Assembly: GCA_030549335.1 (NCBI GenBank)
Contig: CM060195.1
Span: 10,817,501 to 10,881,500 of the forward strand
DNA length: 64,000 nt
Direction: 5' to 3'
Source: Pontederia crassipes
Taxonomy: Eukaryota > Streptophyta > Magnoliopsida > Commelinales > Pontederiaceae
How positions within the stretch are numbered: position 1 is the stretch's first letter; each line of letters begins with the position of its first letter. The notes under the pieces were generated by a model that was given only the letters and a program-made list of their open reading frames with translations, had not been told where the DNA came from and did not search any database. Of this stretch, positions 1-64,000 are shown one piece after another. The translations under genes and the position numbers were made by a program.

Positions 1-12
1 AAGTGCAAAAGA

Positions 13-588
13 TTGATGAGAGATTTAGGGTTGGAATATCAGAAGATTGATGCATGTCGCAATCATTATATGTTGTATTACAAGAAAAACAACTCACTTA
101 TGAGTTGTTCTATTTGTGATGAGCCCAAATACAAGTTGAGAAAGAATTCTCAAAGTGTGAAAAAAAATGTGGCAAATGCAGTATTCAGATACTTTCCTAT
201 AGTTTCAAGACTGCAACTATTTCTTTATGAGAAAATTGCATTATTTATGAGGTGGCACAAAGAAGGGGCATGTGATGATCAAAATTTTATTACACATCCT
301 TTAGATGTTGAGGCATGGAAACGATTTGATGCACTTCATCCGGCTTTTTCAATAGAATCACGTAATGTTAGATTAGGATTTTGCACTGATTGGTTCAACC
401 CATTTGGCTCAGTAAGTACTGCTTATTCATGTTGGCCGATTTTTGTGACACCTTATAATTTACCTCCAAGCATGTGTATGAGACGAGATAACATATTGAT
501 TACCTTTATGATCCCAAGTCCTCAATCTCCTAGAAAAAGTTTAGATGTTTATTTAAGACCTTTGAATGATGAACTCAATATGTTTTGA
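13..588 (+). pseudogene. TNP2-like CACTA transposase fragment
   Basis: A 191-codon open stretch carries the hallmarks of the plant TNP2 transposase (Transposase_21 family). LGLEYQKIDACRNHYMLYYKK is followed by a C-x2-C pair, then RWHKEG, HPLDVEAWKRFD, and the LGFCTDWFNPFG and WPIFVTPYNLPPSMCM blocks. In intact elements TNP2 binds the termini and cuts and rejoins DNA in the nucleus. The homology begins inside the protein, so the N-terminus lies left of the window. The stretch ends in a stop at 586-588, and homologous sequence continues in other frames downstream, so this is one piece of a decayed transposase of roughly 700 or more residues. The family call is very secure; activity is unlikely. 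Confidence 0.92.
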
Positions 589-689
589 GAGAATGACGTG
601 GTTACTTATGACAAAACTGTGAAGCAAAATTTCATTATGTCAGCCGCATTAATGTAGATCATAAGTGATTTTTTGACATATGGAATGCT

Positions 690-1260
690 GAGTGGTTGGA
701 GCACAAAAGGTAAACTTGCTTGTCCCATATGTGGAAAGAATACACAATCATTTTATTTCAAAAATAGTAGGAAAGTTTGTTGGTTTGATTGCCATAGGAT
801 GTTTTTTGTCATTTAAAAAGAATACAACCAAGTACACATTGCCTCCAAGTCATTTGACGGGACAAAAAGTGATAGGGCAAGTAAACAAGCTTAATGAAGT
901 CTCATTAGAATTGAAGGCCGGTTCTTACAAGCAAATTGGGTTTTGAAGTGAACATAATTAGGAGAAAAGAAGTATTTTTGGGAGTTGCCTTATTGCTCTT
1001 CAAACTTTGTACGTCATAACTTGGACGTCATGCATGTGGAGAAGAACGTATTTGACAACATCTTCAACACTATTATGGATGCTAAAGGAAGAGTGTATGC
1101 GCAAAGACATGAAAGTTAGAAGACCTGAGGTAGATATCATTCATCTTCAAAATGGTAAATGCAAAAAGTCAAAAACTACTTTTGTCTTCAGCAATGATAA
1201 AAAAAGTGGTTTTCGAATGGGTCAAAAAGCAGTTGAAATTCCCTAATGGATATTTATGAA
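690..1260 (+). pseudogene. TNP2 transposase, central remnants
   Basis: Scattered pieces in more than one frame continue the transposase. GKLACPICGKNTQSFYFKN and CWFDCHRMF (about 706-805) are the Cys/His-containing block that follows the catalytic core in this family. RHNLDVMHVEKNVFDNIFN (about 1011-1068) is a highly conserved TNP2 segment containing the HVEKNV motif. The frame changes between blocks and internal stops show that the coding capacity is lost here. These blocks lie in the expected order after the fragment ending at 588, so they belong to the same copy. Confidence 0.85.
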
Positions 1261-1329
1261 ACATATCTTGTTGTTTTAACTTGGAAAATGGGAAGATACT
1301 GGGATGAAAAGTCATGATTGCCATATTTT

Positions 1330-1690
1330 TTATGAAAAGGCTGCTTCCAATTTACTTTAAAGAACTTTGGCCAAAGGCCATCTGGAAAGCTTTAACAAAA
1401 TTATCTGTCTTTTAAAGAGCTTTTTACATCCACCATTCGGAAAGAAGATCTCTCGGTTGGAGTATTCTATTGTGATTACCATGTGCAAGGCTGCGAAAAT
1501 ATTTTTACCTTCTTTCTTTGATGTGATAAGCACTTGATTGTACATCTTTCATATGAAACAAAAGTTGCAGGCCCGATTAAATATCGATGAATGTATCCTT
1601 TCGAAAGGTGCATGTTATATTTCAAAAGAAAGGCGAAGAATAAGGCGAAAATTAAAGGCTCTATTTGTGAAGCATATTTCATTTAGGAGG
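1330..1690 (+). pseudogene. DUF4218-like C-terminal part of the CACTA transposase
   Basis: Translated blocks SRLEYSIVITMCKAAKIFLP, SFFDVIS, LIVHLSYETKVAGPI and MYPFERCMLYFKRKAKNKAK match the DUF4218 domain, which follows the TNP2 domain in plant CACTA transposases. The usual family pattern is LPxxFFDVMxHLxVHLPYEAxxAGPVxYRWMYPFER. The region needs at least one frame change and a broken Trp/stop position to be read, so it is a pseudogene. The order and spacing from the HVEKNV block upstream fit a single element. Confidence 0.82.
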
Positions 1691-2188
1691 TGTCAAACTT
1701 CACTTCAAAATACTTTAAGTCACACATACAACCACGACACACCCTAGTTCCAAGAAACGATGATGGTGGTGAAGGAGAAGTTAACATAAATACTTTATCC
1801 ATTTTCAAATACCCATGCCGGCTTCTTGGTACAGGACGCAAAGTTGTCTTAAGTGATAGATCTCATCATCATTGAAAATTATGTCCTTGCAAATTGTAGC
1901 AATGTGACGTCATATCTCGAATAAGACAATTTATTTTAATATGTTATAAAATTTAAAATTAATCTTTGCTATATGATTTCATTAATTGACAATTATGAAT
2001 TCAGGAAGTTGAAGAATTACAACGAGAAATCAATCTAGTAGTTTAGACGACGAATTATTGAAATTACGAGAAGAACATTTTGCCGATTGGTTGAGATGTA
2101 AAGTGAGAATTATTTTTTATCATTCCTAATTATTAATGTCATTTATAACTTTTAATGAACTTTTAATTATTTTTCTTGTAGGTTATTA

Positions 2189-2640
2189 ATGGCTCAGTCA
2201 CATATCAAGATTTGGGTCATGGACCAAAGAAATAAGGTTTTAGCTATTGTGGTCATAGTTAATAGATATAGATTCCATATAGAAGAATATAGCAGACAAC
2301 ATTCAACTATTAATAGAGGCATATGTGTTCTAGGAAGCATGTACAGGGACAATGACTTCAATTACTACGGCGTTATAGAAGACATCATAGAATTGTCTTA
2401 TTTGGGAAAATCGAACAAAGTCGTTGTGCTAAAACGTCGTTGATTTGATCTAGAGAAAGGAGTTTAGATCGATCAAAAGTTTAAATTGGTGGATATTAAC
2501 CCTTAATCAAGACTTCAGTCGTACGATCCATTCGTATTGGCAGAACAAGCGCAACACATGTACTACACTAAGTATCCATAAAAAAAAAACCAAGGATGAA
2601 TGGTGGGCGTCATGCAAAGTGACAAGTAGACTATTCTTAA
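2189..2640 (+). pseudogene. DUF4216-like segment of the CACTA transposase
   Basis: An 84-codon open stretch (2189-2443) contains NRYRFHIEEYSRQHSTINRG, GSMYRDNDFNYYGVIEDII and ELSYLGKSNKVVVLK. These match the DUF4216 domain at the C-terminus of plant TNP2 proteins. Beyond the stop at 2443, homologous residues continue in the same region (DPFVLAEQAQHMYYTKYP, about 2535-2580), showing that the stop is a decay mutation. An intron-like AT-rich gap separates it from the DUF4218 remnant. The function of DUF4216 is unknown. Confidence 0.85.
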
Positions 2641-2918
2641 TAGAAACAATGGTAGATGATCATGAAACATCATCCATATACAATGATGTGCCCGTAGATG
2701 ATTACTATCAAGAAGATCGAGTTAATGAGATGATTTATGTAGCCGATGAAGTTGAGAATATTCAATTAGTCAATGCTGAGCCAATGGAAGAGTCCAATTC
2801 AAATGACCTCTTAGAAGTGAACGTTGACAATTTCATTGACAATGACTTGAATGAAGATTATAGAGATGACGTCGAAGATGATGAAAATCAATTAGAATAC
2901 GAAATAAGCGAATGAATT
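2619..2918 (+). pseudogene. Acidic C-terminal tail of the CACTA transposase
   Basis: This is a 98-codon open stretch rich in Asp, Glu and Asn. It ends with NVDNFIDNDLNEDYRDDVED followed by a stop at 2913-2915. A clear relative occurs on the minus strand at about 54300-54455 (NVDNCIDDDSNEDYSDDDEN), so it is a conserved tail of this CACTA family and not random sequence. It follows the DUF4216 block without an intervening element. I infer it is the C-terminus of the TNP2 protein. Confidence 0.75.
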
Positions 2919-3009
2919 CCTTTGTTCTTCTAATGACACAAGCTTATTACTTTTTTCAATTATATATGGTCACCAATAATAACACAAGTTTTTTAGTTTT
3001 TTTTTAGAT

Positions 3010-4934
3010 ATGGTTACTAGAGGTTGAGCTTCTGGGTCATCTCGCTCTTTTAGGCATTTACTTCAGATGAGTGAGCCATTTAATATATCTTATACATGCA
3101 ATAGTTCTAATTATTTTGTTATTGTGACAATTGCTCTACTGTCAACGAAGCGCATAGTCGGGATGTCTCAATTGCACGACGATGATTGGCATATCACACC
3201 AGGTTATATTCTATATATTCCATAAATTTAAATGCATGCAAGTATTTTTTTTATGATAATAGTTGCTATGTCACCGCCGAGATTACTGGACGCTTCACTA
3301 CATCCAGCGTTGGCGAGCGACATCTTACCCCAGGTGATATTTATTATTATTAAAATTATATTTCTCATTTAATTACATCAATCATTTTTTAATAAAGTCA
3401 TTTACTACGCAGCCAATAGCACAAGCACCCGGCATGTCACATTCTGACACGAATCATGCAGCAATAGACATTACTTGAGGTGAGAACTTTACTGTACATA
3501 TATCAACTATCATTAGTTTAATTTGGCATGACACTAATGATTTATTTCGTATTAGGGCTCGTCGATGATATCGGATCTTCTCAGCCTATCCCAACTGCAG
3601 CGGGTGATGATTCCTCTTTGACGATGAAGAAGAATTACACGATAATGGGGTGGTCACCATAAATAATATTGCTCGTTCGTAAGTTAAATAAGTTGTATAA
3701 ATTTTATTATAGTTTTTCTTAGCATTGAAATTTTAATTCTTCTTTGTAAATTTCAAGACCACTTTCATACTCGCTAGTACCATGCGGGATGTCAGTTCTT
3801 TTATTCTTTCACACTTGCTGGAAAGGGCAGGATCGTGGAAAGATGTCCCAATTTCTGTGCGAGATGACATCTTTCGGGCCTTTACGATATGATCTTCTTT
3901 TGGGGTCGCATAATTTGTTTTATATTATTTTTAAATTACTATGTTTCATAGTATTATTTAGGATGCAAATCAGTTTCATTGGATCTTAGTTTGGGGACGA
4001 TCTGGAGAGCTTTTGAGGAAGTGGCTGTGAAACACCTCCGAAATCAATTATATAAGTTTTGCAAGGCCGTCACGTCCGCCAGCCTCACTTTGAAGCAGGG
4101 CATACAAAGATGCCCAAGACATATTAGGCACTCGGTTTGGGAGTCGTTACGTAGGAAGTGGTAAGTATGTTTACATTTAAATTATTTTTATTAAATTTAT
4201 AATTTTTCAAAGTCTAAGTATTTGATGTTCATACAGGACGGATGAATGATGGCAAAGAAAGTCAAAAAAGGCAAGATTTAATCGATTTTCGAAGCCCGAG
4301 GCCCACATCCACATAGGCGGGTTGATGTAATTTGACGAGCATCGATGGCGCATGGTAATTTACATATAAAATTAAATAATCAAACGTTTATGTTATACTT
4401 ATTTTATAAAATTTGAAACTTTATTGCATGAGGAGAAACAAGACGATCCAGTGGACTTTCGCGTGATCTACGAGGCCACGCGTAAGAGCCGGAAGACAAA
4501 TGGCTTGGTCACGCCCATTGCTCGTAGGCTTCTAGTAAGTCTATCACATGTTCACTTGGTTGCTGAAGTTAGTGCAAATGATTTTTTAAATGTGCAATGT
4601 TTAAATTTTTTAGGATGAGTATACTGCAAAAATGGCTGAAAAGTACGGAGATGATCCGAGTACTCAGCCACCAATTAATGTTTCTCGAAAGTGATTCACA
4701 TTTTTAATTTATGTTTTTTTATGTTATATAATTTATATAATCTATAATGCTTATATGATTGTATAATTTTTCTATTTCATAGAGAACCCTACTGTATGGG
4801 AGGAGGTGGCTGGCATGACACGAGAAGGATACTTGCGTGGCCTAGGCACAACCGCTCAAGTACCTAAGAGGAGCGGAGGATATGCATATAACCCATCTGC
4901 TCCGAGCTCATCCGCTGCACCTAATGTAATGTAG
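3010..4934 (+). pseudogene. Second CACTA gene, plant transposase PF03004 (Ptta/En/Spm) type, multi-exon
   Basis: This looks like a spliced gene starting with MVTRG at 3010. Coding blocks are separated by AT-rich introns with GT and AG ends: about 3960-4160 (FEEVAVKHLRNQLYKFCKA... WESLRRKW), 4236-4355 (KESQKRQ; KARFNRFSKPEAHIHIG in the better frame), 4424-4530 (EKQDDPVDFRVIYEATRKSR), 4612-4690 (DEYTAKMAEKYGDDPSTQPP) and 4783-4934 (ENPTVWEEVAGMTREGYLRG to a stop). This pattern (WTDEEWQ, RKSxKAKxNR, HIGG, YExTHKSK) is the PF03004 plant transposase family, usually the regulatory second protein of CACTA elements. Several blocks carry internal stops or altered residues, so it is probably inactive. 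Relatives lie on the minus strand near 24.6 and 49.5 kb. Confidence 0.8.
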
Positions 4935-5289
4935 CTATCGTAGTAGATATCGCAGCAGGTGTCGTAATAGTTATCACAAAAGTTGGCTCCTTTATTGTAT
5001 GCGATTGAGGGATTAATCCTGCCGTAGAATCAATTCCAATGAGATCATGGACCGAGCACGTTGGGATCGAACGTCCGGAATGACAATAACAACTCCCAAA
5101 CTTAAGATAAAAATTTTGCATGATATTAGATATACGTTTGTTACTTATACACTTGTTATTAAATATTCATGTAGTAGTTGTACTTTTGTTATTCAGTTTA
5201 TTACTTTTCATATTGTTATCTTTGATATGGTGCCTGTGTTGAATGATGAATGCATTTATATGCATTATATAATTGTATGGTGTGGAAAG

Positions 5290-5693
5290 GGAAGAAAATA
5301 TGGCTATAATGGGGCAAAACTTTTGGAAATTAGCGTCTCTATAGCGTCTCCATGGAGTCGCAGGAAAGGTCGATTCTACATTAAATATATCACTCTTACT
5401 GTCACCTTAGCGTCGCCTTGGAGACCCTATAGACTTGATTTTGGCGTCACTTTAGCAATGCAACTCCACTACTCACAACTACACATTGTGCGTCATCTTA
5501 ACGTCGAGATATCAGCGACTATTGATGCTAGTAGAGTCTCCTACAGCGTTGGCACTATTGCGACGCTATTAGCTACCGATTATTGGCATCACATTTTTGT
5601 GGCGGTAGGTCGATGCTATTCTTTCCAAACATGCATTAGCGTCACAATAGCGTCGTGTTTGTTCTGTCGCTATTCGCCAGTTTTCTTATTGTG
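5290..5693 (+). repeat. CACTA subterminal repeats and right terminus
   Basis: About 400 bp is packed with variants of AGCGTC/GACGCTA in both orientations, for example near 5332, 5344, 5408, 5500, 5550, 5640 and 5652, and ends in the inverted terminus at 5675-5693. Subterminal repeat arrays of this kind are the binding sites for the CACTA DNA-binding protein. The same GCGTC-type arrays occur at 22200-22640, 23460-23880, 47060-47500, 48340-48760 and 51850-52854. A long open frame over 5047-5694 is a by-product of this repeat and is not annotated as a gene. Confidence 0.85.
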
Positions 5694-5934
5694 ATTTGCT
5701 TCAAATTTCAATATAAAATGCATAGATTAATGAGTAGTTTAAATCTGGTGATGTCTTTCTTTATGAATTGTCCATGTTAATATTTTGATTACCAACTTAA
5801 TAATGATTTTTGAAACTATATGTCCATCTTAGGAATCTTTATGCCTTCCTTTATACGAATTTTAATGAAAGGTAACATTAAAATGTCAGGGAGATGCACC
5901 TATTGTAAGAAAATGTGTGCAAGTGCATTACATC

Positions 5935-7755
5935 TGTAACATCCTAGATTTTTATTAGAGGTAAATTAGTCATTCGGTTCAAAGCTCTAACCTCCCCTTA
6001 TCTCAATTCCTCTTGTTTACATTTTTTTCTCCATCTAAACTCTTGACGTCTAGGGCTTGAGGAAGGAGAATTTGAGGAATAAGGAGGAGGAGGAAGAAGA
6101 GGAAGAGGAAGAAGACGAAGAAAGAAGAGGAGGAACAACTATAGGAAGCTTAAAGTACGTAAAGTGGATCCAAACCCTCCTCCCCTCTCAATGTTTACAT
6201 GTTTAGATTGAGAGATCCAAGGACACCCTAGTCCTCGGTAAGGATTGTGATCGAGGATCACATTATGCATTAGATCTGAAAGGTTTTCATATGTCATTCA
6301 TGCTTTTGAATTACCATGTTTAGATTCATATGCTAGGGTTCCATATTGTGGGATCATGCTTTGGGATGAACCCTATATTTCAAAGAATGGATGATTTTGT
6401 ATGTTTTTAACATGCTATTAATGTCTATTTGTTATAGATCATGCCTAGGACCTTTAGAATGCTTAGTTTAAATGGTTTGATTTTTTACGAACCTGTAAAT
6501 TGTTTAGGTTATGACAAAAAGGTTGTAAAATGCGAGCACAATATGATCTAGAGGGCATTAGTATGATTGGAAGGCAAAAATACGAGCCGCCAGTATTTTC
6601 TATTGCGAGCCAAATACAAATACGACCATGTTTTATTCATATAGATGTGTTTTGTGCCAAAATTTGTTAGATTCTCCTATACCACTTTAAACCTATTTTC
6701 AAACTATTGATACTTTGTATTGATACTTGATGATTGTATATGACACCTAGTTATACGAAATGTATGCACAATCGTAATTAGGTTAAAATATGAAGATTGA
6801 AAGACATTAAATTGTTTGATCATTGAAAGCATAACACATCCAATTGAAGAATACTGTTACTTGTTGCCCCTCAATTGAATGACAGAGAATATTGTGCCTT
6901 GCTCCATGTGTATTAAAATTTTCTTCGAAAAATTACTTTGCCCTACATGTTGGAGTTAGCATTTCTTAGAGGAATAACTATATATTACTGGAAACGGTAT
7001 GTTTATTCCTAGTCACCTTCGTCTGATTGGAGTCTTGGTTCTGAGGCCTAGCTAGCCTACTGTGAGAGCAACGACTTACTGATAAGATCAAAGACTGTTA
7101 CCAAACTGATTGACTATAAAGATTGATGATCACAAAAGTGAAGTCCAACAGGTTATATAAAACAACCCAAAGGACATTTCTGAGGTAAGGTAATGACAAG
7201 TTCTAGTCACTTAATATGTATATTATTTCTTACTAATGACTTATGCTTCATGCTTTATGTGATTGATGATATGACATTAATGATTGACATGTAAATCACA
7301 TGATTAGGTACATGACATACATGCATGTTCCTTTTTTTCATATGAACTATTTATATGAAACATGTAGTATCCTGTATAAGATGCATTTCATGACATGACC
7401 ATTACATACACTAACTGAGAAACTCTAAACCCTAGATCCATGCAGATAACTGATCTATTTGAATGGATGGGGGCTCCGCTCATGATGGTGATGTCGCACA
7501 TGGTCTAGACCCTGATGAGTCCATTAGATGATGTTTAGTTATAATTAATGACTTCTAGTTCATGCTCTATGACGAGTTTTATTGACATTTTTATTAAAGA
7601 CCTCTGCTGAAATGATGTTGTTAGTTTCTATTAATCCACAATATTTTCTGGTGCATTATTGTTAGATAATATGATTACGCGATGACGAACGGGCTAGCAC
7701 TGTCGAATTTCGTAATTGCCCTTTAGCTTTTGGGGTGAATTTTCGGAGTATTACA
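5935..7755 (+). mobile_element. Solo LTR, Ty3/gypsy fossil
   Basis: The block begins TGTAACATCCTAG and ends GGAGTATTACA, the TG...CA form of plant gypsy LTRs. It is about 1.82 kb, with no internal coding sequence attached on either side. Its inner half (about 6740-7750) is similar to 12826-13757, and a segment around 6740-6790 is the reverse complement of sequence near 20310-20375, so it belongs to the same broad LTR family as the two long solo LTRs at 16119 and 28382. The flanking pentamers ACATC (5930-5934) and GCACC (7756-7760) agree at 3 of 5 positions, a possible worn target duplication. It looks old. Confidence 0.75.
6073..6132 (+). repeat. Purine-rich GAGGAG/GAAGAG tract
   Basis: This is a near-continuous run of A and G made of GGAGGA, GAAGAG and GAAGAC units inside the 5' third of the LTR at 5935-7755. 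It is a simple-sequence tract and gives no coding evidence. Confidence 0.8.
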
Positions 7756-8283
7756 GCACCATTAAATCTGAATAAATCTATAAATTATATATCAATAAAT
7801 TGCATCAAATATTTTTATTTGGGAGGCTCAATGATTTCATTATATCATGTAACTATTGTTATTATTTAAATCTGTTAACAAAACATTACTGTTGTAGCAA
7901 ATAATTATATCATACTATTGAAAATAGATAAATGAATAATTCGGTAGTTTCAGGTTGCATGCAAAGAAAAAGTCTATCCAGAATGCTAATTAAGAAGGAA
8001 GGTAGATAGATAAATGAATTAAAGTTAAAAGTTATTGCAAATATATTGTTCTAGGAATCAAAATTAGTTGCTTGCTCCCAAATGCTTAAAACCAACGAGA
8101 TTAGCGCGCTCTCAAGACGACCAAGAATAATTATAAATGCTTCGGGGATCGTGATGGAAAACTAAGCCCGTTTGGTTAAAAAAGTGTAGAATAAAATTTA
8201 ATTCCTAATCTTATTCCATCGCCAAATGATGCCTTTTACGCATGGTGCAACAAAGAAGGGCATGTATAATTAAAGATGCTCAC
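7756..8283. other. AT-rich DNA downstream of the GDSL exon fragment
   Basis: No recognisable coding sequence is present on either strand. On the minus strand this DNA directly follows the donor site GTGAGC of the GDSL exon fragment, so it is probably what remains of the next intron. I looked for the last GDSL exon (the Asp-x-x-His block with DGIHLT) and did not find it here. Confidence 0.5.
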
Positions 8284-8434
8284 CATAGTGCCTGGGAGAG
8301 AGGTAGATGGACATGGCAGCGCCGAAGTAGTCGACATAGGCGATGACGGCGCGCGGGTGGCGGTGCCGGAGGACATCCAACTCCTTCTGGAGCACTGAGT
8401 TGTGATACTCGGCGAAATCATTCAGAAGGAGTTG
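8284..8434 (-). pseudogene. GDSL esterase/lipase, internal exon fragment
   Basis: On the minus strand this GC-rich block reads LLNDFAEYHNSVLQKELDVL then RHRHPRAVIAYVDYFGAAMS and IYLSPRHYG. It is a clear match to the late part of plant GDSL esterase/lipases (family pattern LNxFAEYHNxxLQxELxxLRxxHPxxxIxYADYYxAAMxxYxxPxxFG). It ends at 8284 in a good donor, G|GTGAGC. The upstream end has no acceptor, and the preceding family block (LIELGA...GC) is absent, so the exon is cut near 8434. It lies 5.4 kb downstream of exon 3 (13880-13986), on the same strand and in the right order, with LTR fossils between. I infer it is the displaced 3' part of that gene. The final exon carrying the catalytic Asp and His is not in the window. 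Confidence 0.82.
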
Positions 8435-8440
8435 GAATGC

Positions 8441-9239
8441 CAATAAAAATAAAAAAAGTAGAACACTAGAAGTGCAATGAAAAGATGATGCATGATGTCA
8501 CTGACTCTGCTCAAAGATGATCTTATCTATGATAATGATTTTATCTCATGATGTCAATGTTAATTTTGATCATCCTTATGATCATGCACAATGATGATAT
8601 AATATATGATCGAAGAATATTCCTTAAAGATGATAATTAACCATGATGAGAGATTGTGTCCACAGATACTATTGATCTTTTATGATGATTTTTATTTATT
8701 TATTTATTTTGCTATATCTTATGGCACTACTGATCTTAGTGATCCACATGATGATGATTTCCTCACATAACGCTTGATGATGCCATTGATGATCTTAATG
8801 ATCCATAAGATAATTTAGATGATTATTTTAGGATTAAAGAATGATCTTGTGATGGCGATTATCAATCTGTGATGTCATACAACATTTTTTTTTATTCTCT
8901 TATGATGTCCCATGTTTAGGTAATTGACCATACCATATTATACTATGATGATTCCTAACATTAGGATTGTCTATGACCATGCCATTTTTTTATATTTTGA
9001 CAATTGTGATCACCTAGGGAATTAATCTTGAGATGTTCTATCTTGCATCCAATGATACTTATCGATTCTATTTGTGAACCATAATGATTGTCACATGTTA
9101 TGAATAATTATGAGCCATGCTCAATGTTCTCTTAGGCCTTGTATATGATATCCTACCATTCAGCTACATGTAGGAATGAAATTGGTGAAAGAAAATTTCT
9201 AAGGCCTAAGATCTGAAATAGATAAAAGATTATGCGGAA
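8441..9239. other. AT-rich TGATGAT-rich DNA, unassigned
   Basis: Many short TGATGAT/ATGATC repeats and no convincing open frame on either strand. The composition resembles the inner part of the gypsy LTR at 10792-12567 (for example its GATGATTATGATGATGAG stretch near 11900), so this may be old LTR sequence. I could not establish an end. Confidence 0.4.
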
Positions 9240-9400
9240 AAAAAAGTAACTAAAATATGTTAGTTCATTTGAGGTGTTGGAACTGGTCGATAAGGGTGCA
9301 TATAGACTAGAATTACCTCCATCTTACGAACGAGTTCGCAATATCTTCCACATCTCAATGCCCAAAGGTTGGATATAGAAGATGCTTGATCGAAACTACT
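9240..9400 (+). mobile_element. Ty3/gypsy integrase C-terminal fragment (fossil)
   Basis: The plus-strand translation contains LVDKGAYRLELPPSYERVRN followed by IFHISMP, the conserved block after the gypsy integrase core (LxxVGxVAYRLxLPPxLxxVHxVFHVSxL). Only this short block is recognisable. A second copy of the same block lies at about 10430-10530, so it may come from a separate insertion of the same group. It is broken and old. Confidence 0.75.
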
Positions 9401-10250
9401 TATTTGATAAAAAAAAAGAAAACCAATGTAATATAAAGAATATATGAACATTATGTTGGAAACATTAAAATAAGATAAATCCATATCAAAGTCATAATAG
9501 ATTAATTAGTGAGCTTATGATATCAAATGGGCAGTAGTGTTAACTCTAAAGATTCAAGACACTACTTATTTGAAGTTTCTAAAGGAGGTTGAGTTCCTCA
9601 TAAATTACCATCTTAGTAAGACGAACTCGATTCCACATGCAAGAGGGAAGGTTCATTTGGCTTGATTGCGTACGAGATGATGAAGGAACTAAACACGTGG
9701 AATCCAAAAAAAATGTCCATATGATTGCATGACATTCTCATATGTTTACCCACGATGATATGGAGCGGACTTTGTTTCCAAGAGCCTTAAGTGATCCCTT
9801 GTGATCAAAAGATAGGATGATAGGTTAAGAAAAATATAAGATAAAAAGAGGTTTGCCAGTATTTACGTAAAGGGGAGTTAACCACATTGGATGAGGTAAT
9901 TCCTTTATCATGGGGCACCCATCATGGCACTGATTCTTTGTTAACATATTGATGAAAGAAAATATTATATGATGTAAGGACACTGTCCATAATTTATATG
10001 GTGATGAAAGGATTCTGTCCTCAAGATGATGAAAAAGGGACCAATAATGAATGAATGTCTTTCCAAATAAAAGATGGAATATCATACAAATGACCTAAGA
10101 ATTTTTCTTAATGGTAAGCTCTTAATATATGATTAAATTCAAGGTTTGTATGGGAGTCCATGTGGATCACGAACTTAATGGAATGAGGTTGACAAATGAA
10201 AGTTCCTAAGTGCTAAGGAATTAAAAGAGACCGATTAATATGCCAAGGGG
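9401..10250. other. AT-rich DNA between two gypsy integrase fragments
   Basis: No domain is recognisable on either strand. The short open frames at 9260-9484 and 9825-10085 (minus) match nothing I know. The position between two integrase tails suggests degraded retroelement DNA. Confidence 0.4.
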
Positions 10251-10259
10251 GAATTAATA

Positions 10260-10791
10260 CAATAAAGAATTAAGGTAGCACAGACTCGCCAAAAGACCTA
10301 TGCAGATAAGGGCCGACGTGAGCAGAACTTTCGGGCAGGTGATCAGGTACGGCTAAAAGTCTCTCCAACGAAAGGAGTCATGAGATTTGGTAAGAAGGGC
10401 AAGATTAGCCCGAGGTACTGGTCCATTCAAGGTACTGGAGTTAGTTGGAGAGGAAACATGTAGATTTGCACTACCTCCTTCGTATGGAGGACTGCGTAAT
10501 ATTTTTCATGTATCTTTGCTTCAAAAGCATAAGCATATTGAGGCAATTATTATCAGATACTAGGAGTTGAGTCTTAAAGAAGATCTAACCTATGAAGATC
10601 AGCCACTAAGAAAATTTAAAGTTCCACGTCATAAGAATAGAAATGTGTCACTAGTTAAAGTTACATATAATCATCACATGAAGCCACTTGAGAATTTGAA
10701 TCAGAAATGCATAAAGAATTTCCTAGATTATTTGATAAGCTCTTAGACAGTACATAATTCGAGGATGAATTTTATTTTAAGGGGTTTATAA
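10260..10791 (+). mobile_element. Ty3/gypsy integrase tail and polypurine tract (fossil)
   Basis: Plus-strand blocks AQTRQKTYADKGRREQNF, GDQVRLKVSPTKGVMRFGKK and VLELVGEETCRFALPPSYGG, followed by LRNIFHVSLLQKHKH, are the C-terminal part of a gypsy integrase. The last bases before the LTR (about 10774-10791, TTTTAAGGGGTTTATAA) resemble a polypurine tract. The segment therefore is the 3' end of an element whose 3' LTR follows at 10792. The upstream body is not recognisable, and the remnant looks broken and old. Confidence 0.85.
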
Positions 10792-12567
10792 TGTAACGCC
10801 AGACAATTTTGAAAATGAAAAATAAAAAAGAAATTATGTTAGGACTTTTTCTTGGAACCGTCACCACATGTCTCTCATAAATTAACACTACGTGAGTGGA
10901 TTAGTGTTTATTCAGATATTCTAATCGAATACCAATCTAATAGAGTGTATCCTTTCATTCAATTATCATGGTGACCTGCATGTTTGGAAGAAAAACACGT
11001 CGTACGGATGCTAGGCACAAAACACCCTGGTCACTTTCCATTTTTTTTATCGCAGGAAAAATAATTCAGCAAATGTAATCATGATCGGTGTTTCTATAAT
11101 ATGATGATTAGCCGATTCTAAATACAACTTCTGACGCAAGTGGAAAGTGCGATCTGTTATCAAGGCATCATGCCACATTTTCTCACTAATTGCACCATTA
11201 GCATTAAATTCACACATTTTGTAACCGAGTAGGTATCTTGTGTTGTTTCTGCTACATTATTATTGGCCATTAAACATTTGCATTATATGTACTCTATGAC
11301 TTCATATCGGGGGGTTAGGCATATGGCTACTTACCTTATGGGCACCATTTGATTATAAATCCAGGTTTGCATTTAGTGCCTTCAAAAAATTCACCTTTGT
11401 TGATGAAACATCATTATCACAGTGCTACAGTATTATCAGGTACTGTAGCACCCAGCAGACTTCGCCCCAAGGTCCCAAAGAGCATATTGTAGCTACATCA
11501 AAATATGTCATACATGTGTTATGCTACAGTATCCATATGAAGCATTCTTATTATCTTATCCATTCTAATTTATGTATATCTCCTTGATATTAATGATGTT
11601 CCTTACTCAATTTACCTATGGGTATTCATTTTTCCTTATCTATATGATCTTATTCATGACCTTTTGAACTCTAAAGATAGGTATAGTTTAAATAAGATAA
11701 AATATTAAAGACATTAAATGAAGAGCTCTTATGTTTTGTTGACGACGTCAACTTGGCCAAAAGGGAGTCGAAAGATACTCCACTGGCCCATGTTTGGCAT
11801 TGAGATGCTCCGCCCTAGTCAAAAGAGAGTCGAAAGATACTCCACCGGCCCTATTAAAGGGAGTTGAAAGACACTCCAAAATAAGTGTAACATAGTGAAA
11901 ATGTAAAGATGACAATGATTATGATGATGAGCAATGCCCAATGATATTATGATCTTTTAATAATGATCATGTTATTCTCGTTACACTTATCATATTATCA
12001 TTAGTCTTGCTACTCCATTTTATGCATCTTGATCTTGATATTAACATACCAATTATGTCTACATGGCTCTATCATTTATGATTATGTTTATTTGATTACA
12101 TTTATGATGTCATTGCTGCTTATATGTCATATAATTATTATGTACTGGGCGTCAAAGCTCACAGGGAGGTTCACCTCCCCTGTGTATTCAATGTCACAGG
12201 TAATAACCTGTCACAGTAAAAATATGATGGCGCAGGCGACAGATCGAGCTCGTGGTGATATTTGCACATGATGTCGAGTCTCTTCAGTTTTCCTTCTATT
12301 GTCATCGAGTTGTATTTATCTTATCCAAACTCTCATGCTTATGTTATTTGGGACTCATTATGTTAAGTTATTAAGATTTCCGCACTCATTTCTATTGTAT
12401 CTCTTTTCAATCAAATAATTACTATTTTTCCTTCCGCAACTATGCCTCTATTATGTTGACCAGTCAAAGTCATATTTCGGTCAAAATATTGTACATGTAA
12501 GCTATGTCCCGTAATGTTTCCGAAATGTATTCAGCCACGTGGCGGGGTGCATTTCGGTGGCGTTATA
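10792..12567 (+). mobile_element. 3' LTR of a Ty3/gypsy fossil
   Basis: It starts TGTAACGCCAGAC directly after the polypurine-like tract and ends with GGTGGCGTTATA. The short inverted ends TGTAACGCC and GGCGTTATA fit a TG...CA LTR with a worn last position. Length is about 1.78 kb. An internal pair of AAAGGGAGTCGAAAGATACTCC-type repeats (about 11759, 11820 and 11855) is visible. The matching 5' LTR is not in the window. It lies inside what was probably an intron of the GDSL gene. Confidence 0.75.
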
Positions 12568-12825
12568 TTTATTGTCCACTCCAAAACAATGGATGTTGCG
12601 CACGTTTTAAAAAGTGATAATAATCCGATGAAAAATTTATAACACTACTCATATCGATGTGGGAAGTTCAGTGGCAAACTTAATAAAATCGAAACAATGT
12701 GCTACACATGTGGCTTAAATATAAAACTTTTCGCTCATGGTTGTACTGAGTAAAAAATGATGGTATGATCATGTGCTAGTTTTATTTTATGATAATGTTA
12801 TTTCGTTATTAAAATTCATCATTTG
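12568..12825. other. Short spacer between two LTR fossils
   Basis: Ordinary AT-rich sequence without coding or repeat signal. It may be retained GDSL intron DNA. Confidence 0.4.
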
Positions 12826-13757
12826 TGTACTATATGACACTTAGCTATACGAAATGCATGTACATTCGTAATTAGGTTAAAATATGAAGACTGAGTGATA
12901 TTAAATTGTTTGACGACTTAAATCATAATGCACAAAATTGAAGGATATTGTCACTTGTCGCCCCTTAACTCATTGTCAAAAAAAATAACTATGCACTGGT
13001 CCTTGTGTGTTAGCATTTTCTTTTGGGAAATAATTGTGCCCTGCACCTTGAAGTTAGTATTTCCTTAAGGAATAATTTTATTTTACCAAAAATTATATGT
13101 ATATTCCTATCGCCTTCGGGTGATGGAAGCTTCGAGGCCTAGGTAGTCTACAAGATTTTTTAATTATTGTTAAAATCAAAGATCGTTAATGTAACTAAAC
13201 TAAAATTACTGATGCCCACGAAAGTGGAATTCAAAAGGTTATAAAAGAAACTACGAGGAAGTTACTGAAGCAAGGTAATGGTAGATATGACTGACTTATG
13301 ACTGATGTCATTGTATGGTGATGATTACATGTTCTTGATGAATGACAAGTAGATCATATGATTAGATACATGACATACATGTATGCTCCTTTTCTTATAT
13401 GAAATAGGATGTATTTCATAGCATGACCTTTACATATTATAATTGGAAAACTCTGCGCTATGAATTCGTGCAGATAATTGATTAATAGAATGTATGACTA
13501 ACTTATGAAGACAAAGTTCACATGGCATAAGAATGAATAAAGTCAAGAGTCCTTAGATGTCTTGTCTTAGAAGTACTTTGTGAATAATGGATGTTTTCAT
13601 GTTTTATGACATTCACTTTCAAATGTTTTATTAAATCTTCCGTTAAAAATATTTTTTTGCTGCATTTATCAAAATAATTTTCTTATGATCATACGATGAT
13701 AAACGGATTAGCACTTTCTAATCATCCTCAACTTTGGGAAATGAAAATTGTTGAAGT
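12826..13757 (+). mobile_element. Partial gypsy LTR (fossil)
   Basis: It aligns with the inner-to-3' half of the LTR at 5935-7755. Shared landmarks are ACGAAATGCATGTACATTCG against ACGAAATGTATGCACAATCG, the following GTAATTAGGTTAAAATATGAAG, and the CCTAGGTAGTCTACAAG / CCTAGCTAGCCTACTG segment. Only the 3' half is recognisable, and divergence is considerable, so it is an old copy. Confidence 0.72.
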
Positions 13758-13879
13758 ATGATGTGAAAAAATGGTTAAGATGGATCGAGCGTTAAATTTT
13801 ATTTTGCAGCAGAATGAAAAAAAATAAGTTGAAAATCTTAAAGATAAAACCGCATATTAAGGGGTACGGATGTACGTAC

Positions 13880-15204
13880 ATTGATGCCAGAAGTTATTTT
13901 ATTGACGACGAGGGGAACGGAGGTAAGAACTTGACTGATTTCGAGGCCTTGGCACAACGGGTAGATGTAGTCGTTCCCTCCGATCTCTCAAAAGCGAATT
14001 ACTTAAAAGAGTGCCTGTTCACAAATAGACATGACTTGTTGAAATGTTAATCTCATCTATCAGTACAGTAGAACAATTAAATAAATTGTTTGGTGCATGC
14101 GATTTTTTTGCTGTAAAATATTAATGTTCTCATCCGTGATTCCTTTGTTCTTAATTTTATTTGTCGGCAACGAAACGGATCTCTCGAAAGATTGTGTAGA
14201 AAAGGAGGAAAGAATCAATAGCTTTTTGCTTACGTCACGCGACACAACATAATTTTATGACAGAGAAAGGGCTTCGAATGAAAGGTGGCGGTCGATTCTT
14301 ATGTTTTGACATTTCTTATATATTTCTAATGCTCAGTTTTTTTTTTGTTTTTTTTTTTTTGCAGAATGGAAATCTCAGATAACCAAAAAAAAAGTTTGTG
14401 GAGAGAGTGAGAATGTACACCAAAAATATTTTTGCTAAAGTCATTTGTGAATTATTTTGCTTGTGAGTTTAACATGTGGTTTTCAGACATTAAAAAAATG
14501 AATGAAAAGTATTTCTTTTATTTTTTTTTGTTTTTGAAAACGAAAGTTTAATTTTCAATATTTTAACACATTTTTTTTGTAATATGTAAAACATTTTCGC
14601 CGAAGTAAATAAATGGTGTGCCTACCAACATTGTTGGGGTTCGAGGAATTGAGCACTGCAACGAGGTCCTTGAACCAGTCGATCTGAGCATCAAATGAGT
14701 ACTCGGTCCAGAAGACGAGCAGCCCGAGGCTCTCGTAGAACTCTGCGTCGAGGGCCGTCGCCCCTCCGACCGCAAAGTTGGCGCCGTGGCGGAAGTCCTC
14801 GGCGCGGCCTCCGGCAAGGTATGGCCTGACGAAGAGCAACCCATGGGCTTCCGCTGCACACGCAAGATCGAGGGGTCAACTGATCATACGTACAACATCT
14901 ACGTACACATAACACGTCTACCGCCGGCCGCCCGGTGTAGAAGCATGCACTTACCGATGAAGTCGAGGATGATTCGACCGTTGGAGTAGCGGCCGGTGGG
15001 GCGCTGGAAGAAGGTCTCGCCGTATGGAAGGCTGCCGGTGGGATCATTCACGTCCGTCGACAGGAGTACGTGGTTGCCGGTGTCCGTGAGCGAGTCTCCG
15101 AAGCTGAAGATGGCGTCGTAGCAGCCGCCGGACGCCGCGGTACCAGTCAGTGCCTTCAGGTTTAGGACCAACAGGAGCAGATGAAGAAATCGTGAGATCG
15201 GCAT
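13880..15204 (-). CDS. GDSL esterase/lipase, copy A, exons 1-3 (3' end missing)
   Basis: Three minus-strand exons fit together. Exon 1 is 15204-14955, donor G|GTAAGT. Exon 2 is 14853-14626, acceptor TGTGCAG, donor G|GTAGGC. Exon 3 is 13986-13880, acceptor TTTTGAG, donor T|GTACGT. Phases agree and give a 195-codon open frame. The first ATG is at 15204; an in-frame TTG ten codons upstream is not a likely start. [16 protein letters not shown] begins a hydrophobic signal peptide, so the protein would enter the secretory pathway. Block I is [10 protein letters not shown] with the nucleophile Ser38, block [15 protein letters not shown] (about 107-119), block III EIGGNDY (about 160-166, oxyanion Asn164). 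[15 protein letters not shown] across the exon 1/2 join is typical of the family. Plant members are around 370-400 residues, so the second half is missing: only a fragment remains at 8284. Exon 2 to exon 3 lacks about 15 residues usual for the family, so that splice is a proposal. Probably a dying gene or pseudogene. Confidence 0.8.
13987..14625 (-). other. Proposed GDSL copy A intron 2
   Basis: This is 639 bp of AT-rich DNA with poly-T and poly-A runs (for example 14337-14361 and 14519-14531) between exon 2 and exon 3. The donor GTAGGC and acceptor TTTTGAG keep the reading frame. The family would normally have about 15 more residues before the EIGGND block. The stretch just upstream of the acceptor (plus strand 13987-14020) reads ALF-x-V-like residues interrupted by stops, so the true acceptor may have been further upstream before decay. 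Confidence 0.5.
14854..14954 (-). other. GDSL copy A intron 1
   Basis: A 101-bp intron with a consensus donor (GTAAGT) and acceptor (TGTGCAG), phase 1. In the duplicate near 27.2 kb the donor has become GTAGCT after a short deletion. Confidence 0.85.
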
Positions 15205-15234
15205 GGGAAGGGTGCTGCAAATTCTTGGAAGCAA

Positions 15235-16113
15235 ATTGAAGACCGCAGCAAACTAAAGTTAATATACTTCGGAAATTGATTGGATTTGACGTCATTTTTT
15301 ATTTGTAAAAACTGGATAGATTATATTATATTATACATATATGTGATATATAATTGTTTGGTCCCAATTGTTCCAAATGGTCTGATAATGAAATGTTAGC
15401 ATGTCAATTTACACGTTTAAATCATGCGCCCTTCGACCAAAGGCGATCATTAATTAGTGGTCACAATTAGTACTTTTTTCAGTGATGATAATGTTAATTT
15501 AAGCCAATTAGAGAGTTTTTGAACATTAATTCACTTAAAGGTAGCATTTGTTAATCAGAAGAGTAATAAAGGAAAAAGAAACCAAATAATTTAAAGAAAC
15601 CAAATAATTTTAAGTTGAACTATTCAAATTATATTTTCGTTCGATCACAAAGAATGCCCAAAGTCTATTAAAAAAAGAAAAAAAAGGTAAATTTAAAAAT
15701 AAAATGGCGTACAGCTTCAATTCTCAAATTTATGAGTCAGATAGTGACGCACCAACTATTCAAATTATATGTCCAAAAAGTAACCAATCTGAAATCTCAA
15801 AGTTCCTATAGTAATGGGATAGAAGGAGACCCCCTTAGTTCTTTTCTTTAGAAAAAAAAAATTAGGCTACTCCTAGTACAATGATTAAACTCTTTTCTTT
15901 TATATAGCATCCAATGTTTCAAATTTCACCATTTTTTGGATCATATTATCTATAATTTCTTATTCTTGAGCGATCAACTTATTCTTATCAAATAACAAAT
16001 AATTGTCTTGTTATATAAATTATGGATGACGAACAACTTTGTAAAATAGTGCTAAAGTGATTTATTTTATAACTTTCTTTTCCTACTAATCCTTTAAATG
16101 TTAACTATCTTTC
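15235..16113 (-). promoter_or_regulatory. Upstream region of GDSL copy A
   Basis: This is 880 bp 5' of the GDSL start (minus strand), AT-rich and without coding signal. It is present almost base for base upstream of the broken duplicate (27490-28376), including the shared GACCAAA...GATCATTAATTAGTGG block (15436-15460 and 27688-27720). A TATA-like run (ATATATAATTG, about 15345) lies about 140 bp upstream of the ATG. The promoter role is inferred from position only. Confidence 0.45.
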
Positions 16114-16118
16114 AAATA
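16114..16118. repeat. Target-site duplication AAATA, left (copy A solo LTR)
   Basis: AAATA at 16114-16118 is repeated at 21762-21766, immediately outside the solo LTR. The same pentamer flanks the copy B LTR (28377-28381 and 46768-46772), showing one insertion before the segmental duplication. Confidence 0.85.
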
Positions 16119-16386
16119 TTTAACAATCGAAAATTCAACCTAAAAGTTTTGAGCATTTAGGATAATTTCGCGTTGTTAGTCCGTTTGCCATATAACAAAA
16201 GTAAAAACTTTCTATTAGTCATATAACAATCACTATTGTATAGGACACTAAATATCTAAAACCTTCATTATATTAGTAATCTCAGTGTTCATATGGAAAC
16301 ATAGATTTTAACCCTAAGCACATGTAACACTTCGTCATAAGCTTGAGCTGTCATCCATCAATTAACTTTCGTTATTTGCACGAATC

Positions 16387-19206
16387 TGATCACTAGCTGA
16401 TTACTATATATTTTTATCTCATTTTAGATGTATTTCACCCATATCGAGCCCTCAAATTGCCTAACTTTTGGTCAATTATCTTTGGAATGCATGAATTGTG
16501 ATAACTAGTTGATCTCTCTCATTTTATACTTAATTTCATGTGCATAGAAATTCTGAAATGCTAAAATTCATTAATATCTCAATTCTATGTCAAGTTATAA
16601 TTTCTAGGGCAAGTTATCATTCCAATGTACAAAGTTATCATTATTTTAATTGAGCTGATTTCCAGTGATTATTCTGTCCTAAATCTTATGTCATCATGAA
16701 TTATTCATATTTGGATGATCATATTTCAACTTGTGTTAAGTTATCATTTCATTTCATTGGTTATCACTTTTGAATGTCGAGTTATCGTTTTAGGGCAAAA
16801 CTGTCATTTTGATGTGCAAGGCTATCAATTCTGCATAAAAGCATTAGGCAATCATTATATTATTGTCCTAACTCCTTGCTGCCCTGATTTGATCACATTT
16901 GAATAACCACAACTAAAATTATGACAAGTTATCATTTTTATGGCAACAAGTTATCATTTCCGGATCACCAAGTTATCAATACTATGAAATCCTATCTACA
17001 TTCGATTTCTGACCTTATTCACTTGCCATATTAATCCCTTTGATGCCTTCAATGCTCTGAACCACTCATATTTGGACAATTTCCATAATATATGCAAAGT
17101 TATCATTCCGAACAATAAGTTTTTATTAAACAAATAAAGTTTTTATTCCTCGACAACACCAAATCTTATTTGACAATAAAGTTGACATTACTTGTTGTCC
17201 TAATCCTTATTTGTTTAAATCTTATTTGAGGATTATGATGCTGGTTGTTTTGGGTCTTCTAGCAGGTATAATAAGACTGCAACAAGACTGCACAAGGTGA
17301 AAAAGGAGGGGGGACCACTGTCCAAAAAGGCATCTGATTTCTGCTGGAATCTCAGGACCACTGGACAGGTGGCTTGAATCAAGAGAAGGGAACATTCTGA
17401 TGCTGATCAAAGGGTGCACAGAAGACATATATAAGCTAAAAAAACTCTGGAATCAAGGGGGGAGCCTCCATTTGGAGGGCTGCTGGACAGGAAGCGGAAG
17501 TGGAGATGGAGTGGAGAAGAAGCTAATTTCTGCAGAACAACCCTCATTCCAAGATGAATAACTTCTATTCTTCATTATATTTTGTATCAAACCTTGTAAA
17601 TATGAGGAGCTAAATCCCATGTCTCCTAGGATAGAATAGTAGTCTAGTTTAATTGTAGATGGATAATGAACAAATCTGAATTCCTGCATTAATATCTTAT
17701 TTCTAGTTGTATTTCTGATTTCCTTTCCATATGAATCTGATCCTTGACATTGTAAGGTCCTGATTGTAGCTACAACTGAGAAGTTGTCATTTGTTCTAAT
17801 CTTGTTCAGAAATGAATCAAGAATCAATGCCAAATTTCTAGGTTCTAATCCAATTAGAAATCTGAATTCTGAAATCTATTTTTTTCCTCCAAATTTGATT
17901 TCTTATTTCTGAATTCTGTCAAATCTGTTTCTTCATTGTGGAGCCCTGATTTAATTGATAACTGAGAGGTTACTTATGGTTTCATTCTTATTCAGAAATG
18001 AATCAAGAGGTAATGGTGTTTCCAAGTTTATAATCCCTGATTTTATTGCAAACTTTTGAATGCTGATTTCTGATTTTCCCTTTGCTGATTTCTTGAATCT
18101 TTGGATTCTAATTTGCTGTTGCAAATCCTTGATCTCAAGAAATCAATAAGAAGTGAATCCTAGGGATACTTTGTTGTTCAGAGATGAACCAAAGAGCAAT
18201 GAAAAAGCTGAATTTCAATGAGTGACATGTGCTGAATTCCAATGTTTGCTAGTGCTGATTTCTGAATTCTTTAGTTGTTGCTTTCCTGAATTTAGGGAAA
18301 TTTTGATTGTCATTGTTAAACCCTATTTTAACCTACCACTGAGAGGTGGTCTTATGTCCTTCCTTGAGATTCAGAGATGAACCAAGGAGTAATGAAAATT
18401 TGTAGAATTCCCATGTGTAATTAGGTGCTGATTTCATTCAATCCCTTGGTAAAAATGTGGATTTCATTTGAATTTGCAGCTGAGAGACTGATTTAAAATC
18501 CTCTTGTAGTTTAGATATAAACCAATAAGCATTTGCATCAATATTGAATTGATTTCATCCATGTTTAGTTGATTGAAGCATTTTCCTCATTTCCCAAGTG
18601 TAATTGAAAGTTATCATTTCAAATTTCACTAAATTACTGAAATTCAGCAAGGAACTAAACTTTTGAACTTAATGTTGACTTGATTTCAGTGATGACCCTT
18701 TTCTAATTCAGCTTAGCTAATCAATCTTATGAGAATATGATGATTAGTTCTGGTTTATATTGCTGTGATAACAGCCCATTTTCAAGTTGGATTAAAATTG
18801 ACACATATTGATAACTTGTTCCATTCCATCCATAATTAAGTTAGATGAACCCCAACTCCTAGGAGAACCTTCCTCATTGATAGTTAAACCCCTTGAGCCT
18901 TAGTTTAGCATTTATAATTCAGTTTTGATAACTTTTCAGAAATTCAAAAACAGTTATCATTTTGGCCATTTAAAGAAATCGGTTTGAACTTTCTTTCAAT
19001 TTCTTGAAATTTTAACTTTAGTTAAGGCTAATCTAGATTGTTGTCTTAGGCTTCAAATCACTTTGGATACGACATTTGGGTAAACTACAATTGACCTATA
19101 TACTTGCAGTAGAAAGTTAATTAGGGAGTTAAATCAAAAATTGAAAAATATGAAATTTGACCTCAAAATCAGCAAGTTATCACTACACCCTTCAATATCA
19201 CTATCA
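16387..19206. mobile_element. 2.82-kb insertion with TG...CA ends and GAATC target duplication, probable solo LTR
   Basis: GAATC at 16382-16386 and again at 19207-19211 brackets a block starting TGATCACTAG and ending CACTATCA. Copy B has an empty site in the same LTR (around 28682, ...ACGGATC...AGTGCAGAG). This confirms a clean insertion after the duplication. TG...CA ends and a 5-bp duplication fit an LTR. No protein domain is visible. Inside are four degenerate units built around an ACTGAGAGGT...TTCAGAGATGAACCAA motif (17770-18540) and at least ten copies of AGTTATCA (16600-17110, 18608, 18951, 19173). I could not assign a lineage. A long LTR of the Tat/Ogre kind is one possibility. Confidence 0.7.
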
Positions 19207-19984
19207 GAATCCAGAGTGTAGGATTTCTCAATTAGAGTATGTAAAATCGTGCATATATCCTATACTACATACGATGCATTATCATCATAATAAAATATAA
19301 CATATGAACATGAATGACATGAACTATATCTTGAACCTTACATGACATTACATTATACTTACATTCATTTTCATAAAATATTCATGAAATATAAACATAA
19401 TGTCATACCTGCTTAACTTCAGATCCATCATCTGCAAGTATCATACAATATAAACAAACATTTATATCATTCGTAACATACATGATATAACAAATCATTT
19501 CATTTCACTTTCATTATCATGTACATGTAGGAGTTTCTTCATAACTCCTTTAATCCTTACTTCTTGACTTCTTTCACACTTTACATCTCCTCAGGGTTGC
19601 TTTATAACCTTTTGGATTTACGTTCATTTTTCTTTTCTTTCTTTATTATGTGATCCTTCATGTGTCATCTTCATCCTTCGTCTTTATCACATAATACTAT
19701 CTCGACTTTCATTCCATATCATTAAGTCATATATTAGGAACACATATCATAATAGGGAGGAACTTTATTCCTAGTCATCTTTAAGATATACAAACTTTAT
19801 GCTGAGGGACATTGTTCCTTGCAACGTACATACACATATGTATGCCTTTTACTTCTCAAGCTTAGGTCCCCTTAAAGTACATACATAAGTGTAGGACTTT
19901 ACTTTCTATCTTTACTTCTCCATCATCTTAACTTTCTTTGTTATAAGATACTTTTAAGTTCACTTTCCTTCTTACTTTCAATAT

Positions 19985-20190
19985 CTTTGATAGCTAGGCC
20001 ATATCCTTAGAAACACACGCATCATAATAGTGAGGGACTTTATTTCAAAGAATACACACATTATAATAATGAGGGACTTTATTTTGAAGAATACACATTA
20101 TAATAGTATTCTAGGGAATACACATACTTTCTAATGAGGGACTTTGTTCTCTGAGAAGAACATACACAAATGTAGGACTTTAGTTCGTAG
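19985..20190. repeat. Tandem array of about 45-bp units in solo LTR copy A
   Basis: Four to five imperfect units with the core ATAATGAGGGACTTTATT preceded by an ACACATTATA-like segment. The equivalent array in copy B is at 29525-29720. It is part of the LTR. Confidence 0.75.
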
Positions 20191-20434
20191 GCTTAGTTCC
20201 CGTTGAAATAGATACATAGGTGCAGGACTTTCCTTCTCATCATTGACGAGTGACAAGGACATTCTGTGCATTATACTTTACAATACATCTATCATTCATA
20301 TAAATCATTTTTCATATTTTAGCCTAATTACGACTGAGCATGCATTACGTATATCTATGTGTCATATACAATCAATACATAACCCATATACATAAGAAAA
20401 TAGGTTTAAAATGTCATAAAAACTATTTTCCAGC

Positions 20435-20720
20435 ATCATAGTCGTGCCAAAATATGTCATGGTCGTGCCCAACACTTTCACAGCTATGCCTGGTGTTGTC
20501 ACGCCTGTGCCAAGTGTTATCACGACCGTGCCTACATTTTTCATGGTCGTGTTAGTCTCAGCCATTCCCAGCCTTTGTCAAATTTCAGCATCGCTCTCGC
20601 TTACGATCTTGACCATGTTGGCCACGACTGTGCTTGGCCTTGTCACGGCCATAATGAAGGTGTGCATGACCGAGAGCCATCTAATCATTCGACTTTGTTC
20701 GCTTGATCATGGTCATTCCT
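20435..20720. repeat. About 30-bp GTCACGGCCGTGCC-type repeats in solo LTR copy A
   Basis: Repeated GTC(A/G)TGGTCGTGCC and GTTGTCACG-CTGTGCC units in a locally GC-richer zone. Copy B has the same zone at 29980-30300 with one unit more. Long open frames on both strands across this zone (20444-20758 plus, 20362-20565 minus) result from the repeat and show no domain. Confidence 0.7.
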
Positions 20721-21766
20721 ATGATTGGCATGACCGTGCCGGCGCCCTGAAATCCTGATTTCCAACTCGAAAATCTCGATTTTTAAGATCAAAACTTTAT
20801 TAAAAATAATCTAAACATTTAAAATATTGCATCTAAGCACAAAAGAATCATAGAATATATTAAAGCAATCGATTTCACTTCATCGTCAAGATTTAAGGCT
20901 TTTTCCTATAAATTCATACAACTACTAGAATCTATTCCCTGCATAGTATTCTGGCAGCAGACACTAAAACATTAATAACATAATTTATTCTTATTATTTT
21001 CATACGAATCCAATTTTCATAGAAAGGTTACACGAACCTTTAACTTGTGATTAAATTTCAAACTCCAATTCAGTATTTCTGATTTATGATACTTTTTACA
21101 AATTCATCTCACTATTACCCGAGACAATATGATAGTAGTCTGATGTTTGGAGCATAACTATTTTTATATGCCTTCAAATCGGATGAAACAAATTCTTTGG
21201 GAACTAAACTTCGAGGGCTTTCCATCCATATATTATTTGTAATTTTGGATAAGTAAAACCTACCAAAATAATTATTACAAAATAATCGCAAATTTAATAG
21301 TTATGCAACATAAATCATGCAACCCTCAATCAAAATTCCTATCAAGAACATGGTGTTCTTGAACCTCAAATCAAAACAAAACATCATTGAGTGGGGAGAG
21401 AGGGGTTTGGATCCCTTTTACATACCTTTGGATTTTAGATCTAAAATCCCACCTTTCCTAATCTAGAAGCCTCTATGTCTTATTCATCATTCTTCTTTAG
21501 CCTCTATGTCTTCTTGTCATTTCCCTTGAACCCTTAATCATCTCCTAATGTGGATCTTAAAAAGTATTCATCATGAAGAATATGACTCTAGATCTTCCAA
21601 CCTTAGAATTTCTTGTGGAGAAGAAAAAGATAGAGGAGGAAGGGTTGACGGCTAGGTTCGGAAGGAGACTAATAGGGTTTTTAGACCTTTATATAAAGTT
21701 ACATTAGAGTTTTGGCCCAAAAGGTCAAAATATCCTTGGCCTAATATTTTGGGATGTTACAAAATA

Positions 21767-22172
21767 TCTTTACATTAAATAACAATAAAGAGTTATACTG
21801 ATGCAATCTTCATTTATACTTTTACATCTATGGGATTCGAATACAAAGAAATAGAAAATTCATTAGCAATGATGTTCAGAACATGAGGTATAGAAAAAAA
21901 TGTAATTCATAGTAAAAATGAACCAAACTTAATTATGAAATAATCACAATGTCAATGACCAATAATCTTATGTCTCAGTAAATTATGGATTTCTTTACTT
22001 GTCTTACTCTTGATCATACTGTTCTTCTTGTTCATGATCATGTTATAGTTCATGCTCTTGTCCATGTTCTTGTTCATTTTCATGCTCCTATTATGTTAAT
22101 ATGCTTCTTCATATTCAATCTCATGTTCATATTTATTTTCTTTCTCCTTTGGCGCGCCGCACTACATAATTT
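21767..22172. other. Spacer between solo LTR copy A and the CACTA pair
   Basis: Shared with 46773-47033 and, in inverted form, with 43180-43435. Copy A has about 190 bp not seen in the others (about 21930-22130, rich in TTCATG/CATGTTC), and lacks about 60 bp present in copy B near 46842-46900. No gene is seen. Confidence 0.6.
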
Positions 22173-22684
22173 CACTACAAGAAATAGGCCGACATTGGGA
22201 TGCATCTCTAAAGCAGCATTAAATAGACAATAAATAGCCTAGCGGCACATTAGCATCACACTCACCCCACAAGCATGGCGATGCAAACATTTTGGTGCCA
22301 ATAGCATCTCCGTTGTGCCAACAACATGTCGACGCTATTAGCGTGAGTAGTCAATGCTATAGAGATGCTGTTGTGCCACTTTTTGTTGCCTGCTTTAGCG
22401 TTGCAACTTGCGGCACCAAACAAAGTGACGCCATGGTGATGCTATTTAGACACGAAAGCCATCGCCACATTGCCTAGTATGTTACCATGTGTGGCACTAT
22501 TGTAACGTTAAGACGCCGCCATTTTGGCACTAAGTCGACACGCAGTATGACACCAATATTATAGTTGTGCAACGCTAATGCGATATGGTGCGACCCTAAT
22601 CTGTCACTAATGTGACTCTAATATCCATACATTTTTCACCCTCCTACTCCTATTCTTCCCTTACCTCCCCATACAATTGACAAG

Positions 22685-22706
22685 GCATATATATATATAT
22701 ATATGT
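22685..22706. repeat. Short (AT)n microsatellite
   Basis: About nine AT repeats. The orthologous tract in copy B (47559-47597) is roughly twice as long. Confidence 0.85.
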
Positions 22707-22869
22707 ACATCCATAAATTCATAACAATATAAGTTAAAATAATTACAATGCTTCAAAGTCAAACTAATAAGATCATAGAAAAAATTTAATAATACAAAAT
22801 AAGTATATGGAGTTACAAAATTCATAATTATTTCATAGTTATAAAATTTTCTATCATCCTACATCATTA

Positions 22870-23440
22870 TTGTCATCCACGCCATTCCTGACATTCGACA
22901 ATGACATAATCAGTCCTTGAGCTCGTGTAGTATGAAACTGCAAAAAAGCCTATAGAGACTGCAAGATTGGCGCCATCTACTCAGTAATTAATCCTATGAT
23001 GCTGACCAGTGCCACCTAGGAGCCACCGATGAATTTGGCATAGGCGAGCCACCAATGTAACCTCTTGTCTTTCTAGAACCTGAGTAGTTGTTCCTAATCC
23101 CCTCATGTATCCCACTTGTTGTGCCATCCTCCTCCTCCTAAACATTAGCGTCCGCTACAAAATTTAATAAGCTTCACAATCATATAAAGTATTATATAAC
23201 ATTAAAAATACTAATCTTTTCTGTGATACCTTACTTGCAAGTGTCTAGGGTCATCGTCATACTTCTTTGCCATCTTTCCCTTATATGCATCATAAAAGAT
23301 TTAAACACTACATTTTTATTAAATATTTCAGACTAATTTGAACAACCAAATAAGTAAATAATGACACTTACCAAAGCTCTACGAGCAGTAGATGTGACCA
23401 TGTCATTGATCTTCTTACTCTTATGGATTGCGTGAAAATC
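22870..23440 (-). pseudogene. PF03004-like transposase, C-terminal part of the outer CACTA
   Basis: The minus strand contains FHAIHKSKKINDMVTSTARR (about 23450-23385), homologous to the EATHKSKKTNDLVTP block of the inner element and the YEATRKSRKTNGLVTP block at 4470. Further downstream, intron-separated pieces lead to the C-terminus near 22870. The reading frame is interrupted at 23444 by the inner CACTA insertion, so the gene is broken there. Confidence 0.7.
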
Positions 23441-24099
23441 CATCACTACAAGAAATTTGCCGATCTGCGACGCACACATGTCGTTGCTAAGGAGACACTA
23501 AAGTATGGCTAAAATAAATAGCCATATATTAGCGTTGACATGATATCACACAATGAAGACGTCGGCGTTCAGTAGCTATTAGCGTCGCAATGGCACTGAT
23601 GACAAATGCGACGTTACTAGCACCATAGTTTGACGCTATTGCGACTTTATCATGACACGAAAAGGTAAGCTGGCGCTGAATATGATGACGCTATTTGTCA
23701 CGCTAAAGTTGTGCTTAATATAATGCTACTTAGATGCTAAGGTGATGCTAATGTGATGTCGTGTTTTGACTTAGTTGTGACACTAAAGGGGCGCTAACAT
23801 GACGCTAGTTGCGATATATTTGAAATAGTGTGCAATCACCTTGTGTCGCTAATGCGATGATAATGAAATGCTAAATCCTAATAATTTTGTCCCATTCCAG
23901 TCTTTTTGTTTTCTTCCCGCCACCATACAAATTATACAACACATATATAATGCATTCTTCACATCGATCACAATAATAATAAAGAAAAGTACTAATAACT
24001 ATCACAAAAGAGATAATACAACAACAAAATGATATCACACATCATAACAAAATATATCGAAGATACATACTACAAAAGTTTCTATCCTAAATCTTTATC

Positions 24100-26440
24100 A
24101 TCATTCTGACATTCAACGCCAACGTACTCGGACCTTGACCACATGGGGATTGAGTTTGTGGCTAGAGCACGGTCTGGATCAGCTATAAAATAGGAGCTAA
24201 ATGTTGAGGAAGCTTCCCAGCTAGCTGCTCTGAGATGAGTCCCCTGATGTTGTCCAACATGAGCACAAGTGAAGTGGATGAACTCGCAGCAAATGAGCCG
24301 TCTGCATATCCTTCACTCTTCCTAGGAAACTGAGCGTCTATGCTTAGGCCACACAAGTATCCTTTTCGTGTTGTGCCAGCAACTTCCTTCTAAACAGCAA
24401 CGTCCTCTACAAAATAGACGAAATATATATAACCCTATAAATTATATAACATCAAAAAACATATAAACATACAAAGTGTTATAACATTAGAAACATGAAT
24501 CATTTTTTAGATATGTTACCTGGTGGCTGATCGCACTAGATCATCTTTGTATTTATTGACCATCTTCTGATTATACGCATCATAAAAAAATTAAATGTTG
24601 TATATTTGAAATATCATTCATGCTAATGTGAACAACCAAGTGAACATGTGATGATACTTACTAAAACTCTACAAGTAGTGGGTGTGACTAAGTCATTAGT
24701 CTTCTTACTCTTATGTGTGGCCTCATAGACTATGCGAAAGTCTACAATACCATCTTGTTTTTCTCTTGCAATAAAGTTTGAAATTTTATGAAATAAGTAT
24801 AAGATAAAAGTTTGATTATTCCATTTTATATCGACATTACCATGCTCGTCAAATCGAATGGAGCTGCCTATGTGGATGTGGGTCTCGGGCTTCGAAAGTC
24901 TATTAACTTTTGCCTTTGTAGACTTTCTTTGCCATTCTTCATCTGTCATATATCAACATCAAATATTTAGACTTTGTAAAATTATAAAGTTAATAAAAAT
25001 AATTCAGATGTAAACTTACCACTTATTACATAACAACTTCCAAACTAGACGCTTAATATGTCTGGAGCATTTTGTATGCCTTGCTCCAAACTGAGGTAAG
25101 TGAACATACGACTTTGCGAAACTTATATAGACGATTTCTGAGGTGTTTCACAACCACCTCCTCAAAAGCTCTCCGGATCGTCCATAATTTAGATCTGGAT
25201 GAAACTGATTTGCTTCCTAAAAATACTATATATGTTAGTAATTTAAAAATAATATAAAATAAAATATCTAATGCAGATCATATAGTAAGCGCCAGAAATA
25301 TGGCATCCTGCACTTGAATTGGGACATCTTTCCACGATCATGCCTCCTCTGGCAAGTGAAAAATTACAAGAGCACTAATACCCCGCATGATAGAAGTGGG
25401 TATGAAAGTGGTCCTGTGGTTTACGAAAAGAATTATATTTGTGTTTATATATAAGCAAAAGTATAAAGAAATTTATAGAACTTATTTAACTTACGACTGT
25501 GCAATGTATTGACAATGACCACCCCATTATCGTGGAATCCCTCTTCTTCTACCGAAGAGAAATAATCATCCGTTGAAGCTGTTGTAGCTGAGAGGGTCTG
25601 ATATGATCGATGGGCCTTGGTACAGAACAAATCATTAGTTCAATACAAAATTAAACAAATGATAGTTCATATATCAATAGTAAAGTTCGCACCCCATGCG
25701 ATATCTAATGTTGCCTGATCCGTGGCAGTCCACTCGTTAGAATGTTCAGATCCAACTGCGTGTCCCATCAGGAGCGCCACAACTAACACCATTAAAATAA
25801 CAAATGATTAATATAATTAGATGACAATTATAAATAAAATACTAATAAATATATCACTTAGCGTAATATGTCGGTCATCGTGTGGTCGTGTGGAATGGAC
25901 GCTAGAATGTGGAGAAGTGTCCATTAGTCTCGGCGGAGTCGTAGCAACTGTCACCATAAAAAAATAGCTTAAACATTTGCATGTACTTAAATTTATTAAA
26001 TACACAAAATATAACCTGGGGTGACATGACGATCGGCGTCATGCGATCGAGATGATCCACCAATGGACTACCTACTATGCGACGGTCCGGTTATATGTCC
26101 TATCGGCGGTGGAGCAATTGTCACCATTAAAAAATAATTAAAATATTTGCATGTATTTAAATTTATTAAAAACATAATAAATAACTTGTGGTGACCTGTT
26201 GACCATCGTCATGCAATCGAGACGATCCACCGGACCGCCTATTTCGTGACAATCCGACTATGTGCCCCGTCAGCGGTGGAGCAACTATAATCATAAAAAA
26301 TGTTACTAATTAGTACAAGTAATCGAATATAAATAAGCTACACAATAAATATATCACCTGGTGGTCGACTCGCATCACTCGTAGGGAGTGAGCGCCTGGA
26401 AGAGCGGGATGCACTTGAAGCTCGACCTCGTGTAACCATG
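24100..26440 (-). pseudogene. PF03004-type CACTA gene of the inner element, copy A
   Basis: The N-terminus is MVTRGRASSASRSSRRSLPT at 26438, followed by repeated Ser/His-rich exons (25840-26400), an exon near 25330-25640, an exon near 25060-25200 (plus-strand shadow of the RNWLRKV / WESLRR-type block) and the core exon 24949-24623. The core reads MTDEEWQRKSTKAKVNRLSK, PETHIHIGSSIRFDEHGNVD and REKQDGIVDFRIVYEATHKS. The last exons lie near 24420-24100. All introns are AT-rich. The core exon is better preserved than in the 1-5693 element. The family is a plant transposase, probably the DNA-binding partner of TNP2. No TNP2 gene is present in the inner element, so it would depend on another copy for movement. 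Confidence 0.75.
25840..26400 (-). repeat. Tandemly repeated exon-intron units in the CACTA gene, copy A
   Basis: Units of about 172 bp each contain a short coding block (GATCGAGATGATCCACC... then ATGTGCC/ATGTCC...GGTGGAGCAA) and an AT-rich intron ending in a TTTGCATGTACTTAAATTTA-type segment. Two units are clear (about 26030 and 26205) and flanking ones are more diverged. Copy B has the same series (50780-51240). Intron and exon were duplicated together. Confidence 0.7.
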
Positions 26441-26712
26441 CCTAAAAAATTTAGATAAATTTAGATACTTAGTGAAAAAAATCCTGATCAATGAATTGTC
26501 ATATTCTGGTCTATTTTTTTCAATATTCTCATTTTACCAAGAATGTTCATCCACATTTTTGTTAACTAAAATGAGAACATGACCGAAGAGGCCAAAATTT
26601 TATAATAATTTATCAATTTCAAGTTGAATCTCATCGAATACATATTTGAGGCATAATGGAGAATAATATAGTTAATTTGTTCATTTATTTTTAATGTCAC
26701 AATGTGCATCTA

Positions 26713-26937
26713 CACTACAACAAAATAGTCATTTAAGGACACATAATTAAAAACACAAATTGAAGCGTCCTTATTTTATACATTTATAAGGATGCTTTAT
26801 ATAGCATTGGTATTATTATATAATAATAACGACACAAATATATTTAGCGCCCTGCTTTTAAAATTTTAAGACACATTAATTTTGTGTCTCTATTTTAATT
26901 TAAAAAATAAATATGCTTTTATTTTAAATCTCATAAT
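26713..26937. other. Filler DNA at the duplication junction, possible transposon end
   Basis: This sequence occurs in neither flank of the two copies. It starts CACTACAACAAAATAGTC, which resembles a plant DNA-transposon terminus (CACTA or Mutator-like), and has no coding capacity. It sits exactly between the end of copy A homology (26712) and the start of copy B homology (26938). Confidence 0.6.
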
Positions 26938-27460
26938 TTGAACCAATCGATTTGAGCATCAAATGAGTACTCGGTTCAGAAGACGAGCAGCCCGAGGCTC
27001 TCGTAGAACTCTACGTCGAGGGTCGTCGCCCCTCCGACTACAAAGTTGGTGCCGTGACGGAAGTCCTCGGCGCGGTCTCGGGCAAGGTATGGCCTGACGA
27101 AGGGCAACCCATGGGCTTCCGCTGTACACACAAGATCGAGGGGTTAACTGATCATACGCACAATGTATACGCACACATAACATGTCTACCGCCGGCCGCC
27201 CGGTGTAAAAGCTACCGATGAAGTCGAGGATGATTTGGCCATCGGAGTAGCGGCCGGTGGGGCGCTGGAAGAAGGTCTCGCCATATGCAAGGCTGCCGGC
27301 AGGATCATTCACGTCCGTCGACACAAGTATGTGGTTGCTGGTGTCCGTGAGCCTCCGAAGCTGAAGATGGCATCGTAGCACTGCCAGAAGCCGCGATACC
27401 TGTCAGTGCCTTCAGGTTTAGGATCAACAGGGGCAGATGAAGAAATTGTGAGTTCGGCAT
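26938..27460 (-). pseudogene. GDSL esterase/lipase, copy B (pseudogene)
   Basis: This duplicates copy A exons 1 and 2. The ATG is at 27460 (MPNSQFLHLPLLILNLKALT). Exon 1 corresponds to 27460-27216 and exon 2 to 27121-26938. Relative to copy A it has a 1-bp deletion before the CYDAIF block, and a 4-bp deletion within FGDSLTD that removes the nucleophile-serine block from frame. The exon 1 donor has changed from GTAAGT to GTAGCT. A Trp in WTEYSF is a stop. Exon 2 ends abruptly at 26938 after DAQIDWF, the duplication breakpoint. It cannot make a functional esterase. TGRYSDGQIILDFI and NFVVGGATTLD remain readable. Confidence 0.88.
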
Positions 27461-28376
27461 GGGAAGGGTGCTGCAAATTCTTGGAAGCAAATGAAGACCG
27501 CAGCAAACTAAAGTTAATATACTTCGGAAATTGATTGGATTTGACGTTTTTTTTTTATTTTTTTATTTGTAAAACCTGGACAGATTATATTATACATATA
27601 TATGATATATAATTGTTTGGTCCCCATTGTTCCAAATGGATTGATAATGAAATGTTAACATGTCAATTTACACGTTTGAGTCATGCGCCCTTCGACCAAA
27701 CGGGATCATTAATTAGTGGTCACAATTAGTACTTTTTTCCACTGATGAATGTTAATTTGTTTTTGTAAGCCAATTAGAGAGTTTTGAACATTAATTCACT
27801 TAAAGGTAGCATTTGTTAATCAGAGAGTAATAAAGGAAAAAGAAACCAAATAATTTAAAATTGAACTATTCAAATTATATTTTCGTTCGATCACAAAGAA
27901 TGCCTAAAATCTAATAAAAAAAAGAAAAAAGGTAAATTTTAAAATAGAATGGCGTACAACTTCCATTCTCAAATTTATGAGTCATATAGTGACGCACCAA
28001 CTATTCAAATTATATGTCCAAAAAGTAACCAACCTGAAATCTCAAAGTTCCTGTAATAATGGGATAGAAGGAGACCCCTTAGTTCTTTTTTTTTTTCGAA
28101 AAAAAATTGGGCTACTCCTAGTACAATCATTAAACTCTTTTCTTTTATATAGCATCCAATGTTTCAAAATTTTACTATCCTATCATATGGAATTAAGTTT
28201 ATTTTGGATCACATTATCTATAGTTTCTTATTCTTGAACTTTGATCGATCAACTTATTCTTATCAAATAACAAATAATTGTCTTGTTATATAAATTATGG
28301 ATGAAGAACAACTTTCTAAAATAGTGCTCAAGTGATTTGTTTTTATAACTTTCTTTTCCAACTAATCCTTTCTTTC
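27461..28376 (-). promoter_or_regulatory. Upstream region of GDSL copy B
   Basis: Homologous along its length to 15205-16113 with small indels. No coding signal. It would have carried the duplicated promoter. Confidence 0.45.
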
Positions 28377-29524
28377 AAATATGTAACGACCCGAAATTCG
28401 CCCTAAAAGTTTTGAGCATTTAGGATAATTTCGCGCCGTTAACCTGTTCGCCATACTTCACTTAGCAGCGAAAGACTTCAACATCATAGCAAAAATCATC
28501 GTAAACAAAACTTTCTATTAGTCATATAACAATATTATTATATAGGACATAAAATTCCTAAAACCTTCATTACATTATTAATCTCATTGTTCATATAGAA
28601 TCATAGATTTTAATCCTAAGCATGTGCAACACTTCGATGAGCTTGAGCTGTCATCCATCAATTAACCTCGATTACCAATACGGATCAAAAGTGCAGAGTT
28701 TTCCAATTAAAGTATGTAAAGATCATGCATGCCGTGATATTCTATCACATGATACTACATGCGATGCATCATCATCATAATAACTATAACATATGAACAT
28801 GCATACCATGAAATATATTATAAACCTTATATGACATTACACCATACTTACATTCATTCTTCATAAAACATTCATGAAATATAAATATAATGTCATACCT
28901 GCTTAACTTCATATCCATCATATGCAAGTATCATACAATAGAAACATACATTCATATCATTCATAGCATACATGACATAATATATCATTTCATTTCACTT
29001 TCATTATAATGTAAATTCAAGAACTTTCTTTATAACTCCTTGATCCTTATTTCTTGACTTCTTTCGTACTTTACATCTCCTCAAGGTTGCTTTATAACTC
29101 TTTGAGTCTTCTTTCGTTCTTCTTTTCTTTCTTGATTATGTGATCCTTCGCGTATCATCTTCATCCTTCATCTTTATCACATAGTACTATCTTGACTTTG
29201 ATTCCATAACATAAGTCATATATTAGGAACACACACATCATAATAATGAGGGACTTTATTCTTAGTTATCTTTCGAAAAACACATATTTTATGATGAGAG
29301 ACATTGTTCTTTGGAAAGTTCATACATAGATGCAGGACTTTACTTCTCAGGCATAGGTCGTCTTAAAGTACATATATAAGTGTATGACTTTACTTTCTAT
29401 CTTTATTTCATTAAAAATCATCTTAACTTTCTTTGTTATAAGATACTTTGAAGTTCACTTTTATTCTTACTTTATCTCTTAACATAGGTGAAAGAATCAT
29501 ATCACGTCATCACATTGGCTAATT

Positions 29525-29720
29525 AGGACACATCCTTGGGAACACACACATCATAATAATGAGGGACTTTATTCCAAGGAATACACACACTATAATAATG
29601 AGGGACTTTATTTCGAAGAATATGCACACTATAATAGTGAGGGACTTTATTCTAGAGAATACGCATACTTTCTGATGATTGACTTTGTTCCCTAAGAAAC
29701 ACATAAAAAAATGTAGGACT
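29525..29720. repeat. Tandem array of about 45-bp units in solo LTR copy B
   Basis: Three clear units with the core ATAATGAGGGACTTTATT plus two diverged ones. Counterpart of 19985-20190. The open frame on the minus strand (29519-29704) is a translation of this repeat. Confidence 0.75.
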
Positions 29721-29979
29721 TTACTTCACGGACTTAGGTCCCCTTGAAGTACATATATAGGTGCATAACTTTTCTTCTCATCATTGATGAGTGATAAGGA
29801 CATTCTTCAACTTTAGGTATATTATGCTTTGCAATACATCAATCATTCTTCATATTTTATTACAATTAAGCATGCATTACGTATATCTATGTGTCATATA
29901 CAATCAATAAACATCAATACATAACCTTTATACATAAGAAAATAGGTTTAAAACATCATAAAAATAATTTTCCAGGGTC

Positions 29980-30300
29980 ACAGTCATGCCAAAAAATGTC
30001 ATGGTCGTGCCCAACATTTTCACAATCATGCCTAACATTTTCACAATCATGCCTGGTGTTGTCACGGCCATGCCGAGTGTTGTCACAGCCGTGCCTATAT
30101 TTGTCTTAGCCATGCCAGTCTCAACCATTCCCAGCCTTAGCCAAATTTCAGCATCGCTCTCGTTCCTGGTTGTGACCATGTTGGTCACAGCCGTGCTTGG
30201 CCTTGACGAAGGTGTTACGGGCATAACCAAGAACCATCTAATCGTTCGACCTCATCCGCTTGGTCACGGTCATTCCTATGATTGGCACGACCATGCCGGC
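29980..30300. repeat. About 30-bp GTGCC repeats in solo LTR copy B
   Basis: Tandem units ending CATGCC or CGTGCC, including an ATTTTCACAATCATGCCT duplication not present in copy A. Counterpart of 20435-20720. Confidence 0.7.
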
Positions 30301-31056
30301 ATCTTGAAATCCCAATTTCCAACATAAAAATCTCGATTTTGACATCAAAACTTTAGTAAAAAAAATCTAAACATTTCAAAAGAATTCAGGTATGATATTT
30401 AAGCATAGAAGAATCATAGAACATATTAAAGCATTTGATTTCCCTTTATCATCAAGATTTAGGGCTTTACCCCATAAATTCATACAACTACCGGAATCTA
30501 TTCCCTGCTTAGTATTCTGACAGTAGACACTGAAATATTAATATCTTAATTTATACTTATTATTATTAAATGATTCCTATTTTCACAGAAAGGTAACACG
30601 AACTTTGCACTTGTGAATAAATTTAAATCCCTAATTCATTATTTTCAATTTATAATATTTTTTACAATTTTGTCTCACGGTTACCGAGACAGCTTGATAG
30701 TAGTCTGATGTTTGGATCATAACGATTTTTATAGGCCTTCAAATTGGATGAAACAAATTTCTCTGGGAACTAAACTTAGAGGGCTTTCCATCCATATATT
30801 ATTTGTAATTTTGGATAAGTAAAACCTAACCAAATAATTATTACAATATAATTACGAATTTAATAGATTATGCAACCCTCAATCAAAATCCCTATCAAGA
30901 ATAGGATGTTTTTGAAACTCTCAATCCAAATAAAACATCATTGAGAGCGCAAAGAGGGGTTTGAATCCCCTTAATGATTTTAGATCTAAAATCCCCCTTT
31001 TCCTAATGTAGAAGCCTCTACGTCTTCTTCATCATTCTTCTTCATGATCTAGAAGT

Positions 31057-32021
31057 TGTTGGAGCGAAGTTTTATGCCCTATATAACTATATTTTGATGA
31101 TACAAATCTCGAAAGATTAGAGTTATATGCTTTAAAAGTTTAAATACAAATAAGTTCTTTAATAAATTAAACTTTCGATTAATAATTGTCTATGTTCCCA
31201 TGAGATTTACAATAAGAGGTGAATATCAAAGTTGTAGAGAATTCTGTTAGATTTCTATAGAATAAAAAATCACCTCATTTGGATAACCATGCAGAACGTT
31301 ATGCTCAAAACAGTGTAGGGCAGTCAACCTGCTGGTCGAAGCTCACCGGTCGACCAATCAGGAATACCGGTTGACCGATCAATGCACAAATCATCCAGTT
31401 CAATGTCGAGGCTACACCGGTTGACATTTCAATCATTCACTGATCAACCGATCAATCCAGAGGCCGAATTGTAAAAAGATGAGACTATACCGATCGATGG
31501 TCTGGTCGATAGACCGATTGTCCGATTAGGCGCTGTCATTAAGGAAATCACGCAATGGTCATATAGACCGGTATCGGTATAGTCTCGTCGATAGACCGGT
31601 TGTCCGATTAGGCGCTGTCACTAAGGAAATCACACAATGGTCATATAGATCGGTCGACCGATCCATTAAAGCGTTCGATCGATCCCAACTGAAATGAATA
31701 ATAACGGTTAGTTTTGGCCAAATCAAAGAGCAATTGTCATATTATCGAAAGAGGCCTATAAAAGAAGACCAAGGGGTTCATAATTCAACAAGCACTCAAG
31801 GGAAACATAAAAAATCAAAGGAAATTTATTTTCTTGAAGTTATTTTCAAGTCTTCTCTCTTTTGCCTCTTCTTTTCTCGTGAGGCTGATATTGTACAAGA
31901 GAGAAATACTTTTTTTAGAAAATTGAGTGTGAGCTCCTATGTAGAATAGGTTCTATCTTACCTCTTGGGCTAAAAAAAAGATAAGCTTCCTAGGAGAGAG
32001 GTGTGCCTTACATCTCGAAGC
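31057..32021 (+). mobile_element. Copia LTR, left end of the rearranged element
   Basis: Homologous to the LTR at 45305-46502 over about 960 bp: the same start, the CCGGTCGACCGG-type array (31325-31690), the TATA-like CCTATAAAAGAAG (31756-31768) and the TTACCTCTTGGGC...AAGCTTCCTAGGAG segment. After 32021 the sequence changes to minus-strand gag DNA. Confidence 0.8.
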
Positions 32022-32801
32022 AAAATTTCTCATGCATATTCAATTTCCAAAGAATCAATTTCATTTTTCATAAAACATGTATCATTTTCTTCTTTTAATT
32101 TCTCAAACTTGTGTAGTAAGTTTTTATTTTCCTTTTTAAGTGCAAGATACCTTTTTACAAAAGAGGAAAATTCTTTTTGCGTGTTGATTAAAATATCTTC
32201 TTCATCATTATTTGAATTTGAAGAGTTAGAAATTACCTCATCATTATATACCATTAGGCATAGGTATGCATCATCACTAGAAGAGCTTGATGAGTCACTT
32301 GCTTCACCTTCACTTGACTCTTTGTATTTTGCTTCTTCCCTTTGTGAAATGTTTCTTCTTTGTCCTTTTTTGTGAGACTTGAGTATCTTTCTTGATGATG
32401 TTTGCATGATCTTCTAGTTGGCTTATCATTCTTCTCTTTATTTTTTACCAACTTGAAATATTTATCAAGCTTTCTTGTATGACGTGCGAGTCTCTTTGCA
32501 TCCACCTCTTCTTCACTTGAGTCTTCATTCTCTTTGTTTTCTTTCAACGCAAATGTTTTCTTTTTGGAACCATTTGCTTCTTTATCTTCTTAAATTCCGA
32601 TCTCATAAGTTAAGAGTGACCCAATCAGATCATCAAAACCTAGTTTGTTCAAGTCTTTTTCTTCAATCACGATATTCTTTATATGCCATTTGGGAGAGAA
32701 AGATCTGAGAATCTTTTTCACCATTTGAGAGTTAGTTCTTGGCTTGACCAAGAAGGCTATCTCATTCACAGGATTGTTAAATCGTACAATCATCTCATTT
32801 A
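32022..32801 (-). mobile_element. Copia gag segment, minus strand (fossil)
   Basis: Minus-strand translation gives Ser/Lys/Glu-rich gag sequence, including EEKDLNKLGFDDLIGSLLTY and DKYFKLVKNKEK, clearly related to the gag at 34120-35655. A second part of the same gag region lies at 42323-42660. The two are separated by the element inserted at 32802-42317. It is broken. Confidence 0.8.
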
Positions 32802-33970
32802 TGTTGGAGCAAAGTTTTTATGCCCTATATAATTATATTTTAATGATACAAACCTCGAAAGATTAGAGTTATATTTAAAATGCCAAAATAGTTTAAATAG
32901 AAATGAGTTGCTTCATGCATTAATCTTTTGATTAATATTTCTTTATGTTCTCACGAGATTTAGATTAATGGGTGAATTTATATTATAGATAATTCTCTTA
33001 TCTTTATGGAGAATCAAATATCATTTCATTTGGAAACTGGTATGAAAAGTTATGTATAAAAAAGTAAAGATATAAAATGTTTTTATTTGAATTGGACAAT
33101 TTTATATACTGAACTTTGAATCAATATTTGACTATGATATTATTAGATTCTGGATGAATAATGAATATAAAAATTGTAGATAATTCTATTAGCTTTCCAT
33201 AGAATCAAAGATCATATCATTTGGATAACTGTGCAAAACGTTATGCTTAAAATAGTGCAGGATGGTTGACCAGTCAGCGTGCAGAATGCACTATAACGGT
33301 CATATTTTGATCTCAAAATTAGGAAACAAGCCCCAACGGCTAAATGGAGTTAAGAAGGCTATACAAGAGGACCCAAAGGTGTAGGAATGATCAAGACTTA
33401 TAAGGAAATGTGAGAAGAACATTTGAGAAGTCCATTTGAGCTCCAAATTGCCAATCTTTCAATTCTTTCTCTCTTACTTTTGTGTGAGGTTCCAAATTGT
33501 AAAAGAGAGATTGTTAAGTGTTCTTGTGATATTGTAATATTTGTTTAGCTCTTGAGTGAAAAGAGATTATGTCTTACCTCTTGAGCGAAGAAAAGATGAG
33601 TGAAAGCCTACAAGTGAAAGAGGTGTGCTTTACCTCTTGAAAAGGAGAAAAGGCAAGAGTTGTAAATGGTTTCTTCCTTGCCCCATTTGGAACGAAGGAA
33701 GGGAATTAGTGGAATCTCTGACGGTCTCGAGGTCGAGAAGTCGGAGCAGAGACGTAGGCTAAGGTGTGACCGAACCTCGTCAACAAATCACCGTGCACCT
33801 TGTGTTTGTCTTTCTCTCTCCTTCATACCTTATTATGCATGTGATATAATCACTTTTGTGTTGGTTTAAATATTAACGAATTGATTTTAAGCTTCCGTGA
33901 TGATTTTTGTCAAATTAATATTTTCGGTTAAACACTAATTCACCCCCTCTTGGTGCCTTGTGATCCTACA
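32802..33970 (+). repeat. 5' LTR of the full-length copia element
   Basis: TGTTGGAGCAAAG to GATCCTACA, 1169 bp. It is the partner of 41145-42317. It is flanked on the left by ATTTA and on the right by the primer-binding site. Confidence 0.93.
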
Positions 33971-33972
33971 AT

Positions 33973-33984
33973 TGGTATCAGAGC
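33973..33984 (+). promoter_or_regulatory. Primer-binding site, initiator Met-tRNA type
   Basis: TGGTATCAGAGC, the complement of the 3' end of plant initiator tRNA-Met, two bases after the LTR. It is the usual site for first-strand synthesis in plant copia elements. Confidence 0.92.
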
Positions 33985-34119
33985 GGGTTACTCTTGTTTT
34001 TAAGATTTAAAAATTCTTTTAGAGCTATGGCATCAAGTGGATTCAGTTTTTCTGAAGGTCAATCAATTAATCGTCCTCCGCTTTTTAATGCATCTAATTT
34101 TGCATATTGAAAAATTAGG

Positions 34120-35655
34120 ATGCAAGCATATGTATGCTCCATTGATATTGATATGTGGGATATCGTTCAAAATGATTTTGATCTACGTGAAAAATCTCCT
34201 TTGGAATATACCAAAGGAGAAAGGCTTTTGATAAAACTTGATTGGAAGGCTAAAAACATTTTTTATTATGTTTTGGATCCTACGGAGTTTAATCGGGTTT
34301 CTAATTGTTCAAGTGCTAATGAAATTTGGAAGAAACTTATTATCACTCATGAAGGAACCGACAAAGTTAAGGAATCTAGATTGAACATTCTAAATCACCA
34401 ATATGATTCCTTCAAAATGCATGAAAATGAATCTATAAATGATATTGTGAATGGTTTAACCTCTTTGGACGAGCCAAGAACTAACTCTCAAAAGGTAAAA
34501 AAGTTTTTCAGGTCCCTCTCCTCCAGATGGCATACAAAGAGGACCGTGATCGAAGAGAAGGATTTGAACAAGTTAGATTTCGACGATCTTATAGGTCCAC
34601 TCTTGACATATGAGATCGGAATCAAGGAGGATGAAGAAGCACATGCTCCAAAGAAAAAAACTCTGGTATTGAAAGTAAGTAAAGATGAGGAAGACACAAG
34701 TGAGAAAGATGAAAATCTTGATGACAAGAAGCTTGTCCTATATGCAAAGAAGCTTGACAAATATCTCAAGTTTGCCAAGCAAAAGAAGAGAAATGGCTTC
34801 ACCAAGAAAATATCATCGTCAAGCAAGAATCAAATAACTTACTTTGAATGCAAAAATGTTGAACATTATAAAAATGAATGTCCAAATTTGATCAAAAAGG
34901 AAAAAGATGGAGAAAATTCAAAAAGGAAGAAAAAAGCTCTTCAAGCAACTTGGGATGAAAACGAAGATGAAGAAAATGATTCCAACACCTCCTCAAGTGA
35001 TGACGAAGAAGCTTACATATGTCTAATAGCTAATAGTCATGAGGTATCATCTAATTCATCTAGCTCTAGTGATAGTGAATCTTTTAATGTGCATAATGAG
35101 TTTAGAATTCTTATCAATAAATATGGATGCCTAAAAAAGAAATATGATAGTCTAAAAATAGAATTTGAAAATAAGCAAAAGAAAGATAAAAATGTTAGAG
35201 CATGTGAAAAGTGTGACATATTAAGTGAAGAAAATACTAATTTAGAATTTTTAATTGAAGAATTGAAAATGGAAAATAGTACACTTAGATCATCATGTGA
35301 AAAATGTGCATGCTTGAACAACGAAATCAAGAATCTAAAAGATGAAATTAAAAAATTTTCTAATGGAAGTAAGATGTTAGATGTCATGCTTAGTGGATCT
35401 AGAATGTCTTTAAATAAAAAGGAACTTGGTTTTAACTCTTTTAAAAAAAATGACAAAGGAATTTTATTTGTTAAAGCATCACGTAATAATACAAAATCAT
35501 ATATTACTTGTTTTCATTGTGGATATGAAGGACATTACTCATATGATTGCAAAGTCAGAAAAGGAATAAATAAAGGGATGAAGAAAATTTGGGTCCCGAA
35601 AATGATCATTTCTAACCAAGATGGACCCAAGCAAAGTTGGGTACCAAAAAGATGA
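34120..35655 (+). mobile_element. Copia gag region (fossil element)
   Basis: A 511-codon open stretch with gag features. Near the start is WDIVQNDFDLREKSPLEYTK, then EIWKKLIITHEGTDKVKESR (UBN2/retrotransposon gag type), a coiled, charged middle rich in Lys, Glu and Ser, and a CCHC zinc knuckle CFHCGYEGHYSYDC at about codons 464-477. In intact relatives this protein forms the virus-like particle in the cytoplasm. The open frame may begin a little upstream (the region from 34028 is homologous to gag). It is part of an element that is broken elsewhere. Confidence 0.88.
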
Positions 35656-35711
35656 GATTCTCAATTTCTTTCTTGTAGGGAGCCCCAAAGCTTAATGATG
35701 GTAAATGATAT

Positions 35712-38126
35712 TTGGATAGTGGGTGCTCAAGACACATGACCGGCGATGCATCAAATTTCATCACCTTGGAAAAGAAAAATGGAGGTAAAGTCACTTTTGG
35801 AGACAATAGCAAAGGAAGAGTAATAGGCATGGGTAATGTTGGCAAGAATGACAAAGTATATTTGGAAAATGTATGGCTAGTTGAAAATCTAAAATATAAT
35901 TTAATTAGCATAAGTCAAGTATGTGATAAAAACTATTTAGTTAAATTTGAAAAAGGCAAATGTTTGATATTAGATGAAAATAATGAAGTTTTACATATGG
36001 ACTTTAGATACAATAATGTGTACAAAATTGATTTTGATAACTTGAAAAATGGAAAATATCTTAGTTCTATATACGATGATATAAACTTATGGCATAGAAG
36101 ATTAGGACATGCAAATTATAAATTACTAAATAAACTTTCAAATCATGAATTGGTTAGAGGTTTGCTTAAGGTTAAATTTGAGAAAAATAATGTTTGTGAT
36201 TCATGCTTGGAAAACAAACCAAAAGCTCATTTAAATTAAAGGGAGTCATTAGTATACATAGACCTTTGGAACTTTTGCATCTTGACTTATTTGGATCAAT
36301 TGATGTAGTAAGTTTAGGAGGAAAAAGATATGTTTTTGTGATTGTTGATGATTTCTCTCGTTTCACTTGGACTATTTTTCTTACTAGTAAAGATGAAACA
36401 ATTAACATGTTTTCAAAATTTGCAAAAAGAATTCAAAATGAATTTGAACAAAAGATTTCAAAAATTAAAAGTGATCATGAAGGAGAATTCAAAAATCATA
36501 AATTTGAATTGTTTTGTGAAGAAAATAGAATTACTCATAACTTTTACACTTCGAGGACACCTTAACAAAATGGAGTAGTAGAATGAAAAAATAGAACTAT
36601 ACAAGAAATGGCTAGAACAATTTTAAATGAAAGTAAATTGCCAAAGTATTTTTGGGTCGAGGCAGTAAATACATCATGCTATGTTCTTAATAGGATTCTA
36701 CTTAGGCCTCTTGAGACGAAAACTTATTTTGAAGTGTTGTATGGAAAGAAATCAAATATTTCTTATTTCAAAGTTTTTGGTTGCAAATGCTATATTTTGA
36801 ATATGAAAGACAAACTTGGAAAATCCGATGCAAAATGTGATGATGGTATTTTTCTTGGTTATTCAACTACAAGTAAAGCATATAGAGTGTATAACAAAAG
36901 AGCGTTAATTGTTGAAGAGTCTATTAATGTTAAATTCAATGAGACTAATGAACTTTTGATGAGCTAGCAAGCACAAGATGATGAGGAAGAAATAGTTTAA
37001 GTGCAAAGACAACTTGATGATGTGCAACATGAGGACTCAGAAGAAGACAAAGTTGATACTCCAAATGTGGGAGAAATGGAAGAACCTCGAATTGTGGAAA
37101 GCCAAATTATTCCAAGAAACTGGAGACATGCCTCATCACATCCAGTTGAACAAATTATAGGTGATATAAATGAAGGTATACAAACTAGAAGCTCCTTGAA
37201 AAATTTATGTGCTTTTTCGGCTTTTCTTGCTAACTTTGAACCCAGCAATATAGATGAAGCACTTGAAGATCCAAATTGGATAAATGCAATGCATGAGGAA
37301 TTAAATAATTTTTAAAGAAATCAAGTATGGAAACTTGTGGAAAGACCCAAGGACCATCCCATTATTGGAACCAAATGGGTCTTTCGAAACAAATTAGATG
37401 AAAATAGTGTCATTGTGAGAAACAAGGCTAGATTAGTGGTCAAGGGTTACTCATAAATTGAAGGGATTGATTTTCATGAAACTTTTGCTCCCGTTGCTAG
37501 ACTTGAGGCAATTCGAATGCTTATGATTTTTGCATGTTATAAAGGTTTTAAACTTTTTCAAATGGATGTTAAATCGGCCTTCTTGAATGGTTTTATAAAT
37601 GAGGAAGTTTATGTTGAGGAACCTCAAGGTTTTGAAAATCTAGAGTTTTCCCATCATGTTTTTAAACTTTCAAAAGCTCTTTATGGATTGAAACTCCCCT
37701 CGATCTTGGTATGAAAGATTGAGTTCATTTTTAATTGAAAATGGTTTTCAAAAAGGGAAAGTAGACACCACTTTGTTCCTAAAATATTTTAAAAATGATA
37801 CTTTAATAGTTCACATTTACGTTGATGACATTGTTTATGGTGCTACTAATGAATGTCTATGCAAAGGGTTTGAAACTCTTATGCAAAAAGAATTTGAGAT
37901 GAGTCTTGTAGGAGAGCTTACCTTCTTTCTAGGTTTACAAGTGAAACAATTCAAGGAAGGGATTTTTCTCAATCAAGAAAAATATACAAAGGAGTTGCTT
38001 AAAAAATTCGGGATGAACGACTGCAAGCCAAGCACAACCCCTATGAGCACTACCATAAAATTGGATAAAGATGAAAAAGGCAAGTCCATTGATAAAAAAA
38101 AGTACAGAGGTGTAGAATTGATATGA
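35712..38126 (+). mobile_element. Copia pol region (fossil)
   Basis: Recognisable parts in the copia order are the aspartic protease block DSGCSRHMTGD (about 35714-35746), the pre-integrase block LWHRRLGHANYKLLNKLSNH (about 36087-36146), integrase core HLDLFGSIDVVSLGGKRYVF and DDFSRFTWT (about 36280-36375), and reverse transcriptase FQMDVKSAFLNG (about 37556-37592) with the YVDD catalytic motif (about 37821-37832). The protease-integrase-RT order is diagnostic of Ty1/copia. It is broken in several places. Confidence 0.88.
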
Positions 38127-38862
38127 TCTCTGTTGCAGAAGAAATCGCCGATCGGAACAACAAAAATGAAATTTCACTATACGACCGGTCGACTTATCGG
38201 TCGACCAATTATGAAGACCGATCGATTGATATCAAGCGGAAGAAATGTCGAGACTGTACCGGTTGATGATCCGGTCTCTACACCGATCGACCGAACAACA
38301 CAGGGATGAATTCAGAAAAAGTCGAGACTATACCGGTCGATGTTACAGTCGTTGCACCGGTCGGCCGAACAGTAATTGACGAATTTCAGAAAAAGTCGAG
38401 ACAATATGGGTCAACGTTTCGGCCGAAGGACCGTTCGACCAGACAGCTTAGAAAGGTAACAAATATGCTGCAACGGTCATATTGACCGGTCGACCGGTCC
38501 ATTAATGCGGTCACAGTGCTAGATTAACAGTAACGACTATTTTTTGAGGAAAAAATCATGAAAATCCATCTGGACGAGATTCTCACCTGTACAACACTAT
38601 AAAAGGAGTGCAAAAGCTTGAAGAAAAATTATCCAAGCAAGCAAGATTATTCAAAAGAGCGTTTCAAGTTCTTGAGCCCAAATTTGCAAATTCTCTGATC
38701 TAGTGAAGATTGAAAGCTCGTTGTAAAAGAGGAGTGCCTTACCTCTTGAGTAGAGAAAAATGTGTGTGGTGTAGAAAGGATTGTTCTCTCCCTACAAGAA
38801 AAGAGAAAGATAGTGGATCTCCGGCGGTCTCGAGGTCGAGAAGTCGGAGCGGGGACGTTAAA
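38127..38862 (+). mobile_element. Copia LTR fragment lying inside the full-length element
   Basis: Directly after the RT region the sequence changes to LTR-type DNA: a CGGTCGACC-rich array (38165-38500), a TATA-like ACTATAAAAGGAG (38597-38609), GTGCCTTACCTCTTGAG, and CTCGAGGTCGAGAAGTCGGAG near 38829. It resembles the middle and 3' part of the array-bearing LTRs (31057, 45305) more than the element's own LTRs. It is a fragment of a related subfamily. Confidence 0.75.
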
Positions 38863-41130
38863 GTATAAAAGAATCATATTTTTATGAGTGAAAAATAATA
38901 AATGACTTTGTTTGATTGAAATTTGATTCTCACATATTTTTTGTTGATGACACGATCTTCTAAGATCTTGGTATAAGAAATGAATATCTTTTGAATACTT
39001 CGAAATGTAAATCTATGGAGAATTTTGAAATTAATACATAATATCTTCTTTTGAGTTGTGATAATATACTTGCGAAATCTATCTTGATCACATGTCAAAG
39101 AAAGGAAAATATATGTCTATTTTTACCTTTGACATGCTTATCATCATGACTATTCCTTGAATTTGGCAAAAGAAAAAGACACATGAAAATATGAATGTTA
39201 AGTCTTCTAAATTTGAATAATTCTTGTTTATCTATAAAGAAGACTTCATATTTATAATAAATATGTTTGACACAAGATTTATATGACTCTTATGTTATGA
39301 GCCTTAGTGTATGAACTTATTATGAATTTTGACTTATTACACTATATCATTTGTACACGCATGAGGAATAAGATGATTAGTCATATTTATGTGCCATTTG
39401 AAAATTATTGCATAATACATCTGACTCTATGCATATGCATATGTTTGAAATAAAGCATATCCCTAAAGAGATCATTTTTAACTTGCTATATACATCTTCT
39501 ATCAAAATTGATTTCTATGGTCATTTTTGTGAAATATTTTGACATGAATCTTATTCTTTCATATTTCAAATTATCATGACATTTAATGAGAGTTATTTAT
39601 CTTATCCATAATTTGAAATAGCTATTAACATTTTAAGAAAGTGTAAAAAGCTAAATTTTGAATATCTTTTTAGTTTCATTTTTTGACACCAATTTTGATT
39701 ATTATTTTGTGACAAAAAAGGAAAGGAAGAATGGATTTGAAGGAGTGTAAACAAAAATTTTATGGTAAACGTATTATTTTGAATATAGAAATGAAAAATT
39801 GGATATACTTGTGTGTCACAATTATTTGTGCTTTATATTCGTCTTCTAGTTATCATAATTTGTGTATAAACTTATGATTGTTCAAAAGTCTATTTTTGAA
39901 CATATCTTAATATGTTAAACTTTGGAAATGCCTATGCTATTTATTTGGACTTTACTGCTTATCACATTCAATGCTTTGTGAGTTTGCAATTGAAAGAAAA
40001 CAAAGTTTTGAAATTTTAATCAAAATTTGAAAAACATTTTTTTCATATGTTACATTTGTAGTTGTCTTTCCATATGGAATCTTGTGCTATAAATTTAATA
40101 TGCATAAATTTATGTGGTCATAACTTGTTATCATTTGAGTATTCCCATATCGTATGACATTTGACCATCAAATTTGGAATGATGCTTAAATGATATCTTT
40201 CTTGCACAAATGAAAATTCATATATGTATTTACATTTGAGAAGTTTATGTCATACAATGAAATATATTAATTATTTGACTTACATGTGCATAAATCTACA
40301 TTCTCACGATTTACAAAACTATTTTCTCATATCTTGGCAATGCTTTAGGCTTAAAATCTCCATGTTATGAAAACCAAGCTTTGACTTCTCAGTCATAACA
40401 TATAAAGAACTAAAGAAAGAAAGAAGATGAAAATTGTTCATAATGATAGGGGGAGCTTATTCAAAAGTTCAAAATATCATTTCCTCCATTCACTTGTTAT
40501 CCTTATTGTCAAATCTTTAGTTACTTGATATTATTCAATTTAAATTTGATATATTGTTGTCTCAAAGTTTTATGTAATGTTTTGCTTCCTTTTTGAGATG
40601 TGTTATTCATTTGTTTTTATGTTTTGCTATTATGAATTATTCATGACCTTAGGGGGAGTTATTTTTGCTTATCGCATATATTATACATGAAACAATTTTT
40701 ATAGATGTGATAAAAGAATATTTTTTTTTCATCTCTCTTATGATATTACATATCGTATCTTACATGACAAAAGGGGGAGAATAAAAATTTTGGAAGATGA
40801 CATGATTAATGGGGAGTTACATATTGTATCTAATATTGTTTCTTATATGCTTCATGTGCAAGCTACTTTTTGATGAAACAAAAGGGGGAGAAATATAGGA
40901 GAAATATGATTAAAGTATAAGAGAAATTTATATATGAGAAATATATATAACCCCTAATTTATATACATGGACTCATAAATATAACTCTACATGAAAAGTG
41001 CCTTAAAATTTAGACTTATGTGTATATTCATAATTGTAAGGAAAGCTTTGTTTTAGAGAAAGTAAAATTGACTTTAATATTTTTTACTTCCCAACTCATA
41101 TACTTTTCATATTTCTTAGTTTGTATTCAA
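38863..41130 (+). mobile_element. 3' non-coding region of the copia element with repeated polypurine tracts
   Basis: This is 2.3 kb of AT-rich DNA with no long open frame. AGGGGGAG motifs occur near 40448, 40651, 40772, 40883 and 41134, the last being the functional tract next to the LTR. Serial polypurine tracts between pol and the 3' LTR are a known trait of SIRE-type elements. No env-like protein is recognisable. Confidence 0.75.
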
Positions 41131-41143
41131 AAAAAGGGGGAGA
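41131..41143 (+). promoter_or_regulatory. Polypurine tract of the full-length copia element
   Basis: AAAAAGGGGGAGA, one base before the 3' LTR start TGTTGGAGC at 41145. It primes second-strand synthesis in this family. Confidence 0.9.
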
Positions 41144-41144
41144 C

Positions 41145-42317
41145 TGTTGGAGCAAAGTTTTTATGCCCTATATAATTATATTTTAATGATACAAACCTCG
41201 AAAGATTAGAGTTATATTTAAAATGCCGAAATATTTTAAATAGAAATGAGTTGCTTCATGCATTAATCTTTTGATTAATATTTCTTTATGTTCTCATGAG
41301 ATTTAGATTAATGGGTGAATTTATAGTTATAGATAATTCTCTTATCTTTATGGAGAATCAAATATCATCTCATTTGGAAACTAGTATGAAAAGTTATGTA
41401 TAAAAGAGTAAAGATATAAAAACTTTTTATTTGAATTAGACAATTTTATATACTGAAGTTTGAATCAATACTTGACTATGATATTATTAGATTCTGGATG
41501 AATGATGAATATAAAAATTGTAGATAATTTTGTTAGCTTTTCGTACAATCAAAGATCATATCATTTGGATAACTTTACAAAAAGTTATGCTTAAAATAGT
41601 GCAGGACGGTCGACCAGTCAGTGTGCAGAATGCACTATAACGGTCATATTTTGACCTCAAAATTAGGAAACAAGCCCCAACTGCTAAATGGAGTTAAGAA
41701 GGCTATAAAAGGGGACCCAAAGGTGTAGGAATGATCAAGACTTCTAGGAAAAAGTGGGAAGAACATTTGAGAAGTCCATTTGAGCTCCAAGTTGCCAATA
41801 TTTCAATTCTTTCTCTCTTATTCTTGTGTGAGGTTCCAAATTGTAAAAGAGAGATTGTTAGATGTTCTTGTGATATTGTAATATTTGTTTAATCCTGAGT
41901 GAAAAGAGGTTGTGTCTTACCTCTTGAGTGAATAAAAAATGAGTGAAAGCCTACAAGTGAAAGATGTGTGCCTTACCTCTTGAAAAGGAGAAAAAGCAAA
42001 AGATGTAAAGGGTTTCTTCCTTGCCCCATTTGTAACAAAGGAAGGGAGTTAGTGGAATCTCTGATGGTCTCGAGGTCGAGAAGTTGGAACAGGGATGTAG
42101 GCCAAGATGTGGGCGAACCTCGTCAACAAACCACCGTGCACCTTGTGTTTGTCTTTCTCTCTCCTTCATCCCTTATTATGCATGTGATATAATCGCTTTT
42201 GTGTTGGTTTAAATATTAACGAATCGATTTTAAGCTTCCGTGATGATTTTCGTAAAATCGATATTTTCTGTTAAACACCAATTCACCCCCCCCCTCTTGG
42301 TGCCTTGTGATCCTACA
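41145..42317 (+). repeat. 3' LTR of the full-length copia element
   Basis: TGTTGGAGCAAAG to GATCCTACA, 1173 bp. A TATA-like TATAAAAGG is at about 41704. It contains a C-run of nine (about 42287-42295) near its end. It is followed by ATTTA, the target duplication. Confidence 0.93.
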
Positions 42318-42322
42318 ATTTA

Positions 42323-42738
42323 TGGATTTAATTTGATGCACCTTGAAAGAATCATATTGATGATTTAAAATATTTAATCAAGATTCCTTAACTTTCTTTG
42401 TTCCTTCTTATGTAATAATAAGTTTTCTCCAAATTTCATTAGCACTTTGACAATAAGAAATCTAATTAAACTCTGTTGAATCCAAAGCACAATAAAAAAT
42501 ATTTCATTATATTCTAAAGTTGATTTTCCATGTAAATCAAATTTTTTTTGCACGACATCCCACATGTCAATATCAATAGAACATATGTATGCTTGCATCA
42601 TAATATTCCAATATGTAAAATTTGATGCATTAAAAAGCGGAGGACGATTAATTGGTTGACCCTTGAAAAACTAAATGCACTTGATGTCTTCTAAAGACGT
42701 TTAAATCTTAAAACAAGAGCAACCCCGCGTTGATACCA
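42323..42738 (-). mobile_element. Copia gag start and primer site, minus strand (fossil)
   Basis: Minus-strand translation gives MQAYICSIDIDMWDVVQKKF, the beginning of a gag of the same family as 34120-35655. At 42729-42738 the reverse complement of TGGTATCAACG lies next to the LTR end at 42741, a primer-binding site. It belongs to the element that was split by the insertion at 32802. Confidence 0.82.
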
Positions 42739-42740
42739 AT

Positions 42741-43121
42741 TGTAGGATCCTAAAGCACCAAGAGGACGGTGAATTGATGTTAAATCTGAAAATATTAATT
42801 TCACAAAAATCCTTGCATAAGTTTAAAAGTGATTCGTTAAACTTTAAATCAATGCAATAACAATCAAATCACATGCATACGAAAATAAGAAGGAGAGGGA
42901 GAGAGAAAGCAGACACAAAGAACACGGTGGTTTGTTGATGTGGTTCGGCCACCTTGGCCTACATCCTCGCTCTAACTTATCTCAACCTCGAGACCGTCAG
43001 AGATTTTACTAAACACCCTTCCTTCGTTCCAAATGGGGCAAGGAAGAAACCCTTTACACCATATCACATTTTTTCCGCTTCAAGAGATAAAGCATACCAC
43101 TCCTCCTAGGAAGCTTATCTT
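42741..43121 (-). mobile_element. Copia LTR piece, minus strand
   Basis: On the minus strand it ends GGATCCTACA at 42741 and contains the CTCGAGGTTGAGATAAG and TTGCCCCATTTGGAACGAAGG segments found in the 3' third of the other copia LTRs. It joins at about 43121 to sequence related to the CACTA terminus and its flank. Confidence 0.78.
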
Positions 43122-43133
43122 GTAGTGAAATTA

Positions 43134-43704
43134 GAGATGCATCCCTATGTTTGCCTATTTATTGTAGTGAAATTATGTAGTGTGATGCGCCAAAGAAGAA
43201 AGAAAATAAATATGATCATTTTTATTATGAATTTCATTTTTGTCTATACCTCATGTTCTGAATGTCATTGCTAATGAAATTTCTATTTCTTTGTATTTGA
43301 ATCCCATAGATGATTGATATAGCTCAGTAAGAATGAAGATGTGTGCAACATCCAACAATGCTCGTGATGATGTAAAAGTACAAATGAAGATTGCATCATT
43401 ATAACTCTTTATTGTTATTTAATGTAAAGATATTTTCTAACATTCCCAAATATTGGGCCAAGGATATTTGAACATTTTGGGCCAAAACCCTAATGTAACT
43501 CTATATAAAGGTCTAACAATCCTATTAGTCTCCTCACATATCTAGCCATCAACTCTTCCTCCTCTATCTTTTCTTCTCCATAAGAAAACTCTAAGGTTGA
43601 GAGATCTAGAGCCATATTCTTCTTGATGGCTACTATTCAAGATCCACGTGAAGGAGGAGATTAAGGTTTCAAGGGAAAGAACAAGAAGATATAGAGGCTT
43701 CTAT
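43134..43704. repeat. Inverted copy of the right-hand flank (CACTA tip, spacer, gypsy LTR end)
   Basis: This reads as the reverse complement of 46503-47069: about 36 bp of the outer CACTA terminus, the spacer 46768-47033 and the last 265 bp of the gypsy solo LTR. By eye the identity is well above 90 per cent. Together with the adjacent LTR piece it forms the left arm of a long inverted repeat. Confidence 0.85.
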
Positions 43705-44025
43705 AGGATCCCAAAGCACCAAGAGAGGGGGGGGGGAATTAATGTTAAAGTCGAAAATATCGATTTCTCGAAAATCATTGCAGAAGCTTAAAATCAATCG
43801 TTAAACTTTAAATCAATGCAATAACAATCAAATGACATGAAAAATAAAATAGGAAGGTGAGGGAGAAAGAAAGCAAACACAAAGAAGATGGTGATTTGTT
43901 GACAAGGTTCGGTCACACCATGGCCTACATCCCCACTCTGACTTCTCTACCTCGAGACCACTGAAGATTCCACTAAATACCCTTCGTTCATTCCAAATGG
44001 GGCAAGGAAGAAACCCTATAACCAC
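43705..44025 (-). mobile_element. Copia LTR piece, minus strand, part of the inverted repeat
   Basis: It is the reverse complement of the 3' end of the LTR at 45305-46502, including TATAGGATCCCAAAGCACC and the G-run at about 43726-43736. It ends near 44025, where plus-strand gag sequence begins. Confidence 0.8.
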
Positions 44026-44336
44026 AACACCTCATTAGAAGAAGTAAAGAAGGAAAAAACTTTGAAAAATACGCAAAATAATAAGAAGGCTTATCATGCA
44101 AAGAAAAGTAATTCTAGAAGATATTTCAGACATAAAAATTATTATTGGAAATCTAAACATTCTTATGATAAATCCTTGAAAAAATCACATATCACTTGTT
44201 TTGCATGTGGATTACATGGTCATTATGCATATTAATGCAAAGTAGGAAAAATATTTCAACATGGAATGATATGTGTTCCAAAAGTAACCTTGACTAACAA
44301 AATTGGACCCAAAAAAGTTTGGGTACCAAAAGGCTA
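44026..44336 (+). mobile_element. Copia gag tail, plus strand (fossil)
   Basis: Contains a zinc-knuckle block TCFACGLHGHYAY and a C-terminal KIGPKKVWVPKG, comparable with CFHCGYEGHYSYDC and GPKQSWVPKR in the full-length element. Only the tail of gag is recognisable. It is broken. Confidence 0.78.
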
Positions 44337-45304
44337 AATAATTGTTTCTTAGGTGTGCCTCACACGTAAAGTAAAGGACAAGTGAATTTGAAAATGTGAA
44401 GGCACGAATCTCATGGTAAAAGTATCATTTACAAATATTTGAAACATTTTCCATGAGCATGAACCTACATTGTTGTAGAATTACTTTATTATCATGACTC
44501 TTAAGTTTTAAGTTTAAAATCATCATGTTATAAAATTAAAGTTTTGATTTCTCATTCAAAATTACAAAATTATTATTTATTTGCAATAAAAGAGGGACAT
44601 ATAAAATACTAAAGAAAGATAGAAAGAGAAAGAAAATTGGTCATAGTGATAGGGGAGCTTGCTCAAAACAAATGTTAAAATATCAGTTTCTCTATTCACT
44701 TTAAATATGATTATTACCTTATTGTCAAATGCTTGATCACTTGATATTATTCAATTTAAATTTGACATATCATTATTGTCTCAAAGTTCTATGCAATGTT
44801 TTTTAATCCCTAAATTTTTGTGATGTGTTATTCATTTGATTTCATATTTTGCCATTATAAAGTAGTCATGACTTTAGGGGGAGTTATTTTTGCCTATCAC
44901 ATATATTATACATTAAACAATTCTTTATAATATGATACTCTACATGTTTCATATATGAAAAAATGGGAGAATAAATTTTTGTTTAGAAGTTGAATGATTA
45001 AGGGGGAGTTACATATTGTTTCTTATATGCTTCATTTGTAAATTATTTTTTGATGAAACAAAATGGGGAGAAATATAGGAGAAATATGATATAAGAATAT
45101 AAGGGAAATTTATTATAACTCAATATGTGGACCCTATGAATATAATTCAATATGAAAAGTATCTTACAATCAATACTTATGTGCATATCTACTATTATAA
45201 GAAAAGCTTAGTTTTAGAGGGAGTAAAATTGATTTTACTTTTTTCCTTCCTAACTTAAATACTTTACACATTTCTCGGTTTGTCTTCATAAAAAAAGTGA
45301 AGAT
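44337..45304 (+). mobile_element. Copia 3' non-coding region with polypurine-like motifs
   Basis: Similar to 40380-41140: GGGGAGCTTGCTC (about 44653), TTAGGGGGAGTTATTT (about 44875), AAGGGGGAGTTACAT (about 45001) and GGGGAGAAATATAGG (about 45065), leading into the LTR at 45305. No open frame of interest. Confidence 0.75.
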
Positions 45305-46502
45305 TGTTGGAGCAAAGTTTTATGCCCTATATAATTATATTTTATTATACAAACTTCAAAAGATTAGAGTTATATGCTGAAAAAGTTTAAATAGAAATGA
45401 GTTCTTTCGTACATTAAACTTTCGAAATAGTTGTCTATGTTCCCATGTGATTTACATTAAGATAAAAGTTGTAGAGAATTCTATTACCTTTTCATAGAAT
45501 GAAAAATCATCTCATTTGGATAACCATGCAGAAAATTATGCTGAAAATAGTGCAGGATGGTCAACTTGCCGGTCGAAGCGATGTAGGTCGGTCGAAGCTC
45601 ACCGGTCGACCGATCAGGCATACCAGTCAACCGGTCGATGCACAAATCACCCACACTGGTAGACAATCTAGTCGTTGCACCGATCGATCGATCAGCGCAG
45701 AGGTTGAATTCTAAAAAGGCGAGACTATACCAGTCGATGGTCCGACCGATAGACCGGGCGCTCTCACTAAGGAAATCGTGCAACGATCATATAGACCGAT
45801 CGACCGATCCATTAAAGTGGTCGACTGGTGCCCGATTGAGATGAACATTAACGATTAGTTTTGGCCAAATCAAAGAGCAATGATCATATTATTCAAAGAG
45901 GCCTATAAAAGAATACCAAGGGGTTCAAAATTCAACAAGCACTCAAGGGAAACATCAAGAATTAAAGGAAAATTATTTTCTTGAAGTTATTGTGAAATCT
46001 TCTCTTCTTTCTCTCACTTTTCTTGTGAGGTTGATATTGTACAAGAGAGAAATACTTTCTTAGAAAATTGAGTGTGGGCTCCTATGTAGAAGAGGTTTTA
46101 TCTTACCTCTCGGGCTAAGAAAAAGATAAGCTTCCTAGGAGGAGAGGTGTGCCTTACCTCTCGAAGCAGAGAAAAGGTTGCGTGGTATAAAGGGTTTCTT
46201 GCTTGCCCCATTTGGAATGAAGGAAGGGTGTTAAGTAGAATCTTCGGCGATCTCGAGGTTGAGAACTTGGAGGGGGGAAGTAGGTCATGTTGTGGCCAAA
46301 CCTCGTCAACAAACCATCGTGTTCTTTGTGTTTGCTTTCTCTCTCCCTCTACTTCCCTATTTTATTATGCATGTCATTTGATTGTTATTGCATTGATTTA
46401 AAGTTTAATGAATTGATTTTAAGCTTCTGCAATGATTTTCAAGAAATCGATATTCCTGGCTTTAACACCAATTCACCCCTCTTGGTGCTTTGGGATCCTA
46501 TA
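45305..46502 (+). mobile_element. Copia LTR, right end of the rearranged element
   Basis: TGTTGGAGCAAAG to GGATCCTATA, 1198 bp. It contains the CCGGTCGACCGG-type array (45565-45840) and a TATA-like CCTATAAAAGAATACC (45902-45917). It is followed by GAAGG, matching the GAAGT before 31057 at 4 of 5 bases. Confidence 0.85.
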
Positions 46503-46767
46503 GAAGGCTCTATGTCTTCTTGTCCTTTCCTTGAAACCTTAATCTTCTCCTTCATGTGAATCTTAAAATGTAGCCATCACGAAGAATATGGCTCTAGATC
46601 TCCCAACCTTAGAGTTTTCTTATAGAGAATAAAAGATAGAGGAGAAAGAGTTGATGGTTAGGTTTGTGAGGAGACTAATAGGGTTGTTAGACCTTTATAT
46701 AGAGTTACATTAGGGTTTTGGCCCAAAAGGTTCAAATATCCTTGGCCCAATATTTGGGGACGTTAGA

Positions 46768-47033
46768 AAATATCTTTACATTAAATAACAATAAAGAGTT
46801 ATAATGATGCAATCTTCAGTTGTACTTTTACATCATTACGAGCATTGTTGGATGTTGCACACGTCTTCATTCATACTGAGCTATATCAATCATCTATGGG
46901 ATTCAAATACAAAGAAATAGAAATTTCATTAGCAACGACATTCAGAACATGAGATATAGACAAAAATGAAATTCATAATAAAAATGGTCATATTTATTTT
47001 CTTTCTTCTTTGGCGCGTCGCACTATATAATTT
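46768..47033. other. Spacer between solo LTR copy B and the CACTA pair
   Basis: AT-rich, no gene. Homologous to 21762-22172 and to the inverted copy at 43180-43435. It contains GGCGCGTCGCACTATATAAT just before the CACTA end. Confidence 0.6.
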
Positions 47034-47556
47034 CACTACAAGAAATAGGCAAACATAGGGATGCATCTCTAAAGCAGCATTAAATAGACGATAAAGAGCC
47101 TAGCGACACATTAGCATCACACTCAACTCACAAGCATGGCGACACAAACATTCTGATGCCAATAGCGCCCTCATCGTGCCAACAACACGTCGACGCTATT
47201 AGCATGAGTAGTCCACTCTATAGAGATGCTATTGTGCCACTTTTTGTCGCTCACTTTAGAGTTGCAACTTGCGGTGCCAAACAAAGCGACGCCATGGTGG
47301 AGCCATGGTGATGCTAAATTGTTAGACGTGAAAGCCATTACCACGTCGCCTAGTATGTTACCATGTGTGACTTTTGTAACGTTAAGATGATGCCATTTTG
47401 GCACTAAGTCGACACCCACTGTGACACCAATATTATAGTTGTGCAACACTAATGAGACGGTGCGAATCTAATCTGTCTCTAATGTGACTCTAATATCAAC
47501 ACATTTTTCACCCTCCTACTCCAATTCTTCCCTTCACTCCCCATACAATTGATAAA

Positions 47557-47558
<2 letters not shown>

Positions 47559-47597
<39 letters not shown>
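47559..47597. repeat. (AT)n microsatellite
   Basis: Around 20 AT repeats in the subterminal region of the outer CACTA. Copy A has about nine at the same place. Confidence 0.9.
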
Positions 47598-47602
<5 letters not shown>

Positions 47603-47739
47603 GACACACATTCCAATATAATTTAAAATAATTACAATGCTTCAAAGTCAAACTAATAAGATCATATAAGAAAATTAATAATACAAAATAAGTAACATCG
47701 TATGGAGTTACAAAACTAATAATTACGTCCTACATTATT

Positions 47740-48324
47740 ATTGTCATCCACGCCATTCTTGACATTCGACGATGACATACTCGGTCCCTGAGCTCGTGGT
47801 GTAGTATGAAGCTGCAAAAAAGCCTAAAGAGATTGCAAGATTGGCGCCATCTACTCAGTAATTAATCCTATGATGTTGTCCAGTGCCACCTAGGAGCCAT
47901 TGATGAATTCGTAATAGACGAGCCACCAATGTAGCCTCTTGTCTTTTTAGAACCTGAGTAGTTGTTCCTAATCCCCTCAAGTATCCCACTTGTTGTGCTA
48001 GCCACCTCCTCCTAAACATTAGCGTCCTCTACAAAATAAAATAAGCTTAATAATCATATAAAGTATTATATAACATTAAAAATATTAATCATTTCCGAGA
48101 TACGTTACTTGCAAGTGGCTAAGTACTAGGATCATCCCTATACTTCTCTGCCATCTTTCCCTTATATGCATTGAAAAATATTTAAACAATACGATTTTAT
48201 TAAATAATCCAGTCTAATTTAAACAATCGAATAAGTAAATAATGAGATTTACCAAAACTCTATGGGCAGTGGACGTGACCATATCATTGATCTGCTCTTA
48301 TGTGTCGATTGCACGAAAATCCAT
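47740..48324 (-). pseudogene. PF03004-like gene of the outer CACTA, C-terminal part, copy B
   Basis: Counterpart of 22870-23440. The minus strand near 48240-48322 carries the HKSK..IND-type block just before the target CAT (48322-48324). The frame differs from copy A by small indels. The insertion of the inner element separates it from its upstream exons at 52858-54215. Confidence 0.65.
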
Positions 48325-48999
48325 CATTACAAGAAATCGGCCGATCTATGACGCACACATGTTGTTGCTAAGGCAACACTAAAGCATGGCTAAAAAAAAT
48401 AGCCACATATTAGCATTGACATGACATCACCAATGGAGACGCTAGCGTTTAGTAGCTATTAGTGTCGCAATGGCGCCGATGACAAAGGCGACATTACTAG
48501 CGCCACAGGTTGATGCTATTGCGGCCTTATCATGACGCGAAAAGGTAAGTTGGCACTGAATATGATGACGCTATTTTGATGCTAAGGTGATGCTAAAGTT
48601 GTGCTTAATGTGACGCTACTTAGATGCTAAGGTGACACTAATGTGATGTCGTGTTTTGTCTCAGTTGCGACGCTAAAGGGACGCTAACGTGACGCTAGTT
48701 GCGATATATTTGAAATAGCGTGAAATCACCTTGTGTCGCTAATGCGACGCTAAATCCTAATAATTTTGATCCATTCGAGCCATTTTATTTTCTTCCCACA
48801 CCATACAAATTATACAATGCATATATAATGCATTCTTCACATTGATGATAATAATAATAAAGAAAAGTACTAATAACCATTACAAAAGAGCTAATACGAT
48901 AACAAAATTATATTACACATCATAATAAAATATATCAGAGATACATAATACAAAAGTTTCTATCCTAAATCTTTATCATCGTCGTTATCGTTCTGACAT

Positions 49000-51330
49000 T
49001 CGACGCCCATGTACTCGGTCCTTGACCTCATTGGGATTGAATTTGTGGCTGGAGCATGGTCCGGATCACCTAGAAAATAGGGGCCAAATGTTGAAGAATT
49101 CAGCTAGCTGCTCCGAGATGAGTCCCCTGATGCTATCCCACGTGAGCTTAGGTGTAGTGGATGAACTCAGAGTAAATGAGCCGCCTGCATATCCTCCACT
49201 TCTCTTAGGAACTTGAGCACCTGCTTAGGCCACACAAGTATCCTCCTCATGATGTCATGCCAGCCACTTTCTCCTAAACAGCAGCATCCTCTACAAAATA
49301 GACGATATATATATAACATTATAAATCATATAAATTATATAACATCAAAAAACATATAAACATACAAAGTGTTATAGCATTAGAAACATGAATCCTTTTC
49401 GAGATAAGTTGTTTGGGGACTGAGTACTAAAATCATTTCCGTACTTATTGACTATCTTCTAACTATACGCATCCTAAAAATTTAAATATTGCATATTTCA
49501 AATATCATTCATGCTAATGTGAACAACCAAGTGAACATGTGATGATACTTACTAGAACTCTACAAGTAGTGGGCATGACGAAGTCATTTGTCTTCTTACT
49601 CTTATGTGTGGCCTCGTAGACTATGCGAAAGTCTATAGTACCACTTATTTTTTCTCTTGCAATAAAGTTTCAAATTTTATAAAATAAGCATAATACAAAA
49701 GTTTGATTATTCCATTTTATATCGACATTACCATGTGTCTTCGATGCTCGTCAAATCGAATGGAGCTGTATGTGTGGATGTAGGCCTCGAACTTCGAATG
49801 TCTATTCACTTTTGCCTTTGTAAACTTTCTTTGTCATTCTTCAACCATCTTGTATAAACATCAAATACTTAGACTTTGTAAAATTATAAATTTAATAAAA
49901 ACAATACAAAAGTAAGCTTACCACTTCTTACATAACAACTTCCAAACTGGGCGCCTAATATGTCTCGGACATGTTTGTATGCCTTGCTCCAAACTGAGGT
50001 CAGTGAACATAAGGGCTTTGAGAAACTTATATAGCCAATTTCTGAGGTGTGTTTCGCAACCATCTCCTCAAAAGCTCTCCAGATTGTCCCTAAATTTAGA
50101 TCTGGATGAAACTGATTTGCTTCCTAAAAATACTATAGATGTAAGTAATTTAAAAATAATATAAAATAAAATATCTAATGCAGAAAAAGAGTATATAGTA
50201 AACGTCAGAAATATGCCATCCCTCACTTGAATTGGGTCATCTTTCCATGATCAAGCCCCCTATGGCAAGTGGAAAAGGACAAGAGCACTGACATCCCGCA
50301 TGATAGAAGCAAGTATGAAAGTGGTCGTGCAGTCTATGAAAAGAATTAAATTTGTGTTTATAAGAAAATGTATAAAGAAATTTATAGCACTTATTTAACT
50401 TACGTCCGAGCAACGTATTGACAATGGCCACCCCATTATCGTGGAATCCCTCTTCTTCTGTCGAAGAGAAATTGTCATCTGCTGGAGTAGCTGAGAGGGT
50501 TTGACATGATCGATAGGCCCTGGTATAGAACAAATCATTAGTGTAATACAAAATTAAACTAATGATAGTTCATATATCAATAGTAAATTTCACACCCCGT
50601 TCGATATCTAACATTATCTGATCCATGCTAGTCCACTCGTTAGAATGTGTAGATCCAACTACGTGCCCCATCGACAGCGTCGCAACTGACAACATTAAAA
50701 TAAGAAATGATTAATATAATTACATGACAATTATAAATAAAATACTACTAAATATATCCCCTAGCATAATATGTCAGTCCTCATCGCATGATTATGTGGA
50801 ATGGATGTTGGAATGTGGAGAATCGTCCATCGGTCTCAGTAAAGGCGTAGCAATTGTCACCATAAAAAATAGTTAAAACATTTGCATGTACTTAAATTTA
50901 TTAAATAGACAAAAATAACCTATGGTGACATGTCGATCGGGATCATGTGATCGAGATGATCCACCAATGGACTGCCTACTATGCGATGGTCCGGCTATGT
51001 GTCCTGTCGGGATGGAGCAATTGTCATCATTAAAAAAATAATTAAAATATTTGCATGTATTTAAATTTATTAAAAACATAACAAATAACTTGTGGTGATA
51101 TGTCGATCGTCATCATGCAATCGAGACGATCCACCGAACCACCTATTCCGTGATTATCTAGCTATGTGCCCCGTCGGCGGTGGAGCAACTGTCACCAATT
51201 AGTCAAATATAAATAAGCTAGACAATAAATATATCACCTGGTGGTCGACTCGCATCACTCATAGGGAGTGAGAGCCTAGAAGAGCAGGATGCACCTGAAG
51301 CTCGATCTCGTGTAACCATGCTTGAAAAAA
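49000..51330 (-). pseudogene. PF03004-type gene of the inner CACTA, copy B
   Basis: Counterpart of 24100-26440. The minus strand starts MVTRGRSS near 51318, has repeated His/Ser/Arg-rich exons (50780-51240, with residues such as GPSHSRQSIGGSSRSHDPDR), an exon at 50240-50520 (VSALVLFHLP... type), and the core block near 49850-49550 (RKSLQRQK; RHSKFEAYIHT; EKISGTIDFRIVYEATHKS). The core exon is less well preserved than in copy A: small insertions near 49735 and frame changes are seen. It is probably inactive. Confidence 0.7.
50780..51240 (-). repeat. Tandemly repeated exon-intron units in the CACTA gene, copy B
   Basis: Units of about 173 bp with the GATCGAGATGATCCACC block at about 50946 and GCAATCGAGACGATCCACC at about 51117, each followed by GGTGGAGCAA or GATGGAGCAA and an AT-rich intron. 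Same as 25840-26400 in copy A. Confidence 0.7.
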
Positions 51331-51546
51331 ATTTAAATACTTAGTGACAAAATTATGATCAATGAATTATCATATTTTGGTCTCTTTTTTCAATATTCTC
51401 ATTTTATTTACCAAGAATGTTCATCCACATTCTTGTTAACTAAAATGAGAACATGACCAAAGAGATCAAAATTTTATAATAATTTATCACTATTTGACTT
51501 CAAGTTGAATCTCATCGAATATAGATTTGAGGCATAATGAAGAACA

Positions 51547-51690
51547 ATATAGTAAATTTGTTCATTTATTTTTGAAGTAATGATGTTCATCTAGTTGGAG
51601 GCATGCATAAGAAATAACATAGTTTTTTTGTTTTTCTATTTTTTAAGTCACGATGTTGATCTAGTTAGAAGCATAATTAAGAATAATACA
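51547..51690. repeat. Local tandem duplication at the edge of the shared segment
   Basis: A unit of about 70 bp (TTGTTCATTTATTTTTGAAG...GTTCATCTAGTTGGAGGCAT) is repeated as TTTTTAAGTCACGATGTTGATCTAGTTAGAAGCAT. Copy A homology ends within this unit (26712). Confidence 0.6.
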
Positions 51691-51849
51691 ATTTATACAC
51701 ACACACATATATATTATAAGTCTATATGTGAATATATATATGAATGTATATACGTGTATGTGTATGTATATGTGCCTGATTAAGTAGGAATAATCAAAGG
51801 AAGTCGACTAACTAAACTAGCGATGCAATATTGTGTCCGTACCTCGGCA

Positions 51850-52854
51850 CTAAGTCGTGGATAAAAGAAGTAGTGACTACTAGCATCGACACGACGTCGC
51901 AAGAGTGAGATGCTGATTTAACCTCAACGGACGGCAGCGCTAAGTCGATGTGGTTTGGCTCTAAATTAGCGATGACATCATTTGCATTGCTAATTTGATG
52001 CTAATGTGCATCTCATTAGCGACATGAACTTTTGGATGCTTTTGGAACGCGACGTCGATGCCATTGCGTCTCTACCGTGGCGCTAAATCATGTCACTTAG
52101 TTCAACCCTAGGGTACAATTCCATGATTAAGAATATAAAAATAATTTATCTATAATACATATATGTAACATATAGTATAGGAATACATATGTAAGTAATA
52201 CATATAATGTGGCTAATATATAATATACGAATATATACATATGTAACACATAATATATGTAAGATATACTATAGGAATACATATTTAGGTAAGTGTAGGA
52301 ATACATATGTAGGTAACATATATATTTAATTAGGAATATTTAATCTATTTATTCATTAAACTATAGTATAGGTAACATATATAGTTATACAATTTAACAT
52401 TACCTACTTAGCATCGTAGAATGTCGATGCCAAAAGAGCGCAAGGCATCCACTTAGAGTCCACTTAGCGTCGCAAAGTCTGTGATGCTAATTAGCGTCGT
52501 AGGAAGTCGACGCCAACACAGCACAAGAGGTCAGCGCCCATATTGACTCCATCTTTAGCGTCGCATATGCGGTGATGCTAGATTAGCATTGCACCATGTC
52601 GACGCCAATGCAATGCTACAATCTATCATGCATTTTTTTGATCTCGTGCGTGATAATAGCGGCAAATGTGTGTCTCCATGGTGCCACATTTAGCGTCAAC
52701 TCATTGTAACGCCAATGCGACGCTAAATTGAAGCTATGGAAGGCAATTAGCCTCGCTTTCTGGTGACACAATAGCGTCTCTATTGGCATCGACGTAGCGT
52801 CTTCATATTTTGCGACACTAATTGTTGTCGCTATTCGACAGTTCCCTTGTAGTG
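51850..52854 (-). repeat. Subterminal repeat array of the inner CACTA
   Basis: About 1 kb with dozens of GCGTCG/CGACGC/GATGCTA variants in both orientations, ending in the terminus at 52836-52854. An AT-rich TACATATGTA-type stretch (about 52140-52400) sits in the middle. This end is missing from copy A. Confidence 0.85.
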
Positions 52855-52857
52855 CAT

Positions 52858-54215
52858 AGTACCACCTTCTTTCTCTTCATACAATAAAATTTTAAAATTT
52901 TCAAAAATTAAACATAAAACTGTTACCATACGCCAATGATGCTCGTCAAATCAGAACTACCCTCCTTTATGGATATGCGCTTTTGGGTTGGAAAGTTTGT
53001 TAACTTTAGCTTTTCTGATTTTCTTTACCAATTTCATTCATTTTGCAACAGTACCAAATATTTAAACTTAATAAAATGATAAGTTAAGTAAAAACAATTC
53101 AAATATAAACTTACTTACCATTTTGTACATAGTGACTCCCAAACTGGACATCTAATATGTTTCGGGAGCGTTCCATAGCCATCTCCTCAAAAGCTCTCCT
53201 TATCATCCCTAACTTAAGATCGAGATAAAACTGATTTGAATCTTAAAAAAAATATGAAAGCTAGTAATTTATAAATAATATGAAATAAATTATATTACAT
53301 AAAATCATACCATAAATGTGCAAAAGATGACATCCTCTTCAGTTGTAACATCCTTCCACAATCCTGCCTCTTTTGGTAAGTGATTGAAGACAAGAGTACC
53401 AATATCCCAAGTGAGATAGAAACGAGCCTTGCAATTTAAAAAAAAAATAATTATTTTTCAAATCATAAGGTGAACTATAGCAAAATTTGTAAAACTTATT
53501 TAACTTACGACCGAAATTCCTCTCCTTCAGACAAATAGGAATCGTCATCCTCGGCATCGGGTCCGGAATGATCGAAGAATGCTGTTGAAAAATAAATCGT
53601 TAGTGTAACACAATAAATGATATATGCAGTAAAGTTCTCACCTCGCGTAGTAGCTATCGGTGCTTGATTAGTGGCAAATCGATTATTACCATGTGATGGT
53701 GCCATCTCACCAATCGAGTGGATGTCAAAATGTGACGATCCACCTACTTGACCAATCGACAACATATCACCTATCATCATTAAAATAAGAAATTATTAAT
53801 GCAATTACATGCAATATATAAATTAAATAACAATAAATATATCACATGGCGTAATATGATGCGATGATCGGATGCTAGAATGTGGTGACACCTCTAGATG
53901 TCTCGGCGACAACATAGTAACCATCACCAAAAATATAAAAATAAAATTTGAGTTGCATGTACAAGGTAAATTAAATACACAAGAATTAAGTTGAGGTAAT
54001 ATGGGGCATATGTCGATTGTTGTCATGTGATCATGATGACTCTTCAATTAATCGTCTGCTATGTGACGATCCTACTACATGTCTCATCGACGGTGCAACA
54101 TCTATCACCATTAAAAATACATAATAAATATATCAACATAAATTAGTGATTATATTGATATGCAAAATAAATATATCATTTGGTGGTCAAGACGTGTAAC
54201 CATACCTAAAAAACC
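52858..54215 (-). pseudogene. PF03004-like gene of the outer CACTA, N-terminal and middle exons
   Basis: Minus-strand homology to 3010-4400 includes the core WQxKSEKAKVNKLSNPKAHI-type block near 53030-52950, the exon near 53330-53160 (FDHDKESF-type), and FDIHSIGEMAPSHGNNRFAT (about 53735-53675). Short exons continue to about 54215. The 3' exons are on the far side of the inner element. Frame changes suggest decay. Confidence 0.65.
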
Positions 54216-54294
54216 TATGAAGCTTGTGTCATAATTATATTTAATTTATAAAATTTAAACATATTATGGTTAGATTGTTAAAAGAACTACGACG

Positions 54295-54455
54295 TTCAAT
54301 CGCTTATCTCTTATTCTGGTTTATTTTCATCATCATCACTATAATCTTCATTCGAGTCATCATCAATACAATTGTCAACATTCGCTTCCAAATTATCATT
54401 TGACATAAAATCTTCCTTTGGCTTAGTGTCAGCCGCTAATTGAATAGGACATCAT
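54295..54455 (-). pseudogene. Acidic tail of the TNP2 transposase, outer CACTA
   Basis: The minus strand reads PIQLAADTKPKEDFMSNDNL followed by NVDNCIDDDSNEDYSDDDEN and a stop near 54312. It matches the tail at 2755-2915. It comes just upstream of the PF03004-like gene, as in the 1-5693 element. The rest of TNP2 is not found beyond 54455. Confidence 0.78.
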
Positions 54456-56200
54456 TCAGCATGCGATTGAAGATCCAAAAAAAAGTTCCATATCATATCC
54501 TTTGTAATGATTAGTAGTCCCAATTAATTAAAGATCATATTAGCCCCTAACTTTATTCTACTACTTATTTATTCCATTCTGAGCATGTTGGCCTATTAAG
54601 AATGTGTTACATTAAAGCAAAAAGGAATCTTAAAAAGATATTCTATCAGTATGATTCGAGGAAAACAGGAGGCTTGTAGCATAGGATTTGAATCATTATT
54701 AAACCAATATCTACCTGATGTGGCAAATTTTGAATTTTTCTCTCCTATAAACCATGGATATTTTTGGACATCAATTCTCCCACAATGATGTCCAATTTCT
54801 CTCTTTTGTAACTTATTGTAAGGTTTTCTACGTTATCAACTATATTTTTGCTGTTATGATTTGGTCAATTTTTTCTCTTTATTTTAAGTATTGTTCAGTA
54901 AATAATAGATGTGAATTTGAGCCCTCTGTTCTTCGTATTTTGGTTTAGGTATGACACTCGAATAATAAAAAAATTAATGATGCTTTCTTATTCTTCCCCT
55001 GAATCTAGATTATACATGTTAATCCTTGGTGTAGAATTGCATTTTAATGTTTTGTTGGCAATCATAGGGTACAGGAGCATGGTGGGGAAACAATCAATCC
55101 TATTAATTGTGATTGGAATTTGGGAACAAAAATTAGCTTATATGCCTGCGGATGAAGTTGCTAAATAGTGTGAAGTTACAAATTAAGATGAGTGATATAA
55201 AATTGATGCATGGAAAAAATGGATTCTATTTCTTTGGAATGATAAGTACGAATATTGTAAAATAGGATAATGTGGATGAAGAATACAATCTAATCAATAT
55301 TACATATAATTATATATAGTGAGGCTGAAGATTAATTAATTAATGTGAATATGGTGATGACAATGATGAAGAATGTCTTAGGCATACCTCTTGTATACGA
55401 TTTAAAGACTGAATATTATCTAGTGTGTCCAAGGATGGAGAGAAACCACCATGTAAACAAAAAATCTAAAACAGAGAACACAATGAGCACATAAGGAAAT
55501 TGTCGTAGATACATTAGTGTGGAGAAAGATGGATTATTAAGACCGTGACTTCAGATCTAATTCTCCCTAAGATTTGTAAGAGGTAGATAATCAACCAAGT
55601 CAGTGAAATAATTCCACACATTTACATTCCCATACTTTCTCAAACATTCATTCACACATCATGTAGGCATTTTAGTTACAATGAACAAAAATATTAAAGT
55701 TCTCGAGATCACAATAAATAAAATATTCAAGTAATGATAACTCTTCATTATCAATTAATTAGTTCAAACAATTAGATGAGCATATGCTTTAAGAAAGTTA
55801 ACAAAAATTACTTAAATGATGTTTGTGAACAATATGGGTACTTTGACAGGACAATCCAATGCTTATCTCTTAAATAAATTAGATGAAGCATAAGCACTTG
55901 GAAAGATGCAAAGAATTTTTTCCCACAAAAACCACAAATACTTGGGGGACAACTTTCTTTCAGTTTTCTCATGTTTATTCCAAAAAGAACACAAAAGTTT
56001 CTTTGTTTTCTAGCTATGATAATTGAAGCCAAAGTGCACGTTGCATAACATAATATAATAATAGTTCAGATGAAGTAAACCATGAAAATGAAGTGAGACC
56101 ACGAAGAATTGAAGTCACACTCCATATGGAAAATAAAAGTGGAAACAAAATTGATGGTTGGAAAATAAAAGCATAATGAAAACATCAAGTAGTGACTAAC
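54456..56200. other. Unassigned AT-rich DNA
   Basis: No domain is recognised on either strand. A plus-strand open frame of 85 codons at 54911-55168 (ending IGIWEQKLAYMPADEVAK) has unremarkable codon use and no family match that I can name. An open frame at 55808-56032 (minus, with a C-x2-C near its middle) is also unassigned. Confidence 0.4.
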
Positions 56201-56440
56201 AGATGGGTGATGGTGGCATCGAGGTCGGCGAACGACGTCAGTGGAAGGGGTCGGCAGATAGGGTGAACGTGTCGGTGACGAGGTTTTTTATCCAAAAAGG
56301 CAGCAGTCCTAATGCATTCGCCCCAAGAAATCTTCGGAACTCCCTTGGCCTGTAGCATCGCCCGGCCTTGCAAGACTCCACCAGGTGTCGGTTCTTTCTT
56401 TCGGACACCCCAACGGAGTAGCACACGACAGCTCACGTTT
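56200..56440 (-). mobile_element. Ty1/copia integrase fragment (fossil)
   Basis: The minus strand contains GVSERKNRHLVE and blocks equivalent to WGECIRTAAFL, matching the end of the copia integrase core (GVAERKNRHLLE...FWGEAVxTAAYLINR). It is a short, broken remnant whose element ends were not found. Confidence 0.72.
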
Positions 56441-57284
56441 GATTCCTATCTTCAGGAGAATGGAATCATTGACACGTATTACCTCAACCTCTTGATCTAA
56501 AGCTTTGACAGATTTTCCACACCTTCAATATATTCAACTTAGAAGGAGCTGAGGACTTCTCTCTAAGTAAGGAAAGCCAGATCTATCTACTGTAGTCATC
56601 CACTTTTAAGCTTTTCCTGTTTCCTGGTTGCCTCATGCATCAAGTGCAGACAAGGATCCAAGTGATTGATGTCCTACGTCTAGTCCATGAGCTCACGAAT
56701 TCCACGGTTGAACCTGGATTTTTTAAGATAGAGTCCGCTTATTTAGTGGCTAGAGGTGATGTATATCTTGTGTGAGATTCCATCTTTTTTTTATGGGGAG
56801 CTCTTTTTTGTTAGCGAACATGATAAAAAACAAATAAATAAATTTGTTTAAGAGAAAAAAATGAGAAAACAATCGGGTATGTGGCTTATTGATGGATGTA
56901 GGATGACAGCTTGACAGGACGAATGGCGGCAATGTCGGGCATCGACGGACGAAGGACACAAAATGATTGGCGGCTCAGCAATGGGAATGGTGATGGAGAA
57001 CAATTCGGGCTTTGGCAAACAAGCTAGACGGTGAGAGTGAGTGTGATGGCAGAGCTGCAACAATGATGATAGATAAAGGCGGACGATGGTGTCGGGTTGT
57101 TGGATGAAGGATAATGGCAGGGCAGCTGGCACGGTGGGGGTGGTGTAGGCAGCGAACCCACGCGTGCGAATTTGGCAGTGCGAGGTCAGCGATGACAACA
57201 AAAGAGCAGCGACGATGATGGTGGAGTGGGGACGGTCGATGGAAAAGTAAAACAATAAAACAAAAGAGAGGGTAGTGATTTAAG
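56441..57284. other. Unassigned DNA with low-complexity open frames
   Basis: The minus-strand frame at 56848-57255 (135 codons) is rich in Ser, Leu, Pro and His with no domain or exon signals. I do not accept it as a gene. Its plus-strand composition (GGCAGCGAC, GTGATGG) is mildly GC-rich, and its origin is unknown. Confidence 0.35.
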
Positions 57285-57415
57285 GTAAAATTTTAGTGTC
57301 ACCGAAATTGGCAACGCTAATAAGAGGATACCATGGCGCAGGAAAGAAATCAGATTTAACATGAAGTAGCATGATTAGCGTGGAAAAATTTGTGACTCTA
57401 TGGTGACGCTAAGAT
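57285..57415. repeat. CACTA-like subterminal sequence
   Basis: TTTAGTGTCACCGAAATTGG, CAACGCTAAT, GATTAGCGTGG and GGTGACGCTAAG resemble the GCGTC-type repeats elsewhere. No terminus is visible; the block is cut at 57416 where gypsy DNA begins. Confidence 0.5.
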
Positions 57416-58700
57416 GAGACATCTTCTTGTTCCATAAGGAATAGGTCCACGAACTCCAGGTGAACTAATGGTTGTAGTTGGAGCACAACATTGCACACAG
57501 TCTTCTTCTCGGCCTGGGGAGGTCTAGAAAGCATACCGATTAACTTGTTAGTGGCTCCTTTCTTGTAGTGAATTACCAGATTAAATTGCTGCAAGTAAGA
57601 CATCCACTTCATATGCCTTGATTTCTGCAACTTAAATTGAATTTGCAAGTACTTCAAAGGTTGGTGATCAGTACGAAGGATTGTTTCTTTGCCCAACAAA
57701 TAATTTCTCTAATACTTAACTGCTTGGTGTAAGGCATAGTGTTCCTTGTCACATGTTGAATAATTTAGTGGTGCACTTGAAAAGTTTCTGAATGATAGGT
57801 GATGGGTCTTCCTTCTTAAAGAAGAATAGCTCCCATTGCATATCCAGAAGCATCTACTTCTAATTCAAAAGGTTTTCTTAAGTCAGGTAATGCAAGGATA
57901 GGTGCTTCAGTAATCTTCTTCTTCAATGTTTGCAAAGTTATATCTTGTTTTGGTCCCCATTCAAATCTTGCCCTTGCCTTTGTGAGACCATGCAATGGTG
58001 AGGCCGACAAAGAAAAATCTCTTATGAACTTCCTCAAATATTGACAAGCTCCAATGATGCTCTGCATTTCAATCACTAACTTGCTCTCCTTATCGTCCTT
58101 TGGCTTTGATCTTTTGAGAATCTATTCTCAGTTTCGCTTCACCAACGACGAAGCCAAGGTATACCAATTCTATGAGGGCCACTTCACACTTCTTATGTTG
58201 AGATGGAGCTTATGTTTTGCCAAAAGTTTAAATACTTTGCCTACATGCTCCAAATGCTCGGACCAAGTTCAGTTGTATACAAGGATATCATCAAGATAGA
58301 CAATAATAAAATCATCTATACGTGGTCTCAATACCTCATTCGTCAATCTCATGAATGTGGACGGAGTATTGCACAATCCAAAAGACCTAACTATCCATTC
58401 AAAAAGGCCTTGGGTTAGCTTTGAAGGTTGTCTTCCAAGTGTTAGCTTTATGGATTCGCACTTGGTGATATCCTAATTTGAGGTCTAGCTTTGTGAAGTA
58501 TTTGGGACCTTGGAGTTGATCCAACAAGTTTTCTATTTGTGGAAGAGGATATAGATTCTTCATTGTTATCTTATCGAGGGCTTGGTAATCAATACACATT
58601 CTTTATCCGCCATCTTTCTTTGGCACAAGTACCACTAGAGATCCACATGGACTAGACATCCTCAAGAATTAATTTTTCATTGGTATGGTGGAATTCTTAT
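57409..58700 (-). mobile_element. Ty3/gypsy reverse transcriptase and RNase H region (fossil)
   Basis: Minus-strand blocks in gypsy order: MCIDYQALDKITMKNLYPLP and FTKLDLKLGYHQVRI (RT, about 58600-58420), CQYLRKFIRDFSLSASPLHG and LPDLRKPFELEVDASGYAMG (RT/RNase H junction, about 58050-57820), then TDHQPLKYLQ and RHMKWMSYLQQFNLVIHYKK (RNase H, about 57690-57550). It belongs with the gag pieces at 60379-60960 and 63420-63655 on the same strand. It is broken in several places. No LTR of its own was identified. Confidence 0.88.
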
Positions 58701-58764
58701 GTGCAGATATACAACCTTCAAGGCTTGACATAGGAACTAATTAGGAGACAATTCTACCCTGTTG

Positions 58765-59395
58765 GATACCTTGAGGAACACTAGAGACATTGGCATTACT
58801 TGAGGAAGTATTCAGAGCACACGAGTTCAAGTGTCAGGCATTAATTCATGGTGTTCGACTTGAGAAGAAGATATCTTGCAAAAGTATTCTGGTGGTTTGC
58901 AAGAAGATATTAGGAACCATCTCTAAATGCATCAGATTATGGACATTGATGATGCTTGTACGAAGGGCACCATCAAAGAAAAAACTCTACATAGAAAAAG
59001 TACTCAAGGCTGCAGAGAAGAACTCAACAAAGGAGTGACTATAAGAAGTCAATAGAAAAAACAAAGGCTCCAAAGAGAAAGGAAAAAACCACAGGAAAGG
59101 CATGACTATAAGAAGTCAACAGCAAAAATAGAGGCTCCAAAGAGAAGGGAAAAAACTCTTTGGTGTACAAACTACAAGAAGGAAGGACACAATGAGCCCG
59201 TGTTGGTTTGCACATCCAGAATTAGCTCCAGATCATTGGAAGAATGGTGTCAAGAGAAACATGGTATTGGTACAATTGCAGTTATGCACCAAAAAATATG
59301 ACTCTAACCTATCCAACCAAGAGTCAAGTTTCTCTCTATCTATCTCATCTCTGTATTCGGATGTCTATCTTTGCCTCCACTTTGAATGAACCGAA
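58765..59395 (+). mobile_element. Retroelement gag-like remnant with a CCHC-type knuckle (fossil)
   Basis: Plus-strand translation near 59160-59250 gives WCTNYKKEGHNEPC-type residues followed by WFAHPELAPDHWKNG, a pattern seen after gag zinc knuckles of plant retroelements (C-x2-C-x4-H-x4-C, then HPEL). Upstream is a Lys-rich open stretch (58790-59038) and two near-identical repeats, ACTATAAGAAGTCAA..., at about 59037 and 59105. Assignment to a lineage is not possible, and it is on the opposite strand to the surrounding gypsy fossil. Confidence 0.5.
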
Positions 59396-59399
59396 CACT

Positions 59400-60378
59400 T
59401 GTTGTTGTCCACTTTAGCACTTCCTTTGTTCCAAATGGGGCAAGGAAGAAAGCCCTTTACACAACCACCTTTTCTCCGCTTCGAAAGGCAAGGCAACCTC
59501 TCCTTCTTAGAAGCTAATCTATTTCTCTCGCTCAAGAGGTAAGATTTAGAACCTCTTTTACACAAGAGCTCTCTCTATTTTTTTGAACAAAAATGTTTCT
59601 CTCTCTTTACAATGCTAGGCTCACAAGAGTGAAAGAGAGAAAGAAGAGCAATATTGAAAAAGATCTTCTTTTGATTTCTTGAAGTATTGCTTCAATGCTT
59701 GGATAGATTTTACTTCTGGCCTTGGCACTTCTTTTATAGACTCTGCTATGTGAAAAATTCGTCCAGAATTAATTCCACATTTTTCTCCTCGAAATATAGC
59801 ATACTGTTCATTTCAGTAATGGACCGGTCGACCGCATTTATGGATCGATCGACCGGTCTATATGACCGTTGGCTCATTTTCCTCATTTGCCGCAGAGTCG
59901 ACTGCATTAATGAACCGGTCGACCGGTCTATATGACCGTTGCGCTCATTTCTACAGCTTCAACACTTGATCGATCAACCGGACTGTCGACCGATGTCTCA
60001 ATCGGTACAGTCTCGTAATTTTGATTTGAGCAATTTATACATTGATCGGTCGACCGATATCCCCGATCGATCATCCGGACTGTCTCGACCGGCCTTCATA
60101 GCTTCGACCGGCAGGTTGATCGCCTTGCACTATTTTGGGCATAACTTTTTGCAGAGTTATTCAAATTAGATGATCTTGGAGTCTATGGAAAGCTAACAAC
60201 AACTTTGATGTTTAACATTTATCCAAAACTAATAAGATTAGTGCCAATTATTTAATCAAAGTGTAGTGCATAAAGTTATCCATTTTTCTTTAAACTTTTT
60301 AAGCATTTTAACTTTAATCATTCGAGGTTTGTATCATCAAAATATAATTTTATATGTCATTAAAACTTAGATCCAACA
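59400..60378 (-). mobile_element. Ty1/copia LTR (fossil), inserted in the gypsy fossil
   Basis: On the minus strand it begins TGTTGGATCTAAG at 60378 and carries the same landmarks as the other copia LTRs: ATACAAACCTCGAAT, the CCGGTCGACCGG-type array (59815-60115), a TATA-like TCTATAAAAGAAG (about 59730) and the TTGCCCCATTTGGAAC segment (59428-59446). The 3' end near 59400 is not a clean terminus. It separates gypsy pol (57409-58700) from gypsy gag (60379-60960). Confidence 0.8.
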
Positions 60379-60960
60379 CTTCACACCTTGCCTCTTTGGA
60401 GAATTCTTTTGTAATGTCCCATCTTTCTACATTGCAAGCATGCCCCGAATGAAACTTCCCACTACGGTGGCATTGACTTTTTCCCCTAAGTGATTTTCAC
60501 ATTTTGGAAGACTTGTAGGGCTCATCCCTTTTGTCCTTGAATTTTCCTTGTTTCATCATCTACCTTAATATTTTGCCATTATAGAGTCCGCGACTCCTTA
60601 TTCGAGTTTCCTTTGTAATTCAACTACTAGCTCAATTGCTTCGGCCATTGTCTTGGGAGCTTCACATATCATCCCAACTTTTAGTTCGAACTTGAGTCTC
60701 TTCACAAAGCCATTCATTCTCATCATTTCCATATTTATTAATGTGCAATACTTTTCGACTTGAAGTATTTGAACGAGTAGTTATCCACCGACATGTCACC
60801 TTGATGGAGGAACTCCTCTTGCTTTTGCGCCCTCATACTTTGCGAAAAGTATTGATTCAACATGACGAATTTCCTTCATTGACGTACTTAAATGTAAGGA
60901 TAGAATTCCACCATTGTCTCATGACTCGCATAAAATTGTGATTTCGTGAGGAGCACAGAA
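60379..60960 (-). mobile_element. Ty3/gypsy gag region, C-terminal part (fossil)
   Basis: The minus strand carries YFSQSMRAQKQEEFLHQGDM followed by SVDNYSFKYF (about 60860-60760), MRMNGFVKRLKFELKVGMIC (about 60725-60665) and EAPKTMAEAIELVVELQRK (about 60670-60610), typical of gypsy gag (Retrotrans_gag type). The N-terminal gag piece is at 63420-63655, beyond an insertion. It is broken. Confidence 0.75.
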
Positions 60961-63410
60961 AGGCAGAAAAATTACGCAATTTGTGTGGGATGGCTACTTA
61001 TAAGGAGTGATTGTCCCTAGACGTCTGTTTCATCCTACACGAATGATTACCCCAAAATCACAAGAAAAATGTCGAATTAAGTTTTAAAATTTATAAATCA
61101 TCTACACTATTACTACGAGAATTGCAAATATAAGGCATGTTAGTGTAGTACTTGAGGGTTCATCCATAGGGACAAAGCTTGAAAAGTTCACGCTTAATTA
61201 AAACCGTTTAGAAGGAAAAGCTTAAGTCTATAGGTGTTGTTCAAATTGAAAAAGTGAAATGCTACCAATCAGAAATCACAACAAATAAAACTATTCTAAT
61301 TTTTATGGTTTTTTAGCAAAAGTAGACAATTATCAGCGTAGCTAAACACTAGAGCTAGGGGGATGTTTTCACTCGAGATTAATGTTCTACGTGCTCCAAC
61401 TCAAAGTAAAGACAAGAGGTTGCCCCTCAATGTGCGCATTTGGGTAACATCAGGATAAGGATCACCTAACTCATTTGTGTCACTCTTGTTCTTACTAATG
61501 GCTTAGTTTACGTACATCGATGGGTTTGTGTATTCAGTTCAAGCAACATTCTCGTGTGCATGAAACGAATAGACAAATCAAATCCCTCTACAATGATTGA
61601 GCTAGGTTCCACATTGTCTCTACCTGTCATGTCCTCTAAGGGATAATCGAAGATTCAAAGTGACCTCCCAACCTGAATTGATCTCCATCTCACGAAGATC
61701 ACCCTCTCAGGAGAGGTCCAAGGTTGAGCATTGCATGAAAGGTATTGAGTCCAGGCGATTAAGGCCCATTCAGAAACGAATACAATGACTCCTACAATCT
61801 CTCTAATGAAAACTTTGCAAATGTGTGCCCTATTGAATCTTCTACGATCGTAAAGGGTCGAAGTTCCCTCTCGGGTAGAAAGTCATGGAATCAATAAAAG
61901 TTGGATTTAATGAGAGGGTAATGATGAAAAGACAAGGAGCAAAAGAGATTCTACTCTAACATGCGTGGTTTAGGATTCTGTCTGTGATGATTAAAATCTT
62001 TGTTCCACCTCTCGATGCACATATAGAGATTCAATGTGAAAATGTCCCTCTCGGGCTATGATTCAGTGAACACATGATATTTGAACTAAAATACGATGAA
62101 CACCAACACCAAGCAAAATCGAACAAGAATCGTCTGCACTGCAAGTTGAATGACCTTGTCTAGCTTCAATCCCTCTCAGTCTTTAGTTGGATAGGGGATG
62201 AAGATAACCCTCTCGTGTTGCAAGCAAGGCAAAATGTATAGCTCAAACAAAATATGAAACCACCACAACACTTAAACACAAAACAAAACATAAGATAGCA
62301 ACAGTAGAAGAGTTCGACAATCGTAACGATATAAAAAAGGATAAGAACAAAAAACATAGACATCTCAAAATCAACATCCCCTAGCCACTAGTTGGCTGGA
62401 TAGTTACACATTATGAAAAGTTGAAAAGAATAAAAGAAGAAAGGGGAGAAAAGGAAAAGAAGAAGGGAGGCTTCTGGCCGCAACCTCCTCTCCAGCCCCC
62501 CTTAGCACAACATCGAATGGATTAGGAGATTGGCCCCCTCTTTCTATTGCCTTCAGCCCTCTTTTTATATCCTCTTTTTGTTCTTCCAGTTTCCAGTTGC
62601 AATCTCATCCTTTAGTACCTTCAAATACTTTAAAGGAAGCTTCCTTCTTGCCATGGATGAAGCAATTGCCAACTGGTCCCCTCCAAGCCTATGTTGTTTG
62701 TTGGTTTGGGCCAATACACTCAGCATGACTGAAGCTCCTTGTGTCTGCTATTTGGACCACCTCAGCCAATTTCTAGCTTTTTCAACCAAAGGAATTTGCT
62801 ATGGTCCCTCCTTGTCTGCCTCTTGATTTGCCACTTATCCAACTTTTCACTCAAAAGGAATCTTCTCTTGTGATCCGTCTTGGTTGTCTCTCATTAGCTT
62901 GCCACCTATTCATATTTTCAAGCAAAAAAAAATCTGCTGGTGGTCCGTCTTGGCTGCCTCAGCTTGCCACCTGTCCATTGTCACAGCTACTCATTCATTA
63001 TCCACATCTGCCCATATAGATGTAGAGGAAGCTTCCTTTCTCTTGTACAAAAAATTTGCATGGAAAATCATCATTTTCTTTATTTTTTTGCTATTTTGGA
63101 CAACTTTCCTAGTGAATCTGTGTCGTCTACTCTCAAATTCATCTAAGTGTCTGAGTTGGGGGTATTCGCTTGTGTGCCCCTATGTGTGCGTCAATGGAAG
63201 CATATACCTACATGCCCCCATGTTTTGCCGACTGGAATTTCTAAACAGAAAATAATTAAAACAAGTAATAATATCCCATAAATGCTAAGATAGATGTGGA
63301 GAAATCATAAAAATGGTATTTCAAAAATAAAGCATGTCTTCGAGAATGAAAACATATCAAAACATGAGATAAATGCATGCTGAACATAAATGAAAAATAT
63401 ACATAATTTC
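60961..63410. mobile_element. 2.4-kb insertion of unknown type inside the gypsy gag, possible LTR
   Basis: It interrupts gypsy gag homology (left part near 60960, right part near 63420). It has no protein domain. A CCCTCTC-containing motif recurs at about 61578, 61700, 61866, 62045, 62171 and 62207 (for example TCCCTCTCGGG twice). The right third is pyrimidine-rich with GCTTCCTT...CTTGCCACCT duplications (62640, 62898, 62963). I could not define termini or a target duplication. A long LTR is the likeliest explanation, but this is a guess. Confidence 0.45.
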
Positions 63411-63419
63411 TCCACATCG

Positions 63420-63655
63420 CCTCGCTTTTCCCGTCAAGCTATATGTGGCACACTCTACTTTGTTTTTCTTGGGAGATTTCATCACATTGAAAATATCCAT
63501 TATCCTATCCAACCATGTTTTGCCTTCCTCCGGATCATCAATCCCGTTGAATATAGGAGGTTTGAGGTCTAAAAACCTCATCAAAGGTTCTTGGCACGAG
63601 CGTTCATCACATTCCATAACTTGGGTCGTTCGTTTGTTCGTTGGACAACTCATAT
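63420..63655 (-). mobile_element. Ty3/gypsy gag region, N-terminal part (fossil)
   Basis: The minus strand reads RFLDLKPPIFNGIDDPEEGK, TWLDRIMDIFNVMKSPKKNK and VECATYSLTGKAR, the start of the gypsy gag domain (FxxxxPPxFxGxxDPxxAExWLxxxExxFxxxxCxxxxKVxxAxYxLxGxAxxWW). It is cut off at about 63420 by the insertion next to it. Confidence 0.82.
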
Positions 63656-64000
63656 CCATCTACAGTCATACAATAGCTATACATCATGGTCTAACATTAC
63701 ACAATTAAAATAAAATATGTGCCTTTAGGCTCGGTTGTACCTTATGACGTTTGCACATTGACTTTACACTTAAAAATTTTAGCCAACCTATGGCCTACCG
63801 ATCATCTCTTACTTTACTTATGATTGTCAAGATAAATTTGTCACCTTTGCATTGAAACATTTATTAAATCTACAAAATTTTAGCTACTATCTGACCTTTT
63901 TAAATTAGTCTAGGAGGACCAACTACTTTTTGAAATTTGAACTTGAATAGGAGAAAAGAAGGGAGACAAAGGACGGAGGATAAGGAGGAGGCAGGAAGCT
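63656..64000. other. Window end, nothing recognised
   Basis: AT-rich DNA ending in a purine-rich tract (about 63950-63995, GGAGACAAAGGACGGAGGAT). On the minus strand it lies upstream of the gag start, so it may be the 5' untranslated region of the gypsy fossil. No LTR end is visible. Confidence 0.35.

Follow-up and report, generated by a model that had tools for sequence, protein, structure and literature searches.

The window, by which we mean the whole 64,000-nucleotide stretch of DNA that was analyzed, is C13:10817501-10881500 in a water hyacinth (Pontederia crassipes) assembly. Two exons of a GDSL esterase/lipase gene are followed by non-coding upstream DNA, a solo LTR, a spacer, and an outer and an inner CACTA element. 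The series then occurs a second time, interrupted by copia retrotransposons (Table 1). We refer to the two series as copies A and B. Scans of the window for tRNA genes and against Rfam (gathering thresholds) gave zero matches.

Table 1. Features of the duplicated region (window coordinates)
Feature	Position	Strand	Evidence or remarks
Copy A of the tandem unit, observed extent	14671..26712	+	Self-alignment; left edge aligned
Copy B of the tandem unit, observed extent with later insertions	26938..51597 (right end approximate)	+	Self-alignment; right edge read
GDSL esterase/lipase exons 1-2, copy A; duplicated part from 14671	14626..15210	-	Pfam PF00657, E 4.1e-05; tblastn with plant GDSL proteins
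GDSL pseudogene fragment, copy B	26938..27466	-	In-frame stop, splice-donor deletion, small frameshifting deletions; cut off at joint
Upstream non-coding DNA, copy A	15211..16113		Three nearly full-length genome copies: A, B, C14
Solo LTR, copy A, interrupted by 2.82-kb insertion	16119..21761		Target duplication AAATA at 16114-16118 and 21762-21766
2.82-kb insertion, solo-LTR-like	16387..19206		TG...CA ends; target duplication GAATC; only in A
Solo LTR, copy B, interrupted by copia1	28382..46767		Target duplication AAATA at 28377-28381 and 46768-46772
copia1, in solo LTR of B	31057..46502	+	Target site GAAG(T/C/G); site also filled in C14
copia2, nested in copia1	32802..42317	+	Target duplication ATTTA; LTR-LTR p 0.062; absent from C14's copia1
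Inverted copy of 46182-47072	43131..44025	-	copia1 LTR end, solo-LTR end, spacer, CACTA start
Outer CACTA 5' part, copy A, starts CACTACAAGAAA	22173..23443		Edges read
Outer CACTA 5' part, copy B	47034..48324		Edges read; p to A 0.118
Inner CACTA, copy A, cut off by junction transposon	23444..26712		Self-alignment, edges
Inner CACTA, copy B	48325..52854		CAT/CAT target duplication
Junction: first 225-230 bp of a CACTA-type element, starts CACTACAACAAAATAG	26713..26942	+	Genome relatives; fetched relatives continue past break

The initial annotation of this DNA described a tandem segmental duplication of about 12 kb. Self-BLAST of the window aligned 14670-16366 with 26938-28666 (85.1% with gaps, E=0), 19209-21497 with 28684-31042 (79.5%, E=0), the short block 21499-21920 with 46505-46986 (77.7%, E=2.8e-115), and 22123-26712 with 46984-51593 (84.5%, E=0). 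The blocks form a single collinear plus-strand chain in which the copies lie 225 bp apart and, as had been proposed, GDSL exons, upstream DNA, solo LTR, spacer, and CACTA elements follow each other in the same order. The chain is broken where expected, by the 2.82-kb insertion in A (16387-19206) and by 15.4 kb in B (about 31057-46502). In addition, about 200 bp of A (21922-22122) is without a counterpart in B. Neither self-BLAST nor comparison with contig C14 (see below) revealed a recurrence of the left flank (12567-14670) beside B or of the DNA right of 51597 beside A. A relative (71%) of one part of the left flank (12831-13406) does lie at 6737-7349. With the copies adjacent and alike in order and orientation, the tandem segmental duplication is confirmed in this assembly. 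However, 12 kb is only a lower bound on its length, with the joint lying inside a truncated transposon.

Several insertions are common to both copies. Reading of the edges verified the AAATA target duplication around the solo LTR in A and in B, and this shared site supports the proposal that the solo LTR is older than the duplication. This LTR, a putative gypsy one according to the initial annotation, has no internal domain here and has dispersed relatives in the genome (best 40 of 4536 candidates). Both CACTA elements are likewise older than the duplication, being present in A and B in the same order. The inner element is preceded by CAT at 23444 in A and at 48325 in B, as previously noted, and in B there is also a CAT after 52854. 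It therefore has a 3-bp target duplication together with CACTA termini, the 5' one of which is altered at a single base in B, to CATTA. A reverse-strand CACTACAAGAAA end at 57559-57570 was considered as the right end of the outer CACTA element and rejected, its flank being AAT versus TTT on the left. The 2.82-kb insertion is confined to A, as claimed, and is absent at that site from both B and C14. Its ends and 5-bp target duplication make it solo-LTR-like.

A foreign 225-bp piece (26713-26937), which the initial annotation had missed, sits between the copies. It was inserted at a CTA in A's inner CACTA element, where B reads CTAG and has no such piece. CTA precedes its 5' end, CACTACAACAAAA, and its 3' end is missing. 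Among the best 40 of 127 candidates, there were 39 other genome matches, with 85-91% identity. All 39 extend to position 225 of the piece, and 34 begin at position 1, with the remaining five starting at 2-6. We fetched three of these relatives, and all three continue beyond the point where the window turns to GDSL exon 2. The fusion of transposon to exon runs via TTGAA (26938-26942), of which all five letters occur in one of the three relatives, the other two having TTG and then GA. Because relatives continue past the switch and TTGAA is common to both partners, we interpret the junction as a CACTA-type element in A's inner CACTA that broke and became fused to the GDSL exon. The joint is either the original duplication joint or the product of a later deletion into B's left end. 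These are indistinguishable, so the unit was 12 kb or longer. Of its 225 sites, the piece in the window has private differences at 13 (5.8%), compared with 1-3 in its relatives. Since 5.8% is about half of the A-B CACTA difference of 0.118, the junction element dates from roughly the time of the A/B separation, although the error is wide.

We compared the window with the rest of the genome. Among contigs C1-C22, 16 exceed 37 Mb and make up eight neighboring pairs, and for this reason the genome looks allotetraploid with n=16. This is in keeping with passages of the published genome report, which describe water hyacinth as an allotetraploid with 16 chromosomes, two subgenomes with an estimated separation of about 6.4 million years, and a genome of 1.22 Gb (PMC10938897), against 1.13 Gb in 43 contigs for the assembly used here. 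The even-numbered contig is the larger in every pair of C1-C16, a size asymmetry between subgenomes.

Near-complete upstream DNA was found at three places: A, B, and C14:38344867-38345766 (best 40 of 46 candidates). The C14 copy, which is missing from the initial annotation, comprises the left half of the unit. C14 is collinear in blocks with the C13 window at coordinates -641 to 16386 and 66015-68467, with no strong match for 8425-12566. The flanks differ by 0.089-0.124, and a further block at -3818 differs by 0.067. With collinear flanks on both sides and paired contigs, the C14 locus is the homeolog of the C13 window. The 60 kb of C14 that we read contains one copy of the unit. It stops inside the 3' LTR of copia1 and resumes at C13 window coordinate 66015, and the joint of this loss is at offset about 2545-2556 of C14:38350001-38360000. 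The right part of the solo LTR and the spacer were not found in the 60 kb of C14. These missing parts are older than copia1, and the gap is therefore a deletion rather than the ancestral state. Among the best 40 of 589 candidates from the whole genome, A, B, and the inverted copy alone extend into the spacer. The CACTA region is lost from C14 and the spacer has no match there, so the shared CACTA insertions could not be checked against it.

The homeolog altered the placement of the copia elements, both of which had been considered private to B. This is true of the nested copia2, which is absent from C14's copia1, where the sequence aligns to B on either side of the ATTTA site. It is not true of the outer copia1. 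This element starts at the identical solo-LTR nucleotide in B and C14, whereas A has no insertion and also lacks about 10 bp immediately beside the site. The same-base insertion in the homeologous locus makes copia1 older than the B/C14 split. copia2 has LTRs at 32802-33973 and 41145-42320 (self-BLAST) with Retrotran_gag_2, rve, and RVT_2 between them, which identifies it as a copia-type element. In B, the two LTRs of copia1 differ by 0.135 in one of the parts compared and by 0.155 in another. Between B and C14, the copia1 LTRs differ by 0.154 and 0.156, and other copia1 stretches differ by 0.079-0.130.

B also contains an inverted duplication that was missing from the first account, with 43131-44025 matching 46182-47072 at 91% identity. 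Its divergence is 0.079 overall and 0.056 in the spacer part. The events found in B only are therefore copia2 and the inverted duplication. Beside the latter, at 43116-43127, a second CACTACAAG-like start adjoins LTR sequence, a pattern suggestive of template switching. The 5' part of copia1 (the right part of the LTR plus gag), with the nested copia2, occupies 32022-43121 and is inverted relative to C14's copia1.

Divergence of the 15235-16113 upstream region had been suggested as a yardstick for the duplication. It was obtained (A-B 0.070). However, the level of A-B substitution varies about twofold among the classes of DNA (upstream 0.070, exons 0.083, CACTA 0.118, LTR 0.148), so it is not directly comparable to the ages of transposable elements. 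We dropped absolute dates on the same grounds. In none of the four segments in which A, B, and C14 (here C) were compared was A-B the lowest distance. In exons (AC 0.026, AB 0.083, BC 0.085) and upstream DNA (AC 0.054, AB 0.070, BC 0.071), A rather than B is closest to C14. In the LTR, B is closest to C14, both in the main stretch (BC 0.1375, AB 0.148, AC 0.154) and in the first 250 bp (BC 0.087, AB 0.128, AC 0.150).

The exon distances reflect the decay of B. With six GDSL paralogous stretches as outgroup, the 45 two-to-one exon sites comprised 19 derived in B, 4 in C14, and 2 in A, with 2 uniting A and C14 and 18 ambiguous. We therefore do not take the resemblance between the A and C14 exons to prove that these two copies are closest kin. 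Of the 38 exon changes private to B, 29 are C>T or G>A, a bias that resembles the decay of methylated silent DNA and may have arisen in that way.

For the solo LTR, 27 relatives were extracted as outgroups. Five of these (length >1900) were used in a first rooted tree, and 24 were used in a second tree, in the analysis of shared-derived sites, and in a 27-row set for AU tests. L044, L045, and L058 (>3200 bases) were left out. A second AU set had 19 rows, 16 of them LTR relatives. Both trees grouped B with C14, as ((B,C14),A), with support of 87/90 (5 outgroup rows) and 99/97 (24 outgroup rows). Making A and B sisters cost 12.1 (27 rows) or 10.3 (19 rows) log units, with p-AU values of 0.018 and 0.038. 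The stricter SH test gave p 0.141 (27 rows, not rejected) and 0.040 (19 rows). Making A and C14 sisters gave p-AU values of 0.171 (27 rows, not rejected) and 0.015 (19 rows). A third AU test, based on the 24-outgroup tree, rejected A+C14 (p 0.0105) and did not reject A+B (p 0.257). The B+C14 grouping is best in all tests, and each alternative passes at least one. The inner branch is short (0.010-0.013, versus 0.07-0.10 for end branches).

Shared-derived LTR sites gave the same picture. With a 75% outgroup threshold, 20 sites united B+C14, compared with 8 each for A+B and A+C14. The counts for B+C14, A+B, and A+C14, respectively, were 28, 12, and 17 at a 60% threshold and 9, 3, and 2 at 90%. 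B and C14 also have in common one 9-bp deletion, absent in all six scorable outgroup rows. On this sequence evidence, the separation of A from B probably came slightly earlier than that of B from C14. By divergence, the order runs from the A/B split (LTR 0.148; A-C14 0.154) through copia1 (0.135-0.155) and the B/C14 split (0.1375) to the inverted duplication (0.079) and copia2 (0.062), with the first three near one another. A relative clock for six or more events, as the initial annotation envisaged, can thus be assembled. It needed revision, though, because the outer copia was misplaced until the homeolog was consulted.

The interpretation that we favor, as slightly more likely than not, is that the duplication, with its joint in a truncated transposon, preceded the subgenome split, that C14 later collapsed to a hybrid copy, and that further events followed in C13's B. 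A stretch rich in transposable elements, upstream of and reaching into the GDSL gene, would have been duplicated in tandem. The joint, whose anatomy is described above, would have formed by end joining inside a CACTA-type transposon at the 5-bp TTGAA microhomology, leaving B's GDSL copy as a truncated pseudogene. The A and B lineages would have separated before or at the subgenome split, slightly before B and C14 did, and copia1 would have entered the B-type copy between these two separations. If the duplication is that old, then C14 must be a recombinant, because it combines A's complete left edge with B's copia1. Unequal recombination between A and B is the most likely reason for the reduction of the C14 pair to a single hybrid. 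In C14, all DNA from the 3' LTR of copia1 up to the right flank was deleted as well, and copia2 and the inverted duplication were later events in C13's B. For the central proposition, that the duplication predates the divergence of the subgenome progenitors and that one subgenome collapsed the pair to a recombinant (A-type on the left, B-type on the right) while the other kept both, we consider the chances to be even.

The private changes in A, B, and C14 bear on this. In upstream DNA, there are 36 in B, 20 in A, and 23 in C14, and in the LTR, there are 134, 193, and 156, respectively. The B:A ratio shifts between the two (36:20 versus 134:193; Fisher p 0.0013), which fits a hybrid C14 copy. 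However, the shift could instead reflect promoter constraint in A and C14. A sharp change point from A-type to B-type sequence in C14 could not be placed because three sequences yield only private changes.

A different history is a real possibility, although not the one that we expect. In it, the duplication occurred in the C13 lineage after or near the subgenome split, when unequal exchange joined two old haplotypes, one without copia1 (A) and one with it (B), and C14 was never duplicated. Ancestral polymorphism would yield the same LTR tree with no collapse, and this scheme explains both the shared copia1 and ((B,C14),A). Furthermore, the A/B split in the LTR is only about 10-15% deeper than the B/C14 split, which is within reach of ancestral polymorphism. 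However, B should then be closest to C14 throughout, and upstream DNA contradicts this (AC 0.054 versus BC 0.071). The shift in private-change ratio also counts against it, as a weak signal (upstream alone, p 0.064) that is confounded by constraint.

It is doubtful that copia1 was instead present before the duplication, that C13 was duplicated after the subgenome split, and that A then lost copia1 by a deletion across its site. The missing 10 bp or so right beside the site in A would suit such a loss. We estimate the probability of a chance gap touching the site as roughly 5%, from about 7 gaps of at least 10 bp in A over about 2.6 kb of LTR, having set aside a 17-bp gap that came from the cutting of the A pieces. 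The AU test that retained A+B is also compatible with it, and A-B is just below B-C14 in exons and upstream DNA. However, this history predicts that A and B are closest to each other, whereas A-C14 is closer in exons and upstream DNA and B-C14 is closer in the LTR. The two lower p-AU values for A+B and the 8 shared-derived LTR sites, versus 20 for B+C14, also oppose it.

Capture of copy B by the junction transposon, which would have carried it in the manner of a Pack-CACTA element rather than by tandem duplication, is very unlikely. The start of the transposon does coincide exactly with the A/B joint and has a CTA target site, but the window right of B contains no matching reverse end, even with up to 3 mismatches allowed. 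The sole reverse match (57555) fits the other CACTA family, and AAT rather than CTA comes after it. The cargo would also be more than 9 kb of neighboring DNA in its original order. We dropped this explanation for want of a matching 3' end in the window. An assembly artifact, with two haplotypes or homeologs placed end to end, is scarcely credible: A and B differ by 7-15% and have different insertions, both are distinct from the C14 homeolog, and the joint is a microhomology fusion within a transposon in a window without N bases.

The locus resembles maize p1/p2, a tandem plant gene duplication with nested LTR retrotransposons and a homeolog for comparison. Passages of the p1/p2 study (PMC2686159) report that the homeologous copy p3 was compared, that nested LTR retrotransposons drive the parts asunder, and that unequal crossing over or gene conversion was named for a p1/p2 hybrid and for contraction and expansion of the array. 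They also place the duplication at about 2.75 million years, younger than the maize/sorghum divergence, and describe working proteins. In contrast, the A/B split here either coincides with the subgenome split or slightly precedes it, and what B retains of the gene is a pseudogene fragment.

The homeolog suggests, although it does not prove, collapse by unequal recombination, and homeolog copy-number differences may be losses by that route rather than gains. If so, a homeolog that seems never to have been duplicated has reverted to a single copy, and dating the duplication by which homeologs carry it gives the wrong age.

Nested-insertion dating of plant intergenic DNA takes the order of events from nesting and target duplications and their depth from LTR-LTR differences. 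Here, the duplication and the homeolog add two time points and show that an insertion can be misjudged as private when the homeolog is not considered. Tandem duplication of this sort is well known in plants, and the locus is a well-dated example of it. What the locus contributes is that the homeolog shifts one "private" event across the duplication clock, since ordering from a single chromosome had misplaced the outer copia. In one compact locus, a solo LTR, two CACTA elements, a joint transposon, a duplication, two copia elements, a homeolog split, and an inverted duplication can be ordered.

Some related sequences lie nearby or on other contigs. A further GDSL exon (72% identity) is at C13:10804950-10805250, about 12.5 kb left of the window, and other GDSL matches are on paired contigs, for example, C5/C6, C9/C10, and C15/C16 (best 40 of 47 candidates). 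A CACTA relative in inverted orientation, with 72-74% identity, is at 3166-5346. The surrounding left-flank DNA aligns with C14, and this relative is therefore probably older than the subgenome split.
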